From NCBI GenBank assembly GCA_945901245.1, contig CAMDKY010000005.1:1-62528 (forward strand): a stretch of DNA of 62,528 nt. The letters are read 5' to 3'. The notes beneath the pieces are model-generated. The model had not been told where the DNA came from and made no database searches. It saw only the letters and a list, made by a program, of their open reading frames with translations. The stretch's first letter is position 1; every line of letters starts with the position of its first letter. This DNA is from Polynucleobacter meluiroseus. GTDB taxonomy: Bacteria; Pseudomonadota; Gammaproteobacteria; Burkholderiales; Burkholderiaceae. Made by a program: the position numbers and the translations under genes. Below, one piece after another: positions 1 to 62,528 of this stretch.

Positions 1-60
1 CCATGAACGGCCCCATAGTGCACTCGGTTACAGGCCACCAGCACCCCAAGTGCAAATACC

Positions 61-556
61 CAAAATTATCCAAACTCAACCCATTTTGCTGCAATGATTT
101 ACTATGAAAAAACTCTCTCAAGTAGCGGACCTAAATTGACAGCAGTTCAGTGCTGGTGAAACAGTAACTGCTGTATTAAGTGGCGATGTTAACTTTGCTT
201 GCAATGGACTTGCGCCCTATATCGGAAATTTAACAGGGGGAAAACTGAGAGCCTTAGTAGTCTCTACCCCAGAGAGACTTGTATCTATTCCTAATACTCC
301 TACAGCACAAGAAGTAGGGATGAAAAATCTAGAGTTAATCTCAGGATGGAATGCTCTATATGGTCCTCCAAACCTTCCTGCAAATATAGTTCAGCAATGG
401 TCTAGTACACTTAATTCGCTTAAGACAAACCAAAAATGGCTCGAATCAGTGAAGATGCGAGGCGCAATTCCATCGGTGATGTCACCGCAGGAGTCGCGAG
501 TATTTATTGCGGAGCAGTTTAAGACTTATAGAGATCTCTTGCCCTATTTTCAGTGA
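61..556 (+). pseudogene. Decayed Bug/TctC periplasmic binding protein gene
   Basis: From 140 to 556 an open frame encodes the C-terminal third of a tripartite tricarboxylate transporter binding protein. It contains STPERL, a GWNALYGPPNLPA segment and a GAIPSVMSPQES tail that closely parallel the intact Bug protein at 37496-38497. Before that, positions 61-150 continue the same protein in another frame (THFAAMIYYEK aligns with the intact paralogue's QHLAVEVIL region). The frame therefore shifts between about 142 and 152. The N-terminal two thirds, including the signal peptide, are absent and no start codon is possible. I read it as a dead 5'-truncated, frameshifted copy. Positions 1-60 hold nothing I can identify. 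Confidence 0.75.
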
Positions 557-697
557 GTTTTTAACTAGAGATGCGAGTAACTTAATTGCTTAGAATGATC
601 TCGTCATCTCTTATTTACTGCATAATTGCTCGTTAGTAGTGTAAGTAAAGCACACGAGTGCGCTAAAAGCTTTTTAACCTTTAAAGGCAAATAAAAC

Positions 698-2134
698 ATG
701 TCATACCCCAATACCCGCTTGCTAATTAATGGAAGTTGGGTTGACGCGAAAGATAAAAAGACAATAGCAGTCATTAATCCTGCAAATGGCGAAGAAATTG
801 GTAGAGTTTCTTATGCTGGCAAGTATGATTTGGACGAAGCACTACTCGCTGCCCAATCAGGATTTGAAGTATGGAGTAAATATACAGCAGTGGATCGTAG
901 CAGAATAATGCGTAAGGCTGCATTACGATTGCGTGAACAGGTAGATCAGATTGCATTTATTCTGACTCAGGAGCAAGGGAAGCCTTTAGAGGAAGCGAAA
1001 GTAGAGCTAATGGCTGCAGTTGATGTAATCGAATGGATGGCTGATGAATCTGTTCGCATTTACGGCCGCATTATTCCAAGTCGCAATCTCCTTGTAAGTC
1101 AAATTGTTATTAAGGAGCCAGTAGGGCCAGTCGCAGCGTTTACGCCCTGGAATTTTCCAGTTACTCAGGTTGTACGAAAATTAAGTGCAGCCTTGGCAAC
1201 TGGATGCTCAATCATTATTAAAGCTTCAGAGGAAACTCCCGCATCTCCAGCAGCACTAATGCAAGCCTTTTTAGATGCCGGCATACCTAATGGTGTAATT
1301 GGATTAGTTTATGGAGATCCTGCAGAGATATCAAATTACTTAATTTCACACCCAGTCATACGAAAAGTATCATTTACTGGATCAACTGCTGTTGGTAAGC
1401 AGTTGGCCTCATTGGCAGGCAGTCATATGAAACGTGTCACCATGGAATTGGGGGGTCATGCACCCGTCATTATTTGTGATGATGCTGACATAGATTTAGC
1501 AGTAAAGGCTATGGTTGGGGCTAAATTTAGAAATGCTGGTCAGGTTTGCATATCGCCATCTAGGTTTTATGTACAGAAATCTGTTTCTGAGCGCTACGTT
1601 GAAGCATTTACGAATGCTGTTGCAGCCATTAATGTTGGAGATGGCCTAAAAGAATCCACAAAAATGGGCCCTCTTGCAAATATAAGAAGATTAGAAGGTG
1701 TTCAGTCACTAGTGAATGATGCTTTGAGTAAAGGGGGGAATATCCTCACAGGCGGAAATCGAATTGGGTCAAAGGGTAATTTTTTTGAGCCTACGGTAAT
1801 TAACAACATTTCTATCGACGCTAGGCTAATGAATGAGGAACCCTTTGGCCCGGTAGCAGCTTTTCAAACTTTTGAAAAGCTAGATGATGTCATTCGAGAG
1901 GCAAACCGATTACCTTTTGGTCTTTCGAGTTATGCTTTTACTAGATCTCTAAAAAATTCACATCAACTCGCTCAAAATTTAAAAGTAGGTATGCTATGGG
2001 TTAATCAAGGCGCTACTCCTTATCCTGAAATTCCTTTTGGTGGAGTGAATGATTCTGGATATGGATCTGAAGGTGGTTTTGAGGCGCTAGAAGCTTATTT
2101 GATAACAAAGTCTCTATCGATCATGAATGTTTAG
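698..2134 (+). CDS. NAD(P)-dependent aldehyde dehydrogenase, succinate-semialdehyde dehydrogenase type
   Basis: A 478-residue full-length ALDH-superfamily enzyme that oxidises an aldehyde to its acid in the cytoplasm. Visible landmarks are the TPWNFP loop with N152, the cofactor-binding K175, the FTGS motif at 227-230, the general base E250 in MELGGHAP, and the nucleophile C284 in GQVCISP. Overall it resembles GabD-type semialdehyde dehydrogenases, but the substrate cannot be read from sequence. It follows the decayed Bug gene and precedes an SDR gene on the same strand, so an uptake-plus-oxidation function is plausible. A purine-rich AAAGG lies about 11 bases before the ATG. Confidence 0.85.
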
Positions 2135-2235
2135 AGGCATGCTTGTGAAGTCTTTAGATAAAAAAGGGTGTTGGCTATGCCCATACATCTAAGCTAAAAT
2201 TTTCTTGCAGATTTTGATGGCAAAAGAGCTCAATA

Positions 2236-2958
2236 ATGAATAAAAGTTCGTATGCCCTGATTACAGGGGCAACCAAAGGCATCGGCAGAGCAATTTCTGA
2301 TTTGCTGATGGAGCAGGGCCAATCAGTCATAGGGATTTCTCGTAATCCAGACCCCTCTTTCAAGGGGCAATTATTTCTAGCAGATCTTTCGAATAGCTCT
2401 TCTAGAAATCAAGTGTTTAAAGAGATTACTGCCTCTTTTCCGATAGATCGATTAGTAAATAATATAGGGTTTAATCAGATACAGGGATTGCCTGACATTA
2501 CTTCGCAATATTATCAAAAGATAATTGATCTTAACTTGACCGTCACTTTAGAGTTAACTCAAGCAGTACTGCCATCGATGCTAGCTTTAGGGCATGGCAG
2601 AATAGTTAATATTGCCAGTAGATCAATGCTCGGCAGGAAAAACAGTAGTGTTTATGCTGCAGCTAAAGCAGGTCTGGTGGGGTTTACAAAATCTTGGGCT
2701 ATAGAACTCGCTCCTTCTTCCATCACAGTCAATTGTGTTGCTCCAGGACCGATTGAAACGGAGATGTTTAATCGGAACAATCCAATAGGATCCCCTGCAA
2801 GAAAGTCAATGTTAGATGCCATTCCTATGAACCGACTTGGTGATCCGCGCGAAGTCGCTTCTGCAGCCATTTATTTTTTGTCAAAAAGTGCTTCTTTTAC
2901 CACTGGCCAAACGATTTTTATCTGTGGCGGCGCTAGTATTTCTCAGCATCACTTTTAA
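2236..2958 (+). CDS. Short-chain dehydrogenase/reductase (FabG-like SDR)
   Basis: A 240-residue classical SDR. The TGATKGIG nucleotide-binding motif spans residues 10-17, NNIG (a variant of NNAG) is at 75-78, a serine pair is at 128/130, and the catalytic YAAAK has Y140 and K144. A PGPIETEM segment and a C-terminal TGQTIFICGG are typical of the family. It should reduce or oxidise a hydroxyl/keto substrate with NAD(P). It lies 100 bp after the aldehyde dehydrogenase on the same strand and may be co-transcribed. Substrate unknown. Confidence 0.85.
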   Translation: MNKSSYALITGATKGIGRAISDLLMEQGQSVIGISRNPDPSFKGQLFLADLSNSSSRNQVFKEITASFPIDRLVNNIGFNQIQGLPDITSQYYQKIIDLNLTVTLELTQAVLPSMLALGHGRIVNIASRSMLGRKNSSVYAAAKAGLVGFTKSWAIELAPSSITVNCVAPGPIETEMFNRNNPIGSPARKSMLDAIPMNRLGDPREVASAAIYFLSKSASFTTGQTIFICGGASISQHHF

Positions 2959-3134
2959 TGATGATCTGAGTATCACATAAAAGGTGTATTCAAATACGAA
3001 GTACAATTTAAATAATTAGGCGAGGAGACTAAGGATATTTAGTATCAAGCGCTTAGGAGTTACTCTCCCCAATAAATTGTTTATGCAATTCTTAATTCCT
3101 ATTTAAATCTACGAATAGAATAAAAAGAAAGTCT

Positions 3135-3908
3135 ATTATCTTAGAAATTCTGCAGCCCATACCAGTAACGCTTTCGGTACTCATTATCTTTTGCGCCTAC
3201 TTTATTTTTGGCGTATCTGGATTCGGCACGTCGATCGTTGCTGTGCCTCTATTGGTTCAGCTCTTTCCATTAACAACGGTAGTGCCCATGATAGTTCTAA
3301 TGGATGTTTGCGCTTCTTTTTATTTGGGCAGGAAATCCTCCAATGAGGCAGATAAAAAAGAGTTGCTTTGGCTTTTCCCATTTTCTTTAGTGGGTATGGT
3401 GATTGGGATTACCTTGTTAATTAATGCGCCTAGCGAACCTTTGTTGGTTATTCTCGGAATATTTGCCGGGGCAAATGGCTTAAGGGTGCTCACGAAGAAA
3501 AAAGTAGATCTTCGCAGCCCCATTTCGAAGTGGTGGGCAATGCCGTTTGGATTTTTTGGCGGAATCTTTACGGCATTATTTGCTACTGGGGGTGCAATTT
3601 ATGCATCCTATCTGGAAATGCGGATGAAAGATCCACGCATGCTCAGAACGACCATGGCCTTTGCAGTTCTAATTTTGACGGGGATGCGATTTGTATTCAT
3701 GCTTGTATCGGAATTGCTCTTGCATGTAGACGTGATAGCGCTCGCTGTGTGTATGCTATTGCCAATGATTATTGGTTTGTGGGCTGGCTCAAAAGTGCAT
3801 AGCAAGCTGAGTAGCTCAGGAATTATTAAAATCTATGGAAGTATTTTGCTGTTTTCAGGGGCGATGCTATTACTAAGAGAGCTTCCAAAGCTAGTTCGGA
3901 TTTTGTAA
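3135..3908 (+). CDS. TauE/SafE family anion exporter (probable sulfite exporter type)
   Basis: A polytopic membrane protein of the TauE/SafE family, several of whose members export sulfite or sulfonates. The conserved N-terminal FGVSGFG motif and a mid-protein FALFATGGAIYASY-like segment are visible, with about eight hydrophobic spans. The first GTG in frame (3243) would remove the first helix and GVSGFG. The frame stays open back to a stop at 3093, yet has no ATG, GTG or TTG before 3243. I therefore place the start tentatively at an ATT (3135), just after AAAGAAAG. The 3' end overlaps the convergent FAD oxidase gene by 18 bp. The family call is firm; the start and substrate are not. Confidence 0.7.
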   Translation: MILEILQPIPVTLSVLIIFCAYFIFGVSGFGTSIVAVPLLVQLFPLTTVVPMIVLMDVCASFYLGRKSSNEADKKELLWLFPFSLVGMVIGITLLINAPSEPLLVILGIFAGANGLRVLTKKKVDLRSPISKWWAMPFGFFGGIFTALFATGGAIYASYLEMRMKDPRMLRTTMAFAVLILTGMRFVFMLVSELLLHVDVIALAVCMLLPMIIGLWAGSKVHSKLSSSGIIKIYGSILLFSGAMLLLRELPKLVRIL

Positions 3909-5318
3909 AACGACTTTGTTTGGATTCATAATGCAGTGGGGGTCCAAGCTACGTTTGATCGAATGCATCAGATTCATCTCGGTTGTTGATTTACGCTCAA
4001 GCAACTCTGCAACCTTGGCCTGACCAACTCCATGCTCTGCTGAAAATGAGCCTTTGTATAAATAGACCTGATCATGCACTAGGCGATTTATTTCATGCCG
4101 CCTGTGTGGAAGCAGGCTAGACGTCTCCAGACTTAGGCCCACTAGGTTGTAGTGCAGATTACCATCGCCAAGGTGCCCAAATACAATCACTTCGGTATCG
4201 GTCCATTTTTCCATGAGTTTTTGCTTGGTGCTATCGATGAACGTGGCGAGCTCTGAAATGGGCAGAGAAATATCGTGCTTAATGACGGTACCCAATTGCA
4301 GCTGGGCTTCTGGAATGGTTTCGCGAATTTCCCACATTGATTTCGATTGCTGTATAGATTCAGCTACGATGGCATTGACAATAAGTGAGGAGTCCATAGC
4401 ATCAAGTAAGAGATTCTGAATTTCTAATCTAACCTTATCTTCGGAGTCCATGCTGGAGAGCTCGATTAGTACAATCCAATCTGCCTGATCTACCAATAGT
4501 TGCTGTGCCAACGCAAATCGATCCGATACCAACTCGATTGCGCGATTTGATATCAACTCAAATGCCGTTAGATCGGCGCTAAACCCCTTTTGTACTTGCT
4601 GTAATAAGGCAATACTCGATGCAACATCATTTACTTTCACAAGGGCAGTGATCTTTGTTGTAGGTAATGGGAAGACTTTTAAGGTGGCTGCAGTAATAAT
4701 GCCAAGCGTCCCTTCTGATCCAATAAAAAGATCTTTTAATGAATAACCAGTATTGTCTTTTCGAAGACCCCGTAGGCCATTCCAAATTTCGCCGCTTGCG
4801 GTAACTACCTCTAGTCCAAGAGTCAGGACGCGCATATTCCCATATCGAAGCACTTGAACCCCGCCTGCATTGGTGGCTAAGTTTCCACCAATCGTGCAGC
4901 TGCCTTCTGCCGCTAAGCTAAGGGGAAATAATGTGCCATGCTCCAACGCTGCGTCCTGAACCTGCTTTAATATCGCCCCAGCCCCTACAGTGATGGTGGA
5001 GTTTTGAATGTCAACATCGAAAATCTGATTCAATCGAACCAACAAAATGATGACAGAGTCGCCCGTGTTATCTGGCGTCGCTCCGCCGCACAAGCCGGTA
5101 TTGCCGCCTTGCGGCACGATTGATATCCGATATGTGTTGCAAATTTTGACGAGGCTAGCAACTTCGGTCGTGTTACCCGGCTTTAAGACTGCGATTGCCT
5201 TGCCTGTATAGCGCTTTCCCCAATCCGTTAGGTATGGATTTTTATCCTCATCTTTATCAAGCACGTATTGTTTTCCAATAGCGCTCTCAAATTCAGAAAG
5301 AACAGACTGCACGGACAT
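3891..5318 (-). CDS. FAD-linked 2-hydroxyacid oxidase/dehydrogenase (GlcD/D2HGDH-like)
   Basis: About 475 residues. An N-terminal PCMH-type FAD-binding domain contains QGGNTGLCGG (around residues 70-79), EGSCTIGGNLATNAGG and GSEGTLGI. A C-terminal FAD-oxidase domain carries the metal-binding HLGDGNLH and EHGVG. Such enzymes oxidise D-2-hydroxyacids such as D-lactate, glycolate or D-2-hydroxyglutarate to 2-oxoacids. An upstream in-frame ATG at 5360 would overlap the preceding gene by 35 bp. I prefer the ATG at 5318, seven bases past that gene's stop. It is probably co-transcribed with the thiamine-diphosphate enzyme and the Bug protein upstream. Actual substrate unknown. Confidence 0.8.
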   Translation of the reverse strand: MSVQSVLSEFESAIGKQYVLDKDEDKNPYLTDWGKRYTGKAIAVLKPGNTTEVASLVKICNTYRISIVPQGGNTGLCGGATPDNTGDSVIILLVRLNQIFDVDIQNSTITVGAGAILKQVQDAALEHGTLFPLSLAAEGSCTIGGNLATNAGGVQVLRYGNMRVLTLGLEVVTASGEIWNGLRGLRKDNTGYSLKDLFIGSEGTLGIITAATLKVFPLPTTKITALVKVNDVASSIALLQQVQKGFSADLTAFELISNRAIELVSDRFALAQQLLVDQADWIVLIELSSMDSEDKVRLEIQNLLLDAMDSSLIVNAIVAESIQQSKSMWEIRETIPEAQLQLGTVIKHDISLPISELATFIDSTKQKLMEKWTDTEVIVFGHLGDGNLHYNLVGLSLETSSLLPHRRHEINRLVHDQVYLYKGSFSAEHGVGQAKVAELLERKSTTEMNLMHSIKRSLDPHCIMNPNKVVLQNPN

Positions 5319-5325
5319 ACCTGAT

Positions 5326-6963
5326 TTAGTTACGTCGAATGCTTGGGGCCGGCACTCCATCGATCATGATGTTTAAGCATGACGGTAACTTGCTAGCGAT
5401 TGCCCGGTGCGCTGCTGGTAATACCTGTTCTTTTTCAGTGACCAGCTCTCCAAAGCCACCAAAGGCAGCGCAGACTTTTTCATAATGCGTTGGTAGTAAT
5501 TCACAGCCGATGACGCGGGCTTGACCATATTCTCTAATTTGGATTTGATGTTCGGCATTCCAGCAGGCATCATTGCCGACAACAAGTAAGAATGGGAGTT
5601 GGTAGCGCACTGCGGTATCTATTTCGGCACTATGAAAACCAAAGGTGCCATCACCCACAACCGCAACAACGGGAGCGCCAGGCCTGGCTAAACTTGCTGC
5701 TGTAGCAAACGGTAATCCTGCGCCAATTGATCCAGCAACGCCATTAATTACTCGATTCGGTGCATTTAAACATGCCTGAGCCCACTGGCCAATCTCGCCG
5801 CCATCGCTCACTAAAACCGATTCGGGATGGCTATCTAATATTGCCTGCAATGGCGCCAATGCTTGGGCTGGATGCAATTTATCTGGACTAGAGGGAGCGC
5901 TGCTCCAGGCTGCAGGGCGATAAGTGATTGCTGCATGAACCTCTACCTGCCACTCACGTGCTGTGCTGGTTGTAGGCCCATTTAATTCGATGATGGCCTT
6001 GATGGCACTATGCACATCTGCGCGCGTTGTTAGTAGAAGTTTCGAGCCAACTGCCCTTTGGGTTCGCTCAATCTCACTTGTTTCGGGGTCAATTTGAAAA
6101 AATACACAGTCTTTATGAAAGTTTGGCGCCTTCCCAAATTTCAGGGTGAAGTCTAGCTTTTTGCCAAGTAGTAAGACGCAATCGGATTGCGCAAGCACCT
6201 CAGAAAAGGCGCCTAAGCATGGATCTCCAATGCCCCTCGGGCTTTCCATACCGATGACTGGGATACCCAAAGAGGCCTCTAAGCTGGCTAAAGTTTTACG
6301 GCCTGCCTGTGATTGCATCATCGGCCCCGTTAATACCAAAGGCTTCTTTGCTTTGAGTAATGCGGCAATCATTTCCTGGATTACGGGCTTGTCTGCCTTA
6401 ATTGGAATGGATTCAAAATCAGCCGCCTTTGGCATTGATGTGCCACTATCAAAAGCATTATCTAAAGCATCGGAGGGGAGGCTGATGTGTACTGGTCCAG
6501 GCCTGCCAGACCTCGCAATTGACACGGCTTTTGCAAAATCACCAGGTAGTTCAGTTACAGTTTTGCAAACCCAGGACGCCTTTGTTAGCGGGGCGGCAAT
6601 ATCAGCTTGCGCCATCTCCTGAAATGCCCCCATACCCAATTGGTTGATCGGCGCATGTCCTGATAGCAGCACAACAGGTGACTCGGCCATTCCTGCAGTG
6701 TATAGCGCAGATACCGCATTGGCATGACCAGGACCGCCCGTTACTAGCGCAATGCCAATCTCCCCTGTCAGTCTTGCCCATGCATCTGCCATATGGACTG
6801 CTGCCGCTTCATGCCGAGTATGAAACAGTTTGATTTTCTGATCGTATACAGCATCAAAAATCGGCATGATGTGGTTGCCAGACAAAGTAAATACATTGCT
6901 TATTCCTGCGGATTGCATTGAAGTGACTAAGGCATCGGCGCCTCGTATGATTTGACTGGACAT
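5326..6963 (-). CDS. Thiamine-diphosphate-dependent enzyme, acetolactate synthase/decarboxylase superfamily
   Basis: 545 residues with the three-domain architecture of acetolactate synthases, benzoylformate decarboxylases and oxalyl-CoA decarboxylases. E52 in RHEAAAVHMADAWAR is the conserved cofactor-activating glutamate. VVGDGTFGF (GDG at 437-439) followed by N464 is the ThDP/Mg motif. It is too divergent from biosynthetic IlvB to be called that, and no small subunit follows. Adjacent genes encode an FAD 2-hydroxyacid oxidase and a Bug binding protein, so decarboxylation or lyase cleavage of a 2-oxoacid is the natural guess. Sulfopyruvate is one candidate, given the sulfolactate genes next door. 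Confidence 0.75.
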   Translation of the reverse strand: MSSQIIRGADALVTSMQSAGISNVFTLSGNHIMPIFDAVYDQKIKLFHTRHEAAAVHMADAWARLTGEIGIALVTGGPGHANAVSALYTAGMAESPVVLLSGHAPINQLGMGAFQEMAQADIAAPLTKASWVCKTVTELPGDFAKAVSIARSGRPGPVHISLPSDALDNAFDSGTSMPKAADFESIPIKADKPVIQEMIAALLKAKKPLVLTGPMMQSQAGRKTLASLEASLGIPVIGMESPRGIGDPCLGAFSEVLAQSDCVLLLGKKLDFTLKFGKAPNFHKDCVFFQIDPETSEIERTQRAVGSKLLLTTRADVHSAIKAIIELNGPTTSTAREWQVEVHAAITYRPAAWSSAPSSPDKLHPAQALAPLQAILDSHPESVLVSDGGEIGQWAQACLNAPNRVINGVAGSIGAGLPFATAASLARPGAPVVAVVGDGTFGFHSAEIDTAVRYQLPFLLVVGNDACWNAEHQIQIREYGQARVIGCELLPTHYEKVCAAFGGFGELVTEKEQVLPAAHRAIASKLPSCLNIMIDGVPAPSIRRN

Positions 6964-7171
6964 GAGTTCTTTCTGGACGATTTGATTATTTACTTCTAAG
7001 TCGACTGCTTAACTTTAAATATGCAACCAATCAGAATATAGGGTTTTTCTTTAGCTTCATTGGACATTAATCTCAGCATCTGCTTAAAGTAGGGTGAGAT
7101 TGTGTAAGACCGACTGAATCACTGCATTAGGCATGGTTAGGCTCAGCGAGAAGAAACTTAAATTAACTATG

Positions 7172-7203
7172 AAAAAAAGCCACTTAATATTGCGTGGCTT
7201 TAA
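7172..7203 (-). terminator. Rho-independent terminator after the Bug gene
   Basis: Read on the minus strand, AAAGCCAC and GTGGCTTT form an 8-bp stem around a 10-base loop, followed by a run of T. It lies 23 bp past the stop of the Bug gene at 7226-8215. It may be partial, because the downstream ThDP gene is on the same strand. Confidence 0.75.
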
Positions 7204-7225
7204 GTGGGATAAATAGATTATGTTA

Positions 7226-8215
7226 TCAACGTGCTTGAATTTTGCGACCTTTAATGACCTTATCCCAGTTAACAGACTCAGCTTGAATTTGCTCAGCAAA
7301 TTGTTTTGGCGTATTAACAACGGCAGTGAGGCCATTGAATTCTAGGCTTTTTTGCATTGCTTCCGATTTAACTGCCTTAACAGTGGCGTCGTAAATTTTA
7401 TCTAAGATGATTTTGGGTGTTTTTGCGGGTGCAACCAAGCCAAACCAGCCTGTGCTCTCAAACCCGATGATTCCACCTTCCGCAATGGTAGGTACATTTG
7501 GTAGTTGTGGAACCCGCTTAGCACTGGTTACGCCAATTGGCTTAATTTGACCTGCTTTGGCAAAGCCAGCCGCAGCGGTGAGATTACTAACCATAAAGTC
7601 AATCTGAGTGGCAACTAAATCATTTAGCGCAGCAGACTCACCTTTATAGGGAATATGTGTTGCTGGGATACCTGCAGCAAAAGTTAGGTTCTCGCCGGCC
7701 ATATGTACCTGACTGCCTATGCCAGCAGAGCCAAAATTAAGGTCTTTGGTTTTAGCATATGCAATAAATTCAGCAAGATTATTTGCAGGAATTTTTTTGC
7801 TGACAGAGAGAAGCATTGGTCCGCTAGCTACATTTGTAATGACAGTAAAGTCATTGGCGTAACTAAAAGACAAATTTTTGTATAAATATGGATTGACAGT
7901 TAGCATACTTCCTGAAGCAAGCATGATGGTGTAACCATCAGCGGGAGCCTGTGCAACAAATTCGGCGGCAATATTCCCGCCAGCGCCGCCTTTATTCTCG
8001 ACAATCACATTTTGACCAAGGTCTTTGGTCAGCTGTTGTGCAAGCAGGCGCCCCAAAATATCGGTCGTACCACCTGCGGCAAACGGTATGATTAATTTGA
8101 TTGGCTTAGTTGGCCAGCTTTGGGCTTGAGTCAGCGTGCTAACCCCCGCGATGAGCATTAAACCAAACAGCTTGATGGCATTTCTTTTAATAGAACTAAT
8201 CGGCTTCATAAACAT
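7226..8215 (-). CDS. Bug/TctC-family periplasmic solute-binding protein
   Basis: 329 residues beginning with a signal peptide that ends near TLTQAQ, followed by SWPTKPIKLIIPFAAGGTTD, the standard Bug N-terminus. GGAGGNIAAEFVAQAPADGYT and HIPYKGE...ALNDL are family landmarks. It would bind a carboxylate in the periplasm for a TctAB-type permease, but no tctA or tctB lies in the window. It is divergent from the sulfolactate genes (slcC-like at 8363) and upstream of the ThDP and FAD enzymes. It could therefore serve as the sulfolactate (SlcH-like) binding protein; ligand not determinable here. A GGAGAG sits just before the ATG. Confidence 0.85.
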   Translation of the reverse strand: MFMKPISSIKRNAIKLFGLMLIAGVSTLTQAQSWPTKPIKLIIPFAAGGTTDILGRLLAQQLTKDLGQNVIVENKGGAGGNIAAEFVAQAPADGYTIMLASGSMLTVNPYLYKNLSFSYANDFTVITNVASGPMLLSVSKKIPANNLAEFIAYAKTKDLNFGSAGIGSQVHMAGENLTFAAGIPATHIPYKGESAALNDLVATQIDFMVSNLTAAAGFAKAGQIKPIGVTSAKRVPQLPNVPTIAEGGIIGFESTGWFGLVAPAKTPKIILDKIYDATVKAVKSEAMQKSLEFNGLTAVVNTPKQFAEQIQAESVNWDKVIKGRKIQAR

Positions 8216-8362
8216 ACATCTCTCCAGTTGATTTAAATTTCAAAACACTTTTGTAATTATTGGCGATTTTTTAATTTTTATTTCATTTTTTTAACAATAC
8301 AGGGAAAACTAAAAATAGACTTGGGTGTTGCAAGACATCTAAATCATCTATATGATATGTAT

Positions 8363-9298
8363 ATGTCATCTATTTTCATCTCCGAATTCATTACAAGTCA
8401 AGCCCTAGAAACCCTGCGTTCTGCACATGATGTCATTTATGAGCCAGAAAGCTATAAAAAGCGTGACGAGCTAATTTCTGCACTGCACAATATGGATGCC
8501 TTGATCGTGCGCAATTTGACCCAGGTTAACCAAGCTTTGCTGGATGGAGCGCCACAACTTCAGGTTGTTGGACGTCTTGGCGTGGGCCTAGAAAATATTG
8601 AATTGCCTGCATGTGCGAAGCGCAATATAAAGGTTATCCCTGCAACGGGTGCGAACGCCGAGTCTGTCGCGGAGTATGTGATTGGCACGGCTCTGGCATT
8701 GACGCGTGGCTTTTTGCCGGCAACAGTACAAACCTTAGACGGCAGCTGGCCGCGTCCCCATTTTTCTGGATACCACGAGTTCACTGGCAAGACCTTGGGT
8801 GTTGTTGGATTTGGCAGTATTGGCCGCGTTACGGCACAAAAAGCCCTTGCCTTTGGCTTGAAATGCCTTGCGTATGATCCGATGCTCTCTGGTAAATCAG
8901 TCGATATTGGCGGCACTGCTGTTCCGCTGGTAACGCTGGATGCCTTATTGGCATCCAGTGATACGGTTACTTTGCATCTGCCCCTTTTGCCAGAAACCCG
9001 CGGTCTATTTTCCGCAGCTACCTTAGACAAAATGAAGCAGGGCGCCTGCTTAATTAATACAGCACGCGGAGGCATTGTTGATGAAAAGGCCTTAGCTGAG
9101 CGTTTGCGCTCCCGCCGTTTAGGTGGCGCTGCTTTGGATGTATTTGAAAAAGAGCCTGCGACAGACCTTTCTCACTTTGCTGGATTAAGTAACTTTATTG
9201 CAACGCCACATATTGCTGGAGTGACAAGCGAGAGCAATGAGCGTGTTAGCCAGATGATTGCCGACGAAGTCATTCATTTTTTGGGGAGCAGAAAATGA
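8363..9298 (+). CDS. slcC: D-isomer-specific 2-hydroxyacid dehydrogenase, probable (S)-sulfolactate dehydrogenase
   Basis: About 311 residues. The NAD-binding VGFGSIGR, the catalytic arginine in NTARGGIVDE, the glutamate in FEKEP and the histidine in ATPHIAG are all present. SlcC of Chromohalobacter salexigens belongs to this family and, with ComC, interconverts sulfolactate enantiomers via sulfopyruvate. The assignment rests on context: the next four genes are comC-, suyA-, suyB- and suyR-like. A TTG 42 bases upstream is also in frame, but ATG at 8363 begins the conserved domain. No Shine-Dalgarno sequence is evident at either. The stop overlaps the next start (ATGA). Confidence 0.7.
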   Translation: MSSIFISEFITSQALETLRSAHDVIYEPESYKKRDELISALHNMDALIVRNLTQVNQALLDGAPQLQVVGRLGVGLENIELPACAKRNIKVIPATGANAESVAEYVIGTALALTRGFLPATVQTLDGSWPRPHFSGYHEFTGKTLGVVGFGSIGRVTAQKALAFGLKCLAYDPMLSGKSVDIGGTAVPLVTLDALLASSDTVTLHLPLLPETRGLFSAATLDKMKQGACLINTARGGIVDEKALAERLRSRRLGGAALDVFEKEPATDLSHFAGLSNFIATPHIAGVTSESNERVSQMIADEVIHFLGSRK

Positions 9299-10305
9299 AA
9301 ATGGCATTCGATCAGATTGTTGAGTTGGCATCATCCGGTCTGCAGGCCAGTGGAATTGAGCGCAAGGCAGCCATGGAAACTGCCCAATTTTTGGCCTTAG
9401 CCGAGGCGGATGGCTTAGTATCGCATGGCCTAGCTCGAGTGGGACAGTATGCTGGACATGCCATGAATGGCCGCATTGAGTTAAAAGCAAGGCCACGGGT
9501 AAGGCGATTTAAAACCGCTGCTGCCTTAGTGGATGCATGCGATGGTCTCGCATTTCCAGCACTTAAACTGGCGACCGATTTATCGGTGAATTTAGCCTCT
9601 AAAAATGGTGTAGGGCTTGTAGCCGTTACCAATAGCCATCATTTTGGTGTCGCCGGTCATTACACCGAGGCAGCTGCGCGCGCTGGCTATATCTCCTTGC
9701 TCTTTGGTAATACCCCCGCGGCCATGCCAATGGCGGGCGGCAGTAAAGCCATCTTTGGAACCAATCCCTTAGCGGCCGCATTTCCGGTGGCTAAAGCAAA
9801 TCCCCTTGTGATTGATATGTCCTTGTCTGCTGTAGCGCGTGGCAAGCTGCTCGTCGCTGCAAAAAAAGGTGAGTCGATTCCAGAGGGGTGGGCATTAACT
9901 ATCGACGGCAAACCCACCACGAATCCCAATGAGGGCCTCAAGGGCTTGATGGTTCCCATGGGCGGAGATAAGGGTGCTTTATTGGCTTTAATTGTGGAGT
10001 TGCTCGTTGTCGGATTGTCGGGGAGCCGTTTTTCATACGAAGCTGATTCCTTCTTTGATGCTCAGGGTAATCGTCCCCGTATTGGTCAGCTGCTATTAAC
10101 CATTGATCCAGGTCTTGCCGGTGGGCAGGTATTTGCAAATCGCATGAGCGATTTTTTAAAGACATTAGCCGCTGATGTAGGTGTTCGCCTACCAGGGCAG
10201 CGCCGCTTTAAACAGCGGGCAAATGCCTTTGACGGTGGCATTGAGGTTACAGATGCAGTACTGGAAGAAATTCAATCCGGCATTCGTCGGAATTGGGCGA
10301 AGTAG
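9295..10305 (+). CDS. comC: Malate/L-lactate dehydrogenase-family enzyme, probable (R)-sulfolactate dehydrogenase
   Basis: 336 residues of the Ldh2/YlbC/ComC family. The NSHHFG motif (H115/H116), FGNTPAAMPMAGG and FGTNPLAAAFP are diagnostic. ComC oxidises (R)-sulfolactate to sulfopyruvate with NAD+. Together with the preceding SlcC-like enzyme it would convert one sulfolactate enantiomer into the one accepted by SuyAB. It is translationally coupled to slcC through a 4-bp ATGA overlap and followed 29 bp later by suyA. The family is certain; the sulfolactate substrate is inferred from the operon. Confidence 0.75.
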   Translation: MKMAFDQIVELASSGLQASGIERKAAMETAQFLALAEADGLVSHGLARVGQYAGHAMNGRIELKARPRVRRFKTAAALVDACDGLAFPALKLATDLSVNLASKNGVGLVAVTNSHHFGVAGHYTEAAARAGYISLLFGNTPAAMPMAGGSKAIFGTNPLAAAFPVAKANPLVIDMSLSAVARGKLLVAAKKGESIPEGWALTIDGKPTTNPNEGLKGLMVPMGGDKGALLALIVELLVVGLSGSRFSYEADSFFDAQGNRPRIGQLLLTIDPGLAGGQVFANRMSDFLKTLAADVGVRLPGQRRFKQRANAFDGGIEVTDAVLEEIQSGIRRNWAK

Positions 10306-10334
10306 TTTATATAACAATTTTTAAGGAGCAATAA

Positions 10335-10616
10335 ATGATCCACTTTGTCGTGCATGAGCCAGGAGATGTTGTTGGTGTAGTGGTAGTCGAAAACATTAAA
10401 GCCGGAACAGAATTAACTGGCTGGGTAATGGAAGGCGACACTACGTTAACCATTAAATCTGAAAGTGATATTCCAATTGGGCACAAGATTGCCTTAAAAC
10501 CCTTGGTTGCCGGTGATACGGTAATTAAATATGGCGTGGATATTGGCAAAGTAGTAGCACCCATTAAAAAAGGGGAGCACCTCCACGTTCAAAACGTAAA
10601 GACCAAGCGCTGGTAA
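10335..10616 (+). CDS. suyA: (R)-sulfolactate sulfo-lyase subunit alpha
   Basis: A 93-residue stand-alone SAF/UxaA-N domain protein starting MIHFVVHEPGDVVGVVVV, the size and form expected for SuyA. SuyAB cleaves (R)-3-sulfolactate to pyruvate and sulfite. AAGGAG lies seven bases before the ATG. It is immediately followed by the UxaA-C-type large subunit gene. Similar small subunits occur in altronate dehydratases, but the separate alpha/beta genes with sulfolactate dehydrogenases upstream favour SuyA. Confidence 0.85.
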   Translation: MIHFVVHEPGDVVGVVVVENIKAGTELTGWVMEGDTTLTIKSESDIPIGHKIALKPLVAGDTVIKYGVDIGKVVAPIKKGEHLHVQNVKTKRW

Positions 10617-10655
10617 TCCAGTTTTTGCAACCTTATTTACTTGGAAAGATTAAAG

Positions 10656-11828
10656 ATGATCAATTTAAAAGAAGCAACATTTATGGGCTATCGCCGTGAA
10701 AACGGTCGCATGGGAATTCGCAATCACGTTGTTATCCTGCCTTTAGATGACCTATCCAATGCAGCCTGCGAGGCAGTTGCCAATAACATTAAAGGCGCTA
10801 TTGCAATACCACACCCATACGGTCGTTTGCAGTTTGGCGCTGACTTGGACCTCCATTTCCGTACGCTGATTGGTGCTGGTTGCAATCCGAACGTGGCAGC
10901 AGTGGTGGTAATTGGTATTGAAAGTCAGTGGACTGGCAAGGTCGTAGAAGGAATTAAGGCGTCTGGAAAGCCAGTTGAGGGTTTTTGGATCAGCGGCAAT
11001 GGCGATACGGCAACCATCACTGCAGCCAGTAAATCTGCTTACAAAATGGTGAAATTTGCTTCAAAGCAGCAGCGTGTTTCAGCCCCCTTGTCAGAGCTTT
11101 GGGTTTCAACCAAATGCGGCGAATCCGACACGACATCGGGCTGCGCTTCCAATCCGGCAGTAGGCAATGCATTTGACCGCCTGTATGAAATTGGCTCCAC
11201 CTTGGTATTTGGTGAGACAACCGAATTAACGGGTGGTGAGCACTTAGTCGAAGCCCGCTGCCGCACTCCCGAGGTCAAAAAGAAGTTTCGCGACATGTTT
11301 GACCGTTACCAAGGTGTGATTGAGCGTAATAAAACCAGCGATTTATCTGATTCGCAGCCAACCAAGGGCAACATTGCTGGCGGCTTGACTACGATTGAAG
11401 AAAAAGCCTTAGGTAACATCCAGAAAATTGGTAAGAAATGCGTTGTGGATGGAGTGCTGGATAAGGCAGAAACGCCTACCATCCCCGGACTGCACTTTAT
11501 GGACTCCTCTTCAGCGGCTGCTGAAATGGTGACATTGTGCGCAGCATCTGGATTTGCTGCCCATCTCTTCCCAACTGGACAAGGTAATGTGATTGGCAAT
11601 GCAATCCTTCCGGTTATCAAGTTATGCGCAAATCCAAGAACAGTACGTCTTATGTCAGAGCATATTGATGTGGATGTATCTGGTTTATTGCGCCGCGAGG
11701 AAACATTGGATTCGGCTGGAGAAAAGCTGATTGATTCTCTGTTGCGGACTGCCAATGGCGAATTAACTGCAGCTGAAATATTGGGCCATCGTGAGTTTGT
11801 GATGACCCGTCTGTATGAGTCTGCATAA
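10656..11828 (+). CDS. suyB: (R)-sulfolactate sulfo-lyase subunit beta
   Basis: About 390 residues of the UxaA/altronate dehydratase C-terminal family. Typical features are an [13 protein letters not shown] start, [17 protein letters not shown] with its conserved cysteines, and a late [13 protein letters not shown]. It is the catalytic subunit that eliminates sulfite from sulfolactate. An in-frame TTG at 10641 is possible, but the ATG at 10656 directly precedes the conserved segment. It forms one unit with slcC, comC and suyA, and the GntR regulator starts 11 bp after its stop. Confidence 0.87.
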
Positions 11829-11839
11829 GTAGTCAAAGT

Positions 11840-12559
11840 ATGAAGTCCCTGACCGCCTATCAAGAGGTGAAACAAAAAATCACCGAAGATCTGGTCAGGG
11901 GCCGCTTTCCGATGGGGCAGGCCCTGCCTGCTGAAAAAGATTTTGCAAAAGAATTGGACGTATCGATTGGCACGCTGCGCAAAGCAGTTGATGAGCTAGT
12001 AGCCGATGGCATTGTTACTCGGCGCCAAGGAAAAGGGACTTACGTAGCTGAGCATGACGTAAAGCGACTCCTTTATTATTTCTTTCATGTCGTGCGTCAT
12101 GATGTTGATAAAAAAGTCTATCCCAAGGTGGAGTTGGCTAGTTTTTTATCCGCACCTGCTAATAAGGAAGAGGCCTTAAAACTGGTAATAAAAGAAGGAT
12201 CGCCTGTTTGGCGTATTACGAATCGACTCTATCTTGACGGCCAGTGCGTCATGATTGATCAAATTACCTTAGACAAAATGCGGTTTAAAAAATTAACGCG
12301 TGACGATTTTGCAGCAAGGGAAGGCAGTATTTATCAGTTGTATCAAATGCATTACGGACAAACGGTAGTGCGTACCAATGAGCGTTTGCGCGCTGCACTT
12401 CCAAGCAAGCAGTACGCAGAGTGGTTAAATCTAAGCCCGGCATCCCCCGTTCTTGTCATACGGCGCGTTGCACTCGGTATGCAAGATGAGCCACTCGAAT
12501 GGCGAATATCAACCTTAAATACCACTAGCCATGAGTATTTTAGCGAGTTAGTAGCCTAG
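11840..12559 (+). CDS. suyR: GntR/HutC-family transcriptional regulator of sulfolactate genes
   Basis: 239 residues. An N-terminal GntR winged helix spans about residues 8-70 (RFPMGQALPAEKDFAKELDVS, then TLRKAVDELVADGIV and RRQGKGTYV). A UTRA effector domain covers about 90-237. It is the last gene of the slcC-comC-suyAB unit and most likely controls it in response to sulfolactate or an intermediate. SuyR proteins described beside suyAB are regulators of this kind. It is convergent with, and 24 bp from, the CobT-like gene. Confidence 0.75.
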   Translation: MKSLTAYQEVKQKITEDLVRGRFPMGQALPAEKDFAKELDVSIGTLRKAVDELVADGIVTRRQGKGTYVAEHDVKRLLYYFFHVVRHDVDKKVYPKVELASFLSAPANKEEALKLVIKEGSPVWRITNRLYLDGQCVMIDQITLDKMRFKKLTRDDFAAREGSIYQLYQMHYGQTVVRTNERLRAALPSKQYAEWLNLSPASPVLVIRRVALGMQDEPLEWRISTLNTTSHEYFSELVA

Positions 12560-12583
12560 TTAGCTTAAAAAACTCTGATTAAT

Positions 12584-14335
12584 TTACAGTTGTTTTTGCA
12601 GTTCTTGGGCCCATGCGTTCATTAGTTTTGCGGGCGTATCATTTTCATTCCAGCTGAGTCGTTTTGAAAAGTATCCGCGCATTTCTTGTCCAATGCCGCA
12701 GCCCCATACCTGTACCTGATTTTGATTTTCTGCCCATTTAAGGGCAAGTTTTAGGTGGTCCATCAGATAGTCTTCATCTTCATTTGCTTGCTGGGTAGCG
12801 CGATCCATTGGGCACCCATCCGATAGCAAAATAATATGGTGCTTGAATTCATCGAGCGCTAAATCAGACATGCTTAATTGAGGTTTAAACGATAAACTCC
12901 GCTTAGCAGCCCATAGTAAAGCCTCACCATCCAAACTCTCTTTGTAGATATCCGGTTTAAGCATGCCCGCAATACTCAGGCGCGAATTTCTCCAACTGGT
13001 TTTGAAGTCTTTAAAAATCCAATGCGCCTGTTCATTGAGTCGCCCAGGATTTTTAGGTTTTCCGGCAGAATGCCATTGCTTGACGCATTGCCCACCCTGC
13101 CAGCTGGCGGTTGTATAGCCAAGCACCTCACAGGGGACATTTGCTTTATCTAATATCCGCACCATGACATCGACCCATGCCGCCATAAAAAGGCGATTCT
13201 CTCTCATCGAGCCAGAGCAATCAATTAAAAAGCTGACAGTCGAATCGGGCCTGGGCGCTGCATATTCTTTTTGATAAATGGAGGATGCATTTTTGGATGC
13301 AACAACTCTGCTCAGTTGTTTTCGGTTTAGACGTCCGTCTTCTGACGATTCCCACCCATTTCGAACTGGTTTAGAAAAGAGTGCCCCATAGGTTTTAATC
13401 AGCCGTAACCACGGGAGCGACCAGTTATGAATGGTTTCATCGATTTCCTCCCGAAAGGCGATGAGTTGAGCTAGCCGCATAGTATCTAAGGGTCTCATTT
13501 CAACATCAAATGACCGATCAAAAATACGGTATTGACTGAGCGCACGCTCGTAAATGGCCTTCTGCTGACTTAGGCCATTCGCATTGGGGCTATTTTCTGC
13601 GATGGGATGCTTTTGTTCATCCGAAAATTCCCAGGGAATTTGAAACTGATTTTTATTGCTATTTCTTCGCTTGACGCGAATGCTTGGTACCGCTTGATAT
13701 TCTTTGGCGACTAAATTCGAAACCAGTTCAGCCATTTCTAAAGCGGGCCCTGCAAATTTTTCTTGGTCAAAGCGATTTTGTTTGAGCCTCTCCAGTAGTG
13801 GCCCAGTCGATTCATAAAGCTCTGCTCGCGGTATTTCAATCGTATCTTGCATTAACTGCGGCAGGGGTGCATTGTTCAGGCGCGACCAGGTTCCACCAAA
13901 TATCGCTAATAGCAATAAGTTAATACTGCCCTCTGTACCGCCCTTAGCCATAAATTGCTGTAACCAAGCGATAAAATGACTTTGAAGATTCTGCTTAGCC
14001 CCAGATAAGCCAATGGGACAAATGCTTTCAATGCGAATTTGTTCCAATACTTCAAAGACAAGGGAGCCAACTAAATCCAATGGCTGCATTTTGCGGTGCA
14101 GGGCCAAATCAGAGTGCGCAATACGCAAGCCTAGGCCATCCAGCATGCCGCGATGGTTCGACCAGGACTCAAAGAAATGAATTGGGTTTAGGTGCGGCGC
14201 TAATTGCCCTATCAATTCATCGTTTTGGTAAAAATTCCAATCACGCACATTAATGTGGGGATCGCCTGACATCGAGCGAACCATCGCTCCATAGCGCTCT
14301 TGGACTAATAAATCTTCAGAAGAAAGGAGTTGCAA
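12584..14335 (-). CDS. CobT-like VWA-domain protein
   Basis: 583 residues. The C-terminal third is a von Willebrand A domain with an intact MIDAS DxSxS (D372, S374, S376 in SFLIDCSGSM), plus the YTTASWQGG and LSDGCPMD segments characteristic of cobaltochelatase CobT. The N-terminal part is variable. CobT normally works with CobS and CobN to insert cobalt during aerobic B12 synthesis. Here only a CobS-like partner is present, 15 bp upstream, and no CobN or other cob gene appears in the window. Its position beside xsc suggests a dedicated chaperone or activase role instead, by analogy with CbbO and NorD. That role is inference. Confidence 0.8.
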   Translation of the reverse strand: MQLLSSEDLLVQERYGAMVRSMSGDPHINVRDWNFYQNDELIGQLAPHLNPIHFFESWSNHRGMLDGLGLRIAHSDLALHRKMQPLDLVGSLVFEVLEQIRIESICPIGLSGAKQNLQSHFIAWLQQFMAKGGTEGSINLLLLAIFGGTWSRLNNAPLPQLMQDTIEIPRAELYESTGPLLERLKQNRFDQEKFAGPALEMAELVSNLVAKEYQAVPSIRVKRRNSNKNQFQIPWEFSDEQKHPIAENSPNANGLSQQKAIYERALSQYRIFDRSFDVEMRPLDTMRLAQLIAFREEIDETIHNWSLPWLRLIKTYGALFSKPVRNGWESSEDGRLNRKQLSRVVASKNASSIYQKEYAAPRPDSTVSFLIDCSGSMRENRLFMAAWVDVMVRILDKANVPCEVLGYTTASWQGGQCVKQWHSAGKPKNPGRLNEQAHWIFKDFKTSWRNSRLSIAGMLKPDIYKESLDGEALLWAAKRSLSFKPQLSMSDLALDEFKHHIILLSDGCPMDRATQQANEDEDYLMDHLKLALKWAENQNQVQVWGCGIGQEMRGYFSKRLSWNENDTPAKLMNAWAQELQKQL

Positions 14336-14350
14336 GGCGTAGAGCTCGCG

Positions 14351-15349
14351 CTAATCGGAGGATGGAGCTGTAAGGCTGAGATTGCTATTAAAACAACGTT
14401 GATAGTATTCGCTAATGAGCAATTTTTCCTCAAAGTCGCATTTATTCAAGAAGGCTAAACGGAATGCAGTCTCCAAGTCACCAAAGATAGTCCAATTTTC
14501 AGCCCACGTGATGACGGTTCTGGTTGACATCAAGGTAGATAAATCGCCTGCAGCAAAGCCTTTGCGTGTGAGGTTGGCTAGAGCAACCATTTGACCGGCA
14601 ATGGCCGCATGCTCCGGCGCATTTAATAGAGGCACTCTTGCTTTGATGATTCGCTCCTCAGCTTGCGGCTCGAGGTAATTGAGCGCTGCCACAATATCCC
14701 AGCGATCCATCTGCCCCTGATTGAGTAGCTGCGTTCCGTGGTAAATATTGTTCCAATTGCCTAAACCAACTGTGTTGCTAGTTGCAAAAATTCTGAAATA
14801 CGGATGCGGCTCAATGACGCGATTCTGATCAAGTAAGGTCAGGCGACCTTCGCGCTCCAACATACGCTGAATCACAAACATGACATCTGGCCTGCCGGCA
14901 TCGTATTCATCCAGGACAAGGGCGATTGGTCTTTGCAAAGCCCATGGAATGAGACCCAACTGAAAATCAGTTACCTGCTTACCCTCTTTAATGGTGATGA
15001 TGTCTTTACCCAAAAGATCCATGCGGGTAATTTGCCCATCCAAATTAATGCGAAGGCAGGGCCAGTTTAGGCGCGCTGCTACTTGTTCTATGTGGGTCGA
15101 TTTGCCTGTGCCATGCATGCCTTGCAATAAAACCCTGCGGTTAAAGCGAAATCCAGCCAACAGCGCAATGCTTGTATCAGCATCCAATTGGTAGTTTGGG
15201 TCGATTGCCGGAACAAGATCACTGCCCTCTGAAAAGCGCGGCACGTCAAAATCGCATTTGAAATTACATTCCGGAAAAGCAGCCTTTACGGATAGGGATG
15301 AGTCGGGCTTTAAAGTGATGAGGTCTGCTAATTCAGGGCGATTGGGCAT
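14351..15349 (-). CDS. CobS-like MoxR-family AAA+ ATPase
   Basis: 332 residues. Walker A is GMHGTGKS (residues 77-84), Walker B is LVLDEYDAG, and NTVGLGNWNNIYHGTQ followed by QMDRW matches CobS closely. An N-terminal CobS-like segment precedes the ATPase core. It would form a ring ATPase that remodels or metallates a client together with the VWA protein encoded next. It is transcribed divergently from xsc, sharing a 225-bp intergenic region that contains the palindromic operator. A true cobaltochelatase role seems unlikely without CobN nearby, but cannot be excluded. Confidence 0.8.
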   Translation of the reverse strand: MPNRPELADLITLKPDSSLSVKAAFPECNFKCDFDVPRFSEGSDLVPAIDPNYQLDADTSIALLAGFRFNRRVLLQGMHGTGKSTHIEQVAARLNWPCLRINLDGQITRMDLLGKDIITIKEGKQVTDFQLGLIPWALQRPIALVLDEYDAGRPDVMFVIQRMLEREGRLTLLDQNRVIEPHPYFRIFATSNTVGLGNWNNIYHGTQLLNQGQMDRWDIVAALNYLEPQAEERIIKARVPLLNAPEHAAIAGQMVALANLTRKGFAAGDLSTLMSTRTVITWAENWTIFGDLETAFRLAFLNKCDFEEKLLISEYYQRCFNSNLSLTAPSSD

Positions 15350-15478
15350 GTCATTTCCAAGTCATTACAATGGGCAATAAAGAATATGTTCAATTCAATA
15401 GTGAATTTCATTCCACTTTTAAATTTTTTCTAGGGGATTTCCCGCAATTTCTGTAAATTTTGTTTGATTGTAGAACAA

Positions 15479-15501
15479 TTTGTTCCATTTTATTGAAATA
15501 G
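15479..15501 (+). promoter_or_regulatory. Operator A upstream of xsc
   Basis: TTTGTTC, nine bases, then GAAATAG: a copy of the palindrome found at four other places in the sulfonate region, with a strong left half and weaker right half. It overlaps a possible promoter, TTGAAA at 15493-15498 and TTTAAT at 15515-15520. A degenerate left half (TTCATTCCACTT) sits 72 bp upstream at 15407. The interval is shared with the divergent CobS-like gene. Confidence 0.55.
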
Positions 15502-15574
15502 TGGTAAAATTTAATTTAATTATCACGGTATTAATCCAGTTTTTCTCATTTTTTAACAATAAACGGAGAGTTTT

Positions 15575-17383
15575 ATGTCGAAATCAGATCACGCAGTCGT
15601 AGTTGGTCCCCAGAAAATGACGCCTTCAGAGGCTTTTGTGGAGACGATGGCCGCGAACGGCGTTACTGACACCTTCGGCATTATGGGATCAGCCTTTATG
15701 GATGCGATGGATATTTTTGCTCCGGCGGGCATTCGCTTAATTCCAGTCGTGCATGAGCAGGGCGCAGCACACATGGCCGATGGCTACTCTCGTGTTAGCG
15801 GTCGTCATGGCGTTGTTATTGCTCAAAACGGACCCGGCATTAGCAATTGCGTTACCGCCATTGCTGCGGCGTATTGGGCGCATAGCCCAGTCGTCATGAT
15901 TACGCCAGAGACTGGAACTATGGGCATGGGCCTTGGTGGATTTCAGGAAGCAAATCAATTGCCTATGTTTGAGGAATTTACCAAGTATCAGGGACACGTT
16001 AATAACCCAAAGCGGATGGCAGAGTACACCGCACGTTGTTTTGATCGGGCCATGTCAGAAATGGGCCCTACCCAGTTAAATATTCCACGGGATTATTTTT
16101 ATGGGGAGATTGAGGTAGAAATCCCCCAGCCAAATCGACTTGATCGCGGCCCAGGCGGTGAGAATAGCCTCAATGAAGCAGCCGAGCTTTTGGCAAATGC
16201 AAAGTTCCCTGTGATTATTTCTGGTGGTGGCGTTGTGATGGGTGATGCCGTTGAGGAGTGCAAGGCATTGGCTGAGCGCCTTGGTGCTCCAGTAGTCAAT
16301 AGCTACTTGCATAATGACTCATTCCCAGCAAGCCACCCCCTGTGGTGTGGCCCACTTGGGTATCAGGGCTCCAAAGCTGCTATGAAGTTAATGGCGCAGG
16401 CCGATCTTGTTGTGGCCTTGGGCTCCCGCCTGGGACCCTTTGGTACATTGCCACAACATGGCATGGATTACTGGCCAAAAAATGCCAAGATCATTCAAAT
16501 TGATGCCGATAACAAAATGCTGGGATTGGTGAAGAAGATTTCGGTGGGCATCTGCGGTGACGCTAAGGCAGCAGCAATTGCATTAACGCAGCGCCTAGCC
16601 AACAAAACCTTGGTTTGCGATGCGACAAAAACAGAGCGTGCCAAAACCATTGCTGCAGAAAAAGCTGCATGGGAAAAAGAGCTGGATGAATGGACGCATG
16701 AGCGTGATGCATTTAGCCTTGACATGATTGAGGAGCAGAAAAAGGAGCGCACTCCAACGGGTGGAAATTACCTCAGCCCAAGGCAGGTATTGCGTGAGCT
16801 TGAGAAAGCGATGCCAGCCGATGTGATGGTATCGACCGATATTGGGAATATTAATTCGGTTGCAAACAGTTATTTGCGTTTTGAAAAGCCCCGCAGCTTT
16901 TTTGCTCCCATGAGCTTTGGTAACTGTGGTTATGCCTTACCAACCATTATTGGCGCCAAGGTTGCCGCTCCAGACAGGCCAGCCATTGCCTATGCTGGTG
17001 ATGGCGCTTGGGCAATGAGTATGGTGGAAATCATGACGGCAGTACGGCATGACATTCCTGTAACAGCAGTGGTCTTTCATAATCGCCAATGGGGCGCTGA
17101 AAAGAAGAACCAGGTTGATTTTTACAATCGCCGGTTTGTTGCTGGTGAATTAGAGAGCTCTAGTTTTGCGGGCATTGCCAAGTCGATGGGAGCTGAAGCA
17201 ATTGTGGTTGATCAACTTGATCAAGTGGGCCCAGCACTTAAAAAAGCAATTGATATGCAAATGAATGAAGGTAAAACCTGTGTACTCGAGATTATGTGTA
17301 CTCGCGAATTGGGTGACCCATTCCGTCGTGATGCATTGTCCAAGCCAGTACGTTTCCTTGAGAAATACAAAGACTACGTCTAA
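15575..17383 (+). CDS. xsc: Sulfoacetaldehyde acetyltransferase
   Basis: 602 residues, the usual length for Xsc. It is a thiamine-diphosphate enzyme that converts sulfoacetaldehyde and phosphate to acetyl phosphate and sulfite. E61 in VVHEQGAAHMADGYSR is the cofactor-activating glutamate. AGDGAWAM (GDG at 475-477) with HNRQWGAEKKNQ downstream is the ThDP site. The NH2-terminal GIMGSAFMDAMDIF and the PETGTMGMGLGGFQEANQ segments are Xsc-like. The ATG follows a strong GGAGAG. Context fits: pta, soeABC, sauST and suyAB genes all lie within 12 kb. It is monocistronic, ending at a terminator. Confidence 0.93.
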   Translation: MSKSDHAVVVGPQKMTPSEAFVETMAANGVTDTFGIMGSAFMDAMDIFAPAGIRLIPVVHEQGAAHMADGYSRVSGRHGVVIAQNGPGISNCVTAIAAAYWAHSPVVMITPETGTMGMGLGGFQEANQLPMFEEFTKYQGHVNNPKRMAEYTARCFDRAMSEMGPTQLNIPRDYFYGEIEVEIPQPNRLDRGPGGENSLNEAAELLANAKFPVIISGGGVVMGDAVEECKALAERLGAPVVNSYLHNDSFPASHPLWCGPLGYQGSKAAMKLMAQADLVVALGSRLGPFGTLPQHGMDYWPKNAKIIQIDADNKMLGLVKKISVGICGDAKAAAIALTQRLANKTLVCDATKTERAKTIAAEKAAWEKELDEWTHERDAFSLDMIEEQKKERTPTGGNYLSPRQVLRELEKAMPADVMVSTDIGNINSVANSYLRFEKPRSFFAPMSFGNCGYALPTIIGAKVAAPDRPAIAYAGDGAWAMSMVEIMTAVRHDIPVTAVVFHNRQWGAEKKNQVDFYNRRFVAGELESSSFAGIAKSMGAEAIVVDQLDQVGPALKKAIDMQMNEGKTCVLEIMCTRELGDPFRRDALSKPVRFLEKYKDYV

Positions 17384-17423
17384 GTGTTTTGTGCTCCCTG
17401 TGGGATCTTATCCGCTAGGGAGT

Positions 17424-18005
17424 TTAAAAAATGGAGTGGTATGTTGATAAGTCCGGTCGCAATGCGCTACCGGACTTATTTTTTGAGACAGTGCCAATCG
17501 TAATAAAGCAAATTGGAAATTCATCTGGCGCTAGCTTAAAAAGCGCCCTTAGGCTTTGACTGGTGATTGCTTTACCGCTCGATAGGCCCGATCCAAAGCC
17601 AAGTGCATGTGCCGACAACAGGATGTTTTGAATCGCACAACCTAAAGAAACCATCTTCTCATGCGCGCTAACCCCATCTGGGGTGATGCCTAATTTAGCA
17701 ACTGCCAGGAGTAGTAGGGGGCCGCGGAATGCTTTTGCATAGGCCTCCTGTAACTCGACGGAGCTTGCTAACGGATCCCGTTCAATCAGGCACTCCTTAA
17801 AGACCGAGCCCAATAGAGGACGACTTGGTTCGCTTATCTCAAAAAAATGCCAAGGTGTATTTCGGCCATGGTCTGGAGCAGCTTTTGCAGACTCCAGAAT
17901 AGATACTTTTTGCTCTGCCGTTGGGCCGGGTTCAATTAATCGTTTCGGGGAAACATGTACCCGCCCATGAATTAATGCATCGGCATACTCATCGATTGAT
18001 TTCAG
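17424..18005 (-). CDS. Nitroreductase-family FMN protein with no ordinary start codon
   Basis: A YdjA-like nitroreductase of about 193 residues. RLIEPGPT, AAPDHGRNTPWHFFEI and HALGFGS...SSGKAI are visible. From the first TTG in frame (17813) the conserved FMN-binding N-terminus would be lost. Upstream the frame stays open into soeC but contains no ATG, GTG or TTG. A CTG at 18005 would give (M)KSIDEYADALIHGRV, a natural beginning. The soeC stop is 12 bp away, so reinitiation is possible. It is the last gene of the iclR-pta-soeABC unit. Its role in sulfonate metabolism is unknown. Confidence 0.65.
   Translation of the reverse strand: MKSIDEYADALIHGRVHVSPKRLIEPGPTAEQKVSILESAKAAPDHGRNTPWHFFEISEPSRPLLGSVFKECLIERDPLASSVELQEAYAKAFRGPLLLLAVAKLGITPDGVSAHEKMVSLGCAIQNILLSAHALGFGSGLSSGKAITSQSLRALFKLAPDEFPICFITIGTVSKNKSGSALRPDLSTYHSIF
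17449..17485 (+). terminator. xsc terminator inside the convergent nitroreductase gene
   Basis: AAGTCCGGT (17449-17457) pairs with ACCGGACTT (17469-17477) and is followed by ATTTTTT. It lies 66 bp after the xsc stop and within the last codons of the convergent nitroreductase gene. Confidence 0.75.
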
Positions 18006-18016
18006 TGGGCTAATAG

Positions 18017-18949
18017 CTAGGATACCCGCTGGTAATATAAGTTTTGGGGGTGGTTGGCATCAGCGAAAAATAAAAAACGCTCTGCCATCAAGCCAGTCAG
18101 CTGCGCTATAAATGCAATAAATACCCATACCGCCTGATCTTGACCAATTGCCAGTACTAAGAGAAGCAGCGGCAAAATATAGGCTGCTATCAAGGTAATT
18201 CTTCGTAAGTTCCGAATCACTAAATCACTTTGATGATGAAAAAACTCCTTGGTATTAAAGCTTCCGCCAGTCATGCCCATGGATGTTTGGCGAACATTAC
18301 TTGCCTTAAGGCCAGTAGCAGAGTTAATCGTTGAAATGGGGCGAAGATTGCGATTGCGCTTCCAAATCCAGAGCTTGATGACCATGGCTATCGCTATCAG
18401 AATAAAACCAATTTGACTCAGCGCTAGCACTGAAATTATTTCAGTACCAAACCATAACAGGAGTAGGGTGGATAATAGCATCCAGCCGGACGCGAGGCCA
18501 AGAATAATGAAATTAAGAGAAGTAGAAAAGTGTGCCCACTCTTGAATAAAGCGTATGCACTGATAGATTTTGGCAGTGCAGATCCAGAGCCCAAAGGATA
18601 CAACAATAAGAGCCACCCATATCCAGCTACTACTTTTCCCGAGGTAAGCAGCAAGGAGAGCAAGGCATGTTATTCCAATGAAAATCGGTAAAACGATGAC
18701 CTCGCGTGAAAGCCAAGAGGTGCGCCACATCAATACTGCGCGCCATGCTCTCTCTGGGTGACCCAAGTGAAACATAGAGGCAATCAAGCCAATCATCAAT
18801 AGAGCCAATGAAATCGGTAATGCGAGTAGAACTAGAAAGTCATCTGGCAAACCGCTGTTGCCAATACTCATGATGCCTATGAAAACAAGTAGGCCCTGGG
18901 CCATGCCCGCCAACGTGGTGAAGAAAATGAGAGAAAAACTAGGATGCAT
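18017..18949 (-). CDS. soeC: Sulfite dehydrogenase membrane anchor subunit (DmsC/NrfD-like)
   Basis: 310 residues with about eight strongly hydrophobic spans. It belongs to the DmsC anchor family: HPSFSLIFFTTLAGMAQGL at the start, then SMFHLGHPERAWRA and RTSWLSREV. It would hold SoeAB at the cytoplasmic face of the inner membrane and pass electrons to quinone. The gene overlaps soeB by 11 bp. A DMSO-reductase role is an alternative by family, but the sulfite-producing neighbours favour SoeC. Confidence 0.78.
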   Translation of the reverse strand: MHPSFSLIFFTTLAGMAQGLLVFIGIMSIGNSGLPDDFLVLLALPISLALLMIGLIASMFHLGHPERAWRAVLMWRTSWLSREVIVLPIFIGITCLALLAAYLGKSSSWIWVALIVVSFGLWICTAKIYQCIRFIQEWAHFSTSLNFIILGLASGWMLLSTLLLLWFGTEIISVLALSQIGFILIAIAMVIKLWIWKRNRNLRPISTINSATGLKASNVRQTSMGMTGGSFNTKEFFHHQSDLVIRNLRRITLIAAYILPLLLLVLAIGQDQAVWVFIAFIAQLTGLMAERFLFFADANHPQNLYYQRVS

Positions 18950-19637
18950 TATTTTCTGCCTTCACTGCATTGATGATTTCGGTAATGGAGCGTGGTAAGT
19001 AATGGTTGGCGGGTTGCGTTTCCCATTCCGGCATGAGTTTGTAGCCTGAGCGCTTTTCAATTGCTTGGCTTGCCTCTGACTCTGGATCATGGATATCGCC
19101 AAAAATACGTGCGCTAGTAGGGCAGGCAAGAACGCACGCAGGTTTCTTTTCGCTTTCTGGCAAGGTCTCGCTATAGATCCGATCTACGCATAAAGTACAT
19201 TTGGTCATGACTTGACGCTCTTCGTCGAGTTCACGCGCGCCATAAGGACAGGCCCAAGCGCAATACTTACAGCCAATGCATTTGTCATAGTCGACAAGCA
19301 CAATGCCATCTTCCGCGCGCTTATAACTTGCCCCTGTTGGGCAGACTGGTACACAGGGCGGGTCCTCGCAGTGCAGGCATGATTTGGGAAAATGCACGGT
19401 TTCCATTTTGGGGAAGGTGCCAGACTCGTAGGTTTGAACCCGGTTAAAAAATGCCCCGTTTGGATTCGCGCTATAGGCGTTGAGGTCGGTCAGCGGACCC
19501 GCTGATCCCGAGGTATTCCATTCTTTGCAGGAGGTGACGCATGCATGGCAACCGACGCATACGTTCAGGTCAATGACCAAAGCCAGTTGTTTTCTCTTTG
19601 GCGTTGGATTTGCAGAAATACTATTATTTTGTGGCAT
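18939..19637 (-). CDS. soeB: Sulfite dehydrogenase iron-sulfur subunit
   Basis: 232 residues with four [4Fe-4S] cluster motifs: CVGCHACVTSCKEWN, CLHCEDPPCVPVCPTGA, CIGCKYCAWACPYGA and CTLCVDRI...CVLACPTSA. This is the electron-transfer subunit between the molybdenum centre and the membrane anchor. There is no signal peptide or Tat motif, consistent with the cytoplasmic location of SoeAB. The gene lies 21 bp after soeA and overlaps soeC. Confidence 0.82.
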   Translation of the reverse strand: MPQNNSISANPTPKRKQLALVIDLNVCVGCHACVTSCKEWNTSGSAGPLTDLNAYSANPNGAFFNRVQTYESGTFPKMETVHFPKSCLHCEDPPCVPVCPTGASYKRAEDGIVLVDYDKCIGCKYCAWACPYGARELDEERQVMTKCTLCVDRIYSETLPESEKKPACVLACPTSARIFGDIHDPESEASQAIEKRSGYKLMPEWETQPANHYLPRSITEIINAVKAENNAS

Positions 19638-19658
19638 AGGTATTTTATATAGAAAGGG

Positions 19659-22529
19659 TTATTTTTTAATCATTCCGGGCACACGATACGCTTTGACTTG
19701 CGGCCATGTTTCTTCCGGCTCGTTTTCATCTGCAGCAGCTAGTTTGACGCGCACATCGTACCAGCCTGCTTGACCTGTGATTGGGTCAGAATTGCTGACT
19801 GAAAATCCACCCAGTGAGAGCTCTTCCGTAATGAGGTGATTGAGCAAAAACCCTTTTTTGGATTCATCCGAATTCGGATCTAGGCTCCAGGCAGATTCTG
19901 CTTTACCAATTGCATTCCAGGTCCAAACGGTTCCAGGATCAACTGCTTCAGAGTGGCGGGCCATGCACTTCACCTTACCCCATTGAGATTCAATCCACAT
20001 CCAGGCGCCATCTTGAATGCCGTGCTCTAGCGCTGTTTTGGTGTTGACGTACAGATAGTTATGGCTATGAATTTGCCTGAGCCACGCATTTTGCGAATCC
20101 CAAGAGTGATACATCGCCATTGGCCGCTGCGTGATGGCGTTTAAGCTATATTTTTCAAGATCGGTAACCTCATCCTCCAGCGGTGGATACCAAAATGGGA
20201 GGGGATCAAAATATTTTACGATTCTTGCTTTGAGGTGATCTGGAGGTGTTGATCCAGGCCGCTGGCCTTTTGCAGCCAAGCGAAATTTTTGCAAAATATC
20301 CGAGTAAATGGCAATCATGATGGGATCGTTTTTCTGACGAAGTGCATTCGCCTTACTAAAGTCAAGATAGCCACGATTCCAATTGCGCATGTATTGATGC
20401 TCTATTGGCATTTTGTAATGAAAGACGCAATTATTTTCCTCATAGCGTTTCCATTGATCGGGATTTGGCTCGCCGCGTAAACTCTTTTCACCATCCTTGC
20501 CGCGCCAGCCCGCTAAAAATCCAATGCCAGAGTTTGGAGCGGTTTCAAAGCGGGTAATAAAGTCAGGATAGTCTTTAAATTTGCGGCTGCCATCTTCCGC
20601 CGTAAAGGCTGGGAACTTTAGGCGTGAAGCTAATTCAATTAAAACTTCTTGGAAGGGTTTGCAATCGCCAGTCGCTGGCAAGACCGGAATACGCACTGAG
20701 TCGACCGGTCCATCAAACTCGGAAATTGGCCGATCCAGCAAACTCATTGCATCATGGCGCTCTAAATAGGTTGTATCGGGGAGGACTAGGTCTGCAAAAT
20801 CAACCATTTCAGACTGAAATGCGTCGCAGACTACGATGAATGGAATTTTAAATTCCCCATCCGTATCTTTTGAGTTCAATAGTTCGCGTACTTCCATCGT
20901 ATTCATGGTGGAGTTCCATGACATATTAGCCATAAAGATCATCAGCGTATCGATGGAATACGGATCACCCTTAACTGCATTGGTAATGACGTTATGCATT
21001 AATCCGTGGGCAGCTAGAGGATGCTCCCAGGTATACGCTTTGTCGATGCGCAGTGGCGTTCCATCTTTGTCCAAGGCTAGATCTTCTGGCTGGGTTGGCC
21101 ATCCTAGCGGAGCCTTACCGAGTGGCGTATTAGGTTTAATGTCATTTTCAGAAGAGGGCGGCTTCACGTTTGGTGGCACTTGCCGTGGGTAAGGCGCTTT
21201 ATGTCTGAAGCCGCCTGGCCTATCAATCGTTCCAATTAGCGACATCAATACGGCCAATCCACGCGTTGTTTGAAAGCCATTGGAGTGCGCAGCCAAACCA
21301 CGCATTGCATGAAAGGCCACCGGCCTTGCGGTCACGGTCTCATGCGACTCGCCCCAGGCGTCAGTCCATTGAACCGGCATTTCAAATGCTTGTTCAAATG
21401 CGGCTTGACCAATTTCAGTTGCTAATTTTTTAATTCGATCAGCCGGAATGCCTGTAATAGAGGATGCCCACTCTGGCGTGGTGTCTTGTACTTGCTTGCG
21501 GAGCAATTCAAATGCGGGCGCAACTTTCTTACCTTGGTGTGGGCCTGGGCCCATGGTGAACTCACCGCAGAGCGTTGGCGATACACCTTTTTCAAAGCAG
21601 GGTCTTGCGCTTTGGGTTTTCTCGTCCCACACATACTTGTTGTGCGGTAAATCTGCATTAATGGGATCGGAGTCGGGGTCAAACAAAAATAGACCTTCCT
21701 CGGGTCCCGCATCCAAACAGACTAGCTGACCAGAATTGCTGTAGCGCTTTAGAAAAGCAGCATCGTATTGTTCGGTTCGTATTAATTCATGCATCAATGC
21801 CATGAACAAAGCACCATCCGTTCCGGGTTTAATCGGAATCCATTCATCGGCAATGGCCGAATAACCAGTACGTACGGGATTAATGGATATAAAGCGGCCA
21901 CCCGATCGTTTAAACTTTGAGAGTGCAATCTTCATGGGATTGCTGTGGTGATCTTCAGCAGTGCCAATCATGATGAACAGCTTGGCATGATCTAGGTCGG
22001 GCCCACCGAATTCCCAGAAACTACCGCCAATCGTATAAATCATTCCAGCAGCCATATTGACGGAACAAAATCCGCCATGCGCTGCGTAATTCGGCGTGCC
22101 AAACTGGCGGGCAAATAGACCCGTTAAGGCTTGCATCTGATCGCGCCCCGTAAATAGAGCAAACTTTTTAGGATCAGTCTCTCGAATTTTTTGAAGGCGT
22201 GCCGCTAACAATGCATAGGTTTGTTCCCATGTAATTTCATCAAATTCACCCGAACCCCGGTCACTTCCCTTTCTTCGCAGCAGGGGTTTTGTAATTCGTG
22301 CGGGGGATTTCTGCTTCATGATGCCGGCAGCGCCTTTTGCGCAGATGACGCCTTGGTTCAGCGGGTGCTCTGGGTTGCCATCAATGTAGACCAGTTCACC
22401 ATCACGCAGATGGGCTCGAATGCCGCAGCGGCAAGCACACATATAGCATGTTGTTTTTTTGATTTCGGTCGTGGCTGCTTGCTTGTGAATCGGATCGTGA
22501 ATTGGATCTTTTGAAAAAATCTTGAACAT
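19659..22529 (-). CDS. soeA: Sulfite dehydrogenase (quinone) molybdopterin subunit
   Basis: 956 residues of the bis-MGD molybdoenzyme family. A [4Fe-4S] motif of C28-x2-C31-x3-C35-x27-C63 lies near the N-terminus, followed by the Mo-bisMGD domains and a C-terminal dinucleotide-binding domain. There is no twin-arginine signal. SoeABC oxidises cytoplasmic sulfite to sulfate and feeds quinone. It is used by Allochromatium vinosum and by marine roseobacters degrading taurine. Here it sits between pta and xsc, exactly where sulfite from Xsc and SuyAB must be disposed of. Other DMSO-reductase-family substrates are possible but less likely. Confidence 0.82.
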   Translation of the reverse strand: MFKIFSKDPIHDPIHKQAATTEIKKTTCYMCACRCGIRAHLRDGELVYIDGNPEHPLNQGVICAKGAAGIMKQKSPARITKPLLRRKGSDRGSGEFDEITWEQTYALLAARLQKIRETDPKKFALFTGRDQMQALTGLFARQFGTPNYAAHGGFCSVNMAAGMIYTIGGSFWEFGGPDLDHAKLFIMIGTAEDHHSNPMKIALSKFKRSGGRFISINPVRTGYSAIADEWIPIKPGTDGALFMALMHELIRTEQYDAAFLKRYSNSGQLVCLDAGPEEGLFLFDPDSDPINADLPHNKYVWDEKTQSARPCFEKGVSPTLCGEFTMGPGPHQGKKVAPAFELLRKQVQDTTPEWASSITGIPADRIKKLATEIGQAAFEQAFEMPVQWTDAWGESHETVTARPVAFHAMRGLAAHSNGFQTTRGLAVLMSLIGTIDRPGGFRHKAPYPRQVPPNVKPPSSENDIKPNTPLGKAPLGWPTQPEDLALDKDGTPLRIDKAYTWEHPLAAHGLMHNVITNAVKGDPYSIDTLMIFMANMSWNSTMNTMEVRELLNSKDTDGEFKIPFIVVCDAFQSEMVDFADLVLPDTTYLERHDAMSLLDRPISEFDGPVDSVRIPVLPATGDCKPFQEVLIELASRLKFPAFTAEDGSRKFKDYPDFITRFETAPNSGIGFLAGWRGKDGEKSLRGEPNPDQWKRYEENNCVFHYKMPIEHQYMRNWNRGYLDFSKANALRQKNDPIMIAIYSDILQKFRLAAKGQRPGSTPPDHLKARIVKYFDPLPFWYPPLEDEVTDLEKYSLNAITQRPMAMYHSWDSQNAWLRQIHSHNYLYVNTKTALEHGIQDGAWMWIESQWGKVKCMARHSEAVDPGTVWTWNAIGKAESAWSLDPNSDESKKGFLLNHLITEELSLGGFSVSNSDPITGQAGWYDVRVKLAAADENEPEETWPQVKAYRVPGMIKK

Positions 22530-22560
22530 GGTTTTGTGGTTTCTTAAAAAGGGATTTAGT

Positions 22561-23463
22561 TTAGGCGAGGCGCAGTGCTAATGCAGTGGATGCGACTCTG
22601 GAAAAAACGGAGTCAGAGCGTGATGTGAGGATAATCGGCACACTAGTACCTAATATGGCTCCAGCGCACTCGGCGCCTGCCATGTAAATGAGTGATTTAT
22701 ACAAAATATTGCCGGCCTGAAGATCAGGGGCGAGCAATAGGTCAGGATCCCCAGAGACCATCGAATCGATTCCTTTTGTTTTTGCTGAGGCCGCTGAAAT
22801 GGCATTATCAAAACCGAAGGGGCCCTCAATTAACGCGCCCGGAAAGAAGGGTTCATCACGCTGTAAATCGACCAATGTCTTTGCATCCACCGTTGTCTGC
22901 ATGCTTGGATTAACCACCTCCGTAGCTGCAATGATGGCTACTTTGGCCTTATTGATTCCAATTTTGGCGAGCGCATCTAAGCTATTGAGCAAGATGTGTT
23001 TTTTATGCTCAACCGTAGGGGCAATGTTAACAACACAGTCACTAATCCCAATGAGCTTATGGTAATTGCCGAGTTCAAACAAAAAGAGGTGGCTAGTTCT
23101 CCGCGTGGTTCTTAGGCCTTCCTTACTGACAACCGGGCCCATTAAGTCCTCGGTATGAAGCGAGCCTTTCATGAGGGCGGCAAGTGCACCACTCTTGGAC
23201 AGGGTTACTGCGACCTGAGCAGCTTCTACCGGGTTATTGGGCGTGTCAACAATTTCAATGCCATGAATATCGATTGATAGTTTTTTCGCAAGCAGGGTAA
23301 TTTGATCTTTGGGGCCAATAAATACAGGGGCACAAAGTGCTTGCTCTCGAATTTGAACTGCCGTCTCTAATGCTGGCTCACTCAATGGAAAAACGATGCC
23401 AAGGCGCTTGGATCCTTTGGACTCGTTAATCAGCTTCTGTAAAAGAGGGTATCTAGGGGCCAT
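22561..23463 (-). CDS. pta: Phosphate acetyltransferase (short form)
   Basis: 300 residues, the short Pta/Ptb type rather than the 700-residue enterobacterial form. LMKGSLHTEDLM, the RTTRRTSHLFLFEL segment and VSGDPDLLLAPDLQAGNILYKSL are conserved family stretches. In sulfonate pathways the xsc-linked Pta converts acetyl phosphate to acetyl-CoA. It follows iclR by 6 bp and precedes soeA by 31 bp. Phosphate butyryltransferase is the main alternative; the xsc neighbourhood supports Pta. Confidence 0.85.
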   Translation of the reverse strand: MAPRYPLLQKLINESKGSKRLGIVFPLSEPALETAVQIREQALCAPVFIGPKDQITLLAKKLSIDIHGIEIVDTPNNPVEAAQVAVTLSKSGALAALMKGSLHTEDLMGPVVSKEGLRTTRRTSHLFLFELGNYHKLIGISDCVVNIAPTVEHKKHILLNSLDALAKIGINKAKVAIIAATEVVNPSMQTTVDAKTLVDLQRDEPFFPGALIEGPFGFDNAISAASAKTKGIDSMVSGDPDLLLAPDLQAGNILYKSLIYMAGAECAGAILGTSVPIILTSRSDSVFSRVASTALALRLA

Positions 23464-23469
23464 GCGTAT

Positions 23470-24270
23470 TCAACTTAATGTGTTGGATATGCGTTCTGCA
23501 GCTGCACGTAGTTGAGGAATGTACTCCATTGCTTGGTTTAGCGGCAATCGGGCTGTCGCGGCATGGATGGCGATAGCTGCAACAGCATCTCCATGTTTAT
23601 CGCGCACCGGCACTGCTACGCAAGACACACCCAAAACATATTCCTCGTTATCGACTGCATATTCGGTCGTAATGATGCGATTGAATTCTGATTCGAGCAA
23701 GTCACGGTCAATAATGGTTCGATGCGTGAATTGCTCAAGTGGGAGGTTATCGAGGAGTTTTGCCCGTTCCTCTGGTGGTTTAAATGCCAAGAGCAACTTT
23801 CCACTTGCGCTGCAATGTGGGGGTAAGACCGTTCCTGGAGGGAGATGCAAGCGCAAAGCCCAATTTGCCTCAACGCGATCCAAATAAAATAATTCACCCC
23901 GGCGCAGTATGGCTAAGTTGCATGTCTCCTTGAGGTCGGAAACCAGCTTTCGTAATATCGAGTGGCGTATGCTGGAGACGTTGTCATGGCATAGCGTTTC
24001 TAAAGCAAGATTTGCTAATCGATCGCCGGGGGTGTAGGCTTTACCACCCGGCTCTCGCATAACAAGTCCGGCTTCTTCAAAAATAGCGAGGGTTCGATGC
24101 AGAGATGCTTTGGGCATGCCAGTAATCTGCATGAGGTGAGCAAGGGAGGCGGGTTGGCGAAGTGCTGCTAGGGCTTCCAGAATGACGACGCCTTTAAGCA
24201 TGGAAGAATTCTCGTTTGAGGCATCTTTTTTGGGGTCATCCAGTAATTCGACCAACTCAAGCTCGGACAT
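23470..24270 (-). CDS. IclR-family transcriptional regulator of sulfonate genes
   Basis: 266 residues. An N-terminal winged helix-turn-helix (about 25-90, with QPASLAHLMQITGMPKASLH) is followed by an IclR effector domain (about 100-262, with HCSASGKLLLAF and GVSCVAVPVRD). It heads the pta-soeABC unit and is divergent from the Bug-sauS-sauT genes. Two palindromic operators lie in the 169-bp intergenic region and related ones precede xsc and the TRAP operon. I infer it is the regulator of all these units. The effector might be sulfoacetaldehyde, sulfoacetate or a CoA ester. Confidence 0.82.
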   Translation of the reverse strand: MSELELVELLDDPKKDASNENSSMLKGVVILEALAALRQPASLAHLMQITGMPKASLHRTLAIFEEAGLVMREPGGKAYTPGDRLANLALETLCHDNVSSIRHSILRKLVSDLKETCNLAILRRGELFYLDRVEANWALRLHLPPGTVLPPHCSASGKLLLAFKPPEERAKLLDNLPLEQFTHRTIIDRDLLESEFNRIITTEYAVDNEEYVLGVSCVAVPVRDKHGDAVAAIAIHAATARLPLNQAMEYIPQLRAAAERISNTLS

Positions 24271-24296
24271 GGGATTTATCTCATAAAATTACACGA

Positions 24297-24319
24297 TTTG
24301 TTCATTTTAATAGAACATC
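24297..24319 (-). promoter_or_regulatory. Operator B between iclR and the Bug-sauST genes
   Basis: TTTGTTC, nine bases, GAACATC: a good inverted repeat 27 bp upstream of the iclR start codon. Its centre is 71 bp from the centre of operator D. Probably the autoregulatory IclR site. Confidence 0.6.
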
Positions 24320-24367
24320 CTTAGTTTATAGCAAAAAACACTCAGTGTTTTTACTTATGCGAAACAA

Positions 24368-24390
24368 CTTGTTCAGCTTAGCTGAATAGA
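24368..24390 (+). promoter_or_regulatory. Operator D upstream of the Bug-sauST genes
   Basis: CTTGTTC, nine bases, GAATAGA, with an internal perfect TTCAGC-TTA-GCTGAA repeat. The TTGTTC (24369-24374) could double as a -35 box with TATGGT at 24392-24397 (17-bp spacing), so a bound regulator would sit on the promoter. It ends 49 bp before the Bug start. Confidence 0.55.
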
Positions 24391-24439
24391 GTATGGTTAT
24401 CACTGGAGACTTACTAAAATAACATCTATAGGAGTTTGT

Positions 24440-25423
24440 ATGAATAAAAAAATGATCATTTCCTTGGTGTCTGGGGCTGCAGTTTGCCTCTCTAGCGCCT
24501 TAATGGTGGGTGCAGTTCATGCTCAATCGTGGCCTACTAAGCCAATCAAATTTATTGTGCCCTATCCTCCTGGAGGCGGTACTGATGTGATTGCCCGAAT
24601 AGTTCAGGAGCCGCTTGCAAAAGAGCTAGGTCAGCAAGTCATTATTGATAATCGTGGCGGTGCTGGTGGTTCAATTGGATCCGCTTTAGCTGCACAATCG
24701 CCATCCGATGGATACACGGTGTTGTTCACGCTTTCATCCCACACCATTAATCCTTCCTTTTACCCACGTCTACCGTTTGATACGGAGAAGGATTTTTCTC
24801 CAGTGGTAACCATTGCGTCCCTGCCCCAAATCTTGGTTGCGAACCCCAATTTCCCTGCAAAGACGGTGAAAGAAGTCATTGAGATGGCCAAAGCAAAACC
24901 AGGCTCAATCTCTTATGCATCCGTTGGCAATGGCTCCCCAGGCCACCTTGCTGGAGCCATGATGGCAACCGATGCGGGAGTCGATATGACGCATATCCCT
25001 TACCGGGGCGGTGGTCCTGCAGTGACTGATGTCATAGCTGGTCAGGTTCCCTTGCTATGGGTCTCGATCCCTGCAGCAGCCCAATTTGTGAAAACTGGAA
25101 AATTGAGGGCACTGGCCGTTTCAACCGTTAAGCGGTCTGCAGTATTTCCTGATGTGCCAACCATGGCTGAATCGGGCTTTAAGGATTTTGAAGTGGATTC
25201 TTGGTATGCCATGTTCGTTCCAGCAAGCACTCCAAAGCCAATCATTGAACGCTTAAATAAGGCGGCATTAAAAGTGCTTGCGCAACCTGAAGTAAAAGAA
25301 AAGTTACTCAGTCAAGGTGCAGAAGCAGTGGGTGATTCGCCATCCCAGTTAGGCGCCGTAGTGAAAAAAGAGATCGCCAAGTGGAAGCAAGTCGTAAAGG
25401 CAGCCAATATTAAGGTCGACTAA
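24440..25423 (+). CDS. Bug/TctC-family periplasmic binding protein, possible sulfoacetate binder
   Basis: 327 residues. A signal peptide ends near AVHAQ, followed by SWPTKPIKFIVPYPPGGGTD, GGAGGSIGSALAAQSPSDGYT and MTHIPYRGGGPAVTDVIAGQV, all Bug landmarks. AGGAG precedes the ATG. It begins the transcription unit containing sauS and sauT, in the place where known sulfoacetate clusters carry a transporter gene (sauU, an MFS carrier). A periplasmic sulfoacetate-binding role is therefore likely, but no TctA/TctB partner is present. Confidence 0.85.
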   Translation: MNKKMIISLVSGAAVCLSSALMVGAVHAQSWPTKPIKFIVPYPPGGGTDVIARIVQEPLAKELGQQVIIDNRGGAGGSIGSALAAQSPSDGYTVLFTLSSHTINPSFYPRLPFDTEKDFSPVVTIASLPQILVANPNFPAKTVKEVIEMAKAKPGSISYASVGNGSPGHLAGAMMATDAGVDMTHIPYRGGGPAVTDVIAGQVPLLWVSIPAAAQFVKTGKLRALAVSTVKRSAVFPDVPTMAESGFKDFEVDSWYAMFVPASTPKPIIERLNKAALKVLAQPEVKEKLLSQGAEAVGDSPSQLGAVVKKEIAKWKQVVKAANIKVD

Positions 25424-25463
25424 GCGTATTAGTAATCATTTTTAAACTTTCAGTAAAGAGCAT

Positions 25464-26867
25464 ATGTCAGAAGTTGAAAGCATCATCAAGCGCGCCCGTG
25501 TTGCGCAAGAAGAGTATCAGTTGTACACGCAGGAACAAGTTGATTTGGTAGTCTCTGCAGTGGCGTGGGCCATTTTGGAGCCAGGTAGAAATGCCGAATT
25601 AGCGGAGTTAGCGGTGCGCGACACAGGGCTTGGTGATGCAGTTGACAAGTATAAAAAGAACTTTCGCAAAACGCTGGGCTTGGTGCGGGATTTGCAAAAT
25701 GCCAAAACAGTTGGGGTTGTTTCTCACGACCCAACAACTGGAATTACGGAGTATGCAAGGCCGGTAGGGGTAGTGGCTGCCATTACGCCCTCAACCAATC
25801 CTGGCGCGACTCCCATCAATAAAATCTTAAATGCCTTGAAATGCCGCAATGCAGTGGTTGTTGCCCCATCCCCAAAGGGGCAATCAACGTGCTTTCGCTT
25901 ATTGGAGTTTGTCCATGCGCAGTTAGATCTTGTTAAGGCGCCGCGGGATTTGGTGCAGATGCTGCCTGATCCCATTACAAAAGACGCTACCCACGAGCTG
26001 ATGCGCTTGGCTGATTTAGTCGTGGCGACTGGTTCGCAAGCCAACATCCGTTCGGCATATACGAGTGGAACGCCGGCATTCGGGGTGGGCGCTGGTAATG
26101 TCCTTGTAATCATTGATGAGAATGCCAACCTAGATAGTGCTGCACAAAAAATTACGCAATCAAAAACCTTTGATAATGCCACTAGCTGTTCTAGTGAAAA
26201 TGGTGCGGTCTTACTGGATGCTATTTATGACTCCGCTATCGATGCTTTAGAGCGTGCTGGTGGTGTACTCTTGGACGCTGCGGATAAGCAACGCTTGCAT
26301 GATGTGATGTTTAGTAGTGGAAAATTGACTTCAACGCTGACTGCGCAGTCACCTGCCGTGATTGCTGAGCGCGCTAAATTGCAACATCCCAAGGCCAGCA
26401 CTGCACGCTTTTTTATGGTCGAAGAGACCGGATTTGGTCCAGGTGCGCCTTTCTCAGGCGAAAAATTAAGCCCTGTCTTGACAGTCTGGCGCGCCGCAAA
26501 CTTTCAGGCTGCCAAGAAATTGGTTGGCAATGTCTATTCCTATCAAGGCGCAGGACATTCGGTTGGCTTGCATACGGCAAGCAGTGGATCGGTCATGGAG
26601 GAGAGGGCAGCTGATTTAGCCCGTGATTTACCGGTTGCGCGCGTGATTGTGAACCAAGCGCATGCCATTGCCACCGGAGGCAGCTTTGAAAATGGCCTGC
26701 CTTTCTCCTTGTCGATGGGCTGCGGCACTTGGGGAAAAAATAACTTCTCCGACAACATGAACCATCGCCACTACCTCAATACCACGCGTGTGGTGCGGCC
26801 GATCGCTGAAAAAGTCCCAGAGGTGGAGACCTTGCTTGCCAATTATTTCAATCAGCACCCGAAGTAG
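25464..26867 (+). CDS. sauS: Sulfoacetaldehyde dehydrogenase (acylating)
   Basis: 467 residues of the CoA-acylating aldehyde dehydrogenase branch (EutE/AdhE/SauS). Visible are ITPSTNPGATPINK (107-120), TPAFGVGAGNV (203-213) and the catalytic C242 in DNATSCSSENG. The general-base glutamate of hydrolytic ALDHs is missing, as expected for acylating enzymes. In Cupriavidus necator SauS reduces sulfoacetyl-CoA to sulfoacetaldehyde. Here the next gene is a CoA ligase (SauT-like) and xsc is 8 kb away in the same predicted regulon, which makes this assignment strong. Succinyl-CoA or acetyl-CoA reduction is the alternative. Confidence 0.8.
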   Translation: MSEVESIIKRARVAQEEYQLYTQEQVDLVVSAVAWAILEPGRNAELAELAVRDTGLGDAVDKYKKNFRKTLGLVRDLQNAKTVGVVSHDPTTGITEYARPVGVVAAITPSTNPGATPINKILNALKCRNAVVVAPSPKGQSTCFRLLEFVHAQLDLVKAPRDLVQMLPDPITKDATHELMRLADLVVATGSQANIRSAYTSGTPAFGVGAGNVLVIIDENANLDSAAQKITQSKTFDNATSCSSENGAVLLDAIYDSAIDALERAGGVLLDAADKQRLHDVMFSSGKLTSTLTAQSPAVIAERAKLQHPKASTARFFMVEETGFGPGAPFSGEKLSPVLTVWRAANFQAAKKLVGNVYSYQGAGHSVGLHTASSGSVMEERAADLARDLPVARVIVNQAHAIATGGSFENGLPFSLSMGCGTWGKNNFSDNMNHRHYLNTTRVVRPIAEKVPEVETLLANYFNQHPK

Positions 26868-26903
26868 TTAGAATAATTTAGTACCCATTCATCCTCTCTC
26901 AAA

Positions 26904-28448
26904 ATGGCAGATATTCTGAACGCAGCGAGCGCTAGCATTGCACATGTTTTAGGTAAGTGGGCTCAATTGCAGCCGGACCACGTCCTCTTATACGCCCCCG
27001 AAACAGATAAAAAACTCACCTACGGGCAGATGGCGGTGGAGAGTGAACATTTTATGGGGTGGTTACGCGATCATCGCATCAGTGCTGCTGGCCATGTGGG
27101 TATCTTTATGCACAATGGACGCCAGACCACAACGGTGTTTATTGCCACGATGGTTTGTGGACGGGTAGTGACGCCGCTCAACCTGCTGGCGCCGGTAGAT
27201 CAATTGGCTTGGGTTTTAGGCCATAGCGATATTGAAGTGCTGTTTTATGCTCCGGAGAATAAGCCAAATTTATTTGCGGCATTAAAAAAAACCCAACGTA
27301 CATTTGAGTTGGTGGAATTAGACCCGGACGCAGAGGCTGGACCCTTTTTACAATCAGACCCATTGCCCTTACCGCAGATTAATTCAGATGACCCTGCTTT
27401 ATTAATGTATACCTCGGGTACAACTGGCACTCCAAAAGGAGTATTACTAACGCATCGGAATCTATTGCATGCAGCCAAGTCGATTAGCGAATGGCATCGA
27501 CTTACTCCAGCCGATATTGTGCTTAGTTCGCTGCCGATCTACCACATCAATGGTCAAGTCATTTCCACAATAACGCCTTTCTTCTCTGGTGGATCAATCG
27601 TTGCCCCCCATCATTTTTCAGTCTCAACGTGGTGGAAAATGGCAATCCAATATCGCTGCACCTGGATCAATATGGTGCCCACTATCATTGCGTATCTCAT
27701 TAATGCAGCGAAAAGCGGTGCCAGCAAACCCGATGTTGCTCAGCTTAAACACATTCGTTTTGGACGCTCAGCATCGGCTCCTTTGCCGCCAGAGCACCAC
27801 CGTGAGTTTGAGGGTTTATTCGGTATGCCCGTGATCGAGGCAATGGGTATGACGGAAACCTGCTCGATTGTGTTTTGTAATCCACACGACGAGCGCAGGC
27901 GCTTTGGTAGCCCTGGGCTGCCCTGCGGTGTAACGGCAAAGATTGTCGATGATTCTGGAAACATCGTGGCCGATCTGGTTTCTGGGGAAATTTGCCTTCA
28001 AGGTGAGAATGTATTGCATGCCTATTACAAAGGCGAAGCGGAAACAAAAAAAGCATTTGATGCCGATGGCTGGATGAAAACTGGTGACCTTGGCATGCGG
28101 GATGCCGATGGCTTTTATTTCATTACCGGCAGACTGAAAGAGTTGATCATTAAGGGTGGTGAAAACATTGCCCCACGTGAAATTGATGAGGTCGTGTTAA
28201 AACACCCAGCGGTCCTAGATGCCGCATCGGTTGGAATACCCGATGCAAACTACGGTCAAGAAATTATGGTTTGCATCATCCTAAAAGAAGGCCAAGCTTG
28301 CTCTGAATCAGAGATGCGCCAATTCTGTTTAGAGAACCTGGGTAAATTGAGGACGCCTAAACTCATTCTGTTTATGGACGATCTCCCTAGAGGTCCATCT
28401 GGAAAGGTGCAGCGCTTGAAGTTATTGGATTTACTTCAATCCAAATAA
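26904..28448 (+). CDS. sauT: AMP-forming acyl-CoA ligase, probable sulfoacetate-CoA ligase
   Basis: 514 residues of the ANL superfamily. The phosphate-binding YTSGTTGTPKG loop, GMTET, KTGDLG, the hinge GRLKELIIKGGENIAP and the catalytic lysine in PSGKVQRLK are present. It activates an acid to its CoA thioester with ATP. It lies 36 bp downstream of sauS and would supply sulfoacetyl-CoA to it. The substrate is inferred from context; oxalate- or malonate-type CoA ligases share this architecture. It converges with the SulP gene, with only 5 bp between the stops. Confidence 0.72.
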   Translation: MADILNAASASIAHVLGKWAQLQPDHVLLYAPETDKKLTYGQMAVESEHFMGWLRDHRISAAGHVGIFMHNGRQTTTVFIATMVCGRVVTPLNLLAPVDQLAWVLGHSDIEVLFYAPENKPNLFAALKKTQRTFELVELDPDAEAGPFLQSDPLPLPQINSDDPALLMYTSGTTGTPKGVLLTHRNLLHAAKSISEWHRLTPADIVLSSLPIYHINGQVISTITPFFSGGSIVAPHHFSVSTWWKMAIQYRCTWINMVPTIIAYLINAAKSGASKPDVAQLKHIRFGRSASAPLPPEHHREFEGLFGMPVIEAMGMTETCSIVFCNPHDERRRFGSPGLPCGVTAKIVDDSGNIVADLVSGEICLQGENVLHAYYKGEAETKKAFDADGWMKTGDLGMRDADGFYFITGRLKELIIKGGENIAPREIDEVVLKHPAVLDAASVGIPDANYGQEIMVCIILKEGQACSESEMRQFCLENLGKLRTPKLILFMDDLPRGPSGKVQRLKLLDLLQSK

Positions 28449-28453
28449 GGCTG

Positions 28454-29737
28454 TTATTTTGTTTTCTTTTGCTTTGTCTTCAAAATCTGATGCATTAAAG
28501 CAGATGAAAAAATACCGATTAAGATTGCCCATTCCAGTGCAATCGTAACCGTTCCAATCGCGGTAATCACCATCGGAACCCACTCCTTTTTCCCCATTCT
28601 GAATTCGTGGCGAATTTGCTTGAAATCAATGAGTTTCCACGCTACCAGCAACAATAGCGAGGCAATCACAACATAGGGTATGTGCTTTGCAAGGGGCGAT
28701 ATAAAAGCCAGAATGATGATCAAGAAAATTGCAGCACTGATTGCGGATAGTGGCGTTTTCGCTCCCGCAGCCAGATTAACGCCGGTGCGATTAAATGAGC
28801 CACTTGAGGGGTAGGCCGAGAAAAATGAACCTGCCACATTAGCCAATCCTTGCCCGATGAACTCTTGATTGGCATTGAATGTATCTTTTGTTTTTAAAGC
28901 GATCGCTCGCGCAATCGCCATTGCCTCTGTAGAGGCCAGTAAGGTCATGATTAATGTGGCAGCAAATAATTTTTGTAAGGTGGAGACGCTTAAGTCCGGC
29001 ATTGAGAGGGGAGGGAACGCCCCTGGAATGTCACTAACACGCTTAAATTGATTCATGAGAGGAAAAGCAAGCTCGATAATTATTGCTGCAATAGCACCAA
29101 TAATTACAGCAATCAGCATGGAGGGTATGTATTTATTGAGAGGCGCCCATAAGCGAATGACGCCTAGCGTGATGAACACCAATACGATTGAATACCACTG
29201 CATATTGCCACTGTGCACCTGAGTCGTAACCGCCTGCAGGGTATCAATAACAGCCGTCCCTCGCGGTATGTTCATTCCCAGGAGCGTACCAACTTGGCTG
29301 TTAATAATCAGTACAGCAGCCCCAGCCGTAAACCCAACAATCACCGAGTGAGGAACCTTTTCTACCCATTTTCCAATACCGCTAAAACCTAAGGCCAGCT
29401 GAATCACCCCCACCAGAAAACTAAGCGTGAGAACGAATACAACGTATTGCGGCGATTCTGGTAGGGCAAGTGGCGCAATCAGTGCCATGGTTGTTAGAGA
29501 TATTGCATTTGCTGGCCCCGTTACCATGAGGCGGCTTGAGCCAAAGAGGGCAGCAATCAAGCAGGGCACCATAGCAGCATAAAGGCCATAGTGGGGCGGC
29601 ATTCCAGCCAGTAATGCAAATGCAATGCCTTGGGGCAATACAACAATGGCGCCGGTTAGGCCGGCCAGCACATCAGCGCGGATAACCCCCGGTTTTTTGT
29701 ATTCCGGCAACCATTGCAAAAAAGGAAAGAGTTTCAT
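28454..29737 (-). CDS. SulP-family anion transporter lacking a STAS domain
   Basis: 427 residues with about ten to twelve hydrophobic segments. The SulP signature region is clear (DVLAGLTGAIVVLPQGIAFALLAGMPPHYGLYAA and VTGPANAISL), as is a SYPSSGSFNRTGVN-like stretch. Typical SulP carriers have 550-600 residues with a cytosolic STAS domain; this one ends straight after the last membrane span. It is the last gene of the TRAP-BKACE-GMC unit. Sulfate export or exchange would suit the pathway, but direction and ion are not shown by sequence. Confidence 0.8.
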   Translation of the reverse strand: MKLFPFLQWLPEYKKPGVIRADVLAGLTGAIVVLPQGIAFALLAGMPPHYGLYAAMVPCLIAALFGSSRLMVTGPANAISLTTMALIAPLALPESPQYVVFVLTLSFLVGVIQLALGFSGIGKWVEKVPHSVIVGFTAGAAVLIINSQVGTLLGMNIPRGTAVIDTLQAVTTQVHSGNMQWYSIVLVFITLGVIRLWAPLNKYIPSMLIAVIIGAIAAIIIELAFPLMNQFKRVSDIPGAFPPLSMPDLSVSTLQKLFAATLIMTLLASTEAMAIARAIALKTKDTFNANQEFIGQGLANVAGSFFSAYPSSGSFNRTGVNLAAGAKTPLSAISAAIFLIIILAFISPLAKHIPYVVIASLLLLVAWKLIDFKQIRHEFRMGKKEWVPMVITAIGTVTIALEWAILIGIFSSALMHQILKTKQKKTK

Positions 29738-29794
29738 GTATACCGGCAGCTTGTTATTGTGGATTTGCTGCCGCGCGAAGTAAAAGTCATGCAG

Positions 29795-31399
29795 TTAATT
29801 TTTATTGTTCAGAATTAAGTCTGCCGCTTTTTCAGCCATCATCACTGCTGGCCAATTCGTATTGCCGGATGGCAAGGTCGGCATGGCAGAGCAATCAACC
29901 ACCCGCAATCCTGTTACGCCCCGTACCCTCAACTCCGAATCCAATACGGCCATCGGATCCGAGTCAGTGCCCATTTGGCAGGTACCTGTTGGGTGAAAAA
30001 TCGTAGCCCCGTTATTGCGGCAAAATTCCAGTAGATCGGCATCGCTCTGAGGATTATTGGGTTTAATTTCCCGGGTGATGAGCGATTTAAGCGGCTCGGT
30101 TTGTGCGATCTTCCGCGCAAACTTCACGGCAGCGACGCTAACGTCGCGATCGTGTTCTGTAGCGAGGTAGTTGGCAACCATTTTTGGCGGCAGTAATGGG
30201 TCCGCCGATTGAATACGGACATGGCCTCGAGACTCTGGCCTTAGCTGGCATACAGACATGGTAAATCCGGGGAAGGGATGGACATTTCCGCCTGCCATAT
30301 CGGCTGACAAGGTTGCCATATGGAACTGGATGTCTGGCGTCCGCGAAGATTTCATCACTTTGGTGAATAGTCCGCCTTGATTAATTCCAATGGAAAGTGG
30401 ACCGCCCCGAAATAGTAGCCAATCTAGACCTATCTTTACTTTGCCAAAAAGCGATGAGAGCTGCACATTGGTTGATATCGGTTGATTTAGTTCGTAAATT
30501 AAACGGTATTGCAGGTGATCTTGTAAGTTTTCACCAACGCCGGGAAGGTCTTGGATGATCGGGATATTAAATTCCCTTAAGAGGGCTGCTGGGCCAATTC
30601 CGGATAGCTGCAAAATTTGTGGCGATTGCAGGGCGCCAGCGCTCAGAATGATTTCCTTATTGGCCCTAATAACTTGCTTTTGACCGTCACGTATTAATTC
30701 GATAGCCACCGCGCGTCGCCCTTCAATGACGATGCGCATGACCTGACTATTCGTCAAGATTGTCAGGTTACTGCGCTGTTTGACCGGATTTAAGTAGGCA
30801 ACCGCAGTACTGCAGCGCAATCCTTTATGGGTTGACAGTTGGTAGTAGCCCACGCCTTCTTGAGTGAGGTTATTAAAGTCATCGGTTTCGGGTACGCCCA
30901 AGTTCACTGCAGTTTTTATGAATGATTCAACCAAGGGGTGCTTTTTCGGTATAGACGATGCCTTCAAGGGGCCCGTTTTTGAGTGGAGTGGCTCGCCCAA
31001 GCGATCATTGCCCTCCGCTTTTTTAAAATAGGGTAGAACATCATCCCAGCCCCAGCCCGCATTGCCAAGATTCTTCCAGCCGTCGTAGTCTTCTTTTTGC
31101 CCGCGAATAAAAATCAATCCATTAATTGAACTAGACCCACCTAAGCACTTTCCACGGGGCCAATAAATCTTACGTTGATTCATTCCAGGATCAGGCTCTG
31201 TTTCGAACTTCCAATTAACTTTGGGATCCCACATGGTCTTCCCGTACCCAATCGGCAAGTGAATCCACGGCGAGCTATCTTTTGGTCCTGCTTCAATTAA
31301 GCAAACCGAGTTTTGGGGATCTTCTGACAGGCGGTTGGCTAAAACGCAGCCCGATGATCCGGCGCCAACCACAATATAGTCAAATTGGCTATCTTGCAT
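29795..31399 (-). CDS. GMC-family FAD oxidoreductase, possible isethionate dehydrogenase
   Basis: 534 residues. The ADP-binding DYIVVGAGSSGCVLANRL is at the N-terminus. GGSSSINGLIFIRGQ, the GAxxSPQILQLSGIG-type motif and the C-terminal FHPTGTCQMG with NTNWPAVMMAEKAADLI are all GMC hallmarks. IseJ, the isethionate dehydrogenase of C. necator, is of this class and yields sulfoacetaldehyde, the Xsc substrate. The TRAP transporter in the same unit also fits isethionate uptake. However, the BKACE gene between them (6 bp away) suggests a 3-hydroxyacid substrate instead. Choline or other alcohol oxidation cannot be excluded. Confidence 0.8.
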   Translation of the reverse strand: MQDSQFDYIVVGAGSSGCVLANRLSEDPQNSVCLIEAGPKDSSPWIHLPIGYGKTMWDPKVNWKFETEPDPGMNQRKIYWPRGKCLGGSSSINGLIFIRGQKEDYDGWKNLGNAGWGWDDVLPYFKKAEGNDRLGEPLHSKTGPLKASSIPKKHPLVESFIKTAVNLGVPETDDFNNLTQEGVGYYQLSTHKGLRCSTAVAYLNPVKQRSNLTILTNSQVMRIVIEGRRAVAIELIRDGQKQVIRANKEIILSAGALQSPQILQLSGIGPAALLREFNIPIIQDLPGVGENLQDHLQYRLIYELNQPISTNVQLSSLFGKVKIGLDWLLFRGGPLSIGINQGGLFTKVMKSSRTPDIQFHMATLSADMAGGNVHPFPGFTMSVCQLRPESRGHVRIQSADPLLPPKMVANYLATEHDRDVSVAAVKFARKIAQTEPLKSLITREIKPNNPQSDADLLEFCRNNGATIFHPTGTCQMGTDSDPMAVLDSELRVRGVTGLRVVDCSAMPTLPSGNTNWPAVMMAEKAADLILNNKN

Positions 31400-31405
31400 T
31401 CGAGG

Positions 31406-32239
31406 CTATCCAGCCGCCCTCAAGCCCAACATGGTTCGGGCCAATTTCGCATTCGCAACGGGTCGATTGTATTTGGCGGCTAATTCTGTAACGCGCGAGA
31501 CTAACTCTGCATTGTCTTTTGCGACGCGGGACTGATCGTATTTAATATTGTCCTCTAGGCCAGTGCGAGCATGCCCGCCCATTTCGAGCGCCCATTCATT
31601 CACAGCAAGCTGATGCCTTGCAATGCCAGCTGCAGTCCATGTTGCATCTGGCATGATTTCGTTTAACTCGCTCACCAAAAACTCCAAGATACTCCGCTTT
31701 GCTGGCATGGCATTGGGCACGCCCATCACAAATTGAACATGCGCAGGCGCCTTTAGTAATCCGCGTTTGATTAAATCAGCAGCGCTGTAGAGCATGGCCA
31801 TATCAAATATTTCAATCTCTGGCTTGATATCGTACTTATTCATTTCATTCGCAAGCCCGTCGACGAAAGTCGGTGGATTCTCATAAATGCCATGGGGAAA
31901 ATTGACGGATCCAGTTGCGAGCGATGCCATATCGGGACGGTGAAATAGCATGGCCCCCCGTAATGCCTGATCTTGGCCCCTGCCACCGGTTGAGAATTGA
32001 ATAATCATATCTGGGCAATGTTTTTTAATGCCCTCCTGAACTTTTGCAAATTGATCGGGATCTGAGCTTGGGCTCTCATCCGGCTTACGGACATGCAAGT
32101 GAACTAAGGCCGCACCCGCCTCATAGGCCTTGTGCGTCTCTTCGATTTGTTCGGAGACGGTAACTGGGAGGCCTGGACAGTCCTTTTTACGGGGAATTGC
32201 ACCAGTAATAGCTACAGTGATAATGACGGGTTTATTCAT
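31406..32239 (-). CDS. Beta-keto acid cleavage enzyme (BKACE, DUF849)
   Basis: 277 residues, the normal BKACE length. The zinc ligands H47 and H49 are in LVHLHVRKPDESPSSD. QFSTGGRG and the MGGHARTGLEDN motif with its glutamate are conserved. These enzymes take a beta-keto acid plus acetyl-CoA to acetoacetate plus a new acyl-CoA (3-keto-5-aminohexanoate cleavage and dehydrocarnitine cleavage are examples). The stop is 6 bp from the GMC oxidoreductase start. A plausible scheme is GMC making the keto acid from a 3-hydroxyacid, then BKACE releasing an acyl-CoA. Confidence 0.88.
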   Translation of the reverse strand: MNKPVIITVAITGAIPRKKDCPGLPVTVSEQIEETHKAYEAGAALVHLHVRKPDESPSSDPDQFAKVQEGIKKHCPDMIIQFSTGGRGQDQALRGAMLFHRPDMASLATGSVNFPHGIYENPPTFVDGLANEMNKYDIKPEIEIFDMAMLYSAADLIKRGLLKAPAHVQFVMGVPNAMPAKRSILEFLVSELNEIMPDATWTAAGIARHQLAVNEWALEMGGHARTGLEDNIKYDQSRVAKDNAELVSRVTELAAKYNRPVANAKLARTMLGLRAAG

Positions 32240-32367
32240 AATTTACCTAACAGTTGTGATAGTCTAATCCTAAAAGTTTTGATAAGTTTATCTCGAATAA
32301 TGAAATAAATATTTAGATGAACGAAGTTCAATGACTGAAGAATTAAAGGATAACTTTAAATATCATA

Positions 32368-33678
32368 TTAGTTAATTGATGGTAGCCAAGTGGCTAACTG
32401 CGGAAAAACTAATAGCAGGATTACCGCAATAATTTGTAACACCATAAATTGGGACATGCCAGCATAAATATCCGTTATCTTCCAAGAGGGAGCAACTCCT
32501 TTAAGGAAATAAGCAGATAGAGCAACTGGCGGCGAAAGCCAAGCCGTCTGAAGTGTTACTGCCACTAAGGTGCTAAACCAAATTAAATCAATACCTGCTG
32601 CTTTAATAATGGGTAAGAAGATGGGTACAACGATTAAAACAATCGGAACCCACTCCAGCGGCCATCCCAGTAAGAAAATCAAGAACAAGATTAAGATCAA
32701 CATCATCATGGGTGGCAAGGGTAGCGAGGTTAGAAAGCTAGCAATCAAATCCGCACTACCAAGCCTTGAAAATACCGACCCAAACAGGTTTGAAGTGGTG
32801 ACTAAAAGCAAAATCATGCTTGAGACACGCAGCGTTTGCATTACGCAGTTTTTGATTTTGATAAACGTCATGCGTCCAGACATGGTGGTCAGCAAGAAGG
32901 TTGCTACGCAACCAACGGCACCCGCATCGGTTGGGGTTGCTATCCCTGCCAGTATTACGCCTAAAGTAGCAAATAAAACCACAATCACCGGAGCAATACC
33001 AATCAGAAAATCAATTAAAACCGGCTTAAGCGATTTTGCGCGCATTTCAATAGGCAGTGCTGGGCCTAGCGCTGGATTGATCCAGCAGCGAATCATGCAC
33101 CAAGAGGCAAACAGGAATGCCAATAGCAAGCCCGGCAAGACTGCAGCGGCAAATAAATCTGTTGCAGGAATACCGACGACTGGTCCCATCACAATTAGCA
33201 TCACTGATGGCGGTATCAGGATACCCAATGTTCCGCCAGCGGTAATTGCTCCTGCGGACATGCGCACATCGTACCCACTTTTAATCATAGATGGCGCAGC
33301 CATTACACCTAGCAAGACTACCGATGAGCCTACGATACCCGTTGCGGCGGCAAAAATAGTGGCGGTAACGATCACTGCTAAATAGAGTGAGCCTCGAATG
33401 CCCGCAAACAATTGCTGAATCGCTCCAAACAAGCGTTCCATAATGCCGGACTGCTCTAATAAAAATCCCATAAAAAGAAAAAATGGGATTGATGCTAGGA
33501 CACTATCTTGCATAACGGATAGCGTTTGCAAAATCGCAAGATCAAATACAACGGGGCCTAAGGCAATAAAGCCCATGATGATACTGAGTGCTCCGAGCGT
33601 AAACGCAATCGGAAAGCCAATAAAGATTGCGCACAGCAAAAAGCCTAAGCCAACAATACCTAAAATTTGATGATCCAT
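32368..33678 (-). CDS. TRAP transporter large permease subunit (DctM-like)
   Basis: 436 residues, almost wholly hydrophobic, with about twelve membrane spans. Family signatures are PFFLFMGFLLEQSG, ATGIVGSSVVLLGVMAAPSM and AGGTLGILIPPSV. It forms the channel of a sodium-driven TRAP transporter with the DctQ protein encoded immediately upstream (1 bp apart). The transporter serves the BKACE/GMC unit and may carry isethionate or another small sulfonate or hydroxy acid. The 128 bp between this gene and BKACE show no clear terminator. Confidence 0.9.
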   Translation of the reverse strand: MDHQILGIVGLGFLLCAIFIGFPIAFTLGALSIIMGFIALGPVVFDLAILQTLSVMQDSVLASIPFFLFMGFLLEQSGIMERLFGAIQQLFAGIRGSLYLAVIVTATIFAAATGIVGSSVVLLGVMAAPSMIKSGYDVRMSAGAITAGGTLGILIPPSVMLIVMGPVVGIPATDLFAAAVLPGLLLAFLFASWCMIRCWINPALGPALPIEMRAKSLKPVLIDFLIGIAPVIVVLFATLGVILAGIATPTDAGAVGCVATFLLTTMSGRMTFIKIKNCVMQTLRVSSMILLLVTTSNLFGSVFSRLGSADLIASFLTSLPLPPMMMLILILFLIFLLGWPLEWVPIVLIVVPIFLPIIKAAGIDLIWFSTLVAVTLQTAWLSPPVALSAYFLKGVAPSWKITDIYAGMSQFMVLQIIAVILLLVFPQLATWLPSIN

Positions 33679-33679
33679 C

Positions 33680-34243
33680 CTATGCCCCTTTTTTTGTGGT
33701 TTCTAAGGGCCATTCGTTTGATCGAATTGCAACCAGGCATTTGCTTACTTCGGAGAGTCCTTGAATAAAGAGCAGGAAACCTGTTAGAGGTAAAGTGAGT
33801 TTAAAAGGCCAGGTAATGGCCATCCAAGGACTTGATACAAAGCGTTCATTGCTGGTAAAGGCTTTAAAGAAATATTCCCATCCAACGATTGTAAAAATAA
33901 GCACAAAAGGGTAGAAAAGTAATAAATAACAAGCAAGATCAACTAAGGCTTGTTTTTTTGGTGACCAGTTGTCATAAAACATATCGGTACGAATGTGACC
34001 CTTGTGTTTAAGGGTATAACTCGAACCCAACATAAAAAAGGCACCATAAAGCATAAATGTCATGTCATAGGCCCAGATAGTAGGGGCGCCGAAAGCATAT
34101 CGTGCTACCACTTCGTAAGCCAGGCTGAGAATCATTGGAATCAGCATCCAGCCTACGATATTACCTACTATTGAGGTGATGCGATCCAGTTTTTTGGAGA
34201 ATGCGATTAATTCTTGATTTGTATTAAACACCGTCAATTCCAT
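33680..34243 (-). CDS. TRAP transporter small permease subunit (DctQ-like)
   Basis: 187 residues with four predicted membrane helices, including VGWMLIPMILSLAYEVVARYAFGAPTIWA-type DctQ sequence (broken here across the first two helices). It pairs with the DctM protein. The start codon follows a terminator-like hairpin with its T-run only a few bases upstream, and has no recognisable Shine-Dalgarno sequence. Its expression may therefore be reduced relative to the binding protein. Confidence 0.85.
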   Translation of the reverse strand: MELTVFNTNQELIAFSKKLDRITSIVGNIVGWMLIPMILSLAYEVVARYAFGAPTIWAYDMTFMLYGAFFMLGSSYTLKHKGHIRTDMFYDNWSPKKQALVDLACYLLLFYPFVLIFTIVGWEYFFKAFTSNERFVSSPWMAITWPFKLTLPLTGFLLFIQGLSEVSKCLVAIRSNEWPLETTKKGA

Positions 34244-34245
34244 TT

Positions 34246-34274
34246 AAAAAAAGGGTGGGAATGCCCACCCTTTT
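34246..34274 (-). terminator. Terminator-like hairpin between dctP and dctQ
   Basis: On the minus strand AAAAGGGTGGG pairs with CCCACCCTTTT around a CATT loop, followed by further T residues. The T-run ends right before the dctQ ATG. Likely an attenuator or processing element that favours the upstream binding-protein gene. Confidence 0.7.
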
Positions 34275-34295
34275 ATCGACAACTAAAAGTAAAGA

Positions 34296-35411
34296 TTATT
34301 TCTTCTTACTATTTACTACTGTTGCACCAATGTTGTAGTACAGACCATTAATTTGTGTCCAGTAAGGAACAACAATTCCGGCAAATTTCCTTTGTGACTC
34401 CAATACCTCTTTGAAGAAGGGGTTCTTCTCAGATTCACGTGTATAAACAACAGCAGTCGCTTTTTGGAATGCAGTGAAAAACTCTTTTGGAGTGTCATGT
34501 ACTGTTACGCCATGATCTTTTTTGAGCTTTTCTAAAGCGACAGCATTACGGTAGACGTTAAAAGTGTAGGTTTCTGCGATTGTTGCGGAAACTGCTGTTT
34601 CAACTATGACCTTAAGATCTGCTGGCAATTTATTCCAGAACGCTTTGTTAATCAAGAGTTCTGCAACGTCAGTGGATTGATGTAAACCTTGGAGGTAGTA
34701 ATGCTTAAAGACATTTTGAAAGCCCAAAATCATATCGTCTGCCGGACCAATCCATTCGGCCGCATCAATAACACCACGTTGTGCTGCTGGCACAATTTCG
34801 GACCCCGGCATGGCCACTGTTGTTAAACCCATTTCTCTAAAAATTTCTGCTGTTAGCCCTGGGGGCGACCGATATTTCATTGGTTTCATATCAGCAATTG
34901 AATTGATGGGCTTTTTGAACCAGCCAAAAGGATCGGGACCCATGGGCTGGATCATAAATGGTTTGATATTAGTTTTGAGTACCTCAGTAAAAAGACGCTC
35001 ATAAAGCTGGTCTCCTCCGCCATTTTTAAGCCAAGCCATGTGCGAGACTTGATCTAGTCCAACACCTGAGCCAGAGGCTGGATTAGAAAATAATGCAGCT
35101 GCAGAGTTTTTTCCAGACCAGTAATGGGTCCATGCAAATCCACCGTCGACAACGCCTTTATCAACTGCATCCAAAATTCCGAATGCACCTACAACAGCGC
35201 CGTCAGGCAGGACTTCTACTTTGAGGCGTCCATTTGACATTTTGTCGACACGATCGCCAAAGTTTTTCATGAGCTCAAAATAGATGCTGGCAGAAGGCAC
35301 GCCTGTTTGAATTTTCATTTTTATTGGCGCAGACTGCGCAAATGCGGTTCCACACAGTGCGGCAGATAGAGCCGTAACCGCTGCTAGCCTTTTAACAAAT
35401 TGAATAATCAT
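34296..35411 (-). CDS. TRAP transporter periplasmic binding protein (DctP-like)
   Basis: About 371 residues. A signal peptide (LAAVTALSAALCGTAFA) is followed by a DctP domain with MKIQTGVPSASIYFELM, SPPGLTAEIFREMGL and VPAAQRGVIDAAEWIGP. The ATG at 35411 is chosen over one 27 bases upstream because AAGGAG stands six bases before it. It is the first gene of the TRAP-BKACE-GMC-SulP unit, and two operator copies (E and C) lie upstream. The family includes binders of keto acids and sulfonates; the ligand is not known. Confidence 0.88.
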   Translation of the reverse strand: MIIQFVKRLAAVTALSAALCGTAFAQSAPIKMKIQTGVPSASIYFELMKNFGDRVDKMSNGRLKVEVLPDGAVVGAFGILDAVDKGVVDGGFAWTHYWSGKNSAAALFSNPASGSGVGLDQVSHMAWLKNGGGDQLYERLFTEVLKTNIKPFMIQPMGPDPFGWFKKPINSIADMKPMKYRSPPGLTAEIFREMGLTTVAMPGSEIVPAAQRGVIDAAEWIGPADDMILGFQNVFKHYYLQGLHQSTDVAELLINKAFWNKLPADLKVIVETAVSATIAETYTFNVYRNAVALEKLKKDHGVTVHDTPKEFFTAFQKATAVVYTRESEKNPFFKEVLESQRKFAGIVVPYWTQINGLYYNIGATVVNSKKK

Positions 35412-35469
35412 TTCAAACTCCTTGTTTATGTTTAACAATCGTTACTTTTTAATTGCTCCTTTACAATAC

Positions 35470-35492
35470 CCCATTCAACCTAACGGAACAAG
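35470..35492 (-). promoter_or_regulatory. Operator E upstream of the TRAP operon
   Basis: On the minus strand CTTGTTC, nine bases, GAATGGG: good left half, weak right half. It ends 58 bp before the dctP start codon and its centre is 71 bp from that of operator C. This repeats the D-B arrangement upstream of the Bug-sauST genes. Confidence 0.55.
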
Positions 35493-35540
35493 TTGTTTAT
35501 TATTAGTAAAAACGATTAGGAAAAGTGCATAAAAACTCCT

Positions 35541-35563
35541 TTTGTTCCACTTAATGGAACAAA
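35541..35563. promoter_or_regulatory. Operator C, near-perfect palindrome in the dctP/tauE intergenic region
   Basis: TTTGTTC, nine bases, GAACAAA. With flanking bases the repeat is TTTTGTTCCA-N5-TGGAACAAAA, 10-bp perfect arms. It is the best copy of the shared palindrome. The 325-bp gap between dctP (35411) and the TauE-type gene (35737) otherwise shows only AT-rich sequence, presumably the two divergent promoters. Confidence 0.65.
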
Positions 35564-35736
35564 AAATTAAATTTATTTGTTATTTATGGAATATTCTCGC
35601 TAATTGGGTTTGATAACAATATTCTGTGCCAACTAGTTTGCAATTTGCACATTATTTAGGACCTAAAGATGGATGGTCTTTTTATTTTTATGTTTAGCGG
35701 ATAGGCAATGGTGAACTCTAGTATGGTTAATATCAG

Positions 35737-36486
35737 GTGAGTGGGCTTGATTCTCTTGCGATAGGAATCTTGTTCTTCTCTGCCATTCTGGGTGGTTTAA
35801 TACGCCGCCTCAGCGGATTTGGTGGAGCGCTTATCATGTCGCCGCTTTTAATGTGGTTTTTCCCGGTCCCCTTTTTCATTCCGATTGTGATGTCTGCGGA
35901 ACTGCTGGGCGGCATGTGGCTGTTTACTCAGTGGAAGGTTAATAAAGAAGACACTCCCAGCTTATATCGAATGTTAGCTTTGGCCGCATTGTTGTTGCCG
36001 GTTGGAATTTTTTTGGGTGAAACAATTCCACTTACGGTACTAAAAATTACAACCGGAATTGTGGTGATTGGCTTTTCTGCTTTTTTGTTAATACGCGTCA
36101 ATTTAGCTATAAAGCTTTCCGCATTTAGGGATTCTCTTGCTGGTGCTCTATCCGGAATACTCTTAGGCTCCTGCGGCATCGGCGGACCCCCTGTTGCACT
36201 TTATTTAAATGCCAGCGGCCTGCAGTTTGAGCGGTCAAGGGCCTTGCTATCCCAATTTGTTTCTGGCGTATGTTTACTAGCTATTGTTGCTGCAAGCTTC
36301 ATGGGTGGCGGTATCGCTTGGTTGCCTTGGCTCTTATTTGCCTTGCCTGCCTATGTGTTTGGAATGGTCTTGGCCAAGATCTTGCTGCAACGGCGAGAAT
36401 TATCCGCTGGCTTTATTAAGCAGTTTTGCTTGTATTGGCTGATTGTGAATGCAGCATTTAATTTGCTTGTTTTAGCCCTGTTATAA
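35737..36486 (+). CDS. TauE/SafE family exporter, probable sulfite exporter
   Basis: 249 residues with about eight hydrophobic spans. The LGGLIRRLSGFGGALIMSP repeat-1 motif and the SGILLGSCGIGGPPVALYL repeat-2 motif define TauE/SafE. Start is GTG. It is divergent from the TRAP operon and shares operators C and E with it, so co-regulation with sulfonate degradation is likely. Export of sulfite would relieve toxicity when SoeABC is saturated. It is not closely similar to the other TauE-type gene at about 3.1 kb. Confidence 0.83.
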   Translation: MSGLDSLAIGILFFSAILGGLIRRLSGFGGALIMSPLLMWFFPVPFFIPIVMSAELLGGMWLFTQWKVNKEDTPSLYRMLALAALLLPVGIFLGETIPLTVLKITTGIVVIGFSAFLLIRVNLAIKLSAFRDSLAGALSGILLGSCGIGGPPVALYLNASGLQFERSRALLSQFVSGVCLLAIVAASFMGGGIAWLPWLLFALPAYVFGMVLAKILLQRRELSAGFIKQFCLYWLIVNAAFNLLVLALL

Positions 36487-36569
36487 GGGTAATGTGGATA
36501 GCGAATGCCGATCGATATTTGCTGAAGCCCTCAAGCGTATATCATTGATGTAATTCTTTTTTTTACACC

Positions 36570-37346
36570 ATGGCTACCTACAACACCGAAACCGTTCTCT
36601 CGATTCACCATTGGAACGATACCCTGTTTAGTTTCACCACCACCCGCCATCAGGGCTTACGCTTTCGCAATGGCCACTTCTTAATGATTGGCCTCGAAGT
36701 CGATGGCAGACCCTTAGCCCGGGCCTATAGTGTCGCCAGTCCGAACTATGCCGAGCACCTCGAGTTTTTAAGCATCATTGTGCCTAATGGGCCATTAACC
36801 TCGCGCCTGCAGCACATCAAGGTGGGCGATCCCATTTTGGTGAGCGAAAAGTCAGTCGGCACTCTGGTGATTGATGACCTTAACCCTGGAAAGCACCTCT
36901 ACCTCTTTAGTACCGGTACTGGCTTAGCTCCCTTTATGAGTATTATTCGAGACCCCGATACCTATGAGCGCTTTGAGAAGGTGGTACTCATTCATGGGGT
37001 GCGTTTAGTCAGTGAGCTCGCCTATGGCGAATACATTAAGAATGAGCTCACCCAAGATGAATATATTGGCGAACTGGTGCAACAGCAACTGATTTATTAC
37101 CCCACAGTGACTCGGGAGGCATTTAAGCAAACCGGACGTCTGACAACTGCGATTGAGTCAGGCCAGCTCTTTAAAGACATTAGTTTGCCGCCTTTGGACC
37201 CCAAAACCGATCGCGGTATGATTTGCGGCAGCCCCGCTATGCTCAAAGAGACCTGCGCCATGTTAGACGCCAGAGGCTTTGTGGTATCGCCTAGCCTCGG
37301 GCAGCTCGGGGATTATGTATTTGAGCGGGCGTTTGTGGAAAAGTAG
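36570..37346 (+). CDS. fpr: Ferredoxin--NADP+ reductase
   Basis: 258 residues, matching bacterial Fpr. The FAD-binding RPLARAYSVASPNY and the NADP-binding LYLFSTGTGLAPFMSI are conserved, as is CGSPAML near the end; the C-terminus is short (FVEK). It exchanges electrons between NADPH and ferredoxin or flavodoxin in the cytoplasm. Its more GC-rich, regular codon use contrasts with the AT-rich catabolic genes on either side and resembles the housekeeping block at 41-52 kb. Confidence 0.9.
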   Translation: MATYNTETVLSIHHWNDTLFSFTTTRHQGLRFRNGHFLMIGLEVDGRPLARAYSVASPNYAEHLEFLSIIVPNGPLTSRLQHIKVGDPILVSEKSVGTLVIDDLNPGKHLYLFSTGTGLAPFMSIIRDPDTYERFEKVVLIHGVRLVSELAYGEYIKNELTQDEYIGELVQQQLIYYPTVTREAFKQTGRLTTAIESGQLFKDISLPPLDPKTDRGMICGSPAMLKETCAMLDARGFVVSPSLGQLGDYVFERAFVEK

Positions 37347-37495
37347 GCTGGTAGCAGCGTGCTTAAGCCTGCAGGTGCAAATAAAGAGGCTTTATCGGGA
37401 TAAAAAATTGTATTAGGGGATTACTCGTATTGCATCCCTGTCATACCCTTGCTAATGTGAGTTTACCTTTTAAATGTTCTTACTGGAGGCATTAG

Positions 37496-38497
37496 ATGAG
37501 CAATAATTTAAAGCGAAATTTCTTAAAACCAGCATTACTATCGATAGGCGCTTGTATTGCTGTTTTGGGTACTGGTGTTTCACACGCTCAAAACTATCCC
37601 AACAAAGCGATTACATTAGTTGCGCCTTATGCTGTTGGTGGTGACAGTGATTTTTCTGGCAGAAATCTTTCGGTTGTTGCTACTAAGCTTATTGGGCAGC
37701 CAGTGATCGTTACTAATATCATAGGAGCTTCAGGCACGATTGGTTCGCAACGGGTAAGAACGGCGGCCCCAGATGGATATACCTTATTAGTATCGCGCGG
37801 AGGCTCCCAAGCAATTGTTCCCGCACTGGATAGCAAGACACCATATAAATGGAACGACTTTACGTTCATCTCATTATTGGATCTCAATCCAGTGGTTTGT
37901 ATTGTAAAAAATGATTCACCCTACAAAACGTTTCCTGATCTTATCAACGGAATTAAAGCTAATCCGGGTAAGTTAAATTACGCAACTGCTGGGCCAGGAA
38001 CCACCCAGCACTTAGCGGTAGAGGTTATATTGAGTCAGCTCAATATGCCATCTACAGCCGCTGTGATGATTCCATACAAGGGTGGCGGCGAAGCTACAAC
38101 TGCCTTGCTGGGTGGGCAAGTACAGTTTATCTGCAATAACCTCACTACTCTAGTCGGTCAGATTAAGGGTAGTGCTGTACGTGCACTCGTAACCTCGACG
38201 CCTGAGCGCCTAAAAGATTTCCCAGATATCCCCACCGCGCGCGAAATGGGCGTTTCTAATCTTGAAAAAGTAATGGGATGGAGCGGACTCTATGGCCCCC
38301 CTGGATTACCTGCAGAGGTAGTTGCTAAATGGCAGGCTGTACTAAAACAAGTTGCCGTTGATCCAGCTTGGATACGAGGTAACGATACCGTTGGCGCCAT
38401 TCCAGCAATACGCTCACCTCAAGATACCGAAAGCTTTGCTAAAGATCAATTTGAACTTTATACCAAGCTCGGCACTCAGCTTAATCTTAAAAAGTAA
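37496..38497 (+). CDS. Bug/TctC-family periplasmic binding protein
   Basis: 333 residues. A signal peptide ends near GVSHAQ, then NYPNKAITLVAPYAVGGDSD, GASGTIGSQRVRTAAPDGYT and MIPYKGGGEATTALLGGQV. It is the closest relative of the decayed copy at 61-556. A GGAGG stands before the ATG and a terminator follows. Orphan: no TctA/TctB nearby. Neighbours are a TauD-type dioxygenase and an enolase-superfamily enzyme, which may use the ligand. Confidence 0.85.
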   Translation: MSNNLKRNFLKPALLSIGACIAVLGTGVSHAQNYPNKAITLVAPYAVGGDSDFSGRNLSVVATKLIGQPVIVTNIIGASGTIGSQRVRTAAPDGYTLLVSRGGSQAIVPALDSKTPYKWNDFTFISLLDLNPVVCIVKNDSPYKTFPDLINGIKANPGKLNYATAGPGTTQHLAVEVILSQLNMPSTAAVMIPYKGGGEATTALLGGQVQFICNNLTTLVGQIKGSAVRALVTSTPERLKDFPDIPTAREMGVSNLEKVMGWSGLYGPPGLPAEVVAKWQAVLKQVAVDPAWIRGNDTVGAIPAIRSPQDTESFAKDQFELYTKLGTQLNLKK

Positions 38498-38507
38498 TCC
38501 ATTACTC

Positions 38508-38554
38508 AGCACATAATTGGCCCAATCGGGCCATTTGTGCTTATTTAGCTTTTT
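38508..38554 (+). terminator. Rho-independent terminator after the Bug gene
   Basis: AGCACA...GGCCC pairs with GGGCC...TGTGCT around an AATC loop (38508-38541), followed by a T-rich tail ending in CTTTTT. Confidence 0.7.
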
Positions 38555-38681
38555 GCAAAATATAGCAATCGATTTATTAAAGGCGTCTAGATTCTTTTTG
38601 TATATAAAGGGAAGTAAGCTCACCTGCGAGTCTGTAAATTAAATAAATAAGGTTTTAGTTCTTTACGACAATTTTATTTCA

Positions 38682-39767
38682 ATGCCCAACGTTATGAATA
38701 TGCAAATTAAAGTACCAGCAGATATTCCTATGCAAATCAGTGGCTCTAGTGTTTGGACCGGGGCTGAAATGCAACATGATCAATCTTGGAAAATGGAGTG
38801 GACTCCAAATCAGATCGCTGAATTAAATAAAGCAGCCCAGCATTTCTTAAGCCTAGGGAAGCCATTAGAGCAAATTACGAAAGATGACTTTCCACTACCA
38901 ACAATTCATACTTTAATAAAAGAAATCTTAAAAGAGCTTTTAGATGGGCGAGGCTTTGTACTGCTGAGGGGAATTCCGGTACAAGAGCTTGGCATTAAAT
39001 TGGCTTCCGTTATCTATCTTGGGCTGGGTTGTCATTTGGGTAGCTTGAGAAGTAATAACGCCAAGGGTCATCTCTTAGGCCATATTCGAGATCAAGGTGC
39101 CGATATTGCAAATAACAACACCCGGTTTTACCAGACAAATAAAAAATTAGAATTTCATACGGACTCCTCGGATTTTGTTGCGCTCTTGTGTCTGCAAAAA
39201 GCAAAGAAGGGCGGCGAGTCTTATTTGGCAAGCTCTATGAGTGCTTACAATGAAATTGCTCGAAGACGGCCAGATCTATTAGAGGCACTTTTTATGCCAT
39301 ATCCCACCGACCGCCGTGGTGAGGTGCCTGCAGGCCTTAATCCGTGGTTTGATATGCCGATTTTTAGTTGGTATCAGGGTGAATTAACGTGTGTGTATAT
39401 TCGGCCCTATATAGAATCAGCCCAAATTAATTTTCCAGAGGCCCCGCGGCTTAGCCAAAAACAAATTGATGCAATGAATTTGCTCGATGAAATTATTGCA
39501 GAAGGTAAATTGATTTTACCGATGAGTTTTGAGCCAGGTGATATTCAGATTATTCATAACCACCAGATTTTCCACTCGCGAAGTGATTTTGAAAATTGGC
39601 CTGAACCGGAGCGTCAGCGTCATTTATTAAGGCTATGGGTATCGCCTCTTGCGGGAAGGCCGCTGCCCGACTATTTTGCCGCTAGGTGGGGGTCTGTTGA
39701 TGCCGGAGATCGTGGGGGCATTATCGTTCCTGGTACCAATTTGACGGTTGAGCTAAATTTTAGCTAG
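38682..39767 (+). CDS. TauD/TfdA-family Fe(II)/2-oxoglutarate dioxygenase
   Basis: 361 residues. The iron ligands are H159-x-D161 in EFHTDSSD and the distal H298 in HNHQIFHSR. An arginine in RQRHLLRLW (313 or 317) would bind 2-oxoglutarate. The family hydroxylates a substrate carbon, often releasing sulfite (TauD), phenol (TfdA) or cleaving other groups. Substrate unknown; it is too divergent to be called TauD. It follows a Bug gene on the same strand and is convergent with the enolase-superfamily gene (18 bp gap). Confidence 0.75.
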   Translation: MPNVMNMQIKVPADIPMQISGSSVWTGAEMQHDQSWKMEWTPNQIAELNKAAQHFLSLGKPLEQITKDDFPLPTIHTLIKEILKELLDGRGFVLLRGIPVQELGIKLASVIYLGLGCHLGSLRSNNAKGHLLGHIRDQGADIANNNTRFYQTNKKLEFHTDSSDFVALLCLQKAKKGGESYLASSMSAYNEIARRRPDLLEALFMPYPTDRRGEVPAGLNPWFDMPIFSWYQGELTCVYIRPYIESAQINFPEAPRLSQKQIDAMNLLDEIIAEGKLILPMSFEPGDIQIIHNHQIFHSRSDFENWPEPERQRHLLRLWVSPLAGRPLPDYFAARWGSVDAGDRGGIIVPGTNLTVELNFS

Positions 39768-39785
39768 CTGCGTTAAGGCGACGTA

Positions 39786-40940
39786 TTAATAGTAATGTTT
39801 TACCTGTAAATCAATTAATTGATTGATTTCAGGCGTAATGCCTAAGCCGGATTCGTTGCTGAGCAAAATCTTTCCATCGCTTATGACAGGATAGGGGGTT
39901 GCCATTGCCTCACGTAAGCAATTTGGATTGGAATCGACCTCAACAAAGCCTGCTTGACCTACCGCGGCTTTTAAATGCATCGATGCAACTAGCCCAATGC
40001 CGCCTCCAAGCCAGTGCGGGCAAAAGAGCTGATTGCTGGCACAGATTGCTTTTGCAATAGGTATGCAGCCGCTAAACCCACCCCATTTGCCAATATCAGG
40101 CTGAATGACCCGAAATGCGTTGCTGTGTATTGCTTCATAAAACTGCGTGTCGCCGCGCATGTTTTCGCCTGCAGCAAGAGGGACTGAGGATTGGCTCGAA
40201 AGTGTTTGCCAATCGCTGAGGGGACAATCTGCAGCAATTGGCTCCTCCACCCAGAATGGATTGAGCGCTGCCAAATGCTCGATATGACGAGCTGCAGATT
40301 CAAGGCTCCAAGCTTGATTTGCATCAACCATGATTTTGGTATCTGGACCAAGTAGGCTTCGAAGGGCCTTTAGGTTGGAAAAATCACGATCTTGACCAAA
40401 ACCTACTTTAAGTTTGAATGCCCGAAATCCTTCTGCCCATTTTTCTTGCGCTATCTTCTCGGGATTAGTAGGGCTAATTCCAGAGGCATAGGTTTCTATC
40501 TGCGGTGCGCCGCCAAATAGTTCCCACAACGGTTTCCCCATCTTTCTTCCAAGCAGGTCCCACAAAGCAATATCAGTGCCAGCGATGGCTTGGGCAATAG
40601 TGCCTGGCTCACCACATTGAATGCCTAGAATATGCAATCGATTAGTAAGCTCTTGAAATGCAGTAGTTGGTGAGGGCCATACCTTTTCAAGTAAGATAGG
40701 TGCGACTACAGAGTCAAAGAGGCGGGCGCGGTGTTCAGCGCCAACGCTAGGGAAGTTGCACCAAATTTCTCCCCAACCAACACAACCTTCATTATCTTCA
40801 AGGCGTATAGCAACTCCTGGGCGGTCATGCATTATTCCAAATGAAGTTTGAACCGGCTCTCGTATAGGAGAACGGTAAACAAATGACTCTGCTTTTTTAA
40901 TTTGAATGGGCGTATGTGTGAGGTTTAACACCATAAACAT
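39786..40940 (-). CDS. Mandelate racemase/muconate lactonizing enzyme family protein
   Basis: 384 residues of the enolase superfamily. The acid/base K176-x-K178 is in FRAFKLKVGF. Metal ligands are D206 (MVDANQAW), E232 (WVEEPI) and E259 (AAGENM). These enzymes abstract a proton next to a carboxylate, to racemise, epimerise, cycloisomerise or dehydrate. The exact reaction is not readable. It is separated by 27 bp from yggT upstream and could be co-transcribed, but its base composition and type suggest a catabolic insert beside the housekeeping block. Confidence 0.85.
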   Translation of the reverse strand: MFMVLNLTHTPIQIKKAESFVYRSPIREPVQTSFGIMHDRPGVAIRLEDNEGCVGWGEIWCNFPSVGAEHRARLFDSVVAPILLEKVWPSPTTAFQELTNRLHILGIQCGEPGTIAQAIAGTDIALWDLLGRKMGKPLWELFGGAPQIETYASGISPTNPEKIAQEKWAEGFRAFKLKVGFGQDRDFSNLKALRSLLGPDTKIMVDANQAWSLESAARHIEHLAALNPFWVEEPIAADCPLSDWQTLSSQSSVPLAAGENMRGDTQFYEAIHSNAFRVIQPDIGKWGGFSGCIPIAKAICASNQLFCPHWLGGGIGLVASMHLKAAVGQAGFVEVDSNPNCLREAMATPYPVISDGKILLSNESGLGITPEINQLIDLQVKHYY

Positions 40941-40967
40941 TAAATCTTATAGAGCCTTATAGGCTGA

Positions 40968-41531
40968 TCAAGTAACAAGACTACGGCTAATATTGGACAA
41001 TATAATCTGCGCAATTTGAATCGCAATTAATAAAACTAAGGGTGATAAATCCAGAGGCCCCATGCTCGGTAGGACGCGCTTAATGGGTGCGAGCAGTGGA
41101 TTCAATATCTCAGCTAGCATGTATTGCATTGGTGACCCACGGCCAACCCAGGACAAGACCACATTGGCAATAATCAAGATCACTAAGATCGACAAAACAA
41201 GTCCAATCAACTCCAGTACAGAGCCAATCAATAGGCTGATGATTGGCGGTATGGTGCCCAGCAGTAAACCAATTAAGAATACTTTAGCCAACACAATCAA
41301 ATAAGCCCCTACTAAGCAGGCACTATCCATTCGGCCAATACTTGGAATGAATTTACGCAAAGGCATCACAAGCCAGTTTGTCATTGGCATGAGGTAAAGG
41401 CCAATCGGATTGCCGGAATTGGGTGATAGGTTGAACTTAAGGTACTGCAAATAGCAGCGCAATAAACAGGCGCCGCCAATCAGGGTGATAGCAATTTCAG
41501 AGAGTAGGTTGGTAATTTCAAGCAACATCAT
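40968..41531 (-). CDS. YggT family membrane protein
   Basis: 187 residues with two YGGT repeats, each of paired hydrophobic helices (LPMTNWLVMPLRKFIPS and LNPLLAPIKRVLPSMG are the repeat signatures). Proteins of this family are small inner-membrane proteins of uncertain function, linked to osmotic tolerance and cell division. It follows lysS by 18 bp on the same strand. Confidence 0.88.
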   Translation of the reverse strand: MMLLEITNLLSEIAITLIGGACLLRCYLQYLKFNLSPNSGNPIGLYLMPMTNWLVMPLRKFIPSIGRMDSACLVGAYLIVLAKVFLIGLLLGTIPPIISLLIGSVLELIGLVLSILVILIIANVVLSWVGRGSPMQYMLAEILNPLLAPIKRVLPSMGPLDLSPLVLLIAIQIAQIILSNISRSLVT

Positions 41532-41549
41532 GAATTAAATTCCTTTTAA

Positions 41550-43097
41550 TTACTCTTCTTCGCGGCGCAAATGGGGGAACAAAATCACGTCACGAATATT
41601 GGGTACGTCGGTGAGTAGCATCACCAGCCGGTCGATGCCGATGCCGCAACCGCCGGTGGGGGGCATGCCGTACTCTAGCGCACGGATAAAGTCATGATCA
41701 AAGTACATGGCCTCTTCGTTACCCGCCTCTTTTTGCTCTACTTGCTTCTGAAAGCGCTGCGCTTGATCCTCGGCATCGTTGAGCTCAGAAAATCCGTTAG
41801 CGATTTCACGACCAGTAATAAAGAGTTCAAAGCGTTCGGTCACGCCAGGCCGAGTATCGGATTCACGGGCGAGGGGGCTCACTTCAATCGGGTAGTCAAT
41901 GATGTAGGTTGGCTCCCATAAATGGTGCTCTGCTACTAGTTCAAATAAGGCAAGCTGCAGTGCGCCAATACCGGCATTCTTCAGTGCTGGTGCATTAATG
42001 TCTTCGCCGCCTTTTTTGAGTTCGGTGCGAATAAATTCAGCATCTTCGAGTTGCGCAGGAGCATAGCTTTTTTTGGATTCGGGGCCGTACTTCAGTATGG
42101 CCTCGGTAATCGTCAAGCGCTGAAATGGTTTACTTAAATCCAGCGGGCGACCCTGGTGAGTGAGGGTTGCGGTACCCTGGGCATCAATTGCCGCTGCGCG
42201 AATCAACCCTTCCGTAAAGTCCATCAGCCATTTGTAATCGGTGTAGGCCGCATAAAACTCCATCATCGTAAATTCGGGGTTATGCCGCGGACTGACACCT
42301 TCGTTGCGGAAATTACGATTGATTTCAAAAACGCGTTCAAAGCCGCCTACAACCAAACGCTTAAGGTAGAGCTCAGGTGCGATGCGCAAAAACATCTGCA
42401 TATCGAGTGCATTGTGGTGCGTTATAAAAGGCTTTGCAGTTGCGCCGCCCGGAATGGGGTGGAGCATGGGGGTCTCCACCTCCATGAAGTTGGCCTCGAG
42501 CATGTGACGGCGGAGCGAAGCAATGGCTTTACTGCGGGAGATAAAGGTCGCGCGGGTATCGGGGCTAACGATCAGGTCAACGTAGCGTTGGCGGTACTTG
42601 GTTTCTAAATCAGACAGGCCATGAAACTTATCGGGTAAGGGGCGCAGCGATTTGCTGAGGAGTCGCAGGGTGCTGCACTCGACCGAGAGTTCACCCTTAT
42701 TGGTTTTAAACAAATGCCCCTCAGCCGCAATAAAGTCACCCATGTCCCAGTGCTTAAATGCATTGTGAATATCAGCGCCGCTGATTTCATCGCTGATGTA
42801 GAACTGAATTTGCCCCGTACGATCTTGAATCGTCGCGAAACTCGCTTTACCCATCACACGTTTTAGTACCATGCGTCCAGCCACCTTAACCATGACCTTC
42901 TTCGCAGCCAATTCTTCTTTATTGAAGCCATCGTAGTGTGCATGCAGATCGGCTGCATGATGCGTCGGCACAAAATCATTTGGAAATGCAACGCCTTTAG
43001 TACGTAGCTGCGCTAACTTTTCACGGCGCTCGGAGATGATGTGGTTTTCATCCACCGCTTCTGGCGCATTGTCTGGGGTTTGGGCTTTATCGTTCAT
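41550..43097 (-). CDS. lysS: Lysyl-tRNA synthetase (class II)
   Basis: 515 residues. An OB-fold anticodon-binding domain (about 60-160) is followed by the class II catalytic core with [17 protein letters not shown], the motif 2 region [17 protein letters not shown], and motif 3 [15 protein letters not shown]. It charges tRNA-Lys. It starts 20 bp after prfB; the prfB-lysS pair is conserved in many proteobacteria. Confidence 0.97.
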
Positions 43098-43117
43098 GGG
43101 TTTGCTAGTCAGAGTAA

Positions 43118-44222
43118 TTAAACGCCTTGCTTCAGGCTGGCTTCAATAAAGGCGTCGAGGTCGCCATCCAACACTTTTTGAGTGTTGGAAATCTCAACGT
43201 TAGTGCGCAAATCTTTAATGCGGCTTTGATCTAAAACATACGATCGAATTTGATGGCCCCAACCCACATCGGTTTTATTGGCCTCTAATTTATCTTGCTC
43301 GACGCGCCGTTTTTGCATCTCGTGTTCATAAAGACGCGACTTCAGCATGGTCATGGCCTCGGCGCGGTTGCGGTGCTGGCTGCGGTCATTTTGGCACTGA
43401 ACCACAATACCAGTAGGCAAGTGGGTTAAGCGAACGGCAGAATCGGTTTTATTGATGTGCTGACCACCGGCACCCGAAGCGCGGTAGGTATCGGTTCGAA
43501 TGTCGGCTGGATTGACGTCGATCTCAATCGAGTCATCGATTTCAGGGTAAACGTAGATGCTGGCAAAGGAGGTGTGACGACCGCCTGATGAATCAAATGG
43601 CGATTTACGTACCAAGCGATGCACCCCAGTCTCCGAGCGCAAGTGACCGTAGGCATACTCCCCATCAATCTTGATGGTGGCACTCTTAATGCCCGCCACA
43701 TCACCATCAGACTCTTCCAGAATTTCGGTTTTATAGCCTTTGCGTTCACAGTACTTGAGGTACTGGCGAAACAGCATGCTCGCCCAGTCGCAAGCCTCAG
43801 TTCCGCCGGCTCCTGCCTGAATGTCAATAAAGCAGTTGCACGGATCCATCTCGTTGTGAAACATGCGCCGAAACTCGAGGTCGGCAATCGTTTTACTGTA
43901 CCCCTCGGTATCGACTTCAAGCGCGCTTAAAGTCTCAAAATCACTCTCTTCTTTGGCCATCTCAAATAATTCGAGGGCGCCCGTGATGTTGCTATTTAAG
44001 TTGGTAAGAGTAGAAACCACTCCATCCAGCAATTTTTTTTCTTTACCAAGCGCCTGCGCTCGCTTTTGATCATCCCAAATCGTGGGGTCTTCGAGGATGG
44101 AATTGACTTCCGTTAGGCGATGTGACTTGACGTCGTAGTCAAAGATACCCCCGAAGTGCTTGCTCGCGTGTGAGCAGATCCTGAAGGGTGTTGGAGATGA
44201 GGTTAAGTTGTTCGGCTTCCAT
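43118..44222 (-). CDS. prfB: Peptide chain release factor 2 with programmed +1 frameshift
   Basis: The gene starts at ATG 44222 and reads 27 codons ([10 protein letters not shown] to RGYL) before an in-frame TGA at 44141-44139. Translation must shift +1 at CTT-TGA-C to continue as [10 protein letters not shown]. An SD-like GGGGG stands just upstream of the CTT, as in other prfB sites. The main frame carries the RF2 tripeptide SPF and the peptidyl-hydrolysis GGQ ([10 protein letters not shown]). RF2 recognises UAA and UGA, so low RF2 favours frameshifting: autoregulation. Without the shift an annotation would begin at codon LLDG and lose about 64 residues. Confidence 0.97.
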
Positions 44223-44249
44223 GACCGCGATTATAAAGTCAAGCTGCCT

Positions 44250-46016
44250 TTAGGGCTCTGTTCTACTTGGTTCATCCAAGGCTTCAATCATGAACTGTAC
44301 CCGTGTTTGGCCGCCGAAGCGATCAGCAACTAAGCGGTAAGCCAAATGGGCTCGTGCTGGCAGGGTTTGGGTGCGGTTAAACCAAACTCCGCCGACCGGC
44401 TTGTCCCCTGGCGCGCTGCCGAGCGGCAAGAGTTGCAGTCGCAGGTGTTTTTCTTTCATTAAGGCCTGGCTAATCACTTCGAATTCACCATAAAAGACCG
44501 GCTGTGGGAAACCTTGACCCCAGAGCTCTTCTGCCAACAAATCGCCGATCTCTGCGGTTAATTCATCTGGACGTAGGCTGCCATCATGAATGTATTGCCT
44601 AGCTAACAGCGCATCATCAAGTAATTCATCGGTAACCGCCTGAAAGCAGGCATCAAAGCAGGCAAAGTTTGTTTGATCAATTGTTAGGCCCGCTGCCATG
44701 GCATGGCCCCCAAATTTGAGAATGAGCCCAGGCTCACGCTTGGAAACCAAATCCAATGCATCACGCAGATGAAAGCCGCTAATCGACCTACCCGACCCAC
44801 GCAATTGCGACTGCGCATCTTCGGTATCGGCTGGAGCAAATACGATGGCGGGACGATTAAAGCGCTCCTTTAGGCGTGAGGCAACAATACCGACGACGCC
44901 TTGATGCCAGTTGGCATTCCACAGGCAGAGGGCAGAGCGGGCTGCTGCAAGACTACCCAACTGTTCCTCTGCTAAATGGGCCAAAGCCGCCTCTTGCATG
45001 CCACCCTCAATCACCCGGCGTTCGCGATTAATGCGATCGAGTTCTTGGGCGATGCGCAGCGCAACATCGGCATCATCTGCCAGCAGCAACTGAATTCCCA
45101 AAGTCATATCGGCTAGGCGCCCAGCGGCATTTAGCCTGGGACCAATGGCAAAACCTAAATCGCCCGCTGTGGCTTTGCGAATATCGCGACCCGCGACACT
45201 AAATAAGGCGGCAATACCGGGCTGTCCAATGCCTTGGCGCATACGCCGTAGCCCATTGGCAACTAAAATGCGGTTGTTGTAATCGAGCTGTGCAACATCA
45301 GCCACCGTTCCCAGAGCAACCAAGTCGAGTAGATTTTCAATCTTGGGTTGGGTGTCTTGGGTAAACATACTGCGCTGCCGGAGTTCTGCACGCAAAGCAA
45401 TCAGCAGGTAAAACACCACACCAACGCCGGCCAATGCTTTGCTGGGAAAGTTACAGCCAGTTTGATTGGGATTAACGATGGACAGCGCCTTAGGGGTAGA
45501 GTCGCCGGGAAGATGGTGGTCTGTGATGATGACGTCCATGCTTAATTCGCGCGCACGCTCGACACCAGCATCGCTGGCAATGCCGTTATCCACTGTAATC
45601 AGAATGGCAGGCTTGGGTGTTTGGGTAGCAGCAAGCTCGACTACTTCGGGTGTGAGACCATAACCCATCGTAAAGCGATTAGGGACTAAAAAATGAATAT
45701 TCGCATTCGGGCCACCCAGTAAACGCAGGCCACGAACAGCAACGGTGCAAGCGGTAGCGCCATCGCAGTCATAGTCGGCGACAACCAGCATCGGCTTATT
45801 TTCTGCTAGGGCGTCAGCAAGAATGGAGGCGGTTGATAGGCAATGACTTAACTGGGTTGGTGAGATTAATTGCTTGAGCTCTAGGGTAAGTTCATCGGTA
45901 TTCGATACCCCGCGAGCGGCATAGAGTCTAGCCAGTAGCGGATGCAAGCCACCTTTACTGAGCGCGTTTGCCGCCTCTAGCGAAAACTCGCGCTGCCGAA
46001 AGACGGGAGCGGTCAT
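44250..46016 (-). CDS. recJ: Single-stranded-DNA-specific exonuclease
   Basis: About 588 residues. The DHH motifs are VVADYDCDGATA, ITVDNGIASDAG and ITDHHLPGD; the DHHA1 domain has GSGRSISGFHLRDAL and GGHAMAAG. RecJ degrades single-stranded DNA 5' to 3' in recombination and repair. The ATG at 46016 overlaps the stop of the upstream gene (ATGA), which is preferable to an earlier in-frame codon inside that gene. Confidence 0.93.
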   Translation of the reverse strand: MTAPVFRQREFSLEAANALSKGGLHPLLARLYAARGVSNTDELTLELKQLISPTQLSHCLSTASILADALAENKPMLVVADYDCDGATACTVAVRGLRLLGGPNANIHFLVPNRFTMGYGLTPEVVELAATQTPKPAILITVDNGIASDAGVERARELSMDVIITDHHLPGDSTPKALSIVNPNQTGCNFPSKALAGVGVVFYLLIALRAELRQRSMFTQDTQPKIENLLDLVALGTVADVAQLDYNNRILVANGLRRMRQGIGQPGIAALFSVAGRDIRKATAGDLGFAIGPRLNAAGRLADMTLGIQLLLADDADVALRIAQELDRINRERRVIEGGMQEAALAHLAEEQLGSLAAARSALCLWNANWHQGVVGIVASRLKERFNRPAIVFAPADTEDAQSQLRGSGRSISGFHLRDALDLVSKREPGLILKFGGHAMAAGLTIDQTNFACFDACFQAVTDELLDDALLARQYIHDGSLRPDELTAEIGDLLAEELWGQGFPQPVFYGEFEVISQALMKEKHLRLQLLPLGSAPGDKPVGGVWFNRTQTLPARAHLAYRLVADRFGGQTRVQFMIEALDEPSRTEP

Positions 46017-46954
46017 GTTGCTTTGTTTCCAGTCAATTCTTGCCAGCTGAGTAAAGAAGGCGTGCGCCAAAAAGCCCACGATCCTTTTTTGATATCGCTC
46101 TTTAATATGCTACGTTTACGTAACACGCCATTCGGAAAGTCAATCAGCTCGAGTTCATCGAGCGTTTCATCCAGTAAGGCAGATTGCAGCATCGGCCAAA
46201 TCGCGGCTGGGTTCTTGAGCCAAGCAAACCCGCCGATCAGGGTATCTGCAGTGACTATGCCACTACACGGAATAGTGAGGTGATGGGCGATGCCTATTAA
46301 AACAGGATGATCAGTAATGATGTGGCTTGCTGCTTTAATTTCACTCGGAGTTTTTAAATCAGCAGTGGAGCCGATGCCGCTGATCCAAATCGAATTAATG
46401 GCAGGTAGGCCACTCGCTTGGCGCGCTTCGTTAATCGGGCTAATGTGCCACAGCATCTGAATTTCATTTTGCAATTTACGCCAAGCGCGTGCTGTACCCG
46501 CTTCTACGGTATCGCGCGGTAACCACCAATCGATATTGCGCCCGTGCGCTTGATCAACCGAGTGGGTTGCTAGGCTAGCAAAGTGAGCCGGGGTAATGAA
46601 CCAGTGGTTTGGGTCAGCAGCAATCACATCGGCTTTAAATTCATCCTGAAATAAGGGCTTTGCTTCTTCCAGCAGGGAGGCTGACTCAGCGGCGGTGAGC
46701 GGAATGTGGTCTGGGTGCATCAAGACTAGATGGTCGCGGGTGGCATGCAGGTGAACCGGCTGAATGCAGGCCAATACGGTACTGGAATCAATAGCACCTC
46801 CTTGCAGGCCGAGCAATGTAAATGGGGCAGCTGGTACGTCATCGCCCAGCAAAAAGCGCTCGTGCGGCAATCCCAGCGTGGGCATGGTCTGTAGGGAATC
46901 AGCCACAGCATCATCACCAGACAGAAGGAGGGTAAATCGTCTTTTTGTAGTCAT
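46013..46954 (-). CDS. Cofactor-independent phosphoglycerate mutase-like protein
   Basis: About 313 residues, starting MTTKRRFTLLLSGDD. It resembles the recJ-adjacent family of Burkholderiales often annotated as phosphoglycerate mutase or RpfE-type regulatory protein. Readable segments are HLVLMHPDHIPLT, HWFITPAHF and ISPINEARQASGLPAINSIWISG. The alkaline-phosphatase-superfamily metal ligands of true iPGM are not obvious, so activity is uncertain. It is translationally coupled to recJ. Confidence 0.65.
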   Translation of the reverse strand: MTTKRRFTLLLSGDDAVADSLQTMPTLGLPHERFLLGDDVPAAPFTLLGLQGGAIDSSTVLACIQPVHLHATRDHLVLMHPDHIPLTAAESASLLEEAKPLFQDEFKADVIAADPNHWFITPAHFASLATHSVDQAHGRNIDWWLPRDTVEAGTARAWRKLQNEIQMLWHISPINEARQASGLPAINSIWISGIGSTADLKTPSEIKAASHIITDHPVLIGIAHHLTIPCSGIVTADTLIGGFAWLKNPAAIWPMLQSALLDETLDELELIDFPNGVLRKRSILKSDIKKGSWAFWRTPSLLSWQELTGNKAT

Positions 46955-47022
46955 CCCTGTGATTTTAGGTGGCATTTACCCATTTCTCCAGCTAGGGCGT
47001 CACTATTCACTAAACTAAGGGT

Positions 47023-48285
47023 ATGTTGAAGCTCCCCATCGAACTGGAAATTGGCCTGCGCTATACCCGCTCACGGCGGAGTAAAGCAGTGGGTAAGCGC
47101 GATGGCTTCCTGTCCTTTATCTCGGGGATCTCCACTGCAGGCATCGCCCTGGGGGTTGCTGCCCTCATTGTCGTGCTGTCGGTGATGAATGGCTTCCAGA
47201 AAGAAGTGCGCGATCGGATGCTCTCGGTGCTCTCCCATATTGAAATTACCGCCCCAGATGGTTTGCCGGATTGGCAAACGCTTTCAGCAAAGGTGGCCAG
47301 TCAGCCCCATGTGCTTGGTGTGGCGCCTATGGTCAGCTCTCAAGGTTTACTGAGTCGGGGCGAGGTGATGCGCGGGGTTGCCGTACGCGGCGTATCGCCG
47401 ACTGAAGAAGGTCGGGTCTCGGATTTACCCAAGCAATTTGTAGCAGGTGAGATTACCGATCTGCGCCCCGGAAGTTTTGGCGTGGTACTCGGAGCGCAGT
47501 TAGCCAATATGCTTGGCGTACGTTTAGGCGATCGTGTCAACTTAATTGTTCCAGAAGGTGATTTGACGCCAGCCGGAGTAATGCCCCGAATGCGCGCCCT
47601 CAATGTAGTGGGCGTGGTCGACAGCGGCCATTATGAATACGATAGTTCTTTGGCTATTTTGCATTGGCAAGACGCTGCAGCCTTACTGCGCTTACGTGAT
47701 CCATCCGGTCTGCGCGTTAAGGTGGATGACATGCAACGTGCCCCGCAAATTGCCAATCAATTGGCCGCCCTTGTGCCACAGGCTTTATGGGTAACCGACT
47801 GGTCGCGCTCCAACCGCAATTGGTTTGCAGCGGTCCAGACTGAAAAGAAAATGATGTTCATTATTTTGACACTCATTATTGCGGTCGCTGCATTTAACTT
47901 GGTTTCAACCCTGGTTATGACTGTGAATGAAAAGCAGGCTGATATCGCCATTTTGAGAACCATGGGGGCAGGCCCAGGTTTAATCCAGCGGATCTTTTTA
48001 ATTCAAGGCTTGGCGATTGGCTTGCTGGGCTCGCTCGGTGGTGTTGGACTGGGCTTACTCGTGGCACTTAACATCGATGTGATTGTGCCCACCATTGAAG
48101 CTATTTTCCGCGTGCAATTTTTACCACGCGACATTTACTTTATCAGTCAGCTGCCATCCGACGTTCGCTTAAATGATGTGCTAACGGTCGGATTAATGGC
48201 ATTTGGCCTCTCTGTTTTAGCCACGCTGTACCCAAGTCGCCGCGCGGCAAAAGTGCAGCCTGCGGAGGCGCTGCGTTATGAGTGA
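47023..48285 (+). CDS. lolC: Lipoprotein-releasing ABC transporter permease (LolC/LolE)
   Basis: 420 residues. A first membrane span near residues 35-60 ([22 protein letters not shown]) is followed by a large periplasmic MacB-like domain and three C-terminal spans ([26 protein letters not shown] is typical). It extracts outer-membrane lipoproteins for LolA. It overlaps lolD by 8 bp. A single lolC/E-type gene suggests a homodimeric (LolF-like) permease, common outside enterobacteria. Confidence 0.92.
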
Positions 48286-48979
48286 TTCCACCTTGGTATT
48301 GAGTGCACGTGGCTTAGCCAAGACCTATGGCAAGGGCACTAGCGCGGTCGATGTGCTCAAGGCTGTTGACTTGGATGTAGCGCAGTCGGAAAAAGTAGCG
48401 ATTGTGGGCGCGTCTGGCTCGGGTAAAAGCACCTTGCTGCATTTACTGGGCGGTCTTGATACGCCGAGTGGGGGTCAAGTGACCTTAGCAGGTTCGGATT
48501 TAAGTCGCCTCAGCGTTTCGGCATTGGATCGACTTCGTAATCAGTACTTAGGCTTTATTTATCAATTTCATCACCTTTTGGATGAATTCACGGCGGCTGA
48601 GAATGTTGCTTTACCGCTGCGCATTCGGGGTTTAAGTAAAGACGAATCGCTTGTGCAAGCGAATGCCATGTTGATGGCCGTCGGACTACAAAAGCGGGTG
48701 ATGCATACCCCGGGCGAGCTTTCTGGTGGCGAGCGCCAACGCGTTGCAGTGGCCCGCGCTTTAGTTGGTAACCCGGCCTGCGTTTTGGCGGATGAGCCAA
48801 CAGGCAACTTGGATACCGAGACAGCCGATAGCGTATTTGATTTAATGCTGGATGTGGCTAAAGAGCAGGGGACTGCATTTGTGATCGTCACCCACGATCC
48901 GATTCGGGCGCGCCGCTGCGATCGCATCTTGCGACTAGACCATGGCAATTTAAATCCCATTCCAATTGAGGTTAACTAA
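48278..48979 (+). CDS. lolD: Lipoprotein-releasing ABC transporter ATPase
   Basis: 233 residues. Walker [10 protein letters not shown], the LolD-type [21 protein letters not shown], signature [15 protein letters not shown] and Walker [12 protein letters not shown] are intact. It energises LolC-driven release of lipoproteins. It overlaps lolC by 8 bp and is followed 3 bp later by tatD. Confidence 0.95.
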
Positions 48980-48982
48980 GGC

Positions 48983-49807
48983 ATGTGGCTTGATACCCAC
49001 TGCCATCTCGACGCTCCTGAATTCGCATCCCATTTAGGCGAAGTCATTGAGGCTGCCGCAAAAAATCAGGTGCAAGGGATATTGCTGCCGGCAGTGAAGT
49101 CCAGCAATGCAGCAAACATCCGAAGGCTCGTAGCGCAATATGCGGCGGTGATGCCGGGCTTGGTTTATACCCTTGGCATCCACCCGCTGTATGTTGAGCA
49201 GTCTACTCAGGCCGACCTCGATTTACTGGTTACTGAAGTGAAAGGCGCACTGCAGGATCCGTGTTTTGTTGGCATTGGTGAGATTGGCCTTGATTATTTT
49301 GTGGAAGGGCTCGATCGCACCCGCCAAGCCTATTTTTTTGAGCAGCAATTGGATTTAGCAGAGGCTTATGACTTACCAGTCGTAATGCACGTTCGGCGTT
49401 CGCAAGATGCGATTTTAAAAGCCTTGCGTCAGCGCCGTATTCGCAGCGGAATCGCGCATGCATTTAATGGCAGTATGCAGCAAGCAGAGCAATTTATTCA
49501 ATTGGGATTTAAGTTGGGCTTCGGCGGCGCTGCAACGTATACCCGTGCATTGCAGATTCGTCGCCTCGCGACGCAATTGCCACTCAGTAGTGTCGTTACA
49601 GAAACCGATGCGCCTGATATTCCGCCGGCGTGGTTGCGCGAGGAGGGGGTGGCGCACAATGCACCGCAATTTATTCCGCGGATTGGGGCTGAACTCGCCT
49701 CCTTGCGGCAGATGAATATCGCTGATTTTGCTGCCGCTAGTTGGAGTAATGCAGTTTCGGCATTACCGCGTTGGTCGGCAACCCTCAATCCACTTCGCAG
49801 TAAATAA
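48983..49807 (+). CDS. TatD-family metal-dependent hydrolase
   Basis: 274 residues. The TIM-barrel metal ligands are seen in DTHCHLDAPEF, GEIGLDYF, VMHVRR, AHAFNGS and VTETDAPDI. TatD proteins are metal-dependent DNases/hydrolases. It lies 3 bp after lolD and 5 bp before comEC, likely one transcription unit. Confidence 0.9.
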   Translation: MWLDTHCHLDAPEFASHLGEVIEAAAKNQVQGILLPAVKSSNAANIRRLVAQYAAVMPGLVYTLGIHPLYVEQSTQADLDLLVTEVKGALQDPCFVGIGEIGLDYFVEGLDRTRQAYFFEQQLDLAEAYDLPVVMHVRRSQDAILKALRQRRIRSGIAHAFNGSMQQAEQFIQLGFKLGFGGAATYTRALQIRRLATQLPLSSVVTETDAPDIPPAWLREEGVAHNAPQFIPRIGAELASLRQMNIADFAAASWSNAVSALPRWSATLNPLRSK

Positions 49808-49812
49808 CATTC

Positions 49813-52293
49813 TTGCGCTATGCAATTACGGCGTGGATCGCCGGGGGAGCGCTTCCCTTTTTATTCTCAACACTACCAGTCAATAGTCTGTTTTTGGCTA
49901 TTTCGGCATTGATAGTATGCGCATTATTACTACTGATTCCGAGCACAGCAATTCGTAAAACGGTAATCATCTTGATGTGCGCGCTTGCGGGCTTGGCTTG
50001 GAGTCTGCATTTTGCCCAGCAGCGATTGCAGTACGATTTTCCGGTAGCGCTTGAGGGGTTTGATCTGCAGATTGAGGGGCGAGTCGATGGCTTGCCGCGG
50101 GGTGATCACCAAGGTGCTACCTTTGCATTTGTGATTACAAATTACACGCGCTTACCACGTGGGGCAAGCGTTGATGTGGAGACATTACCGCGGCGGGTTT
50201 ATTTAACCTGGTCATCTGCCTGGCGCGAGTCAGAGCGCATACCTGTGATTCAGCCTGGTCAGCAATGGCAGCTACGAGTGAAGTTCAAGCGACCCCATGG
50301 TGTGATGAATCCCCATGGGTTTGATTTTGAGCAGTGGCTCTTTCATCAGGGCTATGGTGCGTACGGATCTATTCGTTCAGGCGAGAAGTTGGAGCAAGTT
50401 GCCCCATGGTCTTTTGCGCAGTGGATTGAGGGCCATCGCTGGCATTTACGCGACAAAATAAAACGTCTATTGCACGACAATAGGCCCTATGTCGGTGTCT
50501 TGGTTGCCCTCGTGATGGGCGATCAAAATGCGATTGATCAGGCGGACTGGCGGGTATTTAATGCAACCGGAATCGGACACCTGATCTCGATATCGGGTCT
50601 TCATGTCACCATGCTGGCAGGATTAGGCGCACTCCTAGCATCGCGAGTATGGCGCCGTGGCAGTTTGCCTTTGGTAATGCCAGTGCCGCGCGTAACAGCA
50701 GCGGCCGGTTTTATCACTGCTTTCTTTTACGCTTGGATTGCTGGCTTTCAGATACCAGCGCAGCGGACGATGTATATGGTTGGGGTTGTGGCGATCGCCG
50801 TTTGGTCCGGCCGAATACCGCGTGCCTTTGATATCTGGTGGTGGGCCTTACTCGTCGTATTAGTGTTAGATCCAATGGCAGCCTATACCCCTGGCTTTTG
50901 GCTCTCGTTCGGGGCAGTTGCTGCCATTCTGTATGCAATGGGTGATTCCAGTGGCTTAATCGGCATACCTACTGGAAAAGAACTCGAGGTAAGCGCCTTC
51001 GAGCGAATGATCCAGGCATTAAAAGAAGCCTGCCGCTTGCAGGCAGTGGTGACCTTGGCATTGATTCCGTGCACGCTATATTGGTTCTATCAATTTTCGG
51101 TAGTGTCGCCCTTAGCAAATGCGATTGCGATTCCACTCGTAAGCTATATTGTGACCCCGCTTGCCATGATTGGCGTCGTGATGCCGGATACCGTGGCCAG
51201 ACCATTACTATTGTTGGCGCATACCGCGATGGAGTGGCTCGCGCTTCTCTTAACGTTAATGGCAAATTGGGATTGGGCGGTGGCGTACTCGCATCAGCCT
51301 GATCTGATCCTTTTGGCTTTATCTCTGATTGGTGTCATCGTTGCCATTCGCCCAGGGCCAATACGCGAGAGCCTTGCATCGCGACTGGTGGGGTGCGCAT
51401 TAAGTGCCTGCCTATTCATTTCACCCAAGACGGATTTAGCCTACGGTGAATTTCAGGCTACGGTGCTCGATATTGGCCAGGGCACCGCAGTGCTAATCGA
51501 GACCCAATCAAAACGATTGCTATACGACACAGGACCAATTCAGGGTAAGAAAGATGACGCAGGAGAGCGGATCATCTTGCCATTTTTGCGGGGTGAGGGC
51601 ATTCGACAGATTGATCGCATGGTGATTAGCCACAGCGACAGTGACCACGTGGGCGGTGCCCAAACGCTGTTGCGTGAAATTACTTTTGACTCCATGCTAG
51701 GCTCTTTACCTGACCATAATCCATTATTGCGTTCATTGCGTCAGAAAAAAGTCCCCATACTACCTTGTAGATACGGTCAATCATGGCGCTGGGACGGAGT
51801 GGACTTTTTGGTTTGGCATCCACATGAGCAGATGAGTTTTGATGCCAGTCACTATGGCGGTAAGCCCAATGAAATGAGTTGCGTCCTCGAGGTACGCAAT
51901 CGCAGTACTTCTTTTTGGCTGACCGGGGATGCTGAGCGTGATGCAGAGGCCGCATTGGTAGAGCGTTTACGCCATCAACCAATCCCGAGGCAAGGGCGTA
52001 GCATTGTCTTCATGGCGCCCCACCACGGCAGCAAAACATCATCTTCCCTAGATTTACTAAACACGATCAATCCAGATTGGGCCTTTGCACAAAATGGCTA
52101 CCGCAATCGCTATAACCATCCCCATCCAACGGTGCGAGCCCGTTACCAGGATTTAGGCATTCCGTTTTTACAAACCCCGAATACGGGCGCTCAATTGTGG
52201 CGCTTCTTCAATACGCCTGGTCAAAAAAATACGCCTACCCTGTTGCGTGAGGATAGGCGTCATATTTGGCATGACCGCAGCGGTCAGCCATAA
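49813..52293 (+). CDS. comEC: ComEC/Rec2 DNA-uptake channel protein
   Basis: 826 residues with the full domain set: N-terminal hydrophobic helices and DUF4131 (about 1-190), the ComEC membrane core (about 215-520, with GIGHLISISGLHVTMLAG) and a C-terminal metallo-beta-lactamase-like domain (SHSDSDHVGGA, MAPHHGSKTSSS). It forms the inner-membrane channel for single-stranded DNA uptake in natural transformation. Start is TTG, 5 bp after tatD. A minus-strand terminator lies within its last codons. Confidence 0.92.
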   Translation: MRYAITAWIAGGALPFLFSTLPVNSLFLAISALIVCALLLLIPSTAIRKTVIILMCALAGLAWSLHFAQQRLQYDFPVALEGFDLQIEGRVDGLPRGDHQGATFAFVITNYTRLPRGASVDVETLPRRVYLTWSSAWRESERIPVIQPGQQWQLRVKFKRPHGVMNPHGFDFEQWLFHQGYGAYGSIRSGEKLEQVAPWSFAQWIEGHRWHLRDKIKRLLHDNRPYVGVLVALVMGDQNAIDQADWRVFNATGIGHLISISGLHVTMLAGLGALLASRVWRRGSLPLVMPVPRVTAAAGFITAFFYAWIAGFQIPAQRTMYMVGVVAIAVWSGRIPRAFDIWWWALLVVLVLDPMAAYTPGFWLSFGAVAAILYAMGDSSGLIGIPTGKELEVSAFERMIQALKEACRLQAVVTLALIPCTLYWFYQFSVVSPLANAIAIPLVSYIVTPLAMIGVVMPDTVARPLLLLAHTAMEWLALLLTLMANWDWAVAYSHQPDLILLALSLIGVIVAIRPGPIRESLASRLVGCALSACLFISPKTDLAYGEFQATVLDIGQGTAVLIETQSKRLLYDTGPIQGKKDDAGERIILPFLRGEGIRQIDRMVISHSDSDHVGGAQTLLREITFDSMLGSLPDHNPLLRSLRQKKVPILPCRYGQSWRWDGVDFLVWHPHEQMSFDASHYGGKPNEMSCVLEVRNRSTSFWLTGDAERDAEAALVERLRHQPIPRQGRSIVFMAPHHGSKTSSSLDLLNTINPDWAFAQNGYRNRYNHPHPTVRARYQDLGIPFLQTPNTGAQLWRFFNTPGQKNTPTLLREDRRHIWHDRSGQP
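52223..52260 (-). terminator. Terminator for the small gene, inside the 3' end of comEC
   Basis: On the minus strand ACGCCTATCCT pairs (one G-T) with AGGGTAGGCGT around an eight-base loop, followed by ATTTTTTT. It serves the small convergent gene at 52307. Confidence 0.75.
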
Positions 52294-52306
52294 ACCGCAA
52301 ACTGCC

Positions 52307-52492
52307 TTAATGCTGTTTGAGTTCTTTATTCCAATTGCGATCCTGAAATACAGAGCGGGGCGCATCGGGATCGAGGTCCTCGATGGGAATTAGTTTTTGC
52401 CTGGAGCTCGACTTGCTCGGCTTTTTGGGTTGCTCTGCCGGTGCTTCGGCTGCGGCATTCGCATCAACGGGGTTTTCTGTTGGTGATTTCAT
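52307..52492 (-). CDS. Small hypothetical protein
   Basis: 61 residues from ATG 52492. The N-terminal half is low-complexity Ala/Pro/Glu/Lys/Ser (AEAPAEQPKKPSKSSSR). The C-terminal half, PIEDLDPDAPRSVFQDRNWN, looks conserved and acidic. No signal peptide or membrane span. It is probably cytoplasmic and partly disordered; not recognised. A clear terminator downstream supports it being a real gene. The 257 bp upstream to 52749 hold two divergent promoters presumably, nothing else seen. Confidence 0.55.
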   Translation of the reverse strand: MKSPTENPVDANAAAEAPAEQPKKPSKSSSRQKLIPIEDLDPDAPRSVFQDRNWNKELKQH

Positions 52493-52749
52493 ATATTGGT
52501 GCTGAGTTATCCACTGCATACATCGCATGTGTATTTGTAAAAAATGCGCTTTGGTTTTCGATCAAACGACCTGTAAGTTAGCATTTTTACTCTAATAGTG
52601 TCAACAACTCAATGAAATCTAAGGGATTTACTCCGCATTTGGTTAAAACAAGGCAGTAAAGTCGCTTTATGAACTGCGCCTTACAGCTCCCTTTGGGTTT
52701 AAATATGCCAATATAGTGTCTCAATATGCGCAACTAAAAAAATGTACAG

Positions 52750-54405
52750 ATGAAAAATTCCATTTATTCGCATGGGCTTGATAAAAATCCTGCAAACCAC
52801 GTTGCGCAAACGCCGCTGACATTTATAGAGCGCTCTGCGCGGGTTTATCCAAACCATACGGCTGTTATTCACGGTTCGATTCGGCGTACTTGGCTGCAGA
52901 CCTATGAGCGCTGCTGTCAATTCGCCTCTGCATTACATCAAATCGGGATAAAAAAATTCGATACGGTAGCGGTGATGTTGCCAAATATTCCGGCCATGGT
53001 TGAAGCACACTTTGCAGTGCCCATGACGGGGGCAGTGCTGTGCGCACTGAATACCCGCCTTGATGCAAATGCGATTGCCTTTATGTTGGAGCACAGTGAG
53101 GCAAAGGTAGTCTTAATTGATCCGGAATTTTCTGTAGTGATGCAAGAGGCATTAACTATTCTTGCAGGAAGAAAACAAGCAAAACCCTATGTGATCGATG
53201 TCAGTGATTCCCTCTATTTGGGGTCAGCAAGGCCAATCGGCTCGATCGAGTACGAACACTTTATTGCCAATGGCGATCCGCATTTTCAATACGCATTACC
53301 TGAGGATGAGTGGGATTCAATCTGCCTTAATTACACGTCCGGCACTACCGGCGATCCCAAAGGCGTGGTGTATTCCCATCGCGGCGCTTACACCAACGCG
53401 ATCTCGAACATTTTGGAATGGGATATGCCACGGCATCCGGTTTATTTGTGGGTATTGCCTTTGTTTCATTGCAATGGCTGGTGTTTTCCGTGGTCGGTTG
53501 CTGCGCGAGCGGGGGTCAATGTATGCCTTCGTAAAGTTGAAGCCCACGCTATTTTTGATGCCATTCGCGAACACGGTGTAAGCCACTATTGTGGCGCCCC
53601 CATCGTTCACAATATGCTGATTAACGCCCCCGATGCGCAAAAGCAGGGCATACACCACAAGGTGAGTGCCATGGTAGCCGGAGCCGCTCCCCCTGCAGCC
53701 ATGATTGAGGGGATGGAGCAGTTGGGTTTTGATCTTACCCATGTATACGGCTTAACCGAAACATATGGTCCTGCTGCAGTATGCGTGCAGCATGCGGAAT
53801 GGTTAGTTATGGATATTGGTGAGCGTGCCCGATTGAATGCTAGGCAGGGTGTGCAATACCACTTGCAACAAGCCGTTGCGGTCATGAACCCTATAACCAT
53901 GCTGCCTGTACCTGCAGATGGTGAAACGATGGGCGAAATCATGTTCAAAGGCAATATTGCGATGAAGGGCTACCTCAAAAATGCAAAGGCAACCCTCGAG
54001 GCATTTGCAGGTGGCTGGTTTCATTCTGGCGACTTGGCTGTCATGAATGCCGATGGTTATATTAAGATCAAGGATCGCAGTAAAGACATCATCATCTCAG
54101 GCGGTGAAAATATATCTAGTATTGAAGTTGAGGATGTGTTGTATCGCCACCCATCCGTATTAGCTGCTGCCGTAGTTGCAATGCCAGATTCAAAATGGGG
54201 TGAATCTCCATGCGCCTTTATAGAACTTAAAGAGAATGCCGTGGCTACACAACACGACATCCAAGAGCATTGTAAAAAGCACCTAGCACGATTTAAAGTC
54301 CCTCGTGCCGTTGTGTTTGGTGAAATTCCTAAAACAGCGACAGGAAAAATACAAAAATTTGAGCTACGCAAACGTGCTGGTTCAGTAACGGCGATTGACG
54401 TTTAA
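52750..54405 (+). CDS. AMP-forming acyl-CoA synthetase (DmdB/LvaE-like)
   Basis: 551 residues of the ANL superfamily. LNYTSGTTGDPKGVVYSH, the VYGLTETYGP motif, HSGDLAVMN, KDIIISGGENISS and the catalytic lysine in TATGKIQKFE are all present. It forms medium/short-chain acyl-CoA or methylthiopropionyl-CoA from the free acid. It is followed 2 bp later by a 599-residue acyl-CoA dehydrogenase, so activation then alpha,beta-dehydrogenation. DmdB and LvaE are the best-known relatives; substrate not fixed. Confidence 0.85.
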   Translation: MKNSIYSHGLDKNPANHVAQTPLTFIERSARVYPNHTAVIHGSIRRTWLQTYERCCQFASALHQIGIKKFDTVAVMLPNIPAMVEAHFAVPMTGAVLCALNTRLDANAIAFMLEHSEAKVVLIDPEFSVVMQEALTILAGRKQAKPYVIDVSDSLYLGSARPIGSIEYEHFIANGDPHFQYALPEDEWDSICLNYTSGTTGDPKGVVYSHRGAYTNAISNILEWDMPRHPVYLWVLPLFHCNGWCFPWSVAARAGVNVCLRKVEAHAIFDAIREHGVSHYCGAPIVHNMLINAPDAQKQGIHHKVSAMVAGAAPPAAMIEGMEQLGFDLTHVYGLTETYGPAAVCVQHAEWLVMDIGERARLNARQGVQYHLQQAVAVMNPITMLPVPADGETMGEIMFKGNIAMKGYLKNAKATLEAFAGGWFHSGDLAVMNADGYIKIKDRSKDIIISGGENISSIEVEDVLYRHPSVLAAAVVAMPDSKWGESPCAFIELKENAVATQHDIQEHCKKHLARFKVPRAVVFGEIPKTATGKIQKFELRKRAGSVTAIDV

Positions 54406-54407
54406 CA

Positions 54408-56207
54408 ATGCCTATCGATTACCGCGCACCCCTGGATGACATGCAATTTGTATTGCATCGCCTCATACCAATATCGACTATAAGCAACTTACCTGCTTAT
54501 GAGGATGTCGGCACCGATCTAGTCAATACTATTTTGGACGAGGCTGCTAAATTTGCAAATCAGGTATTGAGCCCCCTGAATTGGAGCGGTGATCAAGCTG
54601 GGTGTGTTTATCAGGATGGCGCTGTGCAAACGCCCGATGGATTTAAGCAGGCATATCAGCAATACAGTGAAGCCGGTTGGATGTCGCTGGCAGCCAATAC
54701 GGATTTTGGTGGTCAAGGATTACCACTGAGCTTAGCCACTCCGGTCAATGAGATGTGGCATTCAGCAAATATGGCTTTTATGCTTTGCCCAATGTTGACT
54801 GCTGGGGCGATTGAGGCAATTGAGCATCATGCAACGCCAGAGCAGCAAGCGATTTACTTGCCTCCTTTGATATCAGGACAGTGGGCCGGAACCATGAACC
54901 TTACTGAAGCTGCAGCAGGTTCTGATTTGTCGGCGGTGAGCACAAAGGCAGTGCCCGATGGCGATCACTTTCGAATTATTGGCACGAAGATCTACATTAC
55001 CTATGGTGAGCATGACTTTACGGAAAATACCATTCACTTGGTTTTAGCCCGTCTGCCGGATGCGCCAGCCGGGGTGAAGGGAATTTCGTTGTTTATTGTT
55101 CCGAAATGGTTGGTGAACCAGGATGGTAGCTTGGGTAGTCGCAATGATGTCCGCTGCCTATCGATTGAACATAAATTGGGAATTCATGCCAGTCCAACCG
55201 CGGTAATGGCATTTGGTGAAAAGACGGGAGCGATTGGGTATTTGGTGGGCGAGGCAAATCGCGGCTTAGAGTATATGTTTACGATGATGAATAACGCTCG
55301 ACTAGCAGTGGGTCTTGAGGGTGTTGCTATCGCAGAGCGCGCCTATCAACACGCAGCCTATTATGCAAAAGAGCGGGTACAGGGCAAAATCGCAGGTCGA
55401 TCTGAAAAATTACCGATCGTGCATCATGCGGATGTGCAGCGCATGCTCATGCGCATGAAGACCCAAACGGAGGCTATGCGTGCATTGGCCTATCTCGCTG
55501 CTGCACAATCCGATTTTGCACAAAAGCACCCTGAGAAAGCGATACGTGAAGCAAGTCAATTGCGTGTGGATTTATTAACGCCGATAGTGAAGGCCTGGTG
55601 CACAGAGCAAGCGATTGAAATTGCCTCCTTGGGTATTCAGGTTCATGGTGGCATGGGTTACATTGAGGAAACAGGAGTGGCTCAATACCTGCGAGATGCG
55701 CGGATAACTTCGATCTACGAGGGCGCCACCGGTATTCAAGCCATTGACTTATTGGGCCGCAAGATTATTCGTGATGAGGGCGCTGAGGCACGCCGCCTTC
55801 TTGCGGAAATACAGGCCTGCGCTACGGATTTGAGTTCATCCTCCAGCATCCCACTTCAGCAAATCGCTGCCGATTTACAAAAAGCAGTGCAATCCGTTAG
55901 CAAAGCGCTTGATTGGGTGCTACATGAACACGCTAGTAATCCGCAAGCGACCTTCACTGGGGCATATCCGCTCTTGCAGTGTTTTGGGTTTATTTGTGGT
56001 GGCTGGCTGATGGCTAAAGCAGCATTAGTGTCGGGTAGAATCTTACAAGGCGATACACGTAATGCATTTGCCCTGCAAAAAATAGCCAGCGCTACCTTCT
56101 ATTCTCAGGCGATCTTGCCTCAGGTGCATGGCCTTGCTGAGACGGTTTGCGCTGGAGCATCTTTGGCGCAAGCCATGCAGGATAGTCTGACGGATCTACT
56201 GCGTTAA
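54408..56207 (+). CDS. Acyl-CoA dehydrogenase, long DmdC-like form
   Basis: 599 residues, longer than ordinary acyl-CoA dehydrogenases and equal to DmdC (3-methylmercaptopropionyl-CoA dehydrogenase). MNLTEAAAGSDLSAV, the KIYITYGEHD loop, LGIHASPT and the late ITSIYEGATGIQAIDLL, which carries the catalytic glutamate, are visible. A C-terminal acyl-CoA dehydrogenase extension follows. It oxidises an acyl-CoA with FAD. Its end overlaps the convergent kinase gene by 4 bp. Confidence 0.87.
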   Translation: MPIDYRAPLDDMQFVLHRLIPISTISNLPAYEDVGTDLVNTILDEAAKFANQVLSPLNWSGDQAGCVYQDGAVQTPDGFKQAYQQYSEAGWMSLAANTDFGGQGLPLSLATPVNEMWHSANMAFMLCPMLTAGAIEAIEHHATPEQQAIYLPPLISGQWAGTMNLTEAAAGSDLSAVSTKAVPDGDHFRIIGTKIYITYGEHDFTENTIHLVLARLPDAPAGVKGISLFIVPKWLVNQDGSLGSRNDVRCLSIEHKLGIHASPTAVMAFGEKTGAIGYLVGEANRGLEYMFTMMNNARLAVGLEGVAIAERAYQHAAYYAKERVQGKIAGRSEKLPIVHHADVQRMLMRMKTQTEAMRALAYLAAAQSDFAQKHPEKAIREASQLRVDLLTPIVKAWCTEQAIEIASLGIQVHGGMGYIEETGVAQYLRDARITSIYEGATGIQAIDLLGRKIIRDEGAEARRLLAEIQACATDLSSSSSIPLQQIAADLQKAVQSVSKALDWVLHEHASNPQATFTGAYPLLQCFGFICGGWLMAKAALVSGRILQGDTRNAFALQKIASATFYSQAILPQVHGLAETVCAGASLAQAMQDSLTDLLR

Positions 56208-57214
56208 GGATTCGCAATGCAGGCCAAGCCAATTTCCGCCAATAGTCCAGATTTTTTACCATTTTCAGCAGCGTCTGCGGCGCTAGCATTGCCGTCAACC
56301 GCCCGTTGGGCTACCCCATGCAAGATGGCTGCGATCCGAAAAAAATTGTAGGCCATATAAAAATTCCAATTCGATTTGACTGTTCGGCCGGAATTGGATT
56401 CATACATGCTGATGTACTCTGCTTCAGACGGAATGCCTAAGCGCACTAAATCCAAGCCATGTATCCCGCGCCAGAGCGAAGGCGGGATACGCCAAGCCAT
56501 GCACTGGTATGAAAAATCCGCGATCGGGTGACCTAAGGTAGAAAGTTCCCAGTCCAAGACCCCAATCACTTTATTTTCATGGTGATCAAAGATCATGTTG
56601 TCTAAACGAAAATCACCGTGTACCAGTGTTGTTTCATCATCAATTGGAATATGGGGGGGTAACCATTCTATTAATGTGCTGAGGGCTGGCGGAATCGGAA
56701 GGGTAGACTCCTGCACTTGCCGTGACCAGCGACCTACTTGCCGTGCAAAATAATTTCCAGGCTTGCCAAAACTCTCTAAGCCCAGGGCTTTATAGTCAAC
56801 CCCATGAATGGCGGCAATGATGCGATTCATTTCTGCATAAATGGCTGATCGATCTTCCTTCTGAAGCTCTGGAAGGGATTGATCAGTGAAGGTGCGTCCA
56901 TCCACATAAGACATCAGGAAAAACGGGGTGCCAATGATGGATTCATCCTCACAATAAGCTAGCATCTGCGGAACTGGAACAGCGGTTTGAGCAAGTGCTG
57001 CCATTACCCGATACTCTCGATCAATGGCGTGTGCAGAAGGCATCAGCTTGCCAGCTGGTTTTTTTCGCAGAACGTACTGCTCTGTGCCGGCGCTCACCTT
57101 AAATGTGGGGTTTGATTGCCCCCCGACTAGCACCTCCACCTGAAGCGAGTCTGCACCCAGTCCAATCTGCTTGAGGTAACGCGTTAAGGCAATGGTATCG
57201 ATGGGTTGACGCAT
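56204..57214 (-). CDS. APH-family phosphotransferase (ACAD10/11- and LvaA-like kinase)
   Basis: 336 residues of the aminoglycoside phosphotransferase fold. The catalytic HGDFRLDN (H199-D201, N206) and the metal-binding DWE (221-223) are intact, as is VLRKKPAGKLMPSAH near the N-terminus. This subfamily, seen in mammalian ACAD10/11 and bacterial LvaA, phosphorylates the hydroxyl of 4-hydroxyacyl-CoAs, not drugs. The next genes encode an SDR and an acyl-CoA dehydrogenase, matching that kind of pathway. Confident family call; the substrate is inferred. Confidence 0.8.
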   Translation of the reverse strand: MRQPIDTIALTRYLKQIGLGADSLQVEVLVGGQSNPTFKVSAGTEQYVLRKKPAGKLMPSAHAIDREYRVMAALAQTAVPVPQMLAYCEDESIIGTPFFLMSYVDGRTFTDQSLPELQKEDRSAIYAEMNRIIAAIHGVDYKALGLESFGKPGNYFARQVGRWSRQVQESTLPIPPALSTLIEWLPPHIPIDDETTLVHGDFRLDNMIFDHHENKVIGVLDWELSTLGHPIADFSYQCMAWRIPPSLWRGIHGLDLVRLGIPSEAEYISMYESNSGRTVKSNWNFYMAYNFFRIAAILHGVAQRAVDGNASAADAAENGKKSGLLAEIGLACIANP

Positions 57215-57221
57215 GCTGGCG

Positions 57222-57998
57222 CTAGAGTGAGCTGACGAGATGGCCGCCGTCTATTGCAATAGTGCTCCCGGACATTGCTTTGCCAGCATCTGAGGCCAGT
57301 AATAAGATTGGACCATCTAAATCCGTGAGTTCGCTAAAGCGACGACTCGGTATGCGCATTCGGAGCTTTTCGCCAAGCTCGCCATTCAAGAAGTCACGAT
57401 TCAAATCAGTGATGACATACCCGGGCAGTATTGCGTTTACTCGAATATGGTGCCGCGCTAATTCAAGTGCCATGGTTTTGGTTGTTTGTATTACACCCGC
57501 TTTTGAAATCGCGTAGGGTGCAACGCCATTAATTTGCCGTTCACCTAAAATGGAGGCGATATTGATAATGGAGCCACCTTGCTTTGCTGCCACCATACGC
57601 CGTGCTGCTTCAGTGGCTACCAACCAAGAACCCTTTAAATTGGTATTCATCACGAGATCCCAATCGGATTCGCTTTGCTCTAACAAAGGTTTACTAATGG
57701 ATGTTCCTGCATTGTTTATCAGTATGCTTGGGTTGCCTACAGTGGCCACAGCATCGAAAAATGCCTTGACGCTATTGGCATTGGTTACATCGAGGGGAAA
57801 TGCGTGGGCCTTGCCACCGCCTTGTGTTATCTCAGCTACCGTATGTTGTAGCTGATCGATCCGCCTTGCACCAAGCACAATACTTGCGCCCATCCCAGCC
57901 AACATCATGCTGCAATGCCGCCCAATGCCGCTGGATGCCCCAGTGACTACTGCCAACGAACCATTCAAGCGAAAGCGGTCAATCGGCAATGTGCTCAC
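57222..57998 (-). CDS. Short-chain dehydrogenase/reductase
   Basis: 258 residues. TGASSGIG (19-26), NNAG (95-98), S149 and YAISK (Y162, K166) give a complete SDR active site. It lies 7 bp upstream of the kinase and overlaps the acyl-CoA dehydrogenase gene by 4 bp (ATGA). In such operons SDRs oxidise 3-hydroxyacyl-CoA intermediates; that role is inferred. Confidence 0.87.
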   Translation of the reverse strand: MSTLPIDRFRLNGSLAVVTGASSGIGRHCSMMLAGMGASIVLGARRIDQLQHTVAEITQGGGKAHAFPLDVTNANSVKAFFDAVATVGNPSILINNAGTSISKPLLEQSESDWDLVMNTNLKGSWLVATEAARRMVAAKQGGSIINIASILGERQINGVAPYAISKAGVIQTTKTMALELARHHIRVNAILPGYVITDLNRDFLNGELGEKLRMRIPSRRFSELTDLDGPILLLASDAGKAMSGSTIAIDGGHLVSSL

Positions 57999-59158
57999 TG
58001 CTTCTGATCCAATATTTTTCTGGCCATACTCCAGCGATGGACTTCGCTTGGACCATCATAAATTCGAAAGCCGCGCATGTCCGTAAAGATTCGCATCACT
58101 GCAGTCTCTCCGGTCACGCCTTGCCCACCTAAGATTTGCACGCACCGGTCAACGACGCGCCACTCTGCTTCAGAGCAGATGACCTTCGCGCGGCTTGATT
58201 CGTAATTGCATTTATTGCCTTGATCCAATAACCAAGCGGTATGCAAAATGTGCAGTCGCGCTGTTTGCAGATCCATATCGTTGTCGGCCAGCATAAATCC
58301 AATGCCTTCATGATCCCCCAGCCGTTTTCCAAATGCCTGACGTTTTTGTGCGTACGCTAAGGCGATATCGTGGGCTCGACGCGCTTGCCCGAGCCAGCGC
58401 ATGCAGTGGGTGAGTCGTGCCGGCGCAAGCCGAATTTGGGCATAGCGAAAGCCTTGCCCGAGCTCACCTAGAATCTGATCGGCCGGAATGCGCAGTTGGT
58501 CAAAGCGCAATACACCATGGCCGCCCGTGAAGCACTGGTCCATTGCATCCATATTTCGTTCAATGCTGATTCCCGGACTATTCATGTCCGCCAAGAACAT
58601 GGTGGCTTGATCATCCTCAGTGCGTGCCATGATGATGACGTAGTCAGCGCCATCGGCTCCAGTAATAAACCATTTGCGCCCATTTAGAACGTAGTCATTG
58701 CCATCCCGCACTGCTGAGGTTAAGAGCATCGACGGATCTGAGCCTGCTCCGGGCGAGGGTTCGGTCATAGCAAAGCACGAGCGTAGTTTTCCTTCTATCT
58801 GTGGAATTAGCCAGCGCTTCTGCTGGTCCGCATTGGCTACGTGTTCCATTAAATGAATATTGCCTTCATCTGGAGCATGAATATTCATTGCAATGGGCCC
58901 AAGGCGCGAATATCCGGCCTCCTCAAACACAACGGCTTTTTCAACGTGACTTAGACCAAGTCCACCATGCTTTTTGGAGGCATGGGGGGTCAATAAACCC
59001 GCTTTTTTAGCTAAGCCAATCAGCTCTTGTCGAAACTCTGGGGTTGGGCCATGCTGGGTTTCACGCGGGTCGCCTTCCATCGGGATGATCGTTTGATGGA
59101 TGAATAGGCGCGTTTGTTCTTGAAGGGCAATTAACTCAGGGGTGAGGGAAAAGTTCAT
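57995..59158 (-). CDS. Acyl-CoA dehydrogenase (ACAD10/11- and LvaC-like)
   Basis: About 387 residues from ATG 59158; earlier in-frame codons encode a sequence unlike the family. MTEPSPGAGSDPSMLLTSA, GRKWFITGADGADYVIIMART, RDGNDYV and the C-terminal QILGGQGVTGETAVMRIFTDMRGFRIYDGPSEVH type end (split here) are conserved. ACAD11-like dehydrogenases often act with an APH-type kinase on 4-hydroxyacyl-CoA. It is the first gene of the minus-strand dehydrogenase-SDR-kinase unit. Confidence 0.87.
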   Translation of the reverse strand: MNFSLTPELIALQEQTRLFIHQTIIPMEGDPRETQHGPTPEFRQELIGLAKKAGLLTPHASKKHGGLGLSHVEKAVVFEEAGYSRLGPIAMNIHAPDEGNIHLMEHVANADQQKRWLIPQIEGKLRSCFAMTEPSPGAGSDPSMLLTSAVRDGNDYVLNGRKWFITGADGADYVIIMARTEDDQATMFLADMNSPGISIERNMDAMDQCFTGGHGVLRFDQLRIPADQILGELGQGFRYAQIRLAPARLTHCMRWLGQARRAHDIALAYAQKRQAFGKRLGDHEGIGFMLADNDMDLQTARLHILHTAWLLDQGNKCNYESSRAKVICSEAEWRVVDRCVQILGGQGVTGETAVMRIFTDMRGFRIYDGPSEVHRWSMARKILDQKQ

Positions 59159-59301
59159 ATCCCATTGTAATAGCAGGAATTTACAGAAATTTGATAAATC
59201 GTAAATCCACGATCGATACATGGATTAGGGTTTTCGCTATGCAAATAAACGGAATAGATCCGCTATTCTCAATACCTTAAATAAATTCGGGTTTTTTCAC
59301 T

Positions 59302-60075
59302 GTGCTTGCAGACGATTGCATTTTAAAGACGGAAAGTCTGACGAAATCTTTTGGTGGATTTACGGCAGTGAGTAACGTTAACCTTCGGGTTCAGCGTGGA
59401 ACCATCCATGCCTTAATTGGGCCTAATGGGGCTGGCAAAACAACCTGTTTTAATTTATTGACGAAATTTTTGGAGCCGACTGCAGGTCATATTAAGTTTA
59501 ATGGGCTCGATATAACAAAGGAAAAGCCAGCGCAGATTGCCAAGCGCGGCATCATTCGTTCGTTTCAAATATCAGCAGTTTTTCCCCATATGACTGCACT
59601 TGAAAACGTGCGCATTGGTCTGCAGCAAGAGCTGGGCACATCCTTCTATTTTTGGAAAAGTGAAAAATCACTTGATGTTCTTAATGCAAGGGCGATGGAG
59701 GCACTCAAGCAGGTAGGCTTAGAGGCATTTGCCGATGAAATGGCGGTCAATCTGCCGTATGGGCGCAAGCGGGCCCTCGAAATTGCGGCAACGGTTGCGA
59801 TGAACCCAGAACTAATGCTGTTGGATGAGCCAACCCAGGGTATGGGCCACGAGGATGTCAGCTTGGTAACTGATTTGATTAAGCGGGTATCGGCCGGTAG
59901 AACGGTCTTAATGGTCGAACACAATATGAAAGTAGTCGCCAATATTGCAACTACGATCTCGGTTTTACAGCGGGGCGAAATTATTGCTGAAGGTTCTTAT
60001 GAGGTGGTCTCTCAAAATCCACTCGTGATGGAAGCCTATATGGGTACTACAGATACCGAATTACAGGGCCATTGA
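59302..60075 (+). CDS. livG: Branched-chain amino acid-type ABC transporter ATPase (LivG)
   Basis: 257 residues. Walker A GPNGAGKTT, the LivG-type YGRKRALEIA signature and Walker B LMLLDEPTQGMGHED are intact. Start is GTG. It heads a livG-livF-SBP-livH cluster for uptake of amino acids or other small amides/carboxylates. The order with ATPases first is unusual but seen in Burkholderiales. The true substrate may be an acid used by the neighbouring acyl-CoA genes. Confidence 0.87.
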   Translation: MLADDCILKTESLTKSFGGFTAVSNVNLRVQRGTIHALIGPNGAGKTTCFNLLTKFLEPTAGHIKFNGLDITKEKPAQIAKRGIIRSFQISAVFPHMTALENVRIGLQQELGTSFYFWKSEKSLDVLNARAMEALKQVGLEAFADEMAVNLPYGRKRALEIAATVAMNPELMLLDEPTQGMGHEDVSLVTDLIKRVSAGRTVLMVEHNMKVVANIATTISVLQRGEIIAEGSYEVVSQNPLVMEAYMGTTDTELQGH

Positions 60076-60081
60076 TTCAAG

Positions 60082-60789
60082 ATGACTATCCCAGCACTCG
60101 AAATTCAGGATCTCAATGCATGGTACGGCGAATCGCATGTTCTTCACGGAATCAATGTGACCGTTGAAAAAGGTGAGGTGGTTTGTTTCTTGGGTCGAAA
60201 TGGGGCCGGACGAACCACCACCTTGCGATCCATCTTGGGCTTAGTGAGCAGCCGAACGGGCTCCATTAAAGTCAATGGCCAAGAGGTAATCGGGATGCCG
60301 ACTTACCAGGTCGCTAAATTAGGTATTGGATACTGCCCTGAAGAGCGCGGCATATTTACAAGCCTCACCTGCGAGCAAAATTTTTTATTGCCACCTAAAG
60401 TCGGGGATGGCATGGCCATGTCGGTGGATGAGATTTATCACATGTTTCCTAATTTATATGAGCGCCGCGCCAGTCCAGGCGGCAAACTCTCGGGCGGCGA
60501 GCAGCAAATGTTGGCCATTGCGCGGATTTTACGAACAGGTGCAAACTTGCTGTTATTAGACGAAATCACCGAGGGCTTAGCGCCCGTGATTGTGCAAAAG
60601 CTAGCCGAAGTGGTACGAGCCTTGAAAGAGCGTGGCTTCACCATTGTCCTCGTAGAGCAGAATTTTCGATTTGCTTCCAAGCTCGCTGACAAAAACTATG
60701 TCATTGAGCATGGTCAAGTTGTAAAAATTGTTGAGAGAAATCAACTGGACGCAAGTCAGGAAGAGCTCAAGACATTATTGGGTGTTTAG
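60082..60789 (+). CDS. livF: Branched-chain amino acid-type ABC transporter ATPase (LivF)
   Basis: 235 residues. The signature LSGGEQQMLAIARIL and Walker B LLLLDEITEGLAP are normal. The Walker A reads GRNGAGRTTT, with arginine 44 in place of the usual lysine. The adjacent livG keeps its lysine. It follows livG by 6 bp and precedes the binding protein by 27 bp. Confidence 0.88.
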   Translation: MTIPALEIQDLNAWYGESHVLHGINVTVEKGEVVCFLGRNGAGRTTTLRSILGLVSSRTGSIKVNGQEVIGMPTYQVAKLGIGYCPEERGIFTSLTCEQNFLLPPKVGDGMAMSVDEIYHMFPNLYERRASPGGKLSGGEQQMLAIARILRTGANLLLLDEITEGLAPVIVQKLAEVVRALKERGFTIVLVEQNFRFASKLADKNYVIEHGQVVKIVERNQLDASQEELKTLLGV

Positions 60790-60816
60790 TAAAAAAGTTC
60801 AAAAGGAGAAGTTCAA

Positions 60817-62031
60817 ATGAAAAAAACTGCAATTGCAACATTGGCCGCATCCTGTTTTTTGGCAGCAGCGATGCCTGTTCATGCCCAAACTGTCTCGGAC
60901 AATGAGATTCGAATTGGCGTCTTAACTGACTTATCTGGTATTTACTCAGCGATTGAAGGTCCTGGCGCGGTATTGGCTGCACAAATGGCGGCGAGGGATT
61001 TCGGCGGACAGGTACTCGGCAAGAAGATTGTGATTACGTCAGCAGACACCCAGTCAAAAGCGGATTTAGCCAGCTCGAAAGCCCGTGAAATGTTTGAGCG
61101 GGATAAGGTCGATATGATTGTGGGTAACGTTTCTACTGCATCCGCCCTAGCGGCAATGGAAGTGGCAGAGCAATTTAAGAAAGTATCGATCGTCACTGGC
61201 GCAGCTTCCCTACAAATTACCAACGAAAAATGCACCCCATATAACGTGCATTACGTGTATGACACCTATGCTTTATCACGCGGTACCGGTAAGGCAGTGG
61301 TTGACTCAGGCAAAAAAACCTGGTTCTTTGTCACTGCTGACTACGCCTTTGGTCATACCTTAGAGCGTGATACTACTGAGGTTGTTGTGGCCAATGGCGG
61401 TAAGGTTCTAGGTAGCGTAAAGCACCCCATTAATACCCAAGACTTCTCGTCTTTTATGGCGCAAGCACAAGCTTCCAAGGCAGAAATCATTGGCTTGGCT
61501 AATGCCGGCGGCGATACGATTGGATCGGTTAAGCAGGCAGCAGAGCTGGGTATCATGAACTCGAAACAAACCGTTGTTCCCCTCCTGATGTTTACGAGTG
61601 ATATTCAAGCCTTAGGCCTTAAGCAAACCTCGGGCATGACATTTACCGAAGGATGGTACTGGGATCACAGCGATGCCAACCGGAAATTTGCTGAGCGCTT
61701 CATGAAAGAGTTCAAAGGCAAGGCTCCAACATCTCCTCAGGCGGGTGTTTATTCTGCAACTTTGCAGTACCTAAAGGCGATTGATGCAGCTAAAACCGAT
61801 AACTCCGATGCGGTGATGAAGCAAATGAAAGCAGTTGAAATTAACGATGGTCTCTTTAGGGGCAAAATTCGTGCGGATGGAAAGTTTGAGCATGACATGT
61901 TCTTGTTAGAAGTCAAAAAGCCCAATGAATCCAAAAATCCAAACGATGTCGCTAAAGTGATTAAAGTCATTGCTGCGAAGGATGCAACCTTGCCATTGGC
62001 TCAATCCAAGTGCAAATTGGTTACTAAATAA
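60817..62031 (+). CDS. Periplasmic substrate-binding protein of Liv-type ABC transporter
   Basis: 404 residues. A clear signal peptide (AIATLAASCFLAAAMPVHA) is followed by a Peripla_BP_6 domain with IRIGVLTDLSGIYSAIEGPG and VDMIVGNVSTASALA. AAGGAG precedes the ATG. It lies between livF and livH on the same strand. The ligand could be a branched-chain amino acid, an aromatic acid or another amide; not determinable. Confidence 0.9.
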   Translation: MKKTAIATLAASCFLAAAMPVHAQTVSDNEIRIGVLTDLSGIYSAIEGPGAVLAAQMAARDFGGQVLGKKIVITSADTQSKADLASSKAREMFERDKVDMIVGNVSTASALAAMEVAEQFKKVSIVTGAASLQITNEKCTPYNVHYVYDTYALSRGTGKAVVDSGKKTWFFVTADYAFGHTLERDTTEVVVANGGKVLGSVKHPINTQDFSSFMAQAQASKAEIIGLANAGGDTIGSVKQAAELGIMNSKQTVVPLLMFTSDIQALGLKQTSGMTFTEGWYWDHSDANRKFAERFMKEFKGKAPTSPQAGVYSATLQYLKAIDAAKTDNSDAVMKQMKAVEINDGLFRGKIRADGKFEHDMFLLEVKKPNESKNPNDVAKVIKVIAAKDATLPLAQSKCKLVTK

Positions 62032-62048
62032 GCAAAAGCGAACTAGTC

Positions 62049-62528
62049 ATGTTTGAGTTACTCGGAATTACACCGCAAGCCCTGGTTTCGCAGCTCTTGA
62101 TTGGACTGATTAATGGTTCTTTCTATGCGCTGCTCAGTTTGGGTTTAGCCGTAATTTTTGGTTTGTTGAATGTGATTAACTTCACCCATGGTGCTCAATA
62201 CATGTTGGGCGCCATGGTTGCCTGGATTGGACTAACTCAGGTAGGCCATTGGATTGGAATGCCTGAGTTCCAGCTTAACTATTTCGTTGCCTTATTTTTA
62301 GCGCCTTTAATCGTAGGGCTTTTTAGCATCGTGATTGAAAAAACGATGCTAAAGCGTCTTTATCACCTCGATCATCTGTATGGACTGTTGCTGACCTTTG
62401 GTCTTGCGTTGGTGATTGAGGGGATGTTCCGCCATTGGTTTGGTGCCCTTGGTAATAGTTATCCGGTTCCGGAGCTATTACAGGGCGGTTTTCGGGTAGG
62501 AGAACTGTTTTTGCCCTACTACCGTCTG
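62049..62528 (+). CDS. livH: Liv-type ABC transporter permease (LivH), truncated by the window edge
   Basis: 160 codons are visible from ATG 62049, 18 bp after the binding-protein stop, and the frame runs off the end. LLIGLINGSFYALLSLGLAVIFGLLNVINFTHG is the family's classic start (split here at the second helix), followed by several membrane spans. It is the first inner-membrane permease of the system; livM is presumably beyond the window. Confidence 0.9.
   Translation, partial: MFELLGITPQALVSQLLIGLINGSFYALLSLGLAVIFGLLNVINFTHGAQYMLGAMVAWIGLTQVGHWIGMPEFQLNYFVALFLAPLIVGLFSIVIEKTMLKRLYHLDHLYGLLLTFGLALVIEGMFRHWFGALGNSYPVPELLQGGFRVGELFLPYYRL

Follow-up and report, generated by a model that had tools for sequence, protein, structure and literature searches.

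How could genes for sulfonate breakdown that lie in four transcription units be controlled together? This is the question raised by the 62,528-nt stretch of DNA from a freshwater Polynucleobacter analysed here (the window). A sequence-only reading had linked xsc, iclR-pta-soeABC, sauST and a TRAP transporter operon by one palindrome at five sites, and had proposed that an IclR protein governs them through paired sites. Our comparison of genomes gives good support to a single IclR regulon made up of xsc, iclR-pta-soeABC, tctC-sauST and the TRAP operon. We consider it probable, at roughly 0.8, that the IclR protein encoded at 23470-24270 controls this C2-sulfonate regulon via paired operators, as a likely repressor.

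Genes of the four units

The gene for the central desulfonation enzyme, sulfoacetaldehyde acetyltransferase (xsc, 15575..17383, + strand), scored 1067.5 bits with NCBIfam TIGR03457, for which the cut-off is 676.4. On the - strand, an IclR-family regulator of 266 aa (23470..24270) is the first gene of iclR-pta-soeABC. It carries the Pfam domains HTH_IclR (PF09339, N-terminal HTH) and IclR_C (PF01614, C-terminal effector domain), both above their cut-offs, and its best solved chain is 1mkm, an IclR regulator. We found 34 relatives, 74-96% identical to it and almost all in Polynucleobacter or betaproteobacterial records; within its own genome the protein has no other match at E<=1e-20. Downstream of iclR (18017..23463, - strand) lie genes of phosphotransacetylase, molybdopterin and Fe-S families, namely a pta-like gene (22561-23463) and putative soeA (19659-22529), soeB (18939-19637) and soeC (18017-18949). 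No NCBIfam model fitted the last of these, which we call soeC from its position; a sulfite-oxidising role of soeABC is likewise putative.

The third unit (24440..28448, + strand) encodes a tctC-like binding protein, SauS (NF047625, above cut-off) and a SauT-like CoA ligase. The fourth (28454..35438, - strand), predicted to be an operon from gene order and strand, comprises TRAP dctPQM, BKACE, a GMC dehydrogenase that looks isethionate dehydrogenase-like by context, and a SulP permease; its middle TRAP gene (33680-34243) matched no NCBIfam model.

A three-box operator with a partner site

All five sites of the sequence-only reading, at 15479, 24297, 24368, 35470 and 35541, are present. At 15479, 24368 and 35470, however, a further box lies one base from the motif, so that there are three alternating boxes at these places, and the proposed shared palindrome covers just part of the element. 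The operator unit at xsc, tctC-sauST and dctP is TTC-N9-GAACAA-N-TTGTTY. The xsc operator (15473..15497, + strand; GAACAA-T-TTGTTC-N9-GAA) is kept in Polynucleobacter xsc upstreams, the tctC-sauST operator (24362..24386, - strand) is identified by matrix ranking and conservation, and the dctP operator (35474..35498, + strand) by matrix ranking and TRAP comparison. A reading of the unit as one 21-bp palindrome was rejected, since most relatives have a degenerate outer TTC at the tctC site but an almost unchanging GAACAA-N-TTGTTT.

A partner site accompanies each three-box operator. For tctC-sauST it is the two-box (group 1) operator upstream of iclR (24298..24318; TTGTTC-N9-GAACAT), which was identified by its two-box matrix score, and for dctP a distal palindromic operator with the perfect 10-bp arms previously described (35540..35564); no strand is assigned to either. 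The centre-to-centre distance is exactly 71 bp in both transporter upstream regions, as had been claimed. At xsc the partner is the degenerate half already noted, ATTCCA (15410..15415, + strand), 72 bp upstream of the operator, a spacing kept in relatives; in Polynucleobacter this distal xsc element is no more than a half-box.

In the matrix tests the window's own sites were left out of training. A combined matrix from other species ranked the xsc, tctC-sauST and dctP operators first to third in the window, with 30.9-35.6 bits, where 40 resampled windows reached 18.2 at most. The copies adjoining the binding-protein genes, earlier called weak, scored 33.0 and 35.6 bits, higher than any other three-box site in the window. 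Matrices restricted to 10 xsc sites or to 16 iclR sites of other species each placed the three operators within the window's best four places; unrelated promoters thus predict one another, the xsc-only matrix finding the iclR and TRAP sites and the reverse. The three-box matrix gave the iclR-proximal site 18.7 bits, barely more than the resampled best; its own two-box matrix gave it 34.2, against 14.5 for the best of 20 resampled windows.

Spacing of the paired sites

Anchoring on the inner boxes, we measured 71 bp for the iclR-tctC pair in 34/34 distinct iclR upstream regions, and the TRAP pair is 71 bp apart in all five regions that have both sites. The xsc pair is 72 bp apart in 30 of 31 distinct Polynucleobacter upstreams (73 in one) and in 12/12 additional places, of which one belongs to a contig counted before. 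These loci came first from 30 of the 43 xsc genomes, then from 11 further places plus L167 and L168; L041, L053 and L054, which have no regular operator, and L077, from another genus, were excluded. Between two Polynucleobacter clades the operator-to-xsc distance shifts by about 60 bp and the 72 bp is kept. Pair spacing, at 71 or 72 bp, is thus conserved independently of promoter and gene starts, and the proposed pairing of sites is strengthened by this conservation.

In other genera (loci from 30 of 51 genomes, plus 16 family and 4 order places) an xsc partner, where it can be recognised, is most commonly 81-84 bp away and less often 72. In a permutation test that left out 32 of 63 representatives (operator score <=8), the 72-bp mode outside the genus was not significant (P 0.07 at 75% clustering and P 1.0 at 60%).

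The sequence-only reading had also placed the paired sites on the same DNA face. At 10.5 bp per turn, the two spacings amount to 6.8 turns (71 bp) and 6.9 turns (72 bp), so an absolute helical phase cannot be claimed, and we do not accept a same-face reading from 71 bp alone.

Promoters and the sign of regulation

At tctC, the operator box TTGTTC (24369-24374, + strand) is likely the -35 box as well, with a predicted -10 box, TATGGT (24392..24397, + strand), 17 bp after it; TTGTTC-N17-TA...T is found at tctC in 29 of the 34 distinct regions. Similarly, the dctP operator box at 35486-35491, which reads TTGTTC on the - strand, is likely also the -35 box of the TRAP operon and is followed after 17 bp by a predicted -10 box, TATTGT (35463..35468, - strand). 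The xsc operator lies between promoter and ribosome site in most Polynucleobacter. On these grounds, IclR would most likely act as a repressor.

The distal xsc box allows another reading. In the larger Polynucleobacter clade and in the 81-84 group of other genera it lies 20-23 bp, mostly 22, from a TTGAC, and could thus serve the promoter or an activator. In other genera, with spacings of 72 and 81-84 bp, the distal box is also tied to TTGAC. The idea that the 72 bp is fixed only because of a loop is weakened by this second distance. IclR might instead be an activator or dual regulator that activates from the distal xsc box just upstream of the -35 and represses from the proximal operator, in which case the fixed distances would reflect RNA polymerase contacts rather than a loop. 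A distance that is steady to TTGAC but variable to the operator (72, 81-84) agrees with such a role, as do the description of BhcR as an activator in the available text of PMC11323563 and that of fifteen regulators as activators or dual in the available text of PMC7057948, on a Cupriavidus necator screen that also covered SauR. Yet in the window's own clade, where no TTGAC occurs within 110 bp before the xsc operator, 72 bp is still kept, and at tctC and dctP the operator 71 bp from the distal site contains the likely -35 box. We regard activation or dual control as possible but rather unlikely, and repression as the preferred reading.

A further alternative is that 71-72 bp is mostly inherited, with too few indels to change it. 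The spacers of the two 71-bp pairs, iclR-tctC and TRAP, are identical in register at 22 of 42 bases (P 0.0006); the two exact spacings are therefore not clearly independent, and both regions may be duplicates of a single control region. The iclR-tctC spacer is also well conserved in part (mean identity 0.84), but in its last 20 bp mean identity falls to 0.58 (minimum 0.1) with 71 bp nevertheless present in all 34 regions. The xsc spacers of the two Polynucleobacter clades are on average 33% identical in register, and their 72 bp survived the roughly 60-bp change in the distance to xsc. A one-base shift between the clades does raise consensus spacer identity from 19/50 to 24/49, so the xsc spacer is not fully saturated. 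Overall, inheritance seems to us an unlikely main cause.

Returning to repression through paired operators, the second, simpler site 71-72 bp away would most likely add cooperative binding, and a tetramer probably bridges it and the three-box operator. More tentatively, we propose a short repression loop of fixed helical phase, in which bridging by an IclR tetramer would work only at spacings that differ by about one turn (71-72 or 81-84 bp). This geometry may have been kept across Burkholderiales while promoters, spacers and targets changed, and in Polynucleobacter one IclR may have taken over units that in larger relatives stand beside separate paralogues.

Likely assignment of the motif to IclR

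The comparison with homologous intergenic regions bore out the motif: it recurs in relatives at the xsc, iclR, tctC-sauST and TRAP promoters with its spacing kept. Across 186 Polynucleobacter genomes the three-box pattern gave 86 matches and a reversed control 33; 45 of the 86 fall within -30 to 250 bp upstream of xsc (34), iclR (6) or dctP (5), and 41 elsewhere. A match was present in 39 of the 45 genomes with an IclR orthologue, the exact pattern being missing in six, against 30 of the 141 without one (33 matches in 141 genomes, compared with 33 control matches in 186). One genome, G289, has xsc-type operators and no IclR orthologue was found in its assembly, which is 85% complete.

Among 10 genomes with the TRAP binding protein, the five with both sites have an IclR orthologue, no second IclR match, and a TRAP locus apart from xsc. 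None of the three genomes with a second IclR near TRAP carries the sites, nor does G201, in which IclR has no match, and G165, where TRAP directly follows xsc, has one weak site. In L041 and L166, which seem to be one contig, xsc is the gene divergent to iclR and lies behind the same 71-bp pair.

Outside Polynucleobacter, GGAAC-N5-GTTCC occurs at >=9/10 in 25 of 34 distinct Burkholderiaceae xsc upstreams (0.24 when shuffled) and in 12 of 31 iclR upstreams (0.3 when shuffled). Several IclR paralogues lie near xsc, sauS and the GMC gene in these genera, so the motif there is not assignable to one of them. The window IclR falls on a branch apart from two sauS-adjacent IclR rows of relatives, in a tree whose deep forks are weakly supported and which does not include the C. 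necator SauR sequence.

Could the sites belong to a regulator other than the window IclR? Attribution is by proximity and association, and paralogues do exist in relatives; against this, the motif has an IclR-family form (PMC8222616, available text), stands upstream of iclR itself in 34/34 distinct regions, and coexists with a single IclR match in the genome. We consider another regulator quite improbable. Of the earlier proposal, the four-unit regulon stands on the shared motif in relatives, the sole IclR match and the TRAP association, while binding by the window IclR, repression, bridge and inducer are putative.

Genome-wide, the loose pattern TTGTTC-N9-GAA occurs at 10 distinct places (1,970,237 bases on 79 contigs), and the reversed control pattern has 12 matches. 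Five of the 10 places are the noted sites, all within three intergenic regions, a count that we discarded as proof since it is post hoc, the motif having been derived from these same sites. A chance pattern in AT-rich DNA, for which these loose counts would speak, is ruled out by conservation across genus and family and by cross-prediction between unrelated promoters.

Comparison with known regulators

E. coli IclR has two separated boxes upstream of aceB. At aceBAK both its motif, TGGAAATNATTTCCA, and its pathway differ from those of the window. Like the regulator proposed here, it represses as a tetramer and is autoregulated, and small acids determine its oligomer state, according to the available text of PMC11323563 and PMC9755347. 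SauR of C. necator H16 resembles the proposed window system in its sulfoacetate-responsive control, with a 395-fold dynamic range (PMC7057948, available text); in the window, a single IclR would cover the xsc, sau and TRAP units. BhcR of Paracoccus denitrificans is comparable as a C2-metabolism regulator of IclR type whose control region is divergent, but it activates the bhc genes (PMC11323563, available text), and the window IclR, whose best NCBIfam score was with the BhcR model NF045644, remained below that family's cut-off (151.7 bits against 350).

The operator itself is close to the IclR-family three-box operators (PcaU, PobR, HmgR) surveyed by Suvorova and Gelfand (2021; PMC8222616), which in the available text likewise have alternating boxes and a middle box common to two pairs. 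One pair in the window fits group 1 (GTT-11-AAC) and the other resembles group 2 (TGRAACA-N1-2-TGTTYCA), the latter fit being approximate since the inner gap, GAACA-N3-TGTTY, is 3 and not 1-2. Tandem sites in the survey are mainly 18-22 nt apart, with about 3 and 4 turns also over-represented, as against 71-72 bp here; its main text contains no word starting with "sulf". In a mostly non-subscription literature, including the available text of PMC7057948 and PMC6829993, we found no paper on an IclR operator at xsc, nor, within the same literature, one on sulfonate regulation in Polynucleobacter.

Implications for sulfonate metabolism

In the model that we favour, IclR would occupy the xsc, tctC-sauST and dctP promoters at their three-box operators, act on its own operon at 24298-24318, and be released by a sulfonate intermediate. 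The regulon would cover uptake of sulfoacetate, and probably isethionate, conversion to sulfoacetaldehyde, and then xsc, pta and sulfite disposal. The conserved two-site spacing offers a natural promoter series for cooperative IclR binding over about seven turns. For xsc, the gene of the central desulfonation step, our analysis points to a likely regulator and a likely operator, with a motif that can be searched for in other Burkholderiaceae.

Results

The window, contig C5 of a 1.97-Mb assembly, codes for a C2-sulfonate pathway. Its units are xsc (rightwards from 15575), the iclR-pta-soeABC set (leftwards from 24270), tctC-sauS-sauT (rightwards from 24440) and dctPQM-BKACE-GMC dehydrogenase-SulP (leftwards from 35438). 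For soeABC, the GMC enzyme and SulP, roles were inferred from gene context; NCBIfam models gave no match to the soeC-like gene or to the middle one of the TRAP genes. BKACE, a beta-keto acid cleavage enzyme within the TRAP/GMC run (31406-32239), scores above the NF053568 cut-off. The nearest named relatives of the regulator, IclR, are Polynucleobacter records with 96 and 95% identity.

The five sites of the sequence-only reading, with both 71-bp spacings, lie exactly where it placed them. What it described as one shared palindrome is, at 15473-15497, 24362-24386 and 35474-35498, an underlying three-box pattern, TTC-N9-GAACAA-N-TTGTTY; two-box (group 1) palindromes lie at 24298-24318 and 35542-35562. 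PMC8222616 reports the three-box form from 32 orthologous groups in the IclR family of regulators; these three window sites share it, although their inner gap is 3 rather than the 1-2 given there. A second block, AGTAAAAAC or AGTAAAAATACT, lies near TTGTTT at 24344-24355 and 35505-35513. This block shows strong conservation next to the tctC operator across Polynucleobacter, and the TRAP region has it at an equal distance; it could represent a fourth box (TTGTTT-N9-AAAAAY) or be bound by another factor.

Matrix scores, genome counts and xsc upstreams outside the genus all argue that these predicted operators are not chance matches. Scored with a matrix from sites of other species alone (29 distinct: 16 iclR, 10 xsc and 3 TRAP), the three-box sites reached 35.6, 33.0 and 30.9 bits; the iclR-proximal site scored 18.7 bits, and the best score in 40 resampled windows was 18.2 bits. 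All three three-box sites stayed within the top four places of the window with an xsc-only or an iclR-only matrix. Across 186 Polynucleobacter genomes, TTC-N9-GAACA-N3-TGTT matched 86 times, against 33 for a control pattern: 34 matches upstream of xsc, 6 of iclR, 5 of dctP and 41 elsewhere. Some of the last are operators on contigs without an xsc match, and at four such places (loci L267, L268, L270 and L168) an xsc-type upstream was seen. Outside the genus, GGAAC-N5-GTTCC was perfect in 14 of 34 distinct xsc upstreams (shuffles, 0.0) and held at least 9/10 positions in 25 (shuffles, 0.24).

The IclR orthologue (E below 1e-80) occurs in 45 of the 186 genomes and xsc in 43, with both in 40; six of the 45 lack an exact three-box match. 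Genome G289 (85% complete) has two places with xsc-type operators and no IclR orthologue found. Both findings speak against the association of motif and regulator. The TRAP binding protein was present in ten genomes at the chosen cut-off. Both TRAP sites, 71 bp apart, accompany one IclR match each in G000, G162, G266, G267 and G284; in G165, where the TRAP genes follow xsc immediately, there is one weak site; G158, G190 and G320 lack the sites and have a second IclR near TRAP (a fragment in G320); G201 has neither a TRAP site nor, genome-wide, an IclR match. At its locus L165, xsc (64%) forms a single run with tctC, sauS, sauT, GMC and TRAP genes, and no operator was found there. What looks like a decaying cluster is L169, in the one-contig genome G178: sauS, sauT, tctC, pta, soeABC and GMC match in pieces only and no xsc was detected, but iclR is still there with its upstream site pair.

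The two-site architecture is conserved, in keeping with the paired sites first proposed. Sixty iclR upstream regions, 34 of them distinct, were collected; the spacing is 71 bp in 34/34, including one in which the divergent gene is xsc, not tctC. Mean identity over the final 20 bp of the spacer is 58% (minimum 10%), with a distance of 48 to 51 to the start of iclR. At TRAP the spacing is likewise 71 bp, in 5/5. These two regions share 22/42 spacer bases (P 0.0006) and, judging from this, may be paralogous, and therefore do not count as two fully independent observations. The xsc spacing is a third, separate one: from an ATTCCA half-box to the operator it is 72 bp in 30 of 31 distinct upstreams (73 in one) and in 12/12 further places, one on an already counted contig. 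The 31 split into two clades (7, including the window's upstream, and 24) with about 92 and 32 bp between operator and xsc start. In register, the 50-bp spacers of the two clades are on average 33% identical; some homology is left, since a one-base shift raises consensus identity to 24/49. The smaller clade (7 sequences) has an invariant GGGATTTCCC in this spacer (15434-15443 in the window), absent from the other.

Among 31 representatives across genera (75% identity clustering, operator at least 9/10), a distal ATTCC-N8-GAA peaks at 82 bp (0/5000 permutations) and 72 bp (P 0.0006). With Polynucleobacter left out (27 representatives), 82 bp remained at 0/5000 and 72 bp dropped to P 0.07; at 60% clustering (22 representatives, 19 outside the genus), 82 bp gave P 0.001 and 0.0008, and 72 bp was not significant. 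In 56 distinct non-genus upstreams (operator score at least 8), a partner scoring at least 6/8 stood at 81-84 bp in 20 and at 71-73 bp in 6, the remainder having none.

Discussion

Comparative evidence strongly supports the predicted IclR regulon over the sulfonate units. In the mechanism we propose, IclR would repress at its operators until released by a pathway intermediate. PMC11323563 describes E. coli IclR as a tetrameric repressor that glyoxylate releases. TTGTTC stands 17 bp from TATGGT or TATTGT at tctC and dctP, where it likely doubles as the -35 box, and TA...T occupies the predicted -10 place in 29/34 regions. At xsc, the operator follows a TTGAC promoter and precedes the ribosome site in 24/31 distinct Polynucleobacter upstreams. 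Both placements fit repression.

The distal box could act through a loop or in a promoter-bound role. It lies 20-23 bp from TTGAC in the 81-84 group and the larger Polynucleobacter clade, so those promoters alone cannot separate the two. TTGAC is absent from the 110 bp before the operator in the window's own xsc clade, which, with the tctC and dctP promoters, favours the view that the two sites are linked. Work on LacI has examined repression loops of 6-8 turns (PMC5081198), so that bridging 71 bp would be physically possible; a fixed helical phase and a loop are plausible hypotheses.

In a tree whose deep forks are weakly supported, the window IclR groups with other Polynucleobacter orthologues, near but not clearly sister to another clade, made up of 15 IclRs of other genera, 10 of which lie at most 400 bp from pta, xsc, cobS or soeC; other branches hold IclRs adjoining sauS and several adjoining a GMC gene. 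Many relatives (L015, L018, L026, L034, L039 and other loci) have, some 8 kb away from iclR, a second IclR, about 30-38% identical, beside BKACE and GMC. In the window genome no such match was seen at E<=1e-20, and TRAP genes occupy that place. We infer from the tree that a single Polynucleobacter regulator may do what several do in larger genomes.
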